Positions 1 to 64,000 of a stretch of 64,000 nt of DNA are shown one piece after another. Source of the stretch: Clytia hemisphaerica (Eukaryota; Cnidaria; Hydrozoa; Leptothecata; Clytiidae); the NCBI GenBank assembly GCA_902728285.1, contig CACVBU010001038.1:1015180-1079179 (forward strand). Direction: 5' to 3'. A program made the position numbers and the translations under genes. Under the pieces are notes generated by a model that saw only the letters and a program-made list of their open reading frames with translations, searched no databases and had not been told where the DNA came from. How positions within the stretch are numbered: the first letter of the stretch is position 1; each line of letters opens with the position of its first letter.

Positions 1-208
1 TTAAACATTATTTCCTTGACCTCCAAAAATATTGGTTCTTCTTACAAGAAAAGTGTTATATAATGTATATGCTGTGTGTATGAAATATATAAATAACTAA
101 CAACTCGAACAGATACGGGAAGAAGGACTTCATCGGAAGGAGTAAGGAAAACTAAATGACGCTCGGAATCAGAATACTGAGATATGTCGTACATTTTTCA
201 CATTGTAG
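1..208 (+). other. intron upstream of the first visible alpha2/delta exon
   Basis: No coding similarity is visible here. The stretch ends in a usable acceptor (TTTTCACATTGTAG, AG at 207-208), so I read it as the end of an intron. Exons for the N-terminal part of the protein, including the first VWA metal-site segment, must lie to the left of the window. Confidence 0.6.
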
Positions 209-3200
209 GTCCTTCAATCAATCGTACATCTGCTGGTTGCAACAAAGCCATCATGTTCGTTACTGACGGGATAGAAGGAACTTACGCCGGACAAGAATCA
301 TTCGAGAAAAACAACCCAAATAAAGATGTACGGGTATTCTCATACCTTGTCGGCCGAATCAAAAACCCGAACGAGAAAGCACTGAAAAAGATGTCGTGTG
401 AAAATAATGGTTTTTTCTATAAAATCGAAACATTAGGAAATATATGGGATACCGTTCTGGATTATATTCGGGTTATGAGTCGCCCGTTAATCCCGAATTT
501 AAAAGACAGTGGTCGGAAAGAACTCAAGCCAACATATACACCAGCATACCTGGATAGTGCTGGTTTTGGCATGGTTATGACAATCTCTTTAAGCGTTTTC
601 AAGAAAATAAGTTATATTCATAATGAAGACCCAAATGACGTCAGATATTTGTATGAAGGTTTCTTAGGTGTAGCTGGTACAGACATATCTTTGAAGAATT
701 TGAAGGACCAAGTTGATCAATCCAAACTTGGTGTTTTTAGTCGTGGTTTTGTTATCAATAACAATGGTTTTGTTTTGATTCATCCGAAATTCCGTGACCA
801 GTCTGGCTATCTTCCTGTTCCCCCAAATGTCCTTATCGATGAGTTAGAATCAGCTCAGGATCAAGAAGATACGAGTGCACTAAAGAAGCAAATGTTGAAA
901 TTAACGGCTGATGACCTTGAAGGTGGTCCTGTCGAATTCATTACCCGGTCAACTTATGATGATGGTCGAAAAGTGTATTCAGGCAAAACAAAATATTGGT
1001 ATAAATTGCTTCCTGATGCTGATTTGGTTTCCGCCCTTGCATTGGATGAGATTGATAATACTTACTTAGCTGTTGATGAATCGACACTCGAATTAAAGGC
1101 GATCAAGGAAAAAGGTATCAAACATTTTAATCCATATCTGAGAGTGTGAGAACTCAATCTTGAAACTATAAATTTTTTGAGGCCATAATACCATCTGCTA
1201 ACTTCTGTTACAATTTGACATTAAAACTTTTTTCACATGCACGTAAAATCTTCCTTAAGACCTTACGGAGAATCGTTCGTAAGACTGTCTTTTGGGAAAT
1301 TCCCCGATATTACGTAGAGTTTTTATTGATAAAGAGGGTCTTACTTGACTTTTCCTTCCGTTCAAAACAATACGTAAGCTTGGGTAAATTTCCTATTCCT
1401 GAAGGTGTTAAGTAAAATAATAAAAGGTGATAAAAGGAAGAGATGCGGTAAATTCTCGCTCATTCCGATTTCTATCATTCTAATATTTCTATAATTCGAA
1501 CTTGTTTCAAGTCAAGAAGAAGCTCTCTTAAAAAACTTTCTATAGTTCGAATCTCTCTGTTATTCGAACTGACACGATTCCCGCGTTTGAGTTTGACTTA
1601 ACGAAATTCAACAGAATACAAATTGCTTTTAATACCAAATTCTTTCTTTTCTACAGGAATCGAAGCCTTAAAGCCACCAGTCGATGACTTTGACTATGAT
1701 TATTGGAATTTGACAAAAACCAACACGTCATTTGTTACAATTGCACCATGGAATTATTGCAACTTACCCGAATCATTACATAATAAACCACTTGGTATGA
1801 AATTCTACCCAACGGTTGGCGAGATCTACACATTCATGAGTAAAAATCCAACTGATTATGAAAAGCATTGTAAAGATAAAGAGTTGGTAACTCGGCTTTT
1901 AGCAATGGCTGGTGTAACGAGTGAAACTGTGGATAAAATTTGGAGTCAATTCCAGTTTGATGAAGACCCTGATATGATTCAAGGAGCTTTCTTTGCAACC
2001 TCCAGTGGATATCAAAAATATTTGTCTTACCATAATCACACAGATCCTTCACCGCCCTTCAATCGTGATATTTTACGGACCAAAGTATTTGAGACTCCAA
2101 TCACAAACCCGGATATTAATCTCTTTTTATCATCGTCAGCGCGTGACAAGACTGTAGGACCAGTAAAGATCTCAATCATGCATCCTTTTTGGAAGCAAAA
2201 GAACATTGCAGCAGGTAATATTCTTTTTTTGATTCTTTTTCTTCCACCAAAGATCAAAACGCACAGCTGGCACACAACATTGTACCAACGTCAATCCAAC
2301 GTTCATAAGACATCCAGACGAGCCTGGATGAGCGTTGACTTAACGTTACGTTGGCATGATACCTCCTCTCACAGACCCGGTGGAAAGAGTTGCTAAAATT
2401 CCGTCCACAGTGAAAAATTATACTCTAATTTTTGTCCCCTCTTAGAATAATCAAATAAACAAATCCCCACTGCAAAATATTTTGCGATTTTTTCATCCCC
2501 TTTGAATTTTCTAACCTAAAAACAATGGCTGTAAAAAGTCTACCGGGTCTGTAAGGGGGTGTAAAATGTATCGCCAATAGAAGATAAATTTAGAAATTTG
2601 TTTTCATGGTAGAAAGGAAGGAAGAAAATTTGGCACAGACCTTCAAACATAGGAAGCGGAGTTTGTAGTCGACTTTGTAGAGACTTTATTCCTAAAAATA
2701 AAACATTTCTATGATTTTAAAATTTTTTGCAATTTTTTTATTTTAGTAACCGGTATTGAAATCAACAGTCAACTCATTTACAATTACTTAATGGAATCGG
2801 CAGAAATAAAAATGACTGAATTCAGTACATTAGCTATCTGTAAAGATACTGAGAACGCTTTTTGTGGTGTCATTGACGAACATGGATACATCATCACTAG
2901 CAACCAAGGAGAGGCTTACACAGGACAATTTATCGGGGAACGCTTAGGAGAAATAGTCGATGCTCTACCGTTCTTTACCAAAATTGAGCTTGAAGATGCA
3001 CAAGCAGAGTGTCCGCTATCAGACGAAGTTTCCGCCGCAAATATTTTGCTGACGCCTGCAAAATTAATTTTCGGTTTTATTACCGGGCTTTGTAAAACAT
3101 GTTATTGGTTGGTTATTCAATTTGGTATTGTTTTGATTTCATTGTTTGAGCATGCGCAAAGAGTTTATGCGGAAGTACCAAAAACAATACGGGTAAGTTG

Positions 3201-3591
3201 TACCAAAACAATGCCGTTTTACCAATTCGATATGAGTAAAATCCAGAATGGAAAAATATTCCAGGAAACGTATAAATGTGAAGATTGTTCGGATAAAACA
3301 AAGGACTTTAAATTAATTCGAATCAATGATACTAATACAATGCTATTGATGGCTGAAGCAGACTCTAATTGTTGTTATAAGAAGCGAGTTAGTATGAATC
3401 ACGTTAAAAAAGACTCGACCATTGATTGGTGTAATCCGCCCGAGCAACCGTACAGGCGGTCGCCCGCTGTTTGTTTGAACGATACGACTTCAAAACCGGA
3501 GAATGCTAAATGTGGCTCTGGATTTGTTGAAAAACCATCAATTTTGGTTTTAACGATAGCTTTTATGTTAGTGTGTTTCGTTTTTGGATAA
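209..3591 (+). CDS. CACNA2D: voltage-gated calcium channel alpha2/delta subunit, 3' part (three exons)
   Basis: This is the auxiliary, extracellular, membrane-anchored subunit of high-voltage-activated calcium channels. The family raises channel surface density and current. Exons are 209-1114, 1657-2214 and 2747-3591; phases join as 1-then-2, giving about 768 residues. Seen: the end of the VWA domain (fragment residues 1-90, MIDAS-type FVTDG at 16-20, then VFSYLVGR and MSRPL); a first Cache-like domain (about 110-300, with YLDSAGFG, GVAGTDIS and NNGFVLIHP); the segment with APWNYC and GAFFATSSGY; a second Cache-like block (NAFCGVIDEHGYIITS, about 522-538); CEDCS near 666; and a hydrophobic C-terminus (754-768) after KCGSG. 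That end matches a GPI-anchor signal, as known for this family, although a short membrane segment is possible. The first donor is placed at 1115 because only it restores frame into exon 1657. The 5' exons are outside the window. Confidence 0.93.
1480..1600. repeat. pogo/Tigger-like MITE relic in alpha2/delta intron
   Basis: The intron between exons at 1114 and 1657 holds repeated TTCGAATCTCTCTGT/ATTCGAAC-type words also found in the better-preserved TA-flanked elements at 28741-28906 and 43330-43503. The ends are too decayed to define a target duplication. Confidence 0.4.
2264..2356. mobile_element. degenerate copy of the 98-bp palindromic MITE
   Basis: It begins CAGCTGGCACACAACATTG and has inner AACGTT words mirrored on the right (GCGTTGACTTAACGTTACGT). 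It matches the family defined by clean 98-bp copies at 38010 and 54293, but the right end is eroded. It lies in the second visible alpha2/delta intron, next to another MITE. Confidence 0.65.
2361..2563. mobile_element. MITE, 'CTCACAGACCCGGTGGAAA' family
   Basis: Inverted ends read CTCCTCTCACAGACCCGGTG on the left and ACCGGGTCTGTAAGGGGGTG on the right. Related copies lie at 6890, 18016, 44788 and 58038. It fills most of the remaining part of the intron that ends at 2746, and starts five bases after the previous MITE. Confidence 0.75.
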
Positions 3592-4938
3592 ACCAAAGTT
3601 AAGCATCCATGTGCATAGTTATTGAGAAAAATATGGAATATTTTTATAAATGTGGAATTTCGCTGACTTCTGGCTTAGTCAGTAGTAACTCAATCACTGC
3701 AAACGTTTTTGTTGAGAAAATGGCTTTAATTATAAGGAACTTTTGAAATAATGATGAAGTATCTTAAAATTTGCGGAAAAATTTGCGTTATAAATGATAT
3801 ATTACATTTCCGTAAAAAATGTTTCCGTACGTTTCTAAAAGATGGCAAAATAATCTGAGTAAAATAACAGAGTTGTGGAGTTACACATTTCAAAGCTTGG
3901 GCAAAAACACATCCATCGCATATCAAGAGGATTTTCTTGGTTATTTTTGAGTTATTTTACCTTAAAAGACACTAGTTTCTAGCAATGAGGAATGAAATTT
4001 TGGGCAACTACAATTATAATTTCCTTAAAGCAATATCCAAAAATTTTCAAATTTACAATATAAGAATGTACTCTATAAGAATAATCAAAATGAAATCAGA
4101 TATATTTCAAATTTAGGTCCAATTTGGATCCTTATCTAAGTAAGAATACCTGAAGAATATTTAAGGATAATTTTTCCCAAAAGAGTTAAAAATTTCAATA
4201 ATGAAATGGAGAAAGATCATTCTTATGAAAAAGCGTGTATGTGCAAAATGGAATAACTATAGCGAAGGTGCCTCATTGCATGAAACAAAGGAAAAATATC
4301 AACCTATTTGGACGTCCAAATAACGTCGTTTCTACGTTACATTAAATTTCTAAAAAGAAGGATAATTTAAAAACAATGTTGATCCCTTGAATGTGCTTTA
4401 AACAAATTACGGCTTATATTAATAGAAATAGTGTGATAAACCTGTAGTATTTAAGTTTTACCAAAGAAATAAGAACGAGGACAATTTTACTCTCAGAAGT
4501 GCGACAAAAGAGCAGCTGAGCCTCATCAAAAATTTACTGGTTCTTATAAAAAAGGGTGTATAATACAAGGGCTTGCAAATGTCTGGTTTTCCTGTATAAT
4601 TACGCACTGCTGAGAAATCTTCATTCATACAATAGAGCTTTATATATTTTTGTTTACATACTTACTATATAATTATTTTATATTATTGTATTTAATTTTT
4701 TTTTTTTTGAAGCTATAAAAATTGATATTTACCCTAAGAGGTAGTTTCGATCCCAAGAATAGACCATTTTAACTTCTTCTAGGTGTGACAAAAAGCTTAC
4801 CTAACTAAAAATTAACAACACCAAATTTTAACCCAGTACAGAGTTTTGAGTGAGGCCCGGGTAAAATGAAATTATATTCTTTATCCGGTCGAAATTCGGA
4901 GATTGATTGTTTCTGCCCCGATCAATACAGCAATGGTA
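3592..4938. other. alpha2/delta 3' UTR and AT-rich intergenic DNA
   Basis: After the TAA at 3589-3591 I see no canonical AATAAA close by, so the mRNA end is undefined. Around 4475-4575 there is a lone right end resembling the ACACGTTTTTTTATAAGAAC family (TTCTTATAAAAAAGGGTGTA). No coding region is supported. Confidence 0.5.
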
Positions 4939-5190
4939 TTACGCGTTTTTTTGTAAGAGCATCCAAAACTTTTGAAGCCCTTAGATGTTCTTAACTTTTT
5001 GGATTTCAAGCCTAAAAATGTTCTAATAATATTCTTATTTTCAGCATTTTTGAGTATTTTTGTCCATTTTTCCAAGAAAGCAGGTGTTTTAGAGCCTGCA
5101 AAGCCTTAAATTATTCTAAACTTGTTCTTAAGATATTAGTCACCGAAGCCTTATGTTCTTATATAGTTTGTTCTTATCAAAAAAACGTAT
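4939..5190. mobile_element. MITE, 'ACACG-T(n)-ATAAGAAC' family
   Basis: The left end is ACGCGTTTTTTTGTAAGAGC and the right end GTTCTTATCAAAAAAACGTA, in inverted orientation. The body carries the family's repeated ATGTTCTTA words and the line AAGCCTAAAAATGTTCT. Full-length relatives are at 56821-57081 and 50351-50717. Confidence 0.8.
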
Positions 5191-6378
5191 CAAGCTCAAC
5201 TTGTTGGAAGTGCTTAGTGAACTCTACCCATGAATTTATTATCCTTTGTTTCTTAAAATCATGTACTGTATTCCTAAGTTTTCAAAAATATTCTGTAAAA
5301 TGTTCTGAGATTTGCCGTTATGGTTGTATATGTCATAATTTTCATCATTCACTAAATCAAGCAAGACTTTATGCAAGTGTGGCTTAACCCTATTAGCCCC
5401 AGGGGGGTAGAATGTCTACCACGCTGGTGTTCTTCTGTGTATATCTCAGAGAAAAACTTTTGAAAAACGATTTGAAATTTTCTGACTTTTAATAAAATTT
5501 TATTAAGAGTATTTGTGTAAATTTTTAGGGTCATAGATTGTCTAGAACAGGCTTTATGACTTTATTGTGAAACATGACATAAAACCCAGCTAAAATCGCT
5601 TAAAACTCAAAATTTTGAAATGCTGATACAACAATAATTGTATTCTTTTTGTATTCGAACTGGTTTTGACCCATTTCTCCATCCTTAAACTAACATATTT
5701 GTACCCACTTAATTGTACTCAATAAATGAAAAGGCAAAATAAGATTCCAATTCACGTTACCAAAGTAACTTCGTTTATAAATTATCTAATAAATTCCCCC
5801 TTCTTTTAAACGCCCCTCTTGAATAAACACCCCTCCTTAATTTAATTAACGCCCATGGCGTTTATTCGAAGTAACACGGTATCTGAAATCAGGAAACTTC
5901 AAAGTACCTTATGTACCAAAAAAGAAGCTTGTAGCACTAAGGAATAAAAAGTTCATTTTTTTCTACTTCCTCTTTCATCTTCATTTTCAAAAATCAAAGT
6001 ACTCTGAATTGTCTTTTCAACGGTATAAAATATGTTATTTATATTTTAGGCATCCGTTGAAAGAAAAATGGTAAGCAAAACAAATAAGAGCACACTTAAA
6101 ACGAATTGACTTAAATAAATTCATACCCTTTGAATGAGAGCTTCTACTATCAGCAAGTTACGCTGGGTTCACCGAAGCCAAATGAAAATTCCAGAACCCA
6201 GATGCAATTATTTGTTATGTAACATAGCATTAGCCTGTTATTAAAGTTACTTTTTAATCTCTCTGCTTGATAAGAGGTCATCCCACCAGATAGCAAAAAA
6301 AAATAAATGTTCCGCGTTTTAAGTCTAGATCAACTGATGTATTTACAGACTTGACTTATCACTGTGAATGATTCTGTT
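5191..6378. other. intergenic, no gene seen
   Basis: AT-rich sequence with stop codons in all frames. A short segment near 5395-5410 (CCCCAGGGGGGTAG) and another near 5810-5870 look like decayed repeat pieces, but I cannot assign them. Confidence 0.4.
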
Positions 6379-6530
6379 ACACACTTTCTTCATAAGAACA
6401 CGAGGCTTACAAAATGGTGAAATTAAGTTTATGTTTTGAAGAAAATTTTATTTTAGGCTTAAAAATCAAAGAGTTAAGAACATTGGAAGGCTTCAAAAAA
6501 TTTGGATGTTCTTATATAAAAAAACATGTA
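6379..6530. mobile_element. short copy of the 'ACACG-T(n)-ATAAGAAC' MITE family
   Basis: The left end is ACACTTTCTTCATAAGAACA and the right end GTTCTTATATAAAAAAACAT. The middle shares TTTAGGCTTAAAAATCAAAG-like and TTAAGAACATT words with the other copies. It is shorter than the roughly 260-bp copies, so it has an internal deletion. Confidence 0.7.
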
Positions 6531-6889
6531 TTGTCACTCAACTAGCAAATAACGTCAAAGTAACATTTTTAAAACGTCCATAACGTCAGGTATGTCATCT
6601 GAATGTGGATACAACGTCTTGTGTCGATGCCTGGGCTGTAGAATTGATTGTTAGATATGGTATTGGAATATTTTTCTTTGAGTTACTCTTTTCATCTTTT
6701 AGTTTGGTTTGAATTTTTGTTGGATTTGAGAAGTTTTGAGGTGGAGGAATTTTATTTGAAATCTATGGAAGGGACATCTTTTTGGAATGGGGAGAAAGAT
6801 TCTCATGCTATTTTCGATTAGATTGTTAAAATAATGAGGTGTTTTTATCCCGCTTATATAGATCCGTCGGACGCGATAACTTTAGTTAA
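6531..6889. other. intergenic with a possible relic of the 98-bp palindrome
   Basis: The segment 6541-6605 has ACTAGC, AACGTCAAAGTAAC and AACGTCCATAACGTC words that look like a decayed 98-bp palindromic MITE. Nothing else is recognised. Confidence 0.3.
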
Positions 6890-7178
6890 ACCCCTTCTCA
6901 CATATCCAGTATAGGAAATCTTACAGCTAGTGGAGATTAAAACAACGAACTGGAACTCACTATTAGAAAATTTACACTTATCCTGTATCTTATAGCTCGA
7001 GACTTTGAATCCCGTTGTTTTCAACTCAGAAAATTCAGTGAGGATGGAAAAATAGCAAAGATTGTGCAGTGTTGATTTGCTTAATTGATTTGATTATTTT
7101 CAGCGGGGGTAAAAATTGAAGTATGGCAAATTTTCCAGAATAAGGGGTTCCATCGGGTCTGTGTGAAGATGGTGCTTA
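6890..7178. mobile_element. MITE, 'CTCACAGACCCGGTGGAAA' family
   Basis: The left end is CCCCTTCTCACATATCCAGT and the right end CATCGGGTCTGTGTGAAG. Inside are CAGCTAGTGGAG, TTTTCAGCGGGGGTAAAAA and AAATTTTCCAGAAT, matching the internal order of the 44788 copy. Confidence 0.7.
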
Positions 7179-7563
7179 GGTCAAAGTTTAGCCTTCTAAA
7201 TCTCTAGAACATTCTCTTATAGGTTTTAAAAACAATGATTTGCACTTTCTAGGTCACTGCTCAGTAAACAGTAAGGTTATATAAGTTTCAATTTTCCAAA
7301 TAATTACGCACGCACAGTTAATGCTGCGTTAATTTCTATTCATTTTATGCTGTCCCACAGTCATTTTGCTTGTTTAAGTAAGACTCAAGACAGCCTCATT
7401 TTAATTCAAATCAATAAAAACTAGTTGGAAAGCTCTTCCAACTGTTTTACATGCTGTAGGAATTAAAAATTAAACTTTATTCTTTTTAATTGAATGCCAG
7501 CCTCTAAGTTTTTCTGTACAGGAAGTTTATGACTTTGGTAAGTTTTGGCAGAGCAATTCGTTA

Positions 7564-7787
7564 CCCAGCTGGCACACAACGTCGCTTCAACCTTCATCTA
7601 ACGTTATATGGACATTTTGAACATGAAATCAGGGCCGGTGAATCAATTTTGAAAGTGGAGGGGCCAAATAGTAAGTGTCTAAGGAGGCGCCACCATGATT
7701 GGCGCCGACGGGCCTTTCTTAGCCCCCCCCCCCCAGTTTCGCCGGCCCTGGAAATGAACGTTGAAAGAACATTGTGTGTCAGCTGGG
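7564..7787. mobile_element. 98-bp palindromic MITE split by a second element
   Basis: Left arm 7564-7629 starts CCCAGCTGGCACACAACGTC. Right arm 7751-7787 ends ACATTGTGTGTCAGCTGGG. Removing 7630-7750 and one copy of the duplicated GAAAT gives a unit close to the 98 bp of intact family members. Confidence 0.85.
7630..7750. mobile_element. nested hAT-like MITE, CAGGGCCGG ends
   Basis: It starts CAGGGCCGGTGAATC and ends TTTCGCCGGCCCTG, an inverted pair. It is flanked by GAAAT at 7625-7629 and 7751-7755. Its middle has a poly-C run and a GGCGCC palindrome. A similar short element is at 28456-28528. The CAGGG-type ends suggest hAT, but a 5-bp duplication is shorter than the 8 bp usual for hAT, so the class is uncertain. 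Confidence 0.7.
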
Positions 7788-8671
7788 TGAGCTGGTCAAT
7801 GATTGTGGGATAAGAATCAGGCTATAATGGTTGGCAGTTGTTCGATCCTAGGGTTAAAAATAAACCCATTTACACTCGGCTTTCAAAGAAGATTTTACTT
7901 TCTGTCTAAATTCCTATATGGGGACCGAATTTTGAATGATGGACTTATTGATGAGTGAGAACAAAAAGACCATTTATATTACAGGAATGCTCGGACCAAA
8001 GATAATACATCAAAGATAAATTGTTGAAATAAATACATAGGGGAATAATCTCGTCTCCTGGGGCGGGTGGATCCAACTAAATAGTGGGGTGGTGGGGACA
8101 ATTTTGACCATTCTAAGTCTTAGGACGTTCTATTTACATCTGCATCTGTAGATTTTGAAATAATTCGTATTCAATTAGCAGGGAGGGGTCACAATAGCAG
8201 AATGAGAGGATTTCACTAAATTTAAAGAATAGTCGATCGGGGGGACAAAAATCCTAGGAAAACTCTACAGTGACCTACATCTCAGATTTGTCGACTGAAT
8301 TCAAACCCAATTAATGCTGTAAATGCCTGAATGTTGTGTTTATTTTTAAATTAATCCCAATTTTGTTTTACTGACATAATGCAACGGTAGTTTTGCACCA
8401 TACTTTGATAATTCTTATCATCTCCAAATTAAACCGTTGTCACCTATACGTTAAAATAGCTATACTCAATTTCATTAAACTAATTGCAGAGGTCGCCTAC
8501 TAATCTCAAAAAAGTATGCCTTAATCATGTGACGTCACAGTTTGTAAATTTCCTTATCTTATATTGATTCAGTTAAGGGGATAGAGGGGATAGTATTTAA
8601 CAGAACACATGCTTTGCGTATTTCGAAATGTGATGATAGAAATAGTGCTCGCAAAGAAGGATTTGACTATA
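7788..8671. other. intergenic, no gene seen
   Basis: Contains scattered G-runs (near 8050-8100 and 8230) and no reading frame of interest. A weak tRNA-like box A/B pair at 7785-7850 was considered and rejected. Confidence 0.4.
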
Positions 8672-8787
8672 CTCAACCTCGTTCCCTGTGTATTATCAGG
8701 TTTTTTATTGCTTACTGATGGTGCTAGAAATTCTCTGGCGTCTATCAGTAATGTAAATAAAGCCTGGAATACACGGGAACGAGGTTA
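8672..8787. mobile_element. 116-bp palindromic MITE with 7-bp target duplication
   Basis: The arms are CAACCTCGTTCCCTGTGTAT and ATACACGGGAACGAGGTT. GACTATA stands on both sides (8665-8671 and 8788-8794). No other copy was found in the window, so the family is represented once here. Confidence 0.8.
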
Positions 8788-9376
8788 GACTATATTAACA
8801 ATTAATTCATACATGATGAGGCAAACTTGAGATGGTAAGATTGTTTGGTGGATTGTTTGGTGAAGTGTTTGATCTCTTCTAATTGCAGATACAATCATGG
8901 TCGTAATATTTGAGAAAAAAAGAGAAATTCCTACGAAATCTTATAACCACAAACGATTTGGAAGCGCTCTAAATCAGGTTGGAAGGGTAGAGTTTTAACT
9001 CTGAGTTTTAACGCTAGACTAAAAACTTAGGACCTTAGAATCTAAGGATCCAAAAGTTGAAGAATGCTCCAATAGGGCTCAGAATATAGCCTGGAAGTCT
9101 ATAAACCCCTTCCGAATTGAAATACTCGAATGAATTTATCAATTAGCCCAAAAGCGACTTTCTCGCCCGAACTCCAAATTTCGAAAAACGAGGAAATAAG
9201 TTAAATTCCCAATAGATGACCATGATTGTACTTTCCGCTTTTATTATATGCCTAGTACTAAAATTTCTTGATCTTTATAAAAATTAACCTAACTATAAAA
9301 GGTATGTGTGATCGGGCTGTTTACTTAGTCGACTTGTCGGCTATCGATTATCCTATCGAATCTGGCACCAGAAGCT
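8788..9376. other. intergenic, no gene seen
   Basis: No coding signal and no repeat that I can define. GGATTGTTTGGTG-type words at 8850-8870 form a short direct repeat. Confidence 0.35.
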
Positions 9377-9522
9377 ATTCATGATATGCGCCATTGCAAC
9401 GTCTTCTGACATTGCATCACGGACCCAATAGCTGATTGGTTGTAAGTGACGTAATATCAATCAATATGTCACTTTCAACCAATCAACTGTTGGGTCCGTG
9501 GAAGACATTGCATATCATGAAT
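9377..9522. mobile_element. foldback MITE, 'ATTCATGATATGCACCATT' family
   Basis: Inverted arms start ATTCATGATATGCGCCATTG and end CATTGCATATCATGAAT. Near the centre are mirrored GATTGGTTG and CAACCAATC (CCAAT boxes) and GTGACGT half-sites. A second full copy is at 34112-34266 and a half copy at 60451-60527. Confidence 0.85.
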
Positions 9523-11659
9523 ATGATGCTATGGATGTCAGGATTACGTTGTTACGACGTTGAATCAAACTTTGGATGATGATGCACTTTGGGAACTGTT
9601 ATACTTCCTAGAATTCTTTAAAGAATTTACAAGATCAAAAGGAGCTAAGCCAGAATATCTTTTATATCTGGTTAAGGATTAGCGAGGTAGAGTTTTCCGT
9701 TCTTTTTTTAAACGAAGCCCAAACAACGGTGGGACACTTTTTGTCAGATACTGTTTAGATATAATTCATTTACCAATTCTCATTGACATCAAGGATCCCA
9801 ATTACTGGCACACAAGACGTTTGAAACACAAAACAATTCTACTTTTAAAATAAGGTATCGGTAAAATCTAAAGTACTAAAGCCTGCTGGAAGCCCAAAGT
9901 TAATCTTCAATGACGTGCCGTCTTTCTTAGGGTGTTTTTTTTCCATTTTATCATACAGTAATATCATTTGTCATAACTTAAACATATTTTGCACTATAGG
10001 TGTTCGTTTGAGTTTACCGCGCGACAAGCATTTAGTATATATAGCTAATGATCTCAGATGTATATGTATTGGTTAGTCGCACATTTGTGTTGAATCATTT
10101 TGGCTATGATTAAAATCACACATATAGATTGGGTTTCCTGTTTAAACTTAACTTAAACTCTACCTATTACTTAAAATGCTAGATTGGTATTTATACAGGA
10201 TCTAAAATACTAAGTCTGGTTGCAGTAGTTGGGCAGCAGTTATATTACATCATATATGCGTGGTGTTTCATTATGAATCTGGAAGGTGGTAAGTTTTGTT
10301 TGCGAGACATTTATTCTAGATAGTAAGGAGTATAGCATTAAATCTAAAACCAAAGGCTATAGAATAAGGAACCTTAAATCTTCCCCAGAAATTCGGAGGA
10401 AGCAAAAGGTTTTATTTAGCCTTAAGGTTTACGCGGACTGAACCTAGCACTTTCTTACATTTTTCAAATTCTGGCAGTGAATTTTACTTCCAATATACCG
10501 ATTGTATGAATAAAAACTTGGAGAACCACGCAACTAACAAGAGTCTTCGAATCCTACGTAGGAAATTCGACTCTAGCCTTCGGTTATATATTATTGGAGT
10601 ATCTATCATAGTACAAAAATTATTTTACGTTATATATTATTGGAGTATCTATAGTATAATTTTATGTTGCGAATCTTTAGGTTATATCACTTTATCTTTT
10701 CCAATGTTTTAGGCTTAAAATCGAAAACTTTTCTGTAACTATTTTGACATCTTTTTGACATAAAATAAAGACGTGTCATATATAATTTTCCATACGGGTT
10801 AAAGTTAAACTAACATGGCCTGATAGCATCCTTGTCTAAGTGCACCAGTGGAAAACTTTGTCCAGGTTTGCTCCGAGCAAATTTCCTACTCCGAGGGAGG
10901 ATACCTAGGCAAATAAAGGTACTGGGTATGTGTAAGGTTAGGGTAAGGGTCTCTCTAAAGTTTTATAAAAACAACAAAAACTCAAAATGAGTCTCTCGAG
11001 AAGTGCTACCTTTAGAGTACCACTTTTCAAAAAACTTCGATCAAAAATATCGAATATTGCTTCGTTCTAGAGTATATAAAGGTAAGTGATAGGGGGTTAG
11101 TTTAATTGCAACAAACCTGCTTTATTTTTTAATATTAGGACAAATGTCAGCTCAGCAAAAAGTAGAATAGTAAGGATATACATAGCTCTGATTCGTTTAT
11201 GGACCACATGGATCGAGTGCGTATTTTTACTAGTTTGAGAGTTAACGAGGGCCAATGAAACTAAACGATGACGTTAGGTTTGGAAGGTCAAATGATGAAA
11301 TAAAAATACTATGACTACCATTTTGAATGATTTATTATACTATGGCCCTGTCATATGGCATTTCCTAGATATGTCACAAAGTATCAATAATATCACAGTT
11401 ATTCAGGGTACTAGGTAATATAAAATTGCATGTAGCCTGGTGTGCTGATGCCATCATGTTCTGTCATGTTAAAGTGATTTTCATGCTATGGTCCTTTCAA
11501 ATAGATTGGCTTAAACTCAGTGCAAAAGTAAATGGAGAAAAGGGTACAGTGAGGTTGGATGGGGTAAGTTACTATTTTTAATCTTTTTTATAATACGATT
11601 CAAAGGTATATGTGGTATGTAAAATGGACAAATCATTACTTATAGGTAAATATATTCTA
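9523..11659. other. intergenic, no gene seen
   Basis: About 2.1 kb without a supported gene. At 10587-10650 the 20-mer TATATATTATTGGAGTATCT occurs twice with a period of 41 bp. TGGCACACAAGACGTTTG at 9804 resembles a fragment of the 98-bp palindromic MITE. Confidence 0.4.
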
Positions 11660-11917
11660 AATAAGTTTTGAGTCTATCGATCCAGTAATATTTATATTGG
11701 AAGTTTATCGTGGCTTGGATCACGAGATTTGCGTTATGCTACGTTTCGAGAGATTCTTCTCCCATCATCGGCAATGTGGATGATGTTTTCTCCTCTATTT
11801 GTACTAATAGACCTTCTGATTACCCATAATTATCAAGTGTAATTTCCTAACATGGTTGTACAGAAAACATCCTCCACATTGCCCGATGATGGACGAAGAA
11901 TCTCTAGAAACGTAGCC
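11660..11917. repeat. inverted-repeat element, 'GCTACGTTTCGAGAGATTCT' family
   Basis: The arm 11738-11795 starts GCTACGTTTCGAGAGATTCT and runs through CATCATCGGCAATGTGGATG. It is mirrored at 11863-11917 (CACATTGCCCGATGATGGAC to ACGTAGC). The left flank from 11660 is shared with a one-armed copy at 21806-21935, so the full element is longer than the palindrome. Confidence 0.7.
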
Positions 11918-12057
11918 AAAGGTAAATATATTGTTTATTTTGCTTGAAACACAATGACTATGGTCTAGTACAATCTGGAAAACGATATCAGAGCGAATTA
12001 TTCGCAAATCGCCGATGAAATATTTGGACCAACATTTATGTATCCTGGTATTATTGT

Positions 12058-12372
12058 TTATCTCATTGAGCTATTTCATTAAAAATCCATACAGGGGGTG
12101 AACGAACCTTTTCAAGTCAAAATAAAATTCTTGGAAATATGAGGACACCCCCTGGAAAATGGTAAAATTTGGAAAGATTTCTTTTTACGCTTTAAAGTGA
12201 AGGTGGATTAAAACCTGTTTTTTACCCCCTGGAAATTTAGAATAACTTTTTATACCCTGGAAAATGAAAAAAAAACACTCTTTTAGACCACTTGGAAATT
12301 GTTCTCCGATTAACCCCTGGAAGTTTTCGTCCATCCCTCTGTATAGATATAAAATGGAATGGTCCATTTGAT
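12058..12372. mobile_element. MITE, 'ATACAGGGGGTGGACGAA' family with CCCCCTGGAAA motif array
   Basis: The left end has ATACAGGGGGTGAACGAACC and the right TTTTCGTCCATCCCTCTGTA. Between them CCCCTGGAAA-type words recur about five times (for example near 12148, 12225, 12255, 12315). Copies lie at 47622-47925 and 49884-50160 in the other orientation. Confidence 0.8.
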
Positions 12373-15300
12373 ATTGAGTGCATACAATCTTAATACTATA
12401 TAGCCGATACCGCACTTATGGCTATCAGTCCAAAAGTCTGCTCAACAATCAAACACGCCAAAATCCCAAAAAAATCGGATAGTGCTATGGTAAACAGCCA
12501 CTTTGAAATAAGTTAAAACCAAGCTGGCACATAATTTGGGAGAATTCTGTTGGGCAGTTTCTTTGAGCTGCCAGCTTCGTTAATATGTCAAAATAATTGG
12601 CTACTTGCATTTTCAGCGGAAATACTTTTATTTGATTAAACTTTTGGATTGTTAACTGTAAGTACGGTAGATTTTTGGTGGATTTCTTATGCTTTCTTGA
12701 AAAAGTGTTTGAGATCAGTAAATATATCTTGAAAATATGATGTTTCAATGAAATTCAGAATTGGAAATATCATGAAATATGATATTTCCACAACTTTGGA
12801 AATATAGAAAAGTCATATTTCCATATTTACAAAAGTTTATGGTAATATCATATTTTCAAGATATTTCCATGATTGGAAAATCTTATCTCTTTATTTATAT
12901 CGCCAAATGGTCTTGTGCATAAATTTTCTCACCCTTTGTCTCTTGGTCTACACTACTTTTGCGATACTAAACAGCTCTTGAATTACACTATGAGTTGTAC
13001 GTTAAAACTCTGAATGAAATGAGTCACTTTTCTAACGTTTTTATGAGGAGGAGGAAACACAGACGAATCTAAGCCGAAGGGCTTTATTTGCAACTTTAAG
13101 CTTTCTCCAGCAAAAAAAAAGCAATGAAAAAGCAAAAAATTTGACTTTTTAAATTTCGTGCCGATGGATAGGATCTAGCATTTTAATTGTTTTCGGAGCG
13201 CGAGATAAAAAACGTAGGCGACAAACGCTATTTCACATCTCTCAAACCGGTGAAATTGCATATTTTAGTCACGTGACTCTGGTAGGAAATCCTTCCAAAG
13301 ATGAGCTTCACTTTTTGATAAAAGCTGCAAATCTAGCCCTTCGGGCTTTACAGATATCTGTGGGAGGAAACAATCAATTTTTTGCTGACTTTGCATTCTT
13401 TTCAAGAGAGCAATTAAAAGTTGGTTTGATCACATCGCCCTCACAAGTTGATAAGGGAATATTATCGCTTATGTACCATATAAATTTGCTTGATCTTTTT
13501 AGCAGTAATTAGAAAAAATAAACGATTCAATAAGAAATAGAACGGCGGTGAAATAGATGGATATGGCTGCCAGTGATTGTTGTTTTGTTTTCTTCGGTGT
13601 AGGAAATTTCATAAGACAGTTACTTTCAAAATTTATTTTTACTTTAATCACTTCAATACAAGGATATCTTACATTTTTCAGGAAAGCGCCGCCTCTACGC
13701 TTGAGTTTTCGATACCATCGTCGAAAGAAGTTTTTCTTGTAAATTTACTACCAAATACCAGTCTCAACAAAAGCTGACTAAACTAAGACTTGAAAAGTTT
13801 ATGAAAATGTTAGCGTTTGCATGAAAATTCATTTTTTGATCTTGAATTTCTGCTGCAAGTTTAGTTTGTATCAGCCCGAGCACCACAAAGCGGTTTTTCA
13901 CGTTTTAAGAAGCTTCATGCGAGATATTTCATGGAAGAGGAAGGGTTTGGGGCAGGGAACGTGTGGTAAATCAACCTCGATGTTTTTATTGATATCACGT
14001 GTGTATGTACACTTGTTCTGTTTAAGCATATGTTTTTGAAATGGGAATCTATGGATTTTAATTATGACATTTCATAACCTCTGTGGTAATAGCCTACAGC
14101 CTGCCGTTGTCTCTGTAACTCTCAGTTCTTCTCCTCCCTCTTATACCATATCAAAACTATTTGATCCTTAGGGTTGCACATCAGCAACTTGTCTTTTTCA
14201 TTGTTTTCTTTGTGTCTGCGATAATCGGATTTAAAAACCATTCAATTGCCGTCATGGCATATATAAGGCTCTGTCTTCATCTTTATTAAGATCATTTTGT
14301 ATGAGCCATCACGCCCCTATTTTTACAGTACTAGCCAGACTCCTCCTCTAGCTGTTAATATTTCAAGCTCCACAGTCTAGACCCAATAGGCATCATCGGA
14401 GTTTGGATATTGACACGCCTTTATTGGCAATCTTTTAGTCAATCTTTGGATTTACCCGTTTGTCTGGCAAACTGAAATTTACTGCCTCATCAGCCATAAC
14501 AGTGATGTCTTTTTATATTTGAGATAAATTTAAATATTCATTATCAGAACAATAATCATTAAAGGTGACTGGGTTATCCTTGATTTTGGAACAGCTAAAC
14601 CCCTCCCGTAAAAGCAGCTACTTTGTTGACTGTGGAAACCAATTAATTTTTGATAATTGAATTCTCTTTACCTCGAGTTAAAAATTATGAATGGGTGGGA
14701 TGATAGTAGGTATATGTATTAATTGCTTTAAGTTTAGACGAAGAGTTGGTGTTTAGACGATGGTTGTAGCTAAAAAAGTTGCTCTAAAAATCAATGTTTT
14801 GGCAAAAGTTTTGGGCAGGGAAAGCTAAAAGAAATCTAAGTGCTATCCTGCGTGAGAAAGCTACAATGTTCTGTTTGCACATTTGACTAAATTAAGCGCA
14901 TCCGCTTAAACAGAAAAGATGTTGATTTTCAACGGGAAAAAGCTAATCCTTTTTGTTTTTATTTGGCCTTTGGTTTTGTTTATTTTTAACGCGGAAACAC
15001 GGAAATGATACAGACGATTGTTGTCGTTGTGTTGGCATGTCTCCTATTTAGTCAGTATATTAGACTAGAGAGGAGATAGTATATTATAAAGAACTTGCAA
15101 AGAGGGGACATTTCTCATTCTAGAGTGTTCATTAAGGCTTAGGAATATTGTTCCATTTGTAGAGTATTCGACTTGTTAAAAAATCGACTAGAATGTAATA
15201 TCGAGTTTTTTATTTTACGTTTTTGAGGACAGCGATTTGGAACTACCTGCAGTTCTGACCCGCATAATTGGGGACGGTTAAAGTGCTTGTTTACCGTCGT

Positions 15301-15709
15301 CATCCTCAGTTGATCAGGATCTTGACAAATCAGAAGCTAACCTTCTCCGCTGCTCAAAAACACAAACGCTTGTCAAAGGGGAATATCTTCTACGTCAATT
15401 GAATTGCTCGATGTGAGCAAGGCGATCGAGTCTGTGCTTTTTTATTAATCCATAGGAGCACGTTTTTCGCATAATATCATTTACCACTACTCAGTTTCTT
15501 GGAGCTCTCAAAAGGAACCGATTTTCTAATAAGATTTCGAAGCACAGTTTATTAGATAATGAAGCGTATTGGAAAGCCAGTTAGTGGGTGGATTTTATAC
15601 CTGGAGAATCATACAAAACAATATTATTTGGTTGAGGTAGCTGGTGTATACTTTCTTAAGTTTTGTGGTATGGACAGTCTACAAGATGATGGCAATATGA
15701 GTGTTTAGA
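12373..15709. other. intergenic, no gene seen
   Basis: About 3.3 kb without a gene. At 12750-12880 the word GGAAATAT recurs about seven times in both orientations, including a palindrome GGAAATATCATGAAATATGA. At 13085-13110 and 10340-10460 are CCGAAGG-type words of unclear origin. Open frames at 13273-13512 and 13557-14039 match nothing I know. Confidence 0.4.
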
Positions 15710-15713
15710 TTAA

Positions 15714-16254
15714 CCTTTTGAGTGCCACGGTCATTTTTTTTATAATTTTTTTTAAAAAAATCGCTAGTTCAAACTTTAAAGGCTTATATCTTCGGATCTA
15801 GAAGGACGTAGAAGCTCGTTTATAGTCCGTTGGATAGCTTAGAGTCTCCTCTTTCTTTTAGGCGCCTTCGACCTTCCACTGCGCGGACCTGACTGAATGA
15901 TAAAAAGGTGCCGAGTGGTAAAACTTCAAACTAATTCACTGGAGGACAGAATCAAGTTAATCAGGGCCAAATGTGGAGGATCTTGGATCACTCATTGACC
16001 AAAAATGGTCAAAAAGCGGTCAAAATCTTAAAAAAGCGGATTTTTGTCAAATTTTTGCATTTTTTTTGACTTTTTAGCTTAAAATATCAAAAGACTCACT
16101 TTTGATTTATTTTTTTTGCTTGGCCGTGAATCCCAATCCGATTCTTACGAGTTAGACCAAAATGACGATTTCTAACTCAAACTGGGCAATACAGGAGGGC
16201 TTCGCCCTCCTACATAGCCCATGCTTGATATATACGACATTGGCACTTAAAGGG
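15714..16254. mobile_element. piggyBac-like MITE at TTAA
   Basis: It is bounded by TTAA at 15710-15713 and 16255-16258. Ends read CCTTTTGAGTGCC and GGCACTTAAAGGG. TTAA duplication with 5'-CCY ends is the known signature of piggyBac-type elements. It is non-coding. It carries a GGAGGGCTTCGCCCTCC hairpin near the right end and TTGACCAAAAATGGTCAA in the middle. A related inverted copy is at 62940-63553. Confidence 0.88.
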
Positions 16255-18015
16255 TTAAGTATTTTGCTTTTCTATGACTAAAACCCCTCTTTATTTTCTG
16301 TTTTAGGCTGTTACATATTGGTAGCTTCTATAAAATGGATCTTAGTTTTATGCCTTTTTCCAATCAGCATTAAAGAGAAGTAAAAGAAAATAGATTGATT
16401 TTCTACTACATGCTTTCAAATAATTCTATATAGTACTTGGAAATATCTTTTCAACGATGCCAAGAAACATTGAAACATTTATTAAAAACAAAGAAGATAA
16501 TATACACAATTGAAACTTATGAATTTGACGCATCCAACTTAACTTACATTAATGTAGCTGTTTCAAAAGAATAGCAATCTTTCCTTTCTAAACGACAGAT
16601 CCGATCACGTTTTAACTATTGCATTGAAACACTAATTTTTTGGGACCTCCTTTTGACTAGGTGACCCTTAGTAAGAAAATAGCTAAAGCAAAACAGATAC
16701 AAAAAATCCCAGCTTGCTTATTTTTTTGGATTTTATTTATAAGAATTATGAAAGCAGTGATCTTTATGACTATAAAGCTCGGATCGGATTTTTGGATTTT
16801 TCATTCTGACCTTAAAAATTTTCGTTTGAAAGCTGGCACAAACCTTCGCACGTGTTTTTCAAGATTGTATCTCAATAATTTCCATATGCTATGAAATATT
16901 TGAACATTTTACAAAAAATTTCTTGTAGAAAAGTACCAGTAATCACGCCGTGATAAGCTATTGCTTTAAAAAATCAAATCACTGTTTGAATTTAACAATT
17001 TAAAACAGAAATTTGGCGCGTATCGCGAAAGGAATGTTTAATATTTTAACAACATACATTTCGCTTCGAGCTTAGCACGGTTAGATGTGGGCTTTATCCA
17101 GGGTTTAAATAAGTGGCTTTATATTTACTGTGTTTTTTTTCATTCACTTCAAAAATTAATTTTGACTGGTTGAAAATTGATGGCATAGTTCGAATAGATA
17201 TAGATATGGATTGAAAACAAGACTTAAGTTGGAAAGTGTTTTAACAGAGTATCTTGAAAACCACGTTTCTTTCAATTTTGAATGAAATGAGAAATTGTGT
17301 TTCTGTTTTTTTTATTTGGTGCCACTTTTGAACTTTCTCATGACATAATGTTTTTGTTCAAAATAGAGAAAGCTTAATTTTAGATGCGTGAGTAGGATTT
17401 AAAATGAATCAGATAATTAAACATCAGTCAGGTAAAAAATATCAAGAAAGAAGTTGAAAAGAGCACATATAAATTTACATCCTTGCGGCTTTTGTTTTTT
17501 TAATTTTGATCAAATTATTTTGGGTGTGTTTTTGTTAACTTCATTAACCCACCCTCTTTTTCAATTTCTTTTATTATGTTAATTCATTGCTCTATGGGAC
17601 AGTGTAGGAAATACGTTTACCATAGTTTGTACATTGTATAAAATACGCTAAGATAAGTTTTATCATCCTCTTCTGAGAGCTTGAATTATGGTCCTTTTTA
17701 AAAAAAGTAAGTCTTCGTGGTTAGGTCTAATTCAAGTTTTATGAAAAAGTTGAAATTATTTCTTAGGCATTCATTTTTTTGCATAGACTGCTCAAAATAT
17801 GTTAGATTCTAATGAAGCTCTCTTCAATCAAGCGTAATGCTTTTTCCTTCTTTAAAATTTCCTAAGACCCTTTTTAAATCGAAAAACTAGTCATGGAAAA
17901 GTTTTAAATTCAAGTTCTAGTTTGTTTTGGGCTCACTGTTTTCCATAAGGGCATAAGGGTATTTAGTCGCTTTATTGCCTCATTGAAGGCTGTCGAAATT
18001 GTGTCAAATACCTTG
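16255..18015. other. intergenic, no gene seen
   Basis: AT-rich, with frequent stops in all frames. The fragment AAAGCTGGCACAAACCTTCG at 16830 may be a trace of the 98-bp palindromic MITE. Nothing else is recognised. Confidence 0.35.
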
Positions 18016-18214
18016 GTACACCCGGTAGGATTTTTTCAGCCAGTGGGTAAAAATAACAGACTAAAACTCCAGCTGGGATGGGAAGAAATAGTGAGGCAGT
18101 GAGGATTTGCTTATCTGATTATTTTCAGCGGGCGAACAAAAAATTTAGGGTATAATTTCCACTGAAGACGATATGTTAGCCAATTTTTGCTTCCGGGACT
18201 GTGAGGAGGGGATG
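18016..18214. mobile_element. MITE, 'CTCACAGACCCGGTGGAAA' family
   Basis: The left end is TACACCCGGTAGGATTTTTT and the right GCTTCCGGGACTGTGAGGAG. It shares with the 44788 copy the internal order CAGCCAGTGGGTAAAA, GCAGTGAGGATT, TGATTATTTTCAGCGGG. Confidence 0.75.
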
Positions 18215-18571
18215 TTCTTATTTAATTTTTTTGGTGGTTATTTCCAACAACCTCTAGAAAATTGTATTATGGTTAGCAAAAGTAGGAACTAAAGGCGCTG
18301 TAATTGTTGATCCTAATCTTCGTTTTACAATCAATGAATCGTTATCTTACTCAAACATTATTAAGATCCCTAAAATGAGATAGCATTTTTATATGAAACG
18401 GTATGTTTTTGTGACCATAATTTGATCATAATCCCTCTTATCCCTTGTTTACATGTTCAAAATTAATAAGCTTTGATGGATTTTGTATTTTTAATTGATG
18501 AAAGCTCACATCAAATTTTTGCTCTTGATCGTTGACAGGTTGGTGCCGAATTTTTGAATTTTGTTGTATTA

Positions 18572-18690
18572 CAGTGGAGTTTCCATAGCTCGAACACGCA
18601 TGGGAAAATTTCGAGATATAGATAAGGTTTGCATTGTTCTGAAAGGACGAGAAAACTTATACGAATTAAGGAGACATTCGAGTTGTAGAG
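18572..18690. repeat. pogo/Tigger-like fragment
   Basis: The left end is CAGTGGAGTTTCCATAGCTC preceded by TA, with downstream ACGAATTAAGGAGACATTCG. It resembles the TA-flanked elements at 20837 and 43330. I cannot find an intact right end. Confidence 0.45.
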
Positions 18691-20836
18691 GTTTGTCTAA
18701 AAATGATCATTGAAGCAACGTTATGGAGTAAACAAAAGAAGTCAAACATTTTGTATTAATCATGGAATAAAATCAAACTCGGAAATAAAAAAAATTGACA
18801 CCAAATGATATCAGACAGAATTCGGAGGTTTCTTAACTCCTTTGATACTGTGGGAAACTAAAATACAAGGATATTTTCAAGGCCATGGTGTATACGTCTA
18901 TTTTAAATGCAATTCCCTCGACTTTGGTTAAATCAAAATAGGTCATGTTTGGGTTCGTTGGAAAGCTCTTTCTAAAATCTTTTCAGTTTTTTTTTAGGAA
19001 TCCTTTATTAAAAATTACCAGCAGCTGAAAGAATCGTTCATAAGTAAAGGGAATTTAACTGGTTAGTATTGTACTGAAAGAATTGACTCGTGTCACCTAA
19101 AGTAGGAGATTAAAGCGAAGGGGTACTTTGTTAAAAAGGAATAAAGGAATAAAGTGGAATAACTCAAAATAAAATGGTCTAATGTAGTTGTTTACCAATG
19201 CTTTACTATTTTGACATGAAAATTATAATTATATAATTCATCAAATAATTTTTTTTTTTCATGCTGTTCTCATAATTTCCTGGTACTCCTCCCATTTCTT
19301 TGCGTGAGGCCAATGAACAATTTTCTTTATTTCAATTATCCGTGGTCAAATGACGTAATCTTTGACGTGATTTTCTATACAGAACCTCACAGCATGAATG
19401 TGAGCAAGTGTGACCATGTAGAAAAAATTATTTTAGGTATTATGAAATAATGAAAATTATTAATTCAAAACACTTCCAAAGGGAACAGAATATGCTTCTT
19501 GATTTTTTTTCATGGGAAATTGTTGGCTTAGAGTAGGGAGAGGTTATTACACTAGTAAGAAAGAGGATTTAATCGTCTATAAAATAGGATTTTTGTGCAA
19601 ATGTCTCTGGAACATAACAATTACACAATTAGCAGACCATTAATCATTAATCGTTGGTCTGTCAGCTGGGATATTTACATATTAAAGTTGGACGTAATGA
19701 ATCTTTAACTCAAAAAGTAAACTAGGAGCTAAAATTTCCAAAAGAGATGCATATGTAAGTTCTGAATGAAAGGAGTTGTTAGCTCGCAAAAACTACCATA
19801 TTTGTCTGTCGATCATCTTAGCTGAAACTTTAGGTCATTTTAGAAGTTTGACGTCATCAATTTCTGACGTATTTCTGTATTTGATAAAGATCCTAAAACT
19901 TTAAGATCTTTTGAGTTCAAACTGACTTTTAAGGTGTGAAATGTGTAATAATTTACACTATACTTAGAAATCGTTTAGAACATACCAATTATATTTGCTT
20001 TAGGGTTAACACAATATTCAAAGTTGCATGTACACTTTGGAAATTTGACACGCTTGGCTTAAATCTTCATATCTTTTAGTCTTTTTTTCTAGACAATTAT
20101 TTATTAGTATCCATCGGAGTTATAGTGACCCCCTTATCATCAGTTTAAAACTCAGATTTATCTTACTTATATATCCAGAACCTTTTGAGTTTTATTCAAA
20201 CTTGAGCTTAATCTTGACTGGGTAGGAGTTTTATTTTCAGGGTAAATTTTTATTCCATCATTAAGTTGGCTGATCATCAGCAGCATGATGGCAGGGGGGC
20301 AGAAGGGGGAAACTCCCTCCCCCCGCTCTCAGTGGCCAGTTTTTGAGGGGTGCCAAAAGACAAGGAGCGCAATAAGTCACCTTACGATTACGACCTTTGC
20401 TTTCTTACACCTCAGAATCAGCAGTTTTTAGCCAAAAAAAGAAAATATTCTCGTGCTTGCTTCGTTCGCCTAATTTCTCCCAAAATACCACCTTTCAAAA
20501 TTCGTTCCCCAGTGTTTGGTTGACCCACCACCCTAGTACTGATAATCCCAGCAAAGGGCAATATTTTCATTGTTATGGAATTCGCTATCCTCGTATACCT
20601 CAATATCAAGATTTTTAGCTTTGTATTTATATGTTGAAGCCAGAGGGCTTCAATTGCGTTTAAAGCATCACTCTGGTTCATTAGCTACATAATAATGATT
20701 TATTTTCTTCATACATAACGTCAGCCTGATCCAAATACTAATGGAAAATTATTTGTTGCGACCTTAGAAAACCCTCGGAGTAGTTTAATTTCCTCGAATC
20801 ATACTAGAATACATGCATCGTTACAAAATTAAGATA
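18691..20836. other. intergenic, no gene seen
   Basis: About 2.1 kb. The part 20280-20350 is unusually G/C-rich (GGCAGGGGGGCAGAAGGGGG) and probably a transposon end. The overlapping open frames on both strands at 20397-20681 have no recognisable product. Confidence 0.4.
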
Positions 20837-21005
20837 CAGTCGACGCTCTCTGATTCGGATTTCAAGGAGAATTGAATTTTCATCGATATCAGGTGTCGTA
20901 AATCGAATTGTCAAGTGTCGTTTATGAGAGTTTCTTGTTGACGGCTACTTTCAATAATGTCAAATGATTGTCAAATACGAAAGTCGAATTAGAGAGTGTC
21001 GACTG
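20837..21005. mobile_element. pogo/Tigger-like MITE with TA duplication
   Basis: Ends are CAGTCGACGCTCTCTGATTC and GAATTAGAGAGTGTCGACTG, flanked by TA at 20835-20836 and 21006-21007. TA target sites and CAG-type ends of this kind are typical of Tc1/mariner-superfamily pogo/Tigger MITEs. Copies: 28741, 43330, 47316. Confidence 0.85.
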
Positions 21006-21805
21006 TACTTTTGCTTTGTGGCACAAGCACGCTCATGAACGTTGTCGATAATCAACATGAGAACGACGAAGAATCGAAGGAATGTAAAATCTTTGCATTC
21101 TGTTTCTATGCTATAAGACTTGGATTTTGAAGAGTTTTCTATACAAAGATAAGAAAAAAGGTTAATGTTTTGATTTTCAATTAACGTGTGTAGCGGGAAA
21201 GATGTCCTGTGATGATTTAGAGAAAATTTAAAAGGGTTTATTAGAGTGAAGAAATTTGTTTTGTTTTCCATGTTGAGAGTGTCTGGCGACTTAGTCTGTT
21301 CATTTTAGAATTGCCGTTAACTATTAATGCATTGCCAGGGATCCGATTCCTAATCAGCTAAAAGCGCTAAACTAAAATAATGTTCCTTTAGCCTGTATCA
21401 ACTTGGTTTCATGGAAAAGATCGACAATTTCTTGGCCTTTTATCACAGATTTGACGGTTAGCTTTAATAATCATAATCACTATGGAAATTGTTTGAATAC
21501 GAGACAAGTGATGTTCATGACGTAATTTATGAAAAGGTCTATTGCATCAACGTTGCCAAAATACACATAAAGCATATGTTTCTCAGATGTCCTTGCTAAT
21601 TCCCTTTACATCTCTATTTTTCACATAAAATCGCATCCTCAATCCTAAGATATTGTTATTATTTACGAAATTACGAAATCTTTTCCGTTCCGCGTTTTTA
21701 CGATATCTTGTTATTTTCGTGTGTAGTTATTGTGTTTGGTAGTTACTGTATTGGCTCGGGAGAGTTTGCCAAAGTTGTTGAAATACGACTTTCTATGTTG
21801 TTTCT

Positions 21806-21935
21806 AAGTTTGAGTTTTTCGACCCAGTGATATTCATTTTGGAAGTTTATCGTGGCTTGGATCACGATATTTACGTTATGCTACGTTTCGAGAGATTCTT
21901 CTCCCATCATTGGTAAGGTGGAGGATATTTTCTTT
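21806..21935. repeat. one-armed copy of the 'GCTACGTTTCGAGAGATTCT' element
   Basis: Matches 11660-11795 closely, including GGAAGTTTATCGTGGCTTGG and GCTACGTTTCGAGAGATTCT. The mirrored arm is absent, so this copy is truncated. Confidence 0.7.
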
Positions 21936-22463
21936 CTACGTTTGGTTTTCTTTGATAATGTTGTTATCAATATTCTTTGCTAAAGGTTGACCAGACTTCT
22001 TTTGGTAAAAACTTCTTTCTGTGCAAGATATCATTTTTGGTGATTTTGTCTGTTTGTTTGTTTGTTGTTTTTTTTTGATTTTCTATGTCTCGGCGTTTTT
22101 CAGCCGAATATCATACAAGACAGGGGTAGTAAATTGGAATTAAAACCAAACGCTTTATTAGCTGGCAGTAGCTATGTTTGAAGCTTATCCAACGTCGCGT
22201 TATTGTTACATTTTTAACGGATTTATCGGTTATTGGGATACGGCAGTTAACACGTGATGTATTATTCTTGCTTATAAAATGAGATGGATTGAAATATTTA
22301 TGATACGGACCAAGGTACGACTTCAAATTTATTCAACACTCGGTAACGTGGGTTTTTCAATTCTAATTCTAACGTAGCCTGATGCTTTTGTGAGGGTTGG
22401 GATAAGTCTAATGATTTTTATGAAACTAATTTCCTTATCTTCTTATTAATTCTTATCTTCCAG

Positions 22464-22604
22464 CAATATCTGAAAAAAAAACGAAATAAGTATTGAAAAA
22501 TGAAAATGTCAACATCTAACCACAACTGAACTGCAATGAGAAGACACTATAAACCGTTTGATTCCAAAGCATACTGACAAATTCAACAACATCGTCTTGG
22601 AAAC
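22464..22604 (+). promoter_or_regulatory. GPCR 5' leader with acceptor and two upstream ORFs
   Basis: A good acceptor (TTCTTATCTTCCAG, AG at 22462-22463) precedes the coding exon, so the leader probably begins in an upstream exon or receives a spliced leader. Two short upstream ORFs lie in it: 22500-22529 (9 codons) and 22536-22577 (13 codons). Both stop before the main ATG and could lower translation. This is inferred from sequence only. Confidence 0.5.
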
Positions 22605-25358
22605 ATGAGTAACAACACAACAATAAAACCTACAGATTTGTTACCAGTTGAAGCTAAGGATATACCACAAATCATCATCTGCATCGTTGGTTTCCTTGGT
22701 AACCTTGTCGTCATCAGTGCAATCATATTCGATAAACGTCTTCAAACATCTTTGAATTATCTGGTCCTCAATTTATCATTCTGCAATATTTGTGTTGTAG
22801 TATTTTCGATTCCGTTCCAACTGTTAACTAAAAGACACCATCATGATTTTATATTTGGTGAACTTGGATGTCAACTTATCTATCCATTTGCCACGTGGGC
22901 TGTGAATGTTTCAGTATCCTCGTTACTGACTATAACAATCGAGCGATGGATTGCTATAGTCCACCCGATGACTTGGAGATCTTGTCAAAAACATACTTTA
23001 AAAATGATATTTGCAAATCATGTGTATGGTTACGTCACTATTATTCCTTACGCAGTTCATATTAGACTCGCAGTTATCCCTGGGACGGAGCTACGATACT
23101 GTGCAGAGATTTGGGATACCGGTACAGCAAAATTCTATACAATACTCTTGTTTTTATTACAATATTTACTACCCCTTGCATTAATGATGTTCTTTTATAC
23201 AAGCGCCTGGATCCACCTTAAAAGACAGAATGACCATACGATTCGTTTATCAGAAGAAGCGCGTACTGCTCGATCAATGTCGTTAAGATTGAACAACGAG
23301 GAAGAAATACGTGCACGATTCGCCAAACGAGGTCGAACAGAATCGATTTTATCGACAACTTATTCGGGAGAAGCTAAGGACATGTGTTTGATGTTTTGCT
23401 TGAAGATGTTCCGTGTTAGCAACTATTATAAACGGACTTCGTCTTCGGCGTCCTCGTCATACGATAATGCCGATTATTTCATCGCAAACGGTCGCCGACG
23501 GCAAACGATCCGAACATTTTTCATGTTCCTTCTCATCATCGTGATCTTTGCAATCAGCTCGTTACCTAATCAAATTATATGGCTTGTTTATAGTTTCAAA
23601 CAAGGAGCTAAATTCTCAGAAAGTGTTACCTCAACATTTGTTATCTTCCATTACTTGAACTATATCATGAACCCATTCATTTATGGTGGATTAAACAAAT
23701 ACTTCTTGAGAGCTTATAAACGTTTATTTTTGTGCTCTCATTCAGAGGAAAATAACAACACTTCAACAACATTAGCTCCTCCATGTTCACCCGGACTGAC
23801 AGGACATCCAGATTTATTCCGGGAAGGAATTATCACTCGAAACCCGGTCAACGTTATAAGTGCCGGATCTCTTGATTCTATTTATGAAGAGGCAGAAGAA
23901 GAGGACGAATGGAGCGTTGCGACGGATAAAGATCAAACGCCGGTTTCCTCACCTCCAATGTCAACAAAACGTGTTAAGTTCAAATTCTCAGTCACGTCAA
24001 ATCCGTTCCGTAAATTATCAACCATTTCGAATATGAGTGATCAAGAAAAGAAAGAGAGACGACATCGTAAGATTTCCCAAGCTCTGGTACAGGATCGGCA
24101 ACGTAAGTTAACGTTACCCGCCTTAGCAGCCAGTACCAGTATAAATCATGAAGATAAAGCCAGAATACGTAAACATTCAGTACCAGCACAAATCCAAAAT
24201 CCAAAAGCGTTCATCTTTGATGATAGTTTCTCAGTACTTCCACCAACGCGAGTTAACAGTTCAAGCTTGAAAGATAAACTGAATCTTCTAACAAGTAGAG
24301 TATCTCCAAGATCGAGTGTTACTGAAATTTTGAATAACAATACACTGCCAACTAAGGCAGTAACTTCGAGGCGTAGAAAAACAGGTATTTTCAATATGAC
24401 TGATTCGGGGAGCTTTGAAACACATAATAATGGACAGAAATCTTGTTTTGATCAAATTTCAGAAGAATCTGAAGTCTCAAGTCATTCTGAACGAAGCAGT
24501 CTGCTTAGTCATGATTCATTAAAGAGAAACAGCGGCATAACTCATAGTAAAACCTTCGGAGGGTTCCACAGGAACTCGTACATCGATAGTGAAACGAACT
24601 GTAAAAGATCGTCTTGTTATTCGCAACAATCTTTCGCTGAAAGTACTAACAGTCTTGATAATGATTGCACCACTACTGAACAACCAACGTGGTATAATAA
24701 TCGAAGTTTTGATCTCAAAGACGGTAGCTATGAAGATGTTCACATTAATCTCAGCTCCAGTAATGAAAATTTAATTGACTTGAAAAGAAATCTACTGGGT
24801 GATTTATCAAAAACCTCCGATAATAAAGCTGAAATTGTTGAATATCCAAAGTTATCGTCAACTTTGGAAAATTCAGATTCGAAACAAAATATTAGACGTT
24901 GCTCAAATACAGAAATTGACTGTGATAATATGGAAGAATCTCAGTCGTGTAGTGACAATCTCATTAATGATTCTAGAGCATGCGCAAACGATTTCAGACA
25001 CAATCCCGGACAGGAAACTCGCGCATGCGCAAATGATAGTGACAATGAAGAATTAGATAAAATGCTGGAAGAAATAGAAAATCTCCGAGATTCTTGGTAT
25101 CTTGACGGCTCCTCAGATGTCCAAGAGCAATTCTGCTATTTGTTGGCAAAACTGGAAAAGCATTCTTTGACAAGGCACCTGTCAACTTCTAAAAACATTT
25201 CAACACAAACTTCAGATAACAGGGATCTTGAAGACTCCAGCAGGTCTTCATGTATCGGTTATGAGGTTTCTGATGAGATTTCTTCGATGGATAAAAGACA
25301 AAACTACAAAGACTATGATTTCGACAGCCTTGATGAAATGCCAGAATCTTATCTTTAA
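22605..25358 (+). CDS. class A (rhodopsin-like) GPCR with a very long C-terminal tail
   Basis: Intronless, 917 residues. A seven-helix plasma-membrane receptor that should couple to G proteins; the ligand is unknown, though the short N-terminus suits a peptide or small ligand. Seen: NNTT glycosylation sites (3-6); helix 1 about 21-42 with GN; helix 2 about 51-73; Cys89 and Cys166 as the expected disulfide; ERW (113-115) in place of DRY, then IAIVHP; helix 4 without its usual Trp; helix 5 about 177-200; an ICL3 of about 100 residues; helix 6 with SSLPNQ instead of CWxP; helix 7 with NPFIY (356-360). The tail (363-917) is Ser/Arg/Asp-rich with many candidate basophilic and acidic kinase sites, and two copies of RACAND. 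Family membership is firm; subfamily is not recognised. The intronless state may reflect retroposition, which is common among animal GPCRs. Confidence 0.93.
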   Translation: MSNNTTIKPTDLLPVEAKDIPQIIICIVGFLGNLVVISAIIFDKRLQTSLNYLVLNLSFCNICVVVFSIPFQLLTKRHHHDFIFGELGCQLIYPFATWAVNVSVSSLLTITIERWIAIVHPMTWRSCQKHTLKMIFANHVYGYVTIIPYAVHIRLAVIPGTELRYCAEIWDTGTAKFYTILLFLLQYLLPLALMMFFYTSAWIHLKRQNDHTIRLSEEARTARSMSLRLNNEEEIRARFAKRGRTESILSTTYSGEAKDMCLMFCLKMFRVSNYYKRTSSSASSSYDNADYFIANGRRRQTIRTFFMFLLIIVIFAISSLPNQIIWLVYSFKQGAKFSESVTSTFVIFHYLNYIMNPFIYGGLNKYFLRAYKRLFLCSHSEENNNTSTTLAPPCSPGLTGHPDLFREGIITRNPVNVISAGSLDSIYEEAEEEDEWSVATDKDQTPVSSPPMSTKRVKFKFSVTSNPFRKLSTISNMSDQEKKERRHRKISQALVQDRQRKLTLPALAASTSINHEDKARIRKHSVPAQIQNPKAFIFDDSFSVLPPTRVNSSSLKDKLNLLTSRVSPRSSVTEILNNNTLPTKAVTSRRRKTGIFNMTDSGSFETHNNGQKSCFDQISEESEVSSHSERSSLLSHDSLKRNSGITHSKTFGGFHRNSYIDSETNCKRSSCYSQQSFAESTNSLDNDCTTTEQPTWYNNRSFDLKDGSYEDVHINLSSSNENLIDLKRNLLGDLSKTSDNKAEIVEYPKLSSTLENSDSKQNIRRCSNTEIDCDNMEESQSCSDNLINDSRACANDFRHNPGQETRACANDSDNEELDKMLEEIENLRDSWYLDGSSDVQEQFCYLLAKLEKHSLTRHLSTSKNISTQTSDNRDLEDSSRSSCIGYEVSDEISSMDKRQNYKDYDFDSLDEMPESYL

Positions 25359-26705
25359 AAATTATTTATGTTGTATATGGAAAAGAAATTTTTAAGATTG
25401 ATAAAATATTTCTAATGAAAAATACACTCAAAATGTTCAAACCATTCTAGCGCCCCTTGATTAACTCAGCCTGTCCCAAAATAACGAGCAAATAAAAACA
25501 GGTCAAAAAGTAGTCTAAGAGATTACCGTTTTTACCTATAACCATGGAATTATTATAGACACTGGAAAAACAATGAGCTGAATTTTGCCAATTTCTCATG
25601 TACAAGCCTTGTCCGCAGTAATGACATTATTGTTCACCCTCCTTCCACTATTAAATAATTTTTCGTAGCATTTTAATTGCATTTCTCATCAAAATACACT
25701 TAGCCAATTCCCAAATGAGACTTTAAGTTCTCCTCCGAGATTCAAACTTATCTAGTTAATTACTAATTATACCCGTTATGACGTTTTAAATTTCGAGAAA
25801 GATGCAAAAACATGCTATGTATAAGAAATTGAATATTGACACAAGATATTTTTAAACTTCAACCTCAAGAAAGCCACCGTGCCCCCACGTGCCACAAAAA
25901 GATTTTCATACCACAGTGGAGCTATGAGACTCACGCCTAATATATATCAATCTCAGCCCTTCTTGGAGATATATTGGAAAGATATTCCCAATTCAAAATT
26001 TCGTGTCATTATAAGCATTTTGTTTGATTTTACTCGTCTGATGATGTTTTTCTCACACCAGATTTCATACATGTATTCGCTTGGTATTCTAGCATTTATT
26101 TTCAAACTTTTAGCCAGCAAAAGTATGATCAGAAAAAGTTAGAGAACTTTTTAGAAATAAGAGTATTAATTAATTTTCAAAATCAGAGTCCTTCGAGCAG
26201 CCATGACAGTTGTCCTTTGTGGACAAAGCCTGTACATCGATTGTTTTCTGAAACAATAGAAAGACAATACTCCGCTCTCCACCGTTTCATTCGATGTTTA
26301 TCCAGAGTCTCTATAATAAATCCATGCTATAACAATCCAAAAGTTCCCTTAACAATTAAAAGCGCCATATAATCACAAATAAAGAGGCTTTACTGCAGCA
26401 ACATCCGAATTTTTGCGATTTTGGATTTTTATAGGTAAATAGTCAAGAACTAAGGGTGTCGGAAAATTATTCAATCCAAAAAAGACTATTCAATCTACCA
26501 AGATTACTGATTACTGCTAGAAAGTGTTGTTTGAAATGTGAAAGAAATCTTTGCTCAAATTAGCTGCGGGTTTGGAACGTTTTTTGAAAATTATTCTCAC
26601 ATCTTTCCCAGGCCTCAGACGCGCAAATACGCAATTTTGAAAACTCTCTTTTTATCGACATATTAAAGAGTCTTTACACATAACCACACCATAATCGATG
26701 AGGAA
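25359..26705. other. GPCR 3' UTR and intergenic DNA
   Basis: AATAAA at 25491-25496 is the first good polyadenylation signal after the GPCR stop, about 135 bp downstream. Beyond it I see no gene; the open frame at 25879-26142 has no ATG and no recognisable content. Confidence 0.5.
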
Positions 26706-26971
26706 TACCGTCGTTCTGCATAAGATTCCCATTTCTGCACTAATATTCCTTTGCCACTCTTTTATCGGGAGAAGACCAAGGTTCCGGGTAGTTGAAAAAT
26801 GAACTTCGGAAAGTTAGGTAGTTTCGTGAGTAAACACGAGATTTTCCGTACCTTTACAAACAAACTCTTTCTAATCTCATGCCGGTTATCCCGGGAAAAA
26901 TAGCGGAAAGATTCTGGAAATGTGGCGAGAATCTTAGTGTGTAAATGGGAATCTTATACAAAACGACAGTA
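26706..26971. mobile_element. 266-bp inverted-repeat MITE
   Basis: Arms of about 35 bp: the left includes GCATAAGATTCCCATTTCTG and the right ATGGGAATCTTATACAAAAC, with outer ends TACCGTCGTT and AACGACAGTA. The body has no coding sequence. Only one copy in the window. Confidence 0.75.
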
Positions 26972-27483
26972 AAGAATTGATAGAGAAGTACGCAAGGTAT
27001 TGTCGATTTGTTACATCAAATCACAGCGTGGTTTTGCCTAGACGATGCTATTTTCCGTTAGATAGATAGTAAGCGGGAAATATGCACACAGTTGACAGTC
27101 AGCACGGTGGTTTGCAGAAAAAATACCGCTGCATGGTAGAGTTGAGATGAAAGTAAAAACCTCCTCCACTGCTTACTCTGTCCTTATTAAACTTACTCTG
27201 TTCTCAAAACCATTCCGTCTCCTAAATTTTTCTTTTTTTAGTGACTTTAGGATCGTCTAGGTTTTACCTTTTCTTCAACCTCTGCTTTTTGCGATAAAAA
27301 TATTTTTCTAACACCCCTTGTAGCCCTACACTCCATGCTGCCAATTTCGAGTTTGCTAGTATATATTTACTCTTTCGAGGTTGTTGTCGGTTGTTGTCGT
27401 TTCAATCACTCGGTTTGGAGCAGCCCGCAGTTTTGACCTCCAAAATCGAGGGCAGTGAAAGCGCTCACTCAACCAGGATTTAT

Positions 27484-27985
27484 GGGCTCTGATCATAGTC
27501 GAAAGATTGATTTTAGTATTTGAACATAAAAGTGACGTTATGAACTTTATAAAGACGCTAATAATTAATAAAATTTTCTAAATTAATGCATCAAAAGTTA
27601 TGGCTGTTTTTCTATGAAAAATTGGGATGGAAAATTGGTCAAGAAGCACTGTTTTGAAGATTTTGAAGCAAATAAGCTTTTAGAAAAATTTTCCGAAAAA
27701 ACAGTTTTAGTTCGATAAAAGATACACCATCTACCGCAAAAAAAAATTCGAAATGCTTTTTCTTCGCCGAAACTAAACTCTTCAATGTTGAAAATACTCT
27801 TCTTCGCGAAAGTCTTCATTTTCTTCTTCGTCAATTTTTTTCAATGCAATTTTTGAACTTTCAGATTCAGGAATAGTTTGTCTAACAGAACATGTATAAC
27901 ATGCCATAGTTTTGTTGGTTAGAGCAGTCGCAGAAAACACATTTTAAACACGACAATTATGAAAAATTCACTATGGTCAGAGCCC
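27484..27985. mobile_element. MITE, 'GGGCTCTGACCATAGT' family
   Basis: Ends are GGGCTCTGATCATAGT and ACTATGGTCAGAGCCC. It shares a long block with 49435-49834 (AAAGTCTTCATTTTCTTCTT and TTTCAGATTCAGGAATAGTT). The target site is less clear here than in the second copy. Confidence 0.8.
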
Positions 27986-28455
27986 TTTAACAAATCTAAA
28001 TCTAATTGTCTCCTTCGCAGACAAAACACACATACATAAACTCGGTAATAGCTCAAGGTACATGGTAAACGCGGTAAAGTTTATGCACAGGACAACCAAT
28101 AGCTTCAACATATTATCGAGCTCTTTCTCATAACATGTTTAACAGTGTGTGATAATCTTTTAATACGCTTATAAACATTTTACCACACAATAATCAGTCA
28201 CTTTTTAGAAATTACTTTATATAGTTGATGTCCTTCTTTTCTCTAACAGGCGATAAGAAACAGCAGTTTTTGGTTGATTTTTTAATAAGAGTTACGGTTT
28301 GAACGAGTACAGAATTATACTTTCTTTTGTTGGATGTTTTATGCTGAATTTGTAGCGAACAGTCGTGTGGAAGTTGAATGCGATAAAAATCAAGGAATAG
28401 TTTTCTTATATAATTTCGTGATATGATCTTGTATAACTAGACATTATAGTCTAGT

Positions 28456-28528
28456 TCAGGCCCGGTGGAAGCGGGGAGACTGGGGAGCCTTCAGCCTCCC
28501 CACTTTAACGGTTGTTTCACCAGGCCTG
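28456..28528. mobile_element. 73-bp hAT-like mini-element
   Basis: Ends are CAGGCCCGGTGGAAG and TTTCACCAGGCCTG, mirrored, with a GGGGAG/CTCCCC stem inside. It is related in form to the nested element at 7630-7750. No convincing target duplication. Confidence 0.55.
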
Positions 28529-28740
28529 TAGTTTATGTACTTAGACACGGTCTTATAATATGTTGACGTTTGTTCATCGACTCCATATTTCTCGTCAAGG
28601 GATGTCCATTTATGAATATTTTTGTTGCTAGATTAGCTTGATAATTTGCTTCAACTCATTACGGGGTGGTAGACGTAGCCGTGAAAAGTGATGATATGAC
28701 GAAGTGTTTTGATAGAAAATTAAGGAAAAGACTACAGTAA

Positions 28741-28906
28741 CAGTAGACTATCGCTTATTAGAGCCTCTATTATTTGAATCTTTCGAACTTATTCCTAGTC
28801 CTCGTCAAAGAGAAACCCTCCCAATATGCTTTCTATCTTTCGAATCTCTCTGTAATTCGAACAAATGAGATTCTCCGCTCGAGTTCGAATTAGAGAGAGT
28901 CAATTG
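28741..28906. mobile_element. pogo/Tigger-like MITE
   Basis: Left CAGTAGACTATCGCTTATTA, right GAATTAGAGAGAGTCAATTG followed by TA. The body has TTCGAATCTCTCTGTAATTC as in the other copies. The left TA is not preserved. Confidence 0.65.
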
Positions 28907-29298
28907 TATATGTTCAAGAGTGGTTTAAAGACATGGATATGGAGTCAATGGAGTGACTTTCCAGCTTCAATTGGATAAGCCTAACTGAGACAGGGTTTTC
29001 CTAGCTCTTTAACAAATTAGATAGGTCTAGCTACTGTGAGCTTTGCAGCAAGCATGCAGAGCATGCATGAGCATTAGAATTAGAAGGCACAATCAATGCC
29101 GAAATATTTGGCACAAAAAGTGAATTCCCTCAAAACTTTAAAACTTCAAGTGATCTTTAAGTGCTTTTGAAGTACAGTTCGGAAGTAGAGTTCAGTCAGT
29201 GGAACTCTGGGTTTTAACATAAGACTTAGGACTTTAGGATCTCAGGATTTACAAGCTCAAAAATGTTCCAATAAGGCTGAGAATATAGTCTGGAAGCC

Positions 29299-29634
29299 CG
29301 GGGGGGCACTGGGTTTGCGGACTGACGGTATGTGCGGGCCAAAAATTGGCTTTTATAATTGCACCCTTACAGTGCAGCAAAAATCAGTGAAAATCATACC
29401 CTTAGAGTGCATTTTCCCCCAAATTTTCGATCCCTCTCGTGCAAAAAATGGTCAAAATTCTAGCATTTTTGGTCAAAATATCTAGATTTTTCAAGAATTT
29501 TCTGAAATTTCTACCCTTACAGTGCATCTCTAGTTTTTCCGACCCTTACAGTGCATTTTAAACATATTGGAAAAGGTACCCTTAGGACCCGCACATACCC
29601 GTCGGTCCTTTTGCCCAGCTGCCCCCCCCCCCGG
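29299..29634. mobile_element. CCCGGG-bounded MITE with CCCTTACAGTGCA array
   Basis: The element starts with a G-run and ends with a C-run at CCCGGG. GTCTGGAAGCC is duplicated at 29288-29298 and 29635-29645 (8-11 bp depending on where the palindromic CCCGGG is cut). Subterminal GACGGTATGTGCGGGCC is mirrored by GGACCCGCACATACCCGTC. CCCTTACAGTGCA or a close variant occurs about four times. Copies: 58091 and 61403. An 8-bp duplication with subterminal repeats would fit hAT. Confidence 0.88.
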
Positions 29635-29645
29635 GTCTGGAAGCC

Positions 29646-32366
29646 ACTTAACCCCTCCCAAATCGAAAAATCCAATGAAGCAAAGTGGAATTGCGGAAAC
29701 TGTAATTCTCGCCCAACCTTTAAATTCTGAAAAACGTTAAAATACACAAAATTGCCAATATAATTATTTCAGCGATTATTGTAGCCATTTAGCACAGTAT
29801 ATATAATGTGACGTTATAGAAACAATAAGCTTACAGGCGGAGTAGCATATTATCACTCGTATGATCAATGCATACTATAACCACAAGATCACCATAGCAA
29901 CTCTATGACAACGCACAATTTGCTCACTAATTTTGTTATTATAGCGTGATCAAATCGTACCATACTTTTAATACGGAACTTCCTAATTACAAACACAAAC
30001 AAGATTGTCATGATTAACTTTTCTAACAAGTGTGTGCAGTATGAATGATAATTTTTGAGCTATGTGCATAGTTGTTGTATCATATGGGTTTTTTAATCTA
30101 GGTTGTTGAGTTAGTTTAGAGGTACAATATCAAACCCAGACTAGCCTAGAAATGATCACAGTATGCCGAATATATTCGGAGTGAGGCAGCTATTACTTTT
30201 GGTGTATTGGCGTAAGGAGCGGATATAAAGTAAGATATTGGTGTAAGTCAAAACTTCGCCCCCTGAACCCCCACCAGGACCCTGGACCCATTGGGGGGGA
30301 TTACAACACCCCTCAAAACCACCTACAAGCGGGTATTTTTTTGGCGTAGACTTCAGTTCCAACAAATAACAATTCGGCGTAGACTTTGCATCGTTTCCAC
30401 ACTGGAGAGCAACTTGTACCACTTTTTTGATGTTATTGATCGACGTGATACAATCATGATACCTTTTGTGAGCACTGCATATATCAGAATAATCGTAAAA
30501 CGATCTAAAGGACTTGGTTCGAGTTTGTTGCAGGTAGTCTCATATTTTTCAAGTACAACTTCAAAACACCGTTCTTAAGGTCCCCTAACGTCAATATAGC
30601 GCTGAAACAACGTTGTTCGCTAGCTGAATGTCTGGACATCTCTAGATTGGGGTGGGATGTATGCAGTCGTCAAAACCTTTTTCATCTTCATGTGTAGGTA
30701 TCAACATAAAATTTAAAAATTGTCAAAAATTGAATTTGCTGATAACACTGGGTCATGATTTAAAATATGAAGTAAAGTTTTTTTAGAGCTTGAGCTTACT
30801 TTTGAGTTTCATTTTCGTTTTAAAAGATCATTGGCCATTGATAATGTTTGGGCAACTCTACTACTTAACTCATCTTTAATTTGAGCTCGGCGGATATCTT
30901 TTAATCAAAATTGTTTGAATCACAGAAACTAATCATACTCATTTATATGGGATTTTTATGCAAATTGTGTATTTACAAAGTACGATGTTAAAATGTTTTT
31001 TTTAGGATTAATTTAAAGTGATTTAGACGGCTTTTTTTCGGAGAGCTTTATTGTTGTTAACGCTAGCCAGGATTCATGAAGATTCGTTCTAAGACAGATT
31101 TAAGCCTCCCACGCGAATTCAAATTCTTATCAACGGTTAGAGAAGAAATGATGGATTAAAATAAGCCTAAAATCAAAACAAAATATTCTTCTTCCATTCT
31201 ACTATGTCGTTTTTTAAAATAATCTAGATACGATTTTGTTTGAGCTCATTGGATCCGTATGGTGTATTTTTATAAATCAAATTGCAATAATGGGCCATCT
31301 TACTATCAAAAATATTCAGGAAATGAATAAGATAATAGCAGCAGATAAAGTATGAATATTTACCTACAATAAAAATGAAGAGAAGCGGAAGGAAGATTTT
31401 TTTTCAAACGTGCGAAATTTTAGCAAGGTAGCAGAGCGGAAGAGTTTAACTTTTTTTCTTAAATCTAAAATGGAGATTAATCCAGCAAGTTGCAAATGCG
31501 TTTTTGAAAGCTTTACGCAGATGGTTTAGAGGTTGATTGATTTTGTTTAGAGAGGCATCAGAAAGAAAACAGAAAGGTACATTATGACATATGATGGAAA
31601 CGTTGAAAATGATAAAAGTCAATACCATAAAACTAACTTTTACATTGGCGCTTAATAAACTAAGTACAGTACAACAAGTCTAGTTTTGTAATGTATAAAT
31701 TTGGACAAAGCTATTTATTCATCTGAAAGTTTTGGGAAGAGCCTTGATAGCCCTTGATATACACCTACCCAGTCTGCTGAACGAAAGGGCGCAGGCGGGA
31801 TTGGGCGTGAAGTTTAAACGTGGCGAAAAAAGCGCGCTAAAAAGTTTAGTGGGTGTGTTCGTAGGAAAAACCGCGTAATGAAATAAGAGCACGTTTTTGG
31901 AATCAAAATGGTAGCCGACATCATAACAAAAAAAAATTTTGGTCAACGTCAGGTGAAACCGCTTTTTGCCTTTTTGCAGCTTCCAAGTCGGTTAGAAATT
32001 CTCCATCATTTTTCCTATAATAAAGACTTATGGAGTAAAATTATTACATTATTGGCGCGTACTCTTCATAGATTTAAGTCTCTGAATTTCTGTGAGTATT
32101 TTTTTTATTTCTTTTCCCATTTTCTTTATAAAAATCACTACTAAAGTGATCCTTGCCCTAAACATACCCCCAGTTTCGGGTCATGTTTCTGTACCAAAAT
32201 AGCAAAACATTCTTTTGGCTGAAATATTGATGATTGGGTCAATTTTGGGCCACAAAACTTTAGATATTTGCTTCTGAAAACCTGGCATGAACATGACATG
32301 TGCAAGCCAGGTTTGGGTCATGTTTTTCTAGGAATTTTCAAATTCAAAATTGCCAAGTGGCATGAG
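29646..32366. other. intergenic, no gene seen
   Basis: About 2.7 kb. At 30580-30634 there is a relic of the 98-bp palindrome (AACAACGTTGTTCGCTAGCTG). The block 30245-30340 is C/G-rich. The open frame 31908-32144 starts at an ATG but resembles nothing I recognise. No splice-supported exon found. Confidence 0.4.
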
Positions 32367-32749
32367 AATACACCTTTCCCGTAATTTGTAAAACTAATGC
32401 GCGCGCATTATTTTGATGCTCTCCACCGTTTGGTCTCTGGAGGTAAACAAACCGGTTTTTGCCTGCGTTCCCTTAGGGAAAGTTGGTTTTTTGAGCTTTT
32501 CTTAAGTTCTGTCGAACAAAATCCCCTCAAATTTTAGTATGTTCAATCTATTCATGATATTATACCACCCTGAAAATATTTTGCCAAAAGAAGATCGCTG
32601 TCAAAAGTTAGAGGCTCAAATCCCACTTTCCCTAACCCCTCGCAGGCAAAAACGCGTTTTTTACCTCCCAAGCAATTTTATACACAACGGTGGAGCGCAC
32701 ATTTTCCCGGGCAATTTCTGAGAAATTTGAATTACGGGAAAGGTGTATT
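32367..32749. mobile_element. 383-bp inverted-repeat MITE
   Basis: Ends AATACACCTTTCCCGTAATT and AATTACGGGAAAGGTGTATT. Inner mirrored blocks include CTCCACCGTT/AACGGTGGAG and TTTTTGCCTGCG/CGCAGGCAAAAA, so most of the element folds on itself. Confidence 0.8.
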
Positions 32750-32953
32750 TGGGCTATACCGTGAGTATTGTCTTTAAGCTAGTTCTGGTTTTTACCAACT
32801 GACGAACCATCCTGTTGTTTTTTTATTTTGCTGAAATTCTAATTCAAGTGTAAGCAGATATTCATTAAGGACCAGAATAAACTCTTTGGACCAGTGGTTG
32901 TAATCAATAAAATCAATCATCAATTTAAAATGATAATAGATATCGATAACTAA

Positions 32954-33321
32954 CAGTCAGGGAAATCCCTCAATTGCAGTATACTGCAATTGCGGTTGTT
33001 TTCATTTGTGGTTAGCCTAGAAAGGCTTATAACGGCTACATATAGTGCTGGTCAACCAAGTTAAACAAACATCCACTGTAAAAAACATACAAGAAGAAAG
33101 CTTTTCTTTAATAAAAGAATCTGATCTACGGAAAAAATATTTTGTCTATGCGTTAAAAAGATATGATGAATTATGTACAAAAATTGCCTGTTTTCTCCTT
33201 GAATCTTGAATTCTGTTTCTTTAATATACTGCAATTGCGGTATATGAAAAATGTAAAAGTGACATTTATACCCCAATTGCAGTAAAAAATTACTACCGCA
33301 ATTGAGGGATTTCCCTGACTG
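32954..33321. mobile_element. 368-bp MITE with CAGTCAGGG ends and ACTAA duplication
   Basis: Ends CAGTCAGGGAAATCCCTCAA and TTGAGGGATTTCCCTGACTG are perfect mirrors. ACTAA flanks both sides (32949-32953 and 33322-33326). CAATTGCAGTA-type words recur inside both ends. The superfamily is not certain. Confidence 0.85.
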
Positions 33322-33326
33322 ACTAA

Positions 33327-33710
33327 TCGATTGATCAGTTATTGATTCAAATCTATAATCGTTCGCTAATAATCAATATTCATAATTTTGTTGACTTCCA
33401 TTAGCTATCCATTGCTATCAATCCAATCGATGTGATCAATTAATAATCGATGGATGTTATCAATCGATACCATCAATTTGGAATCGAATTTTCCTTTAGG
33501 CTTACAATCTTTTGTCTAGCAATGAATTATTGATACTGCAAGGTAATCAATATTAATTGATAGATAATCAAAATTAATCGATTGCTCATCAATATCCATT
33601 GTTGACTAATCAATCGCTAATCAATATTTACAATTTTTTTGACCTCGATAGCTATTGATTATAGATTTTAATCGATAACTGATAGCTGACACGATAGCTG
33701 ACATTTTATG
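33327..33710. repeat. degenerate ATCGATT/AATCAATA-rich tract
   Basis: About 380 bp dominated by variants of AATCGAT, TCAATATT and ATTGATTA, also present just before the MITE at 32905-32950. So the MITE inserted into this tract. It looks like a decayed low-complexity or satellite-like array without a fixed period. Confidence 0.5.
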
Positions 33711-34111
33711 TCTCTGTTCTACCCTTTTTAAACCCCCTAGGGACAGTTTGTGTTTAAAGTCTTCTTAAAAGTAAAAAAAAGGTCTGTCTCAAAATTCAGT
33801 AAAGTTTAAAAAAAGTATGTATGTTTTTGACCACAGAAGGAGGCAATCCTTTCTATTCCTTAATTAATTGCTCCATTCTCCTTTGGCTACTCTCTTTAAT
33901 TGCTTAGCAACCATTTTGTACTGAGAAAATCCAACCACAACTCTGCACATCATAGCTGAATGCTCTACCTTGCACTATGGTTCTTTTGTATTGTAAGGTT
34001 TACCATTATTTGTTAACTCTTATTAAAGGCTTTCGGGGAAAACATACTTTTATTGCTTGAAAATCCTTTTTTCAAAAGTTACAAGTTAAAAGAGTGAAAA
34101 GAAAAAGTGTG

Positions 34112-34266
34112 ATTCATGATATGCACCATTGCAATGTCTTCCATTCCACCCAATAGTTGATTGGTTGAAAGTGACGTATTGACTGATTATACGTCACTTA
34201 CAACCAATCAGCTGTTGGGTCCATGATGTAATGTCAGAAGACATTGCAGTGGTGCATATCATGAAT
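34112..34266. mobile_element. foldback MITE, 'ATTCATGATATGCACCATT' family
   Basis: Left ATTCATGATATGCACCATTG, right GTGGTGCATATCATGAAT. Centre has mirrored GATTGGTTG/CAACCAATC and GTGACGT/ACGTCAC. It sits about 300 bp upstream of the MBOAT start codon. Confidence 0.88.
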
Positions 34267-34560
34267 AGCTAGATTTGAGTAGTGGCCAAAGCTTATCTTT
34301 CAAAATTGTAAACTCTGATATTTATTTCACCAGAATATTTTAGTATCCTTTAATTCCCCCATATATTTTGTGTTCAAAATATTAATGGAGAAAACAGACA
34401 AATTAGCAAATTATCAGGAAAAAGCATACTCAAAGCAGATGGAAATTTTTGATTTATAGCATTAGGGAGGTATTAGAGGGGGTTTATGTAAGTTGTTTGA
34501 AAAATTTTGATAGTTTTTTGGAGAACAATATAATTAATATATTTGCAGTTTCTACTTTAG

Positions 34561-34569
34561 AATTTAATA
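34561..34569 (+). promoter_or_regulatory. acceptor-like site just upstream of the MBOAT ATG
   Basis: TTTGCAGTTTCTACTTTAG ends at 34560, only nine bases before the ATG. This implies either a 5' UTR exon further left or addition of a spliced leader. No TATA-type promoter can be assigned. Confidence 0.45.
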
Positions 34570-37500
34570 ATGGTAGATCATGGGGGAGGACTGGTGGAAG
34601 ATCTTGAAAAGAAAACTGGCTTAACTGCTGATCAGGTAAATCTGGTAAATCTCATGCCATATTCCTATAACATTTATTTGGAATAATGTTTAATCATCTT
34701 TCGGATAACAGTCTACATGGTCATTAAAATGACATTCACAGTTAGAATTTAACACAACATAAATAATCTTGTATATATAGTATGTCATGACATGATATAC
34801 ACTTTTTTTATATAAGAACAAGTAAAATGTTGTTGAGGCTCAGCTGTTCTTATTTTTTTGGCACTTTGAGCCTCAAATTGTTCTTATCAGCCTGTTCTTA
34901 TTTATATTTATAAGGTGTAATTGAGGTGTTTTGGGTGTTATACCCAATTTTTTACTACTTTGACCCATAAATTGCATGAAACTGAGTAATTTCAGACTGA
35001 GCATTGTTCTTAAATTGTTCTTTTTTTGGCGATTTTGAGCCTCATTATTCTTATAAAAAAGTGTGATTGAAAATATTCTTGAAATCAAAACTCTCTCTCC
35101 TTTTAATTGGACATTTTTTCCTAGAGAAGAGTGTGTCAAAATTTTAAAATAAGAGAATCATTCATTCATTTCATTGTTTTAGATTGTACCGCTTATTACA
35201 TTATTCTTTGCCTTCTGGGTTGGTCACATCTTCCGAATATGGTTAAGTCCACAGCGAATTTCAAGTCAAAAACGACACTTCATATCAATGGCTCTTGGAA
35301 TTATCATGCTATCAATAGTTTTTGGGGAGTAAGACTTTATAAATTACTAGTATCAATCATAGCCCCGGCAATAACCACATCTTTGTGATAATAATCCAAA
35401 TAACAACAAAATTTATTTGATTAGACCTTTTCTACAGTTGAAATTGCAGAAGACAATATATGGTACAAGCATGGGTTTTGCTTTGTTTTTGATAGGCTGG
35501 CTCAAGGAAAAATTAGCTCTGGCGAAATCTAGATTCTAGACCGGCGAATTCTTAGCAAGCCCAATGTATTGATTGGCATGAATATGTACTTGAGGCAGCG
35601 AATGGAATTGTTAGACTGGAGAATCTTTTTTGTGCCTTGGACCGACGAAATTCGCTGATTGCCGGGCCTTAAGACCCCTGGATACAAGTTTTCTATATAA
35701 GATATGTAAGACAAAGTTATTTTAAATATATTTTCTCCATTTTAGACAAGCATTCCATCTGCTGTATTCATGTCTCATCTCATACACACTGATGCGTTTT
35801 GTTGACACTAGTGTTGTACACGTGTAAGTAACACAAAAAATGTTAACGTTTTATACCCTTTGTAAATATGGGAAATCATATGCAATTGGAAGAGGGGAGC
35901 CAAATGAATTAAAATTCTCTTAGATTTTGAGGAAAAAAATTATTTTGTTACCAAAGCTTGAAAACTGAAATGATCTCTGATTAACTGCTGTTTAACATTT
36001 CTCTCTCAGAATAGCGCTCTCATTCAAAATTACAACATTTCTTTTTAAAATTGTGTAATCTTATTTCTACTTCTTCTTTTTCAGATGGGTTATGGGTAGT
36101 GCAATGTTATATTTATCATTGATACATTTTAAGAGAATGATGCTGCAAGATGATAATTATGTTGTGGATATTTCTGGGTAAGACCAATGACCTTTATATA
36201 TCCTTGGACTAAGCTATATCCGCCATCTTTGATCATAGTTTTTTTTGAAATTGGTATTGAAAAGAAGCCATTGCAATGTTAAAAATTAACGTCTAACGGC
36301 GCTACATCATCAAAAGTATCAGAGGAAAAGTAGATCTAGCGCTATCAATGTATTTTCACCGCTATTGAGTAGTGCCGCCAATAGGGCTCAGATCAAAGAT
36401 TTTTGGTTGGCCCGGATTGAGTAACTTGGTAGGGATATATAAGGTTCAGTGGGTAAGACCCTTTACCTTGTTCTTTATTTATTTAATAGATTGGTTGAAA
36501 AAATATTGTACACCAGTAGTGAATGTAGTCTATTAGTTCTACTTTACTTCGAAAGACAATACGGGCACGCTTCGCACAGTAAGCTCGAGCCTGACTACAC
36601 AATTGTATCATTGGGGATATAAAATGTTATATGCACAACACTAATAGCGTTTTTCAAGCTGTCTATCATTTTTATTGCATTGCTACTCAAATTTTTCTGA
36701 TGATTTATATGTTATTTCTTCTTAGACCATTGATGCTTGCCACTATAAAGATAACTTACGTTGGCTGTGGAATACATGATAGTAAGATGTCATTTAAAGC
36801 ATTTTAAACTTTATACTTTAATGGAAAATTTTTTTTGCGAGAATTAAATTTCGCGGATATCGTGAATTTGGGTCTTATCTGCAAAATTAAATTTTCAATT
36901 GGAATTTGAAAAGACCTCATCCACGTAATATTTTTGAGAAAAACGCAAAAAAATGTCAAATAACTATTTCTAAAATGTTTACTGGCATCAAAGAAGCACT
37001 GATAATGCGTGCTTCGACAGTCGACATGCAAAAATAGGTGTAAAAAGGCACAAAGTCGTGAAAGAATTGTCTCCCTATAGTATCATCCGCAAAATTAAGT
37101 CCCGGCAAAATCTAAGGGATGAGCTCAACTGCAAAATTTAACCCCTGCAAAAGTTTAAACCTTTAAAAGTATGCGTTCAGGGCTTGAAAATTCTCAATGG
37201 AGGGCAGTTGAGTGTAGGCAGTTGCCAAATTTTTTGGGAGGCGATATAAGGCAAGAGGTGCCTCTGATTTTGAATTTCAGAGCTCCTCTGCTTTTTTACA
37301 CCCTAGTAGGGTTTGGTTTACACCAAAAGAGGAACCACTACTGGAGAGAACCCATTTTTGTGTTGTTTTTGTTTTAACTGCAATAACATCAACAGTGGGG
37401 AAAGCTCTTACAGTCTTAGTCTCTATCAACTTCCTTGCCCTAGATCACAATTTGAATAAAATCTCCCCCCTTCAAGTGCACGATGAATTTTTCCCCACTT

Positions 37501-40500
37501 TCAAGGTAGAATAGGATATTTTACAGACACTTTTTACTCTACCTGAATATCGAACTGACCTAAAATTTGAAGAGTATTGTCTCAATTTTGCTCTAACTTA
37601 ATAACTAGATGTTTTTCTGTGATCTATTTCATGTAACGTGAAAAGGAAAATTCATCACTTTCCCTTTGAAATTCTTGTTTTCTAGAATATCATCCACGTA
37701 CAACATCAGATGATGCTCGTATCATTTTAAAGTGAGTTTTTCTTAAAAGAAAAATTTGAATTTCCTGAAGGGGAATGATCTTTAAAAGACCTTTTATTTC
37801 TACAATTTGCGTACATGTTTAAATATGTTGATTTCTAATACAATTTGCTATTGTTTTAAATCTTTTTTTTTATTCTAGAAAGTTTCCTTCTCCTTTGGAA
37901 TACCTTGGCTACATTTTCAATTTTTCATCAGTGTTTACCGGACCACCTCCAGAATACCAAGATTATATGGATTTCATAGATGGAAAACAATATGATAAAT
38001 ATAAGGTTACCCAGCTTGCACACAACGCTTTTTCAACGTTTATCTAACGTTCACAACGTCCATATAACGTTAGATGAACGTTGAAACAACGCCGCGTGCT
38101 AGCTGGGTAATGATCTATTAAAAATTTTAAATCTCGACTTTGGACAATTAGACCAAAATACTTGGCGGTAGAAGGTTATATTACAGGCCAAATATCTCAA
38201 ACCATCTGATTATCCCTTTAAAGGCTTTATTTTTGCATAAGTGTTCCTGTTTCATATCAGACACATATTTCTTATCAGGACAGTGTCTGTCTATTGTTAT
38301 ATTATGCTGATATAAGCAAAAAATGTTTTTCTTTTTCTCTTTCTGACCAATCTTGCTCCTCATCCGTGTCAATCCAATGTGAAAAAGCTTGTGAATTAAA
38401 ATTAATGAGTAAGCAAAAAATATCGCTCTTATTTAAAATCAAAACCTTTAAAGGGATAATAAGATGGTTTGAGATATTTGGCCTGTAGTAACCTTCTACG
38501 GCCTACGATCCTGAGTAAAACCTCCAAATATTTTGATCTAAATATTTTCAAAAGTCGAGATATAACGATTGGAAATTACTGAAAATGGGTTCTTACACGG
38601 TTCTTTTGTTATATTTCTTACTAAAAGTAAAAAAACTTGTAACTAATATATCATAACTTAGGAAAATAGTTAGGCAAAAATATTTTGAGGTTTTGTTCTT
38701 GAAGGAACCCACATGCCAAATATCTCAAACCATCTGATTATCCCTTTAAAAATACTTTTGGAAATTCAGTTTAGTAAAAGAAATATTTTACTTTTTTAAA
38801 ACACTTACCTAATAAATGAAAGTAAAATTTGAATTTCTTCAACTTGCCTAGCCCTAGTTTTGGTACCCTGTCCAGATTTAGTGTAATGAGGGCAAAGGTT
38901 CGATAAAAAATAATAAAAAAGGTAAACTGAACATATCGTTTGTTTATTTGTCGTTCTTCAAAAGAATCTTTTGTTTTATTTCGGTTTATTAATCTTATTT
39001 TTTACACCAAATCTGGACATCACTCTTTGTAAAGCCACAAAACCCTTTTTGGTGATCCCTTTTTCGGTTGGAAAGTTTCCTCTTCCCTTTAATTTATTTT
39101 TATTTTTTTTCATACTTTTTAGGACGAGTTGAAAGGGAAGCAACCTTCACCTATGGTATTGAAATTATAACTTTTCTTGAAATGTTTTGTTTTGTAGAAA
39201 GGACTACTATTAACACTATTACTAAAACCTGTTTCTTAAAATTTGCGGTTTATTCATTTTTTGTAAATATTTCTCTTGAGAGATTACTCGTTGAAAAGAT
39301 AATTTAGAGTGGTTTTGCGAGAAAGTTCGAATATGAAGATAAAAATTGAAGAAGAAAAAATTGTAATCGTATATTTTAGGTATCACTTTAAATGCTATCT
39401 TTTATTTTTCCCTCAAAAGTAATGTTTAAAATGTATTGACTGCAAATGTTTTTGGAACAGATCATTTATATCAGACACAAAATACATGTTCCCGAAAAGT
39501 CCAAATTGAAAGTGATTTATTTTTTTCTCATACCATTTTTTTCTTTGTTATTTCAGCTCGTATCCATCCAAAAATTCATTCTTGGATATATGGCTATTGG
39601 AATGTACGGTTTTGTCAGCTCAATATTCAAGCCTGACTTTTATAAAAGTAAGTCGTAATCCATAATAATTAATACACCCAGCGAATATTATGGTAGGTTG
39701 TTACATAAAAGGTCTCCTCTTTAAATGAATTTTAGTGGTTTAAAAAGCAGCCAACGAGTAAGGAAATTGTTCTCCTCAACATTGATATGATGGAGGATTT
39801 CTTGGAAAAGGACACAATTGTTATCTTGATGGACTTAGATTTTTAAATATGTAGGTACAAGTCCGATTAATTCAATGGGAAATTTACGGGAAATAAAGTG
39901 CTGATAAGCTTGATTCATTTAACAATCAGCCCTTTATACTTAACTATCCCAGAAAATGACTTTTGGTCTTTCAGTGTTTAAATCTTATAATCGTCAGCCG
40001 TGCAAAATTACTCGAATCTGATTGGTTTAGAGGAGTGCGATTAATCGTTAATTGCACTATTACCACTTTTTGCACTCTTCGGCGGGGGGGACACTTTTGT
40101 CCCCTTATTCTTTTCTCTCCCAAGTCCTGTGTCAGAGACTTTTTTTTACTATATAATAAAATACAAAGACATTTTTTTTCTTCAATATAAAAAAGAACAA
40201 AGAAATTTTACGTTACAATAGCTTCTTTTAATTGAAAACAAAGAAAAATTACACTGCAATGTTTTTTTTTTAAACAAAAGAAAAAAAGGAGGTTTTCGAA
40301 TGTTTACAAAAAAACTATGATTTACTAATGATTATTTACTGACGATTACCTCGGAATCGTATGTTTTGTCGTGCAATTAACGATTAATCACTCGTAACAA
40401 AGGAGAAAATACCGTAATTTGCACTCGTCCTTCGGACTCGTGCAAATTACTATTTTCTCCTTTGTTACTCGTGATTAATCGTTAATTGCACTCCAAACCA

Positions 40501-43500
40501 TACGATTACTAGTACTAATAGCATCAACACGTCAATTAAAAAGAAAATATCTTATTTTCACATACCATTTTCAGTAAAAAGTGTAAAATAAAATCTAAAA
40601 GAAAAATTATCAACAATATTTTTATACATTTTAAATAACCTTTCATTCCTTTTCATCTTTACCAATTTATAATAACTTCATTAAAACAACAACAATATAA
40701 AGGTTTGCTTAGAGTGCCAAGTAAATCTGTCCAGTTCCCAACGTTTACGGATAAAGATTGAAAGAAAGAATTTTAGCCCTCTACTATTCTTTGTTTTATT
40801 CTACTGTTTATAATTTTACTTCTTAATTATAGTAGAATCTCGGAAGAGATATCTTCCTTTTTAAAATAAGTTCCCTTCCTTTCTACTAGAGAAGGCCTTG
40901 AATGTATTAGGTATTTTTATTGAGAGAGAAGTTTCTTCTATAATATCAAATTTTGAAAATGTAGCAATTCTTCTAGTTGAGAATTTATCAATAAGATCCC
41001 TCTGTTAGAAGCTCGTGTATTGTAAAGAAATTTCTTTGATAAAGTCATCACACCTGGCTATCGACATAATTTCTATAGAAGGTTTGAAATTCGGGCACGA
41101 TGCCTGTAGATAAATCATTAATTGTTGACTTATTTGATTTATCAGTGTAACCCTCTAAGGATCTTTGCGCTGTTTTTTCTACCAATGTATTCCCTGATGG
41201 GTTACCCACACTACAGATTCTACCTGATTGTTGCAAAGTCAAGTCATGCATTTATTCTGTTTAACATCTGTAGTCTTGTTCCGTTTTGCCGAAATATCTT
41301 TTTCCAAGTACGAATTCCTTGAGTACGAAATCCTGAATGTTTCCCGAAATAAACAGCCGGGTTCACTATAGAGCTAATAGACCATATAAAGCGTCCAATT
41401 TGTAAAAGTTCATTATTGTGTTGTTCAAATAAGATTTTAAAATGTTCAGGCAATGTCGTATATCTGTTGATAACCATGGCTAAACGTATAATGAAAATAC
41501 CGGAAGATAAAAGCCATGTTGCTGCAACCACCCAGTTAATAATCATCATTGCTTTTTCGTTACGTTCGACTGATCTTTGTTTGATGACATCGGATTTAGC
41601 TTCCTCTTGTTGTCTATGTAAATCTTCCTTGGTTTTCTGTGAGAATAAGTGAACAATAACAGCTAATACTGGTATTGTTATAGTGACAAAAAGATCACTG
41701 GCATCTTTATTTATTCTTTTGAGAATCATGTAAGGTATTGGCGAGCACCAGGGTAGTACCAGCAACGCAGTCTTCTTCATTTTACAATTAGCGCCAAAGC
41801 CTGATCGGACAATTTTGACATACCTATAGAAAGCTATACTAATTAAAGTATATCCACTAATCGCTATAATACCTGTCAATGCTTTTGTCAATGTGTGCAA
41901 TAATGGACTTGCTACTTCTAGAATCTCCGCAATCGTCAATGGTGAAAGAACTGTACTGACCAATAAATCACCAATACATAAAGAAATCAATAAAGAATTT
42001 GGTAGATTTTGGAGTTTTCGATATCGTATGAAAAGATAGATAATGAATAAATTTATAGGTATCCCGAACGTCATTGTTGTGCTGTATCCTGTTAATAGAA
42101 TGTATCTCCATACTGTCAAGTTAGCCATATCTTAAGGAGCGATTGATGAGGGGTGTGAGACGTCGACTGCGCGTGGACAAATCTTTGAACAAAGGCTTAA
42201 TCTCAGAAGATCGGTAACGCAAGGCTACTATGCTTTATACAATACCCTGTTCTCGTTCAAGTTGTCTGCATAGGATTTATCTCCGGTGGCAGTCAACGCC
42301 GGGTACGAGTCTGCCCTCCTTCCAGTGGTCTGTTCGATTCACAGATAGTCGAGACGGCTTTGTTTTTATTGAAACATTTCGAATGTTTTGAATACGTCGA
42401 ACGATTTGATTGGTACAAAATTGATCACGTGCTTAAAATACTGCAATAACTTCTTGGAAGAATACGATAAAGCACAACACAATTCTTTGCGATATATTTT
42501 ATCTCTCTCTCGTGAGTAACCTTCTGATTCAAAGTATAATCTTTTCACTCTTTTAAACTTTTTTTAATAAAATCTTTGTTTTTAATTGGCTCATACGACC
42601 TCCGTTATGCTACAATTTTTTTGATTCACGAAAATTTCACAATTTTTTTTAATTCACGGAAATTTCACAATTTTTTGTAGTTCACGGAAATTTCACAGCA
42701 AACACTTTTTCTTCAAACAACTTTTACCGATCTTTTTGGGCGTTTTAAAGAAAAAAAAGTCAAATGTAATAATGTATTATACTTTAAAATGCAAAAGGAA
42801 TATTTAATCCGTTCTTTAAAGTATCCCTCACTTTGAACGATTAATAGAATAATAATAATGCTATTTTTCCGGCATTTCCAAAATTTACATTTCGCTCTTC
42901 CACCTGAAAATTCTGTATAATATATATGCAATGTCTAGAAGATTTATGAAAAATAACCTGCTGGTATACTGAGGAATAATATTGACGGGCCGTATAAGAC
43001 TTTACAATTAGGCCTATTTTCTTCTCTGTGCACTTTTTCACGTGAATTTATATTTTCGATTTTCACCGTCTCATCCGAACATTTTCAACGGCTTTCCTTT
43101 GCGGCAAAAAGTTAACGGAGAGTATCTGTAAAAAATTCGTCGGCAAAAACTAAAATCGTCACTCACCAACAAATTCGTCCCTTTTTACCGACAAATAGTT
43201 TTTGCTGACAAGTAGCGTCGGCTTTTTAAAGGAATCGAGGCTTGTAAAGGAATCGAGGCTTGAAAACACCTATAAACTGAGCAATAGATGGGTAGAACGG
43301 AGAACTTGGGATGTCTAAATGTTAAATTACAGTTGACACTCTCTAATTCGACGTTCTACTATTCGATAGGCTCCCTTATTCGGTGAAATTTAAAGTCCCC
43401 GTCAATAAGAAACTCTCATAAACGGCGCTCCCTTTATCGATAAGCTCCCTTATTCGATGAAAATCCAATTCCCCTTGAAGATCGAATTAGAGAACGTCAA

Positions 43501-46500
43501 CTGTACTTCTGTGTTTTCTTTTCATTTTAGCACCAGAGCTATACGAAAGTTCTTTTTGGTTCAAAGTAATGTTCGCTGAAATCATGGTTTATCATCACAA
43601 ATTTAAGTATTATGGTGCTTTCGGATTAGGTACGTTATTGGTTAATACACTGGATTCCTTTTCTAGTTTAGTTCAAAGATGGCAGAATATAATACAACTA
43701 CCTAGGTGAATGAAGTCGCTCAGTAGTTGGCTCACAAGTAGCAAAAATTTTAAAATTGCTGAAAAAAGACGGATTCGGATCCTCTGGATTTTTTTTCAAT
43801 TATGAAGGACCCCCTTAGGTTTTTTTCTCATTTTTTGGACCACCCTGGATTTTAAACCTCGTTTTACTGACCACCCTGGATTTTTACACTCGAAAAACCA
43901 GACCCCCTGGATTTTTATTTACCAGACCACCCGAGACGTCACTCCTCCTTAACATTGGATGTAATTTTCTCATTCGATTTTTAATTAATTTTACTTCAGG
44001 TGAAAGTATATGTAATGCTTCTGGATTGGGATTCAGCGGTGTAGATGAAGACCGCAACCCAACATGGGATAAATTGAAAACATTAAGGCCACTTCAAATT
44101 GAGGTATAGAAAGCGTTAGGGCTATTTTATCAATTTTTATGCACTAAACACTTAGTAACCATTGAGTTTAAAGCCGAAGGCTAGAGAGGATTCTTCAACC
44201 TTTTCTAAAGCAAAAAAAATAAAAGAATTGAAGCCACTTTAGGGATGACGGATTTAACCTAGCGCTTTTTTTCGAAACCCGGCGATAAATCATCTTCGCT
44301 TCTTCGGGGGTTTAAACTCAATGTTAGTAACTCAATAAAAGTCGTATCACGTGAAGTTTTATTGGTTTTAATAATTTTCCAGTATGCAACAAATATTCGT
44401 GGCTATGTGGATTGTTGGAATTTGACTGTAAATGTTTGGCTTAAAAAGTAAGTTTGGTTAAGCCTTAAGTTTATTTCCACCTATTTAGCAGACAAATTTT
44501 TACATGTAGCAAAATCATCTTGGGAATTAAATATCTATTTATTGAACCAAAATTTTACTTTATATAAAAATTTGTCTTTTTTTTTTTCGAAACAACTAAT
44601 AAATACCGTGGTATTGAATTTCTTTCAAGGAATGTAAGATCACAATATCATACGGTTGATTCTCTGTAGTTTGAGCTTCCATTTTTCGAATCTTCCTAAA
44701 GTTTGAACTAATTCCCACAAAGGGGTAACTCTTGTAGACTTGAATTAAAAGGGATGAACCATAACTAACGCCCAGTTCCCACAAAGACACCCCCTTCTCA
44801 CATACCCGGTGGGATTTTTTCAGCCAAAGGGGATAGGAATAACGGACTATAACTGATAACTGAATATTTTGTTTTCAAGTCAGAAAATCCATTGTGCATG
44901 GGAAAAAATGGCATAATACTATGCAGTGAGAATTGGGTTATCTGATTATTTTCAGTGGGAACGAAAATGGTAGGATAATTTTCCACCGGGGACGATATTT
45001 TGGACAATTTTCCAGTGGGTCTGTGAGAAGGGGGTGTACGCAGAAGAAACTCTTTATACTTGAATTGAAAGTGATGAACCATAACTAACGAGATTGTTAT
45101 ACTTTTGTTTAGATGTGTTTATTCTCGTCTGAAAGTAATACCATTCCTTGGTACTTGGGTATTCTCGGCATTATGGCATGGTTTCTATTCTGGTTATTAC
45201 ACATTCTTTATACCACTTGGGTTTGCGCTGTTCCTCACTCGAAAGGTATGCATTGTTTTACATTTACAATTTTTTAGGTGCCTTCTCTATTTCAATGAGA
45301 TATAATTTTACGGTTTAGCTCTCTACCAAGAAATTTCAAGATTTTACCAGGACTTTTGGTTTGTGGCAGATATTTTCAGTTAATCTAGATTTCCACCCCG
45401 CGGTTTTTTATGATGGATATTTTGATGGAACTTTTAGGGGAAAATCATCCTATAATATTCTTAGAATATTCTTAGGTTAGGACCCTAATTCAAACTAGAT
45501 TTAGCATGTAATATACACGTCTAAAGCATAAAATGACAATTTTGTGAAAGTAGTGAGCCTTACTTGGGGGTAATTGGCAAATTATAATTGAAAGTGCTCT
45601 AAAAATGGCATTCTTTTATTCTTAGCATATTCTTAATTTTTTGGTCAATTTCATCATGAATATTCTGATAAAGTATAATTCTTATATAAAAAAGCGTGTA
45701 TTCTAGTTTGTTGATTAGGCAACAATTAGGCTAAAATTGAATATGGGGGTGGAGGATATAACATTTTTTGTAAGATCGGGTTAACCCCCGGACATTGTGA
45801 CTTTTGACCACCGGACAACAGATTTAACCCCCGGACAACAGATCTAACCCTCCCGGACAAGCATCATTTGACCCCCCGGACATTCATAATTACCCCTAAA
45901 AAGAGCAGTTTTGCCCCAAACAAGCCAAATTTTTCACTACCCCTGGACAATATATCCAATATATCCTCCACCCCCATGTACGATTTTCTGTAAGAGCACA
46001 ATTAACTGAAATGATAATCAAGAAGACTCAAAAATCTCAAATGAAATCTATAAAATAAACAGGTTTTACTAAGGATAATGGAAAGAATCTTTTAGACTAG
46101 ATTTCTTTTTTATTCGGCTATCCCTTTGAAGACAAAAGCTTTTCAAATTACATTACAGGTCCGAAGAACAATTCGTCCGTACTTTTTATCGTCGCCATCT
46201 TTGAAATTATTTTATGACGTCATCACTTGGTTCGTCACTAGACTCTTGTTAAATTTCTACGCCGTTGGATTCGCAACATTGAACTATGCAATCACCTTCA
46301 AATTTTGGAAGTAAGTTTACCACATATCTTATAAAACACTAGAAGCAAAGCAAAAAAATTAATCCACAAACCTTTGTAAGATGACCCCAGTTTGGTGCCG
46401 GCAATTTGATCAATCAAGACCATTCTCTCATCTCCTCGTTTTCTGCCATTTCAGTTGTTTATTCTGATTGAACAAATTGCCGATACCAAACTGTGGTCTA

Positions 46501-47226
46501 ATACTGTGATCTACTCATCAAATATTTTTTGCTTCAACTGCGGTGGCTTGAGAAAGACAGGGTATATCTAGTGTTTTATATAAGATATCTGTGGTTGACC
46601 AAATTAGCTAGAAACTTCAAAACAACTTCTATAATGTCCTTGTAGCGAATGACTGAAAACCGAAGCCCATTTCATAATATGCATAACTGTAAAAACATCG
46701 TGGAATTATTTCTAACCAACACGTCAATAATGAGCTGGTTCATGTAAAAATGACCGAATGTTAGAGCATTTTGCACGTAATAAGACAGAGTTTTTGCCTC
46801 TTTCTTTAAAGTTGATGTCTTTGAAAATTCTTTCTAGAGTAATTTGCGAAATTTTATGCTCGGGAAAATTCTTGACAAAATAGAAAAACTTAAAACAAAA
46901 TGTAAGATCTACGGCACTTTTTAGCCTGTTAAAGCCTCATAAGTGAAAGGACAAAGGTTTCAATCCAACTCAAGAAGTATTTGTACATTTGAAGTATTTT
47001 CATTTCAAGAAGTTATTAAATTTCATCTAATCCAATATTTTACTACCCTCTTGCTAGCTCTGCAAGTCATTATGGAACCGCCATTTTACTTCTTGGCACC
47101 TTATTGGTTATTGTGTTTCAAACGCAACAGCAGAAAAAAGATCACAATCAGAACGACCAATCACCTTCCATCTCTACCAACGGTCATCCCCATGTAACCA
47201 ATGGCAACCATAATGGGTCCAGATGA
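34570..47226 (+). CDS. MBOAT1/2: MBOAT family lysophospholipid acyltransferase (15 exons)
   Basis: Multi-pass ER-type membrane enzyme of the Lands cycle. The family transfers an acyl chain from acyl-CoA to a lysophospholipid (lysoPE/lysoPS in MBOAT1/2). Exons: 34570-34635, 35183-35328, 35746-35823, 36085-36177, 36726-36781, 37686-37731, 37879-38005, 39123-39155, 39557-39647, 43531-43629, 44000-44103, 44383-44447, 45113-45245, 46159-46310, 47058-47226. All phases join, giving 485 residues, close to vertebrate MBOAT1/2. Seen: LTADQ near the N-terminus, EYLGYIFNFSSVFTGPPPEY, GLGFSGVDEDRNPTWD, the probable catalytic Asn326 (CWN) and His357 (SALWHGFYSGYY), and a final hydrophobic segment before a polar tail (QKKDHNQNDQ). 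The 33-nt exon at 39123 and the final exon frame were fixed by phase and similarity. Substrate preference cannot be read from sequence. Confidence 0.93.
34799..35065. mobile_element. MITE, 'ACACG-T(n)-ATAAGAAC' family, MBOAT intron 1
   Basis: Left ACACTTTTTTTATATAAGAA, right ATTCTTATAAAAAAGTGTG. Internal GTTCTTA and TTTGAGCCTCA words recur. It is a distinct subtype from the 56821 copy (GAGGCTCAGCTGTTCTTA), also echoed in the fragment near 4500-4575. Confidence 0.8.
36814..37170. mobile_element. MITE with GCAAAATTTAA motif array, MBOAT intron 5
   Basis: Left ACTTTAATGG followed by TTTTGCGAGAATTAAATTTC; right CTGCAAAATTTAACCCCTGC ending CCTTTAAAAGT. GCAAAATTWAA or its complement occurs about six times in the body. 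Only one clear copy in the window. Confidence 0.65.
38010..38107. mobile_element. intact 98-bp palindromic MITE at a splice donor
   Basis: Exactly 98 bp, CCCAGCTTGCACACAACGCT to CGTGCTAGCTGGG, flanked by TA at 38008-38009 and 38108-38109. It begins at base +5 of the donor of MBOAT exon 7 (exon ends at 38005; donor GTTA then element). Confidence 0.92.
38131..38561. mobile_element. 431-bp inverted-repeat element, MBOAT intron 7
   Basis: Arms of about 100 bp with imperfect outer and near-perfect inner parts: ATCTCGACTTTGG and GGCCAAATATCTCAAACCAT on the left, mirrored by TGGTTTGAGATATTTGGCC and AAAGTCGAGAT. A solo inner terminus lies at 38712-38755, and the core is found inverted at 53850-54035. 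Confidence 0.8.
40015..40508. mobile_element. inverted-repeat element with nested hairpin, MBOAT intron 9
   Basis: The left end has ATTGGTTTAGAGGAGTGCGA and the right mirror has TTGCACTCCAAACCAT, both next to GATTAATCGTTAATTGCAC. Within it, 40372-40491 is a separate long hairpin centred on CGTCCTTCGGACTCG. The middle contains T- and A-runs. Confidence 0.7.
41244..42128 (-). CDS. small class A-like GPCR nested in MBOAT intron 9
   Basis: Intronless, 294 residues, antisense to MBOAT. Seven hydrophobic helices: helix 1 about 14-36 with Asn26 (GIPINLFIIY); helix 2 about 44-63 with Asp54; helix 3 about 76-104 ending YRY (101-103) in place of DRY; helix 4 about 117-136 (LPWCSPIP); helix 5 about 145-164; helix 6 about 192-220; helix 7 about 241-262 with NPAVY (256-260). 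N-glycosylation NLT at 3-5. There is no Cys at the top of helix 3, and the second extracellular loop is only about nine residues, so the usual disulfide is absent. These are class A hallmarks, but I cannot name a subfamily or ligand. A TTTATT at 40916-40921 (AATAAA on this strand) could end the transcript. The frame is open and complete, arguing for a live gene. Confidence 0.88.
   Translation of the reverse strand: MANLTVWRYILLTGYSTTMTFGIPINLFIIYLFIRYRKLQNLPNSLLISLCIGDLLVSTVLSPLTIAEILEVASPLLHTLTKALTGIIAISGYTLISIAFYRYVKIVRSGFGANCKMKKTALLVLPWCSPIPYMILKRINKDASDLFVTITIPVLAVIVHLFSQKTKEDLHRQQEEAKSDVIKQRSVERNEKAMMIINWVVAATWLLSSGIFIIRLAMVINRYTTLPEHFKILFEQHNNELLQIGRFIWSISSIVNPAVYFGKHSGFRTQGIRTWKKIFRQNGTRLQMLNRINA
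42623..42698. repeat. three tandem units upstream of the nested GPCR
   Basis: TTCACGGAAATTTCACAATT-type unit of about 29 bp repeated three times with slight variation. It lies about 500 bp upstream of the minus-strand GPCR start, so it could fall in its promoter region. Confidence 0.7.
43330..43503. mobile_element. pogo/Tigger-like MITE abutting MBOAT exon 10 acceptor
   Basis: Ends CAGTTGACACTCTCTAATTC and GAATTAGAGAACGTCAACTG, flanked by TA (43328-43329 and 43504-43505). Only 27 bases separate its right end from exon 10 at 43531. Confidence 0.9.
43765..43932. repeat. GACCACCCTGGATTTT motif array, MBOAT intron 10
   Basis: About five copies of GACC(A/C)CCCTGGATTTT or close variants at 20-35 bp spacing within AT-rich sequence. 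No clear inverted ends. It resembles in design the arrays of the other MITEs. Confidence 0.6.
44738..45090. repeat. duplicated intron segment around a MITE, MBOAT intron 12
   Basis: A block of about 33 bp containing GGATGAACCATAACTAACG occurs at 44738-44770 and again, with GTGATGAACCATAACTAACG, at 45058-45090. The right copy ends 22 bases before the exon 13 acceptor and carries a branch-point-like CTAAC. The MITE at 44788-45037 lies between the copies. Confidence 0.7.
44788..45037. mobile_element. best-preserved MITE of the 'CTCACAGACCCGGTGGAAA' family
   Basis: 250 bp. Left ACACCCCCTTCTCACATACC, right TCTGTGAGAAGGGGGTGT. CCRGTGGG-type words recur inside (CCCGGTGGGA, TTTTCAGTGGGAA, TTTTCCACCGGGG, TTTTCCAGTGGGT). 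It serves as the reference for the decayed copies elsewhere. Confidence 0.85.
45436..45700. mobile_element. subtype of the 'ACACG-T(n)-ATAAGAAC' MITE family, MBOAT intron 13
   Basis: The right end is ATTCTTATATAAAAAAGCGT. The block 45436-45620 (AAATCATCCTATAATATTCT, GTGAGCCTTACTTGGGGGTA) is nearly the same as 50845-51010, and its left part recurs at 62368. The left terminus is missing or diverged. Confidence 0.65.
45743..45977. mobile_element. 235-bp MITE with CCCCCGGACA array, MBOAT intron 13
   Basis: Mirrored ends ATGGGGGTGGAGGATAT and ATATCCTCCACCCCCAT are perfect over 17 bp. About six copies of C(3-6)GGACA occur between them at 15-35 bp spacing. Only one copy in the window. Confidence 0.82.
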
Positions 47227-47268
47227 AAATACCAGTTGTGTTAGCTTCTTGGATGGTTGATTTGTTGA

Positions 47269-47274
47269 GTATTA
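47269..47274 (+). terminator. possible MBOAT polyadenylation signal
   Basis: ATTAAA, a common variant hexamer, lies 43 bases after the stop codon. No AATAAA is closer. Confidence 0.4.
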
Positions 47275-47315
47275 AAAAGTTTAAGATTAGTTTGACTGTC
47301 AGGTTCTTTTTAACA

Positions 47316-47500
47316 CAGTTGACGCTCTCTAATTCAACATTCTACTATTTAATACCATCGATGTTAATACGCTCCATTGTTCGATAATATTGAAATTCTC
47401 CTAGACGAGGCTTTGCCATTCGATATTCCCTTATTGCATGAAAATGCCATACCTTTTGAAAATTGAGTTAGCTCTCTAATATTTTCTCGAAAGCCATTGT
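47316..47500. mobile_element. decayed pogo/Tigger-like MITE
   Basis: The left end CAGTTGACGCTCTCTAATTC is clear. The body follows the 43330 copy (TTCTACTATT, GCTCC-TTG-TTCGATA, ATTGCATGAAAATGCC). The right end is diverged. It lies directly downstream of MBOAT. Confidence 0.65.
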
Positions 47501-47621
47501 ATCTTATTTGCGATGATTATGGGGCTTCAGGTACGCAGTGATCTAATTCTACTTTTATCTCCTATTTCTCTGTGACATTCTGGTGTATGTCGTTTAACCA
47601 CAAGAACAAAATTTCTCAAAA

Positions 47622-47925
47622 TGGCCATTTCTTTTTATATCCATATAGGGAGTGGACGAACATTTCCAGTGGGTAATCCAAGATGAATTTCCAGGGGCTG
47701 TTTTTTCATTTTTCTAAGGGGGTAAAAAGTTATTCTAAAATTTCCAGGGGGTAAAAGACTGATTTTAGTTCGTCCACCCTCACTTTTAAGATATGAAAAG
47801 AATTTTTTAAGGTACTTTTGCCATTTTCCAGGGGGTATCCACGCATTTCAATAATTTTTTTTTTAATTGAAAAGGTTTATCCACCCCCCCCCCCGAACGG
47901 TTTTTTAATGGGACAGCCCATTGTG
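47622..47925. mobile_element. MITE, 'ATACAGGGGGTGGACGAA' family
   Basis: Left ATATAGGGAGTGGACGAACA, right GGTTTATCCACC followed by a C-run and GGTTTTTTAATGGGACAGCC. CCAGGGGGTA occurs three to four times inside, and TTAGTTCGTCCACCCTCACT in the middle is itself a copy of the end. Confidence 0.8.
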
Positions 47926-48631
47926 AATTTTAGGGTATCAAGCTCGTTAAAATTTTGTTTTTTTTAATCAAATATTTTTGATAGTTGTACATAATAGTTA
48001 TCTTTAACAAATTAAGTCGAGTATTTTTTTTTTAGTTCACAAAATTTTTGATAATAATAGTATTTTTTTGGGATAGTTTTGATACAGTTAATATTTTTTC
48101 TTTGTTTTATATTTACAACTTTGTTTTGTTTATGCTGGTTTATGATATATTTAACCTTGTTTTAGTGCAGTTTTCATGCGATTAAGCACCTAAGTTTACG
48201 GTTAAGACCATTGAAAGAAGAATGAAAAATGAAAGAAAAATAATCAAAGAATGGTGTAAGGAAGCCGAAAAAATGAGTGCTTAAATCAAGGGAGACAGCG
48301 CAAAATGGAAAGTCCGAAAAAAAATATATTTTAAAACGGTCATTGTAAAAGTACGAGCGGATAATAAAGGCCCATGTGTCTCCACGGTGGCCTGCAAACC
48401 TGTAAAGCTTTATTATTATAAGAAGAAAACAAGGCATTTAAAGTTCCAAAACGAAATAAAAACGCTAAAAACGTTTTCTACGTTGTGAAATTATGGCTTA
48501 AAATTTTCAATTCTCAAAAAAGGTCCAAAGTAATATTTTCTTTAAAAAATAATTATTGTTTGGAGACAATTTTTCATTCGTGGGTAATAGACGATATTGG
48601 CTTAACATAAAAACTCAGATTTGATCCCCGA
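47926..48631. other. intergenic, no gene seen
   Basis: T- and A-rich sequence with no repeat family I can define and no coding signal on either strand. Confidence 0.35.
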
Positions 48632-48704
48632 GAATTCCCCACAATGCTTTGCGCGGAAAATATTTCACCGCGAACTTTTTCCGCCCAAAGCATTGTGGGG
48701 AATT
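48632..48704. repeat. 73-bp hairpin
   Basis: Arms AATTCCCCACAATGCTTTGC and CCCAAAGCATTGTGGGGAAT with a GCGGAAAA/TTTTCCGC inner stem around an AT-rich loop. Single copy; could be a tiny MITE or a structured RNA. Confidence 0.7.
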
Positions 48705-49434
48705 TGGTCTTTACTTCTTAAGAAATATTTTAGGTTCTCTCACGTTTTAGGATTTAAAGAATTGAAAGTTACTGCCTAAGTTTATTTTGTTTTTTTTTGA
48801 AAATTTTTGTTGTTATTTTCCCGGTTTTTTTGTTGTTTTTTCTGTTTTATTTACAATGTTTATTCATGTACAGTTTATTTTTTTATGATATATTTATATA
48901 TTTTTTTCTATCTTCTATGTTAAAATTTTGGAACAAATTTATTTTGAATAAAGGGGCCAATAACATATTCTCTTTATCTAGTTATTAATGTATATTTAGC
49001 AATGTTTATATTGGTTTACAGTTAAATTTCTTTAGAATTTCTTTTGATATTCGGCAATGTTATCTGCGTTTCAATATTGTATTTGTTGACCAAATGTGGC
49101 CATGGTAATAATCCACGACTTGGTAGGGTGAAATTCCGAGTGAAAACCTTGAAATCACAAATATAATTTTTCCACCCTCGACTCCAGGCCTTACCTGACC
49201 CCTTTACGATATTGATAATTCTGATGGACGTGTTGACGGGAAATGTAACGATGTAAACGATTCCTCCAGTTTTACGGTACTGGCCTGTTTACGTCGCAGA
49301 ATCGTTTAACGGCCCTGGCTCGCGAGGGTGGTATTTTTCATATTTTTCCCGTACTCTTATGAGAGGCCTAATTTCAAATTGTCTCGCGGATTCGGAGGAA
49401 ATAGGCTCTTATCCAAACAAAATTAAAAGCTTAA
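48705..49434. other. intergenic, no gene seen
   Basis: Includes a T-rich stretch (48780-48920) and a more GC-balanced block (49190-49340) without a coding frame or recognisable RNA gene. Confidence 0.35.
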
Positions 49435-49834
49435 GGGCTCTGACCATAGTCCGAAAATTTAAACCAAAATTAAAATTGGTCAAAAACCACTATTTTTAAG
49501 ATTCTGAGACAATAAAAAAGCTTTTATAACAGTCCTCCGAAAATCTATTTTTAGTTTGGTTAAAGATACATCTTCTAAACTGGAAAATTTTTTCAAAATG
49601 TTTTTTCTTTGCCGAAAATAGGGTCTTGAAAGTTGAAATACTTGTCTTCGCAAAAGTCTTCATTTTCTTCTCTGTCAAATTTTTTCATTGCAATTTTTAA
49701 ATTTTCAGATTCAGGAATAGTTGGCCTAACAAAAAATGTATAACATGCTATAGTTTTGTTTGGTTACATCAGGCAGAAAGAAGTCTTTATTTTGTACATG
49801 GCAAAGTTGAAAAATTCACTATGGTCAGGAGCCC
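49435..49834. mobile_element. MITE, 'GGGCTCTGACCATAGT' family, at TTAA
   Basis: 400 bp. GGGCTCTGACCATAGT and ACTATGGTCAGGAGCCC ends, with TTAA at 49431-49434 and 49835-49838. TTAA duplication with a purine-rich first triplet fits Kolobok better than piggyBac by general knowledge of these superfamilies. Copy at 27484-27985. Confidence 0.82.
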
Positions 49835-49883
49835 TTAAATAGTTTTAATGGAGCCTTTTAGAACAGCTGGCTGGTTTTTCTTG

Positions 49884-50160
49884 AAGTTAATGGATCATTT
49901 CATTATATATGTGGACGAACATTTCCAGAGGGTAATCCAAGAAAAAAGCCAAGGGGGTAAAAGGTTATTCTGAAATTCCCAAGGGGTTAAAGACTGATTT
50001 TAGTTCGTCCACCCTCACTTTAAGGTATGAAAAGTATTTTTTCAAGGGTATTTTGGCAAACTTTGCCATTTCCCAGGGGGTATCGACACATTTTCAATAA
50101 GTTTTTTTTACTTGAAGAGGTTTATCCACACCCTGTATGGTTTTTTAATGAAACAGCCCA
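49884..50160. mobile_element. MITE, 'ATACAGGGGGTGGACGAA' family
   Basis: Left GTGGACGAACATTTCCAGAG, right TTTATCCACACCCTGTATGG then TTTTTTAATGAAACAGCCCA. It is aligned throughout with 47622-47925, including the central GTTCGTCCACCCTCACTTTA. Confidence 0.8.
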
Positions 50161-50350
50161 ATATGGAATTTCGAGGATTTGTTTCTCTGAATATATAGAT
50201 TAAGGTTCGAAAATTCCTTGTCTGGTTGTCTATTTAGATAATGTCGATAATATTGATAACCGATAAACTTCCTACTTTTTTTTTACAGAGCTAAAAAAAA
50301 TTCAGATACAACAAAAAAAGACAACTATAACCTATTCATCGAGACTACAT

Positions 50351-50717
50351 ACACGTTTTTTTTTTATTAGAACCTAGTTTATAAGAACATATAGGCTGAA
50401 ATTCGTCGAAAAATTAAGAACATCTTAAGAACATGCCCAGCCTCAGTTTGGAAAAAAATGACAAGAAACTACAATTTTTTCCTCTTTTTAAGCAGTTTTA
50501 ACCGAATTTAGGGGTGGATCTTTAAAAGTCGAGAGTCAAATATTGTCCAAATTTTGCTAAATTTAAGTCCTCTTTATTTTGTATCATATTGTCGATTTAG
50601 AGTAGTCTGAAAAATTAAGAACGCATTTAAGAACATTTTAGGCTGAAAATTGCTAAAAAAAATAAGCACATCCAGGCTCAGCCAAATTTTAGGTGTTCTA
50701 ATAAAAAAAAAACGTGT
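50351..50717. mobile_element. MITE, 'ACACG-T(n)-ATAAGAAC' family
   Basis: Left ACACG followed by a T-run and ATTAGAACC; right GTTCTAATAAAAAAAAAACG with GTGT. Inside AAGAACATCTTAAGAACATG and TTAAGAACATTTTAGGCTGA mirror each other. Confidence 0.8.
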
Positions 50718-50844
50718 AATGAGGACAAACGTTTTGGATGTCGATTCTGGAGCAAAAAGGTGAAACACATGTTAAAGGTGAGATTTTCTCATTTTGTCGC
50801 GTTCCAGTCTTATAACCTATTTAAATGAAATCAGGAAATAGAAA

Positions 50845-51010
50845 ATCATCCTAAGATATTCTTACAGCATTCTTAGGTTAGGATCCTAATTCAGACTATA
50901 TTTAACATTTAGTACATACGTCTCAAGCATAAAATGGCATTTTTGTGAAAGGAGTGAGCCTTTCTTGGGGGTAATTGACAATCTATAATTGAAAATGCTC
51001 TAAAAAGGGC
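50845..51010. repeat. fragment of the MITE subtype seen at 45436
   Basis: AAAATCATCCTAAGATATTC through GAGCCTTTCTTGGGGGTAAT aligns with 45436-45620 with few differences. The right terminus is absent. Confidence 0.65.
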
Positions 51011-52253
51011 ATTCTTAACTTGATTAGCAAAATTCCATGATGGTAATATTCCTAGCATTATCCTTTTTTTTTTTGCCATTTTCACCCATCTAGAAGCTAG
51101 GCCTCTAGCCTAGAAATCTAAGCCAGATTGATTCAGTCACTTGGTAAAATCTGATGGTAAGTTGTGACTTTTCAAGGCAAACTTAAAATTCCGTACATCA
51201 TAAAAAATCATTAAAGCGCCGATAACGCTATAATGCCGTCAGCCGTATCTATAGCCGTATCTTAGCCTTGTAAAAACTGGCTTGGTTAACCAGGCTACTA
51301 GGCCATCAGAGAATGTGTAAAGTAGATCTCGCCAAAGCACGTTTATAACGAATGAAAATGTATAGGGTTACCTTGGTTACATCGTAAATAAACATGGCTA
51401 ATAGGTTTTTCTTTCAATTACCCTTAACTATCGATTATTCTCAGACATTAAGCTTTCTATCCATAAATGATAACTTTGAGTGTTATTAATAAATTTTCTA
51501 AGAATGTTTCTTTGCCAAGGTCAAACAAAATTCTATCTAAGTCTGTAAAACAAATATTGGTCATACTGAAACCACATTAATTGATTTTTGCTTTAAGTTA
51601 TCTGGAAGAAAGATCATGCTAAAAAGATTTAGCTGAAAGTTAAACATACTTTGGCACATGTTTGATTTTCTTCAAAGCCAATTAAATCAGTTCTTTTGAA
51701 AAATGTTATATTCTTTTAACTCAAAGTCCATATATTCCAGTTCTAGGATTTTCAAGGAGGCAGTTCTCCCCTTTTCTGATCTTTCCCCTTCAGAATTTCA
51801 ACGTAAAATGCGCTAAGTCGTGTCGTTCCAGGCAATAATTGAGCTGCACCCCGTCTGGAATTTGGAAATGTTACATTTATCCAATCATTTTCCTATACAT
51901 AAATCAGCAAACTCTATATAGACAGATTTGCATAATATATTCTTATAATTTTTTTTTAACCGTTCCATTTTTCAAAATTAGCCTCCTTGTGGACATGATT
52001 GGTACCTCCTTAGAAGGGATTGTTAAGATTTTTTTTGGAAATAGGCCGATCTTTTTACCGAAAAAGCATTTTCGTTAAATCTTTAGATGGCTCTGATTCA
52101 CAGTCGCCCATTACTTAATCATACATCCATCCACTCCTCTCAGGAAGTGACAAGAAATAAGACATGACGTATGCATGACACTCTGATGCAATCTTTAAAG
52201 GTGAGGTAACTTTAATTTACTCATTTGTTAGTCTTGATAAATTTTTCTACTGT
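51011..52253. other. intergenic, no gene seen
   Basis: No coding or repeat signal that I can support. Confidence 0.35.
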
Positions 52254-52351
52254 CCCAGCTGGCACACAAAGTTGTTTCAACGTTCATCTAACGTTTTTTG
52301 GACGTTGTGAACGTTAGATAAACGTCGGAAAAACGTTGTGTGCTAACTGGG
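52254..52351. mobile_element. 98-bp palindromic MITE
   Basis: CCCAGCTGGCACACAAAGTT to GTTGTGTGCTAACTGGG, exactly 98 bp, with GT at 52252-52253 and 52352-52353. Confidence 0.92.
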
Positions 52352-53849
52352 GTTGATTGCCAAATCATCTGCAATTTTATTTTCTTTGTTGAATACACCG
52401 TTAAGCGATGAAACCCTAATATAACGTTAAAGCAAGGCGATACTGCTGGTATGGTCTTCTAATCCCTCAGATCCGCACATACCTATTTTGATGGGCGCAA
52501 TATCCTTTATCCTTGAACTATTGTAGTTTCGAAACAATAAACTTCTAATTTGATAAACTTTCATTAAATTTTCATCAAAAGCGTGGATGAATTTTGATTC
52601 AACCAAAATAGGTTTTGTTGTAGAACACAAAATCATTAGTTAGTTTTCGTTATTGTTCTGAAGCACGCTGAAATTTTGGTATTCTAAATAGTCGAAAAGT
52701 AACGTCCTCTATATGATCGGCTTTAGGATTTAAAGTGGTGAATTCTAACTGTTATTGTGATAGCTGTGTTTTCTTTATCAAGAGAGCCGAACGGTTTCGT
52801 GGTAAACCTAAACCGAAGTTATTTTCCGATTTCAGATTCTAGAAAACCGCCAAGTAATGTTATTATCCAAATAACCAAATCATCTGTATAGACATGCTAT
52901 CTGTATGAGTCATATATCTAACCTAATGCCGGCATTTCTTTATAAGGAAGTTGGTGGATTATTTTCCTGGTTTTTATTCTTGCCGACGCACTTTGGAAGA
53001 ATTTGAGGAATGTTTTACGATTTTCGGATTAAGTTTGTGCTTCCACGAGCTCCTGACATACATAGGAAGTTGAAACGTACAAAAAACTTTACTGTAATCT
53101 TAAAAGAATTTGATAATCAATCAAAATAAATTTGGGTTGATTAAATTTGCCATACTAAGATTACACTTACTTTTCCACAACCCAAAATAGCTTAAGTTGA
53201 GTTAGGAAATTTTCTGAAGTTTAACCTCATTTTCCGTAGAAAGTGGCATTTGAATCTCAGCCAAAATGATGGTAGTTATGAGGAGTACTGTAATCATTAG
53301 CTCCCAGTCTAAGCTAAAGCGTATTTTTCATTCGCTCAATATCAATAACACTTGCTGATTTAAGACAATAGAGCGCGAGTACGTCGGTAACATGCGAAAG
53401 AGTGCAATGTTCGTTAAAAGACAATGAAATTACAAATATAAATCTCTTCATCTGATAAGTTCGACATGGTCTAAAACCGCCTATGATTAGGTAATTCCTG
53501 GATTCACGTTCTTTGGAAATATTGACACAGGAAGAAAAACTAGTAAGTGACTAAGGTGTGAAGATTGGACCTTTGAACTTTACCCATTCGATTAAGAATG
53601 ATTTTCCTAACCTTATTCCCCACCTGATGATATACCCCATTTTCATGTGAGGTTTTGCGGAATGACAGGAGTGAAAACTGAAGATGTAAGCAAGTCCTTT
53701 GCTAAATCTTTTAGCCAGAAAATCAGCCTTGTGTTTTGAGCTGATTCTCGCAACCCTTTTTGTAGTTGGGTTTAAATTTTAGATTTTAGATTTGGAGTTC
53801 CAAAAAGGCATCCCTTAAATAGAGATGACATACTTATCATGTAATGCAA
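52352..53849. other. intergenic, no gene seen
   Basis: About 1.5 kb of AT-rich sequence. The open frame on the minus strand at 52427-52636 begins with an ATG but has no recognised content. Confidence 0.35.
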
Positions 53850-54035
53850 TTCCGAATCTGCTTTTGTAACTTTAAAGAAGACTGATATCGTTTGCTTACT
53901 CGTCAATTTTAATTTACAAGCTTTTTCACATTGAATTGACACGGATGTGGAGCAAGATTGAACAGAAAGAGGAAAAGAATATATTGTATACACTGTCCTG
54001 ATATGAAACTCGTGTCTGATATGAAACGGGAACAC
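53850..54035. repeat. inverted partial copy of the 38131-38561 element core
   Basis: The block with GCTTTTTCACATTGAATTGA and GTCTGATATGAAACGGGAAC is the reverse complement of the 38220-38440 region. The terminal CCAAATATCTCAAACC arms are not present. Confidence 0.65.
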
Positions 54036-54292
54036 TAAACTAAAATCTTTAAAACTTAGAGCAATTCACGATTATTTGATCAAATTGACACCATTTTCAC
54101 TTGCGAAAGTACAATTAGTACTATCGACAGATGGTCTAACCAATCATAGATTACAAGCAGATCATATATAGAAACCGAAAATAGCGAGAAAATAAAATGT
54201 AATGATCGATTATAATGATGATACGTTTTCAGATAGTATTACAACCCACATTTTTTCGCCTAAAATGATGCCACCTGGCTAATCAATTTTCA

Positions 54293-54390
54293 CCCAGCTG
54301 GCACACAACGTTGTTTCAACGTTTATCTAACGTTCACGACGTCCATATAACGTTAGATTAACGTTGAAACAACGTTGTGTGCCAGCTGGG
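54293..54390. mobile_element. 98-bp palindromic MITE, reference copy
   Basis: CCCAGCTGGCACACAACGTT to CGTTGTGTGCCAGCTGGG, near-perfect hairpin of 98 bp, with CA at 54291-54292 and 54391-54392. It is the least diverged copy in the window. Confidence 0.94.
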
Positions 54391-55189
54391 CATGCCAAAT
54401 CTCAATGATTGATTGACATGTCTAGCATCGCATGTTTTTACGTTCATTCATCCGACAGAGCCTGAAAAAACCGAGACCGGAACTCGAATTACAGAATGGC
54501 GAATGCAGAGCGTCGCTTATGAGACTCAATTGAGTAAATTTGATGGTAACTTTATTGCTCAAAACGACCGTTTATTGAATTAGGGGACGTCATATATCAG
54601 AGAGTATCATCTTTAACATTTTTAGCATCAGGTATAGTGGTTCAATCGATCTTGAAAATTATTTGAAAATTTATAAATGTTAAAAAATTTGCACCTGAAA
54701 GTTGTATTTATTTTACTTTTTTTCTAAAAACTTTGGACTAAACAAGTATGTTATGAGATTCCTATCCTCAAATTTTCAGCCCTTAAATTAAAAATCCTAA
54801 ATTGTAAGGTTGCCATTTTGTTCTATATACACTGGGATTACTCATTTCAAATCCCGACTCCTAGGAGAATCAAAAATGATCGCTTGACATTTTAGCTTTG
54901 GAGACTTTCTGGAGAAATTTTGATCCTTTTAAAAGAGGAAATTTTAGCTGACTGTGATTTTAAGACCCTTCCAACTGAAGGATTGTAGTTTTTAACCATT
55001 AGTGAGACAGTGGTCTGAAAAAAATTCCCCGTAAGGTTTCGTACCGGATTTTTTCGGATTTTGAGTAATTCGTAAAGAATTTTCTTCCTTCAATTACCCC
55101 CTTTAAAATGAGACGTTGTACAATCAATATTTAATGAAAGGCTATAAACGCACATTTGTCCTTCATTCTCGCCCTTCATTATGGATTCA
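54391..55189. other. intergenic, no gene seen
   Basis: Near 54455-54535 are ACTCGAATTACAG-type words that may be a pogo-like relic. Otherwise nothing. Confidence 0.35.
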
Positions 55190-55561
55190 ATACACGGGTT
55201 TCGAATTAAATTTTTGCTTAGCTTTAGGTTTGATCCCATGTAAATTTGCACGAAAAAATATCAAGTATACAGAACGAAAATTGGCCGTGTATCAAGCAAT
55301 TTTAGCTCATTTTTCCATTTTGACAGACTTTATGGGTCATTATGAAAACAAAAAACATTAAAATAAAAAGTCAATCGTTTAATCATAATCATATTTCTTT
55401 TATTGAATTTAAAATAGAAAAACATCTTTTGAATGAATTCCTGGCTTTCAAAAGAGAAGAAAGGAAATCTATCAACCTTTTATAAGGCATTTCCCCTTAT
55501 CGCTCCTTTTTATTACTTGATTTTTTCTCTCGCGCCAGATTTAATTCGAAACCCGTGTATT
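55190..55561. mobile_element. 372-bp inverted-repeat MITE
   Basis: Ends AATACACGGGTTTCGAATTA and TAATTCGAAACCCGTGTATT are perfect mirrors, extending to about 25 bp. The open frame 55116-55361 overlaps the left end and has no recognised content. Confidence 0.82.
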
Positions 55562-56258
55562 AAAAGTGTAAATGTGCCATGTAAAAATTTTCAAATGTAG
55601 AGAGCAATTTTAACTCGTTATTTCCCCAATTTGTTTGCGGCTAAGGCATCTCTTTGCGGCGTTTCTTTAATTTTTTCTTTTGCTGACACGCTGCTGTTCA
55701 ATTTTGATGAATGACTCTAGTTTAAAAATTTGATGTCACTTTTGTCATATTTTATTTTATTTCCAGAAAGGTAATAATTCTTTCTACTTTATCTCTAGAC
55801 ACTTAAAACTAATCCTTATCTCTCCCGAATTCATGATTCGTACCGGTTCCACCACGCCTATTTCGGTTGGGATTGAACTCCATTGTGTCTCTTAGCTTAA
55901 AGCCCCATGATTGTCGTATCCTCGATTTAAAGGTTCGCTTTCGGTCAAGAACACACTTGATCTTTAAAAACTTTGACTCTGTAGTTCTTAGGTTGTATAA
56001 AATCTACTTTTATGAAAAATATTCAAAATACAGGCTTCAATTACTGATGACTCTTGATTGATATCATCACCAGGGGTGCCTGAAAATTGTACAACAGTTG
56101 TTTTTCCTTTTCAAACCATCATAAATCAAACACCAGACGACACTAAATTGATATCTTGTTCGCTATTTCCAAATTTGTTTTGCCAAACACCGCTCTTTGA
56201 AGCAGTTATCTAACCCTATTTTTAGTACATATTAGTCATCGCCGCTTTTAGTATTACC
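55562..56258. other. intergenic, no gene seen
   Basis: No coding or repeat signal that I can support. Confidence 0.35.
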
Positions 56259-56340
56259 CCCAGCTGGCACACAACGCTGTTTCAACATTCATGCACCTAA
56301 CGAAATATGAATGTTATTTGGACCTTGTTATGACGTCTTT
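56259..56340. mobile_element. truncated 98-bp palindromic MITE
   Basis: Starts CCCAGCTGGCACACAACGCT, then degenerates after ATTCATGCACCTAACG. The right terminus is lost. Confidence 0.7.
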
Positions 56341-56820
56341 TACCAGTTTGGGATTCCCTAGCACGGGGGCCACTTATAGCTTTTTTTGCTTGAGGTGGTA
56401 GCAAATCCAGTCCACTAGATCCAGTCTTTAAAATATGTTTCATTGTTTTGGTGTTCTCGTATGATTTTTGAAAATAAAAGTGAAAAAATCCAAGATGGTG
56501 AAATCCTCTAGTCTACTTCACTGGACTCAGCGCCATCAAAATCATCAAAAAGCAAAGTTCAGTCAGAAGTAGACATGATGGCAACAGTTTTGTAACGATT
56601 ATGTTCCTGGTGTTTTCGTAAACATTAGTGCAAGAGTAGCCTATACTAGACGACGCCAAGGCTTTTTTCCAACGCAGAGAGAAACAACATAATATTTCGC
56701 CTTATTTGGTAAATTTTTCAGCGACCAAACCGTTGTTTATCTAAAAGTACAGTTTCATTTTTATTTTTTCCCTCGGTCGTGAACGAAAAAGATTTTAAAA
56801 TGGGAAAAGTTTGTAGAACT
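56341..56820. other. intergenic, no gene seen
   Basis: No feature that I can support. Confidence 0.35.
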
Positions 56821-57081
56821 ACACGTTTTTTTTTTTATAAGAACGTCAAAAATCTTCGGATGTTCCTAGTTTTTTTGGATTTGAAGCCTAAAAATGTTCT
56901 TAAAATGTTCTTATTTTCAGCATTTTTTGAGCACTTTGACTTTGATTTGACTTTAATTTCTTAAGAAAAATGCATGTTTTTAAGTCTCCACAGCCTTAGA
57001 ATGTTCTTAGAATGTTCTTAAATTTTTGGGCCTCGAAGCCTTATGTTCTTATATAGTTTGTTCTTATAAAAAAAAACGTGT
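56821..57081. mobile_element. reference copy, 'ACACG-T(n)-ATAAGAAC' MITE family
   Basis: 261 bp. ACACG plus T-run then ATAAGAACGTC; right end TTGTTCTTATAAAAAAAAAC then GTGT. TCTTCGGATGTTC, AAGCCTAAAAATGTTCTTAA and CGAAGCCTTATGTTCTTATA are shared across the other copies. Confidence 0.88.
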
Positions 57082-58037
57082 AGATTAGTGAGAGTCCACT
57101 GCCAATTTATATGAAGGGAACTCGCCCATGAAACGATGAATAAAAATTACGGTGATTTTATTTATTTTATCCCTTCGCTTTGTCAATTCAAGTTCATTTT
57201 GGAGGAAATGGCGCATTGTAATAATCAGCGAACAAACATTCGACTATTCCAATGTCGCTGAACTTCATGCCGCTTCGGCTTCTTGTTTCCTTACACACAT
57301 CATTTAAATTCAATTGACTCCAGAATATTCTAAACAATTATTCTACCGGGTATTTTTTACTTTTCCTTGAACTTTTATTAGACATCTGACTGCGACTTTG
57401 TAGTGATATGACCGGAAAGCGTTTACCCCATGTTCTATAATTGATGGCATTTTGTGGTCGATTAAATTTATACTTTTTTCAAGAAATAAACACAGCTAAA
57501 ATGTTGTGAAATTCGAGAAAAAAAGGAGATTTTAATGAACAATAATCTCAAAGGAAACCATAATTAGTTTGGTATTTTTGTAATTGGTATTTTTGCCGGA
57601 AATTAAAATATCCGATCTTTGTCATGTCTAGAAACTCTTTCAATCCCGCATTTGTTGTCAATTTAACTACCTAACTATAATAATACTCCCGAAATTAAAT
57701 TCCCAATTAATACATCAATTCTATATCTGTATTTGTTGTTGAATTCTAATGGTCAATTTAAACGGTCTGTTAAATTTCCCGAAACGTTTGTCTGCAAACA
57801 GAGCCGATTTATACAAAAATATCAAGATCCTTTACCGTAGAGCACTACGTTACGATATATGTGAGATACATTATGGTACAAATTAGATAAATGTGGGTTT
57901 GTTGTAAGAACATTTTTGTATAAACTTGTCTGAAAGTCGGTCAAAACCCTTAAGAACAGTTTCCTGTTTAGAATCCCTGGTCGTAGTTCAATAAAAAGAC
58001 TATCTAAAGGTTCTAGATTATTCGGCTATTATTCAGA
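57082..58037. other. intergenic, no gene seen
   Basis: No coding or repeat signal that I can support. Confidence 0.35.
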
Positions 58038-58090
58038 CACCCTGTTTCACAGTCCTGGTGAGAGTTTTTCCCTTGATGGGATGAAAATTT

Positions 58091-58368
58091 CCCGGGGGGA
58101 GTGGGTTTACCAACTGACGGTATGTGCGGCGAAAAAATTGGCTTTTAGAATCGAACCTATACAGTGCAGAAAAAAACGGTTTTAAACTCTTTTAGAGCAA
58201 AAAAATCAAGATTTTCGAGCAAAGATTTGCATTTTTTTCCCAGATTTGCTGAAATTTCCACCCTTACAGTACATTTATCAGAAGTCCACCCTTACAGTGC
58301 GTCTCTGATATTTTGAAAAACATGCCCTTAACCGCCGCACATACCCGTCGGTCGAATTCCCAATGGGG
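58091..58368. mobile_element. CCCGGG-bounded MITE nested in the 58038 element
   Basis: CCCGGGGGGAGTGGG, then GACGGTATGTGCGGCG mirrored by CGCCGCACATACCCGTC. CCCTTACAGT(G/A)C motifs near 58260 and 58290. The right terminus is eroded (CCCAATGGGG), so the duplication is unclear. Confidence 0.75.
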
Positions 58369-58490
58369 ATATAAATTATATTGTTCCTAAGTCGAAAAAT
58401 CCAGTAAATGAATTGTTGGATGATTGGAGGATTTTCGTTTGAATTTCAAATGGAGATCTAATCAAAGCCAAGTTCCCGGTGGGTTTGAAA

Positions 58491-59481
58491 TAGTGAGAGC
58501 TGCCCGAGAGCTGCAATGTTCTTCGTGTGCACAGAGTTGTTAAAAGCAATCTAACTTTTTTAAATGATCAATTAGGTTTATAAGATCACAAAAACGAGTG
58601 GTGAGAAAAATTTTGACCATTTTGCTGGTCCCCATGTGACGTCATCACTTTCCCTGGAGCTTGAAAATGAAAGTGAAAATTAGAAGCTTATATATGACTC
58701 AAATGAAAGATATTTATCCAAGGATTCCAAAAAATATCACAACATATACCTGAAAATTAATATTTGAGAAGCTATAAAGGAAAATAACTCAAAAAATGAC
58801 GTCATCGATGACGTCATCGGCAATTAAAAAATCGTCGAAATCGAAAAATTTTTGTTTCATTTGAAAGAGGACCTTCTTGGGAACAAAAATATTACTATGG
58901 AAAACTTTGAATTTCACTTGATAGGAAATTATTCTGTAGAATGCGTTTGACTTGACTCTCAAGCTTTTTAAAGATTCCTGGGCGTGCCCGAAGCTAACCT
59001 TTCGCAGGCAAATTTAATGAATTACAAATTTGCTGACACGGGCTTATAAGGAGAAATTCAGATTTTTTTGTAGTAATATTTTTTGTTCACTAGATGGTCC
59101 TCTTTCAAACGAAACAAAAATTTTTCGATTTCGATGATTTTTTAATTGCCGATGACGTCATCGATGACGTCATTTTTTAAGCCATTTTCCTTTATAGCTT
59201 CTCAAATATTGATTTTCAGGTATATGTTATGATATTTTTTGCAATCCTTGGATAAATATCTTTCATTTGAGCAGCCCTATATGGGCTTCTAATTTTCACT
59301 TTCATTTTCAAGCCCAAACAAAAGTTATGACGTCACACGGGGACCAGCAAAATGGTCAAAATTTTTCTCACCACTCGTTTTTGTGATCTTATGGACCTAA
59401 TTGATCATTTAAAAAAATTAGTTTGCTTTTAACAACTCTGTGCACACGAAGAATGCTTTCAGAACATAGTGGCTCTCACTA
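58491..59481. mobile_element. 991-bp long foldback element
   Basis: Arms of about 400 bp, starting TAGTGAGAGC and ending GCTCTCACTA, around a spacer of about 200 bp (near 58890-59080). Landmarks mirrored in both arms: TTCTTCGTGTGCACAGAGTT, CCATTTTGCTGGTCCCC, GATATTTATCCAAGGATT, and a double CRE palindrome TGACGTCATCGATGACGTCA. No coding sequence. Confidence 0.88.
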
Positions 59482-59556
59482 AAAGTGTAGGGTAATTTTC
59501 CCACGAGAGACGAAATTTTGGTCAAATTTTCTAGTAAGATTGTGACAGAGGGGTGA

Positions 59557-60450
59557 ATTCGCGTAAAACATCGACTGTAAATATTTTGAGATAAATCATA
59601 GTTGTGTCACATGTATTACAAATTCTATAATTGTAGGTCAAAAACGATAGAGGGCTGACTATGCAGAAAGTTGATCAATTTTGCGGCCAATATTTCAATC
59701 AGTGAAAGTGGGTGTTAAAAGAAACCAGAAGTTTTGCAGTAAGTACTAGCATGAAATTACATTATGTGTTTTTAATTATGCCTAATGACCTAGTTATCAT
59801 GATTACTCGGCAAAAAATCAATTTTTCTTTCCGGTTTTTTTTACGACATTTTACAAGTCAAGAAATCTGATTTATTTCTTTCATCCATTTCTGATAAATT
59901 CTTACTTCCTCCACATTCTGGTTAATTTAGAGATAGTAATGCTGACTGTGTTATAATCTTCCTTATTTGAAACTTCTTCTCTGTAAAATACGGACACTTC
60001 TGAGTAATTTCCTAACTCGTACCGTACTCGTACCGTACATCCTGTGCCCAAGTTCAGGAGTTGCCATAAAGCCATTATGGTAATAACCGGGAGGGCACAT
60101 TGCTATACATTGTAATTTCCTAACTCTGTAAGTAATCACCACAAGTTAGCTTTCTCTGAAATTAATGTAATATTCGTACGCTGTGGCACTCACGGTATGT
60201 AAGTAAGGTTTATAGAATCAATTTAAACCTCGATAAGCAATAGATGAGCATGGAAGTGTTAAACAAAATACTAGTCCCTTTTCTTTGATTGGATTGGATA
60301 AGATACTATTGGTATTTGTACTATTGGTATTCGACCAGTTCTGGTCTGAAAATTAAATGGGCTATTTTTCAAATTCGACCAATCCAATTAATCGAATCAA
60401 TCGAGTGATCAAATGCAGTTTTAGTAATGTTCCACAATAACGTAACGTTT
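59557..60450. other. intergenic, no gene seen
   Basis: No feature that I can support, apart from a short duplicated CTCGTACCGTA at 60016-60040. Confidence 0.35.
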
Positions 60451-60527
60451 ACATCACTTACAACCAATCAGCTATTGGGTCCACGTGGTATAATGTCAGA
60501 AGACATTGCAATGGTGCATATCATGAA
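60451..60527. repeat. right half of the 'ATTCATGATATGCACCATT' foldback MITE
   Basis: CAACCAATCAGCTATTGGGT through GCAATGGTGCATATCATGAA matches the right arms at 9490-9522 and 34200-34266. The left arm is missing. A G-run at 60555-60566 follows and may mark another transposon end. Confidence 0.75.
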
Positions 60528-61256
60528 CAGTGCCGTAGGAAGCATTTTCATATTGGGGGGGGGGGGCTGAAGTTTAGTGACACCGCGAGGGCCAACCATG
60601 GTTTGACCCGAGGGGGAAATTTTGAAAATTTGAGCTCTAGATTTCTTGAAAATGCACTCATAACATGCTAAAAGACAATTATGACAAACTAAAAAAGAAA
60701 AACTTTGCATTTTGCAAAATAACTATTTTTTAAAAGATTATTTGGGGGGCATATTTTAAGGCTTTGCGGACTCTAAAACGTATAAACTATCTAAAACGCC
60801 CGAGTTCTTAGGAAATTGGTCAGAAATACTCACCATATAGTGGGAATAAGAACATGTTAAGATCATTTTCGACTTAGATCTCAAAGTTAAGATCATCAAA
60901 AATTTTTGAAGCATTTAGGAAAAAATGTGTATCCTAGGAGCATTGAAATAACGGAGTAGAACAGACACAATGATTACAAGCTTAATATTTAGATTACCCT
61001 GCGAAAATGTAAAAAAAACATGACGCTTAATTTACACACTTGTCAGTTAAGCAAATATTGCACAAAATTTGATATAGGACGATATGATACGAACTACATC
61101 AGGAAAAAATAAAAGGAAACGGCTCATTTACATACTTTGCTGCATTTTCCCAGATCATCTTGTCTTGTTGAGTCATTACTTAAACTCTAAGCAAGAAAAC
61201 AAGCAAAGGTCAAATATTGAAAATAATTGAATCTACAGTGTGATATTGGTTTTCAT
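60528..61256. other. intergenic, no gene seen
   Basis: GTGCCGTAGGAAGCATTTTC followed by a 12-base G-run (60531-60566) looks like a transposon terminus, but no partner end was found. Confidence 0.35.
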
Positions 61257-61964
61257 ACACGTTCTTTTTAAAAGAACATCCGAAAGTTTTTAAGCCTTCG
61301 GATGTTCTTAACTTTGAGTTCCAAGCCTAGAAATGTTCTTATTTTCTCTATTTTATGAGTATTTTTGTGCAATTTCCTAAGAAATTGGGTCGTTTGAGTC
61401 CCCGGGGGGGGGGCACTCGATTTCGAAACGACGGTATGTGCCGCGTAAAATCTGCTTTTCAAAATCGTACCCTTACAGTGCAGTTCAATATGACTGAAAA
61501 GGTACCCTTTCAGTGCATTTTCTCTTGATTTGTAACCCAACCCTTATAGTGCACTATATTTCTCAGCTGTAAATCTGCGTGAAAGAAGAAGCTTGGGAAA
61601 TTTTCTGTTTCAAAGAAAAACTGAGAAAATTATTCTTGTCAGCCGTAATTATCGGACAATAGAAATTTTTTCAAACAAACGAGAAGTAAAAACCTTTCTT
61701 TTTAACAATTATTTTGAATTTGTTTTAAAATTCGACCCTTGCAGTGCAATCTCACAGAAACACACCCTTACAGTGCATTTTGGGATGCTGAAAAACCCCA
61801 CCCTTAAGCGCGGCACATGACGTAGGCCAGATCATATGAGAGCCCCCCCCCCCCCGGGTTTGAGTCCCTAAAAGGAAAGCCTTAAAATGCTCTTAACTTA
61901 TACTTAATATTTTAGCCATCGAGACCATTTGTTCTTATATAGTTTGTCCTTATAAAAAATGTGT
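61257..61964. mobile_element. 'ACACG-T(n)-ATAAGAAC' MITE interrupted by a CCCGGG element
   Basis: Left ACACGTTCTTTTTAAAAGAA, right TTGTCCTTATAAAAAATGTG. The host sequence is continuous across the insert once one GTTTGAGTCCC is removed: TAAGAAATTGGGTC before it and TAAAAGGAAAGCCTTAAAAT after. Confidence 0.85.
61403..61857. mobile_element. nested CCCGGG-bounded MITE with CCCTTACAGTGCA array
   Basis: GTTTGAGTCCC is duplicated at 61392-61402 and 61858-61868 (8-11 bp by how CCCGGG is cut). GACGGTATGTGCCGCG is mirrored by CGCGGCACATGACGT. CCCTTACAGTGCA-type motifs number about five. At 455 bp it is longer than the 336-bp copy at 29299. Confidence 0.9.
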
Positions 61965-62339
61965 ATTTAAATCTTTGACTTTTATGATATTAGTCTTGAA
62001 AATACAATTTTTAGTTACACATAGTAAACATGCGATTTCGCTTCAATTAAGCCCGGATATATAGGAGATCTATTTATTAAAAAAGGGAGGAATGAATGAA
62101 TTCCCCTTGCAGGTATTTCTGCAATGCAGAAAGGATCTATTATAAGGTTACTTAGAAAAAAGTGGTTATGTGAAGTCCTGAAGTCCAAAGCTCCCTTCTA
62201 CCCCGTTTGGTTGCTGGAATCTTTGCGGTCCTTCTTTCCATGCTTCGTTCAGGTTAACCTTGAATTGGAACAATATTTTGGATTTGACGATGTCGGCTGG
62301 TAAGAATGGTGCTGTTTCATTTCATCGTGGATATTCTTA

Positions 62340-62556
62340 ACTTTTTGGGAAAAATCATCCTGAAATATTCTTACGATATTCTTAGGATCCAAAGCAAGCT
62401 TAAATAAATTAAATTTTTGAAGCATTCGGGTGTTCTTAACTATTTTAGTTTACGCCTAAAAATGTTCTTAAAATGTTCTTATTTTCAAAATACTCTTAAT
62501 TTGTTCTTAATAATTTGGTAATCGACGCCTCATGTTCTTATATAAAAAACATGTAT
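62340..62556. mobile_element. 'ACACG-T(n)-ATAAGAAC' MITE, diverged left end
   Basis: Right CATGTTCTTATATAAAAAAC then ATGTAT. The left part shares AAAATCATCCTGAAATATTC with the 45436 subtype and the right part matches the 56821 type, so this copy may be a recombinant of the two. Confidence 0.7.
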
Positions 62557-62821
62557 ATACAGGCCTTTCGCATACATAAACACAATCTCTCTACGTTTGG
62601 CACACGACTGCAATGACCCACTCAATATTTTAAATTCCTATCTCTTATATTTTGGTTGGCAACAAATCCATCCTTGAAACCACATTATCTCACACTCTAT
62701 CTGAAGAAGCCACTTTAACACAAACCTTCACCACATTTTGAAGTGGTAAGATCTTCAAAGTTGGCACGTTCTTTCTCTACTAACTCAAGGACTGTTAGAA
62801 ATTCATCAAGAGTGATTGCAT
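62557..62821. other. short unique spacer
   Basis: No feature that I can support. Confidence 0.3.
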
Positions 62822-63672
62822 GCACGTTTTTTTATAAGAACATCTTCGGCTGTTCTTAATTTGTTGAGTTTCAAGCCTAAAAATGTTCTTAATATGTTCT
62901 TTTTCCCCATTTTATGAGTATTTTTGTCCATTTTCTTAACCCTTTAAGTGCCGATGTCGTATATATACGACATGGGCTATATAGGAGGGCGAAGCCCTCC
63001 TGTAATGCCCAATTTGAGTTAGAAATCGTTATTTTTGGTCGAACTCGTAGGAATTAGATTGTCCTTTATGGTCAAGCAAAAAAAAATTCAAAAGTGAGTC
63101 TTTCCAGCGAAATTTTAAGCAAAAAAGTCAAAAAATTGCAAAAAATTGACAAAAATTCACTTTTTTGAGATTCTGACCGTTTTTTGACTATTTTTGGTCA
63201 ACGAGTGATCCAAGAACCTCCAAATTCGGCCCTGTTTTACTTTATTCTGTCTTCTAGTGAATTGATTTGAAATTTTACCACTGGGCACCTTTTCATCAGT
63301 TCAGTCAGGTCCGCGCAGCGGGCCTGACTGCTTTAATTCCGTAACCTACCCCCCCCCTTGGCCGCCGCCCACCACGCCCTTCCTAAATCGGGCGGCGCCG
63401 AAGGCGCCCAAAAGAAAGAAGAGACTCTAAGCTATCCAACGAGCTATATACGAGCTTCTAATTCCTTCTAGATCAGGAGATATAAGCCCTTAAAGTTTGA
63501 ACTAGCGATTTTTTAAAAAAAACTTAGAAAAAAGGACCCTGGCACTCAAAGGGTTAAGAAGTTGGGTGTTTCAGAGTCGTCAAAGTTTTAAAATGTTCTT
63601 TACAACTTGTACTTAATGGTTATGCCATCGAAGCCTTATGTTCTTATATAATTTGTTCTTATAAAAACGTGT
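62822..63672. mobile_element. 'ACACG-T(n)-ATAAGAAC' MITE interrupted by a piggyBac-like element
   Basis: Left GCACGTTTTTTTATAAGAAC, right TTTGTTCTTATAAAAACGTG. Host sequence resumes after the insert (TTAAGAAGTTGGGTGTTTCA). The insertion point is a TTAA also present at this place in the 56821 copy (TTTCTTAAGAAAAATG). Confidence 0.88.
62940..63553. mobile_element. piggyBac-like MITE nested at TTAA
   Basis: TTAA at 62936-62939 and 63554-63557. Ends CCCTTTAAGTGCC and GGCACTCAAAGGG. Relative to 15714-16254 it is inverted and carries an extra GC-rich block of about 70 bp (63330-63400, including GGGCGGCGCCGAAGGCGCC). It has the same GGAGGGCGAAGCCCTCC hairpin. Non-coding. Confidence 0.88.
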
Positions 63673-64000
63673 ATGGTAACGTGTCGCCCTGGTAATGAAA
63701 TATCTTGAACTTTCACTCCATTTGAAAAGCTTCATTTTGTCCGTCACCCTTATAGAAAAAGAACTATTTTAAGATTCCAGACTAAGTTATTTAGTTGATA
63801 ATGGTAAATTTAAACCATCAAACGCTGAAGATTTTCTTTACCCCATGAATTGATAGGAATTTAACCTCTCACAGACAGGGGTGTTTTATATTTTTTACAT
63901 ACTTTCGGGTACCTAATAAACGGGGGACTATGAATAAGCGGGGTTGGTGGGAAAAAATGTCCTGGGTAGAAATTTTTTGAAAACGAGGCTAATAATACAG
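63673..64000. other. terminal intergenic stretch
   Basis: CCTCTCACAGACAGGGGTGT at 63864-63885 looks like fused ends of the 'CTCACAGACCCGGTGGAAA' MITE family, possibly a deletion product. No gene seen to the window edge. Confidence 0.4.

Follow-up and report, generated by a model that had tools for sequence, protein, structure and literature searches.

Why do several families of short elements in one stretch of DNA carry the same kind of array, in which a short GC-rich motif recurs through each element, and what might such arrays do? A preliminary description of the window (the whole 64-kb stretch analyzed) had reported arrays in at least six families, regarded several of these as unrelated, and offered transposase-binding subterminal repeats, a common host factor, or repeat-driven growth as their source. 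The window also contains metazoan-type genes (7tm_1, VGCC_alpha2). Based on copies from the window and the genome, the families are probably non-autonomous cut-and-paste DNA transposons (MITEs), and their motifs would be putative sites for multivalent binding of a transposase supplied in trans. Families A to E fall into at least three classes by their ends and target-site duplications (TSDs). Class A has CCCGGGG ends and an 8-bp TSD; class B/C/E has GGGC..GCCC ends, related motifs, and the TSD AWT in B and C; and class D has ACACCCC ends and a 6-bp TSD. The separation of A, B/C/E, and D thus holds, although B, C, and E, with common outer ends and motifs of a related kind, are not unrelated to one another. 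Arrays are clear in A to D, E is real as a family, and the array of the claimed family F is weak.

Table 1. Motif-bearing elements located in the window.
Feature	Position	Strand	Details
Family A element	29297..29635	+	four motifs ACCCTTACAGTGCA; CCCGGGG ends; TSD TCTGGAAG
Family A element, another subfamily	58091..58353	+	three motifs; degraded ends; no TSD found
Family A element, third subfamily	61401..61858	+	five motifs; TSD TTTGAGTC
Family B element	12061..12369	+	motif ACCCCCTGGAAA; limits are self-match limits
Family B element	47619..47926	-	self-match, copy alignment, motif counts
Family B element	49911..50171	-	self-match, copy alignment, motif counts
Family C element	45717..45999	+	motif ACCCCCGGACA; limits by eye from alignment
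Family D element	44787..45037	+	ACACCCC ends; flanking 6-mers alike at 4/6
Family D kin	2367..2528	-	self-match and alignment
Family D kin	7012..7137	+	self-match and alignment
Family D kin	18096..18215	+	self-match and alignment
Family E element	43778..43958	+	motif GACCACCCTGGATTTT; outer ends degraded in window copy
Claimed family F	36814..37200	.	motif GCAAAATTTAA; weak

Motif counts in 10 window elements were compared with 500 dinucleotide shuffles of each, a comparison that is partly circular because the motifs came from the preliminary description. At up to two mismatches, the forward and reverse matches were 4+0, 3+0, and 5+0 for the family A elements (A1, A2, and A3), 5+0, 4+0, and 3+0 for the family B elements (B1, B2, and B3), 6+0 for C, 3+0 for D1, 2+0 for E, and 5+2 for F, and these counts were matched by 0/500 shuffles in all 10 elements. 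At up to three mismatches, the count was equaled in 2/500 shuffles for B2, 1/500 for C, and 6/500 for F, and in 0/500 for the other seven elements. The arrays of A to E therefore exceed what dinucleotide composition yields, and F is weak on this measure as well. Within each A to E element, the motifs run in a single orientation, the exception being one reverse match in B1 at up to three mismatches. The arrays are present, but exact motif matches in the window (A 5, B 4, C 3, D 5, E 2, F 1) are fewer than the preliminary description implied, and its spacing of about 15–40 bp describes the motif groups (approximately 20–40 bp) but not the middle of the A elements, where approximately 90–230 bp separate the motifs. 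For F, the motifs run in both directions, and a second copy was absent from the fetched loci compared; this absence says little, because the same loci also lacked a second copy of E, which is a large family.

Family A provides the most detailed evidence on position and conservation. In the window elements, the motif ACCCTTACAGTGCA occurs three to five times, always in one direction. Its 13-base core CCCTTACAGTGCA has 6,363 exact copies (3,226 + 3,137 by strand) in the 417-Mb assembly, compared with 0 + 1 copies of the reversed string. From a sample comprising the window and 20 fetched stretches picked for holding the core, 26 elements with at least three motifs were resolved into six subfamilies of 7, 9, 2, 1, 6, and 1 members. 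The CCCGGGG ends carry 6 to 23 G among the copies examined for TSDs, and a perfect 8-bp TSD flanks 12 of 20 end pairs; a 7-bp TSD was found in two pairs, a 9-bp TSD in one, and TSDs of 5, 6, or 10 bp in none. A broader count, 21 of 32 clusters with an 8-bp TSD at no more than one mismatch, was set aside in favor of 12/20, since the ends taken for several clusters (e.g., L023, L026, L027, and L030) were G/C runs or otherwise improbable. These TSDs have the consensus nnTnnAnn, in which the third base is T and the sixth is A in 19/24 each (both strands counted) and positions 2 and 7 are mixed. In the common subfamilies, the motif positions are constant, lying approximately 67 and 102 bp from the 5' end, with a further pair approximately 30 bp apart near the 3' end. 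Between subfamilies, the motif columns are 91.5% identical versus 59.0% for the remainder (252 pairs, 26 elements), a contrast that is inflated because the elements were chosen by motif matches; within subfamilies, the values are 95.8% and 92.2% (73 pairs).

Judged by their common outer ends and related motifs (ACCCCCTGGAAA, ACCCCCGGACA, and GACCACCCTGGATTTT), B, C, and E are best placed in one group. Alignments of 23 B, 21 C, and 5 E copies, all of which retain the array, give outer ends of the GGGCNNTTCCA kind, followed by an A/T-rich stretch and an inner inverted block with a G or C run. The first-look genome search returned 1,851 candidates for B and 1,910 for C, with 40 scored in each. 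For E, 40 scored matches came from 726 first-look candidates, which makes the family real despite the few good motifs of the window element, where two good copies were counted and two diverged ones were seen by eye. Among copies with both ends found, identical TSDs were observed in 13/15 for B and 5/8 for C, a count that omits 8 B and 13 C copies without a detected end; all 18 identical flank pairs are AAT or ATT. The 3' ends of E are followed by ATT, ATT, and AAT in three of four fetched copies, whose 5' flanks are not readable. A TA TSD and a Tc1/mariner assignment for B and C were considered and rejected, as the aligned genome copies shift the ends outward to GGGC with AWT. In the 23 B copies, conservation is the same for the motif (0.923, 56 columns) as for the spacer (0.923, 149 columns), and thus no selection after insertion is seen. 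C copies gain or lose whole motif–spacer units (e.g., L054, L058, L059, and L065).

Family D starts with ACACCCCCTTCTCACAGACCC and has ACAC..GTGT termini, and its motif, which reads CCCACTGGAAA, is similar to the B motif. The arrays are present in 10 aligned copies but are degraded; conservation of the array among copies is therefore retained in A, B, C, and E and poorer in D. Flanking 6-mers were compared in seven rows found by exact ACACC/GGTGT and paired in six, with window 6887-7176 left out and the aligned copies L022, L028, and window 18096 outside the count. They are identical in three of the six copies (L018, L025, and a kin in L030) and agree at 5/6 bases in L017, 4/6 in the window copy, and 1/6 in L029. 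A 6-bp TSD (3/6 exact) agrees with IS3EU; this assignment was rejected because the ACAC..GTGT ends differ from the TA..TA termini of IS3EU (PMC10045372).

Short length, inverted-repeat ends, a TSD, many copies, and the lack of a coding frame, which together define MITEs, were all found in A, B, and C; for D, the TSD is exact in 3/6, and for E, the flanks could not be paired for a TSD. The hAT TSD consensus is nTnnnnAn. The 8-bp TSD of A (12/20) fits hAT, whereas its consensus nnTnnAnn and CCCGGGG tips do not, and on these sequence grounds we would not file family A as hAT. The usual TSD of PIF/Harbinger is TWA. B and C resemble PIF/Harbinger and Tourist-like MITEs in their 3-bp TSD and GGG..CCC tips (13/15 B, 5/8 C) but differ in the AWT sequence of the TSD and in that none of the 10 transposase loci read was enclosed by B, C, or E ends. 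By their tips and, in B and C, the 3-bp TSD, B, C, and E may be described as Harbinger-like.

The closest functional parallel may be Herves, a hAT element whose transposase recognizes a short motif present several times in its ends, with four copies being sufficient, in a paper among whose references are works on Ac, Tag1, and Tol2 (PMC3143072). As in Herves, a short motif recurs toward either end of the elements described here, A also having an 8-bp TSD, and the array layout probably functions similarly to the subterminal repeats of hAT and related transposons. The CMITE families of corals share the feature that the inside is more conserved between families than the ends; in contrast, they have a TTAA TSD, a length of approximately 100 bp, and one 75-base conserved inside, with no array (PMC2872659), and the TSDs here are 8 bp, AWT, and 6 bp. 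Tetris of Drosophila virilis and tandem-repeat-containing MITEs likewise have repeats inside non-autonomous elements, but those of Tetris are approximately 220 bp (PMC4079207), whereas the motifs here are 10–16 bp with mostly unlike spacers between them. Adjacent copies of one unit, which characterize tandem-repeat-containing MITEs, are not seen in A, and C shows some unit gains. The variant described here is an array of a private motif that spans much of the element length and recurs across at least three TSD classes of a single genome.

Autonomous partners were sought at transposase genes and at additional A sites. The genome contains 152 DDE_Tnp_4 (Harbinger DDE) matches, and B, C, or E ends were present at 0 of the 10 loci read among them. 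One of the ten, L075, has a GGGCCCGGTTGTTC (GGGCCC) terminus, after which GATTA/TAATC occurs 12 times over 194 bp (62 per kb vs 2.8 per kb elsewhere in the locus), an array that reaches the beginning of an open frame of 382 codons. Its motif is AT-rich, runs in both directions, and differs from the A–E motifs; the other end was not found within 4.5 kb, and the remaining nine loci yielded no convincing ends. The 152 Harbinger matches and the terminus, array, and frame of L075 together provide a looser, third hint of transposase-binding repeats. For A, inspection was extended to 14 additional places where exact motifs were few, and a transposase-sized interior occurred in 0/14; all were motif groups of short or degraded copies, with a longer inter-motif gap in L081. 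Autonomous elements with the A–E motifs were thus found neither at the 10 Harbinger loci nor at these 14 places. In L074, a CCCCGGGG element flanked on both sides by GAGCAGAA carries, as read by eye, a different motif, GTCCCAGGTAGGGTC.

Under the transposase-binding reading, the GC-rich motif, found toward either end and, in short elements, across the body as well, would be the site recognized by the DNA-binding part of a transposase that moves the elements in trans. Several bound molecules might occupy each end and assist in bringing the two tips together, and differing motifs would mark elements served by different transposases, Harbinger-like for B, C, and E and others for A and D. We favor this reading because the A motif is retained between subfamilies and B motifs and spacers decay alike; among the origins proposed in the preliminary description, it is the best supported, since the arrays near both ends are kept by position and, between A subfamilies, the motif is far more conserved than the body. 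Counting against it are the lack of an autonomous element with A–E motifs in the loci searched, the unit gain and loss in C copies, and the motif direction, which is the same at both ends, so that the ends are not mirror images. The C differences are consistent with repeat-driven growth, in which a motif-plus-spacer unit was duplicated or slipped and the resulting arrays have no role in transposition. Tandem repeats inside MITEs are also reported from other invertebrates, and at four of five positions 4–8 bases before the A motifs, copies in one element agree at 0.57–0.66. Such growth is nevertheless unlikely, as the bases after the A motif are mostly 0.21–0.42 identical between copies in one element (one position 0.63; 160 pairs) and the same motif positions recur across different subfamilies.

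The motifs might also bind transposase in such a way that extra copies restrain movement. The piggyBat transposase binds three sites, the third of which lowers activity (PMC11707139), and mPing is described as having sub-optimal internal regions (PMC9921582); the families here, however, are abundant with their arrays intact, which does not suggest strong restraint and leaves self-limitation distinctly unlikely. A common host factor, such as a regulator or silencing protein responsible for shaping or maintaining the motifs of every family, would account for the likeness of the B, C, D, and E motifs although the TSD length of D differs. We regard it as highly improbable, given that the A motif is unlike the others and that the motif columns of the 23 B copies, the one family examined in this respect, are not additionally conserved after insertion.

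Returning to transposase binding, a broader and rather doubtful extension is that one architecture arose independently in MITEs belonging to three or more transposase classes, and probably in many further families, namely, a tip on the outside, an inverted block farther in, and an array whose 10–16 bp motif is private to the element and mostly keeps one direction. This motif would then be the address of the element, and motif changes under constant tips (B, C, and E; CCCGGGG elements with ACCCTTACAGTGCA or GTCCCAGGTAGGGTC) would be traces of an arms race, with MITEs changing from one transposase address to another and selection favoring numerous sites that let them outcompete autonomous copies. 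If the arrays are such addresses, one genome would offer a natural series of very many arrays that vary in their motif, its number, and its spacing. Whether multiple sites drive or limit MITE success, which the piggyBat work leaves open (PMC11707139), would become testable, and the motif could help pair partnerless MITEs with their transposases.

Beyond the named families, a blind scan for 10-mers occurring at least four times within 350 bp covered 253 kb, in which 20 of the 21 sequences had been picked for family A. It returned 77 merged array clusters versus 1 in the control (one first-order Markov replicate). Family A accounts for 27 of the 77, as read from the list, and was favored by the sampling. 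The other 50 include arrays of CACCGGAC, CCCCGGAC, GGACAATTGCCCC, TCCCGTCACCGT, and AGCGATCAAAGACCT (24 regions displayed), and some are plain tandem or coding repeats (e.g., L024 at 2869, L025 at 3631, and L029 at 25). Clear ends were few when 26 array regions were scanned for TIRs and TSDs. Among the titles and abstract starts consulted, no description of these families was found; Repbase and most subscription papers lay outside this scope, and absence from print is not claimed. The A motif pattern had 0 matches in viral contigs and 0 in genome contigs of other collections, and the GGACAATTGCCCC pair had 0 in viral contigs; the B motif pattern matched in two viral contigs.

The G run at the extreme tips of family A, the miniature elements with CCCGGGG ends, an 8-bp target-site duplication (TSD) and a GC-rich motif array, varied from 6 to 23 in length among the copies printed. 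Such variation is odd where a transposase requires exact cutting.

Copies of family A with a variable tip G run (coordinates are internal to loci from the same assembly)
Locus	Position
L019	4234-4700
L012	2604-3048
Further A copies	

For family D, which has ACACCCC ends and a 6-bp TSD, the element in the window is bracketed by a 43-base direct repeat (44727-44770 and 45048-45090, 91% identity) that is far longer than the family's own TSD. Additionally, a long inverted repeat at window 58519-59453, 84% identical over 964 aligned bases when compared with its own reverse, contains ATGACGTCATCG repeats and carries a D-like flank on each side, as if it had been inserted within a D-like element.

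Two distinct Harbinger transposase frames, in L074 and L075, are adjoined by arrays of TTTTCCAAGGAAAA-like units (L074 1080-1620 and L075 2830-3180). At L075 1367-1560, the terminus GGGCCCGGTTGTTC and 12 GATTA/TAATC motifs within 194 bp are located where a Harbinger transposase frame begins.

The CCCCGGGG element at L074 3765-4135, flanked on both sides by GAGCAGAA, has the same tips but a different array, built on another motif, GTCCCAGGTAGGGTC. The tip GACCCTGCC is common to two families (L016 182-526 and L019 2825-3105), whose arrays consist of CACCGGAC or CCCCGGAC in both orientations; an 8-bp TSD, TTACATAT, flanks the copy in L019.
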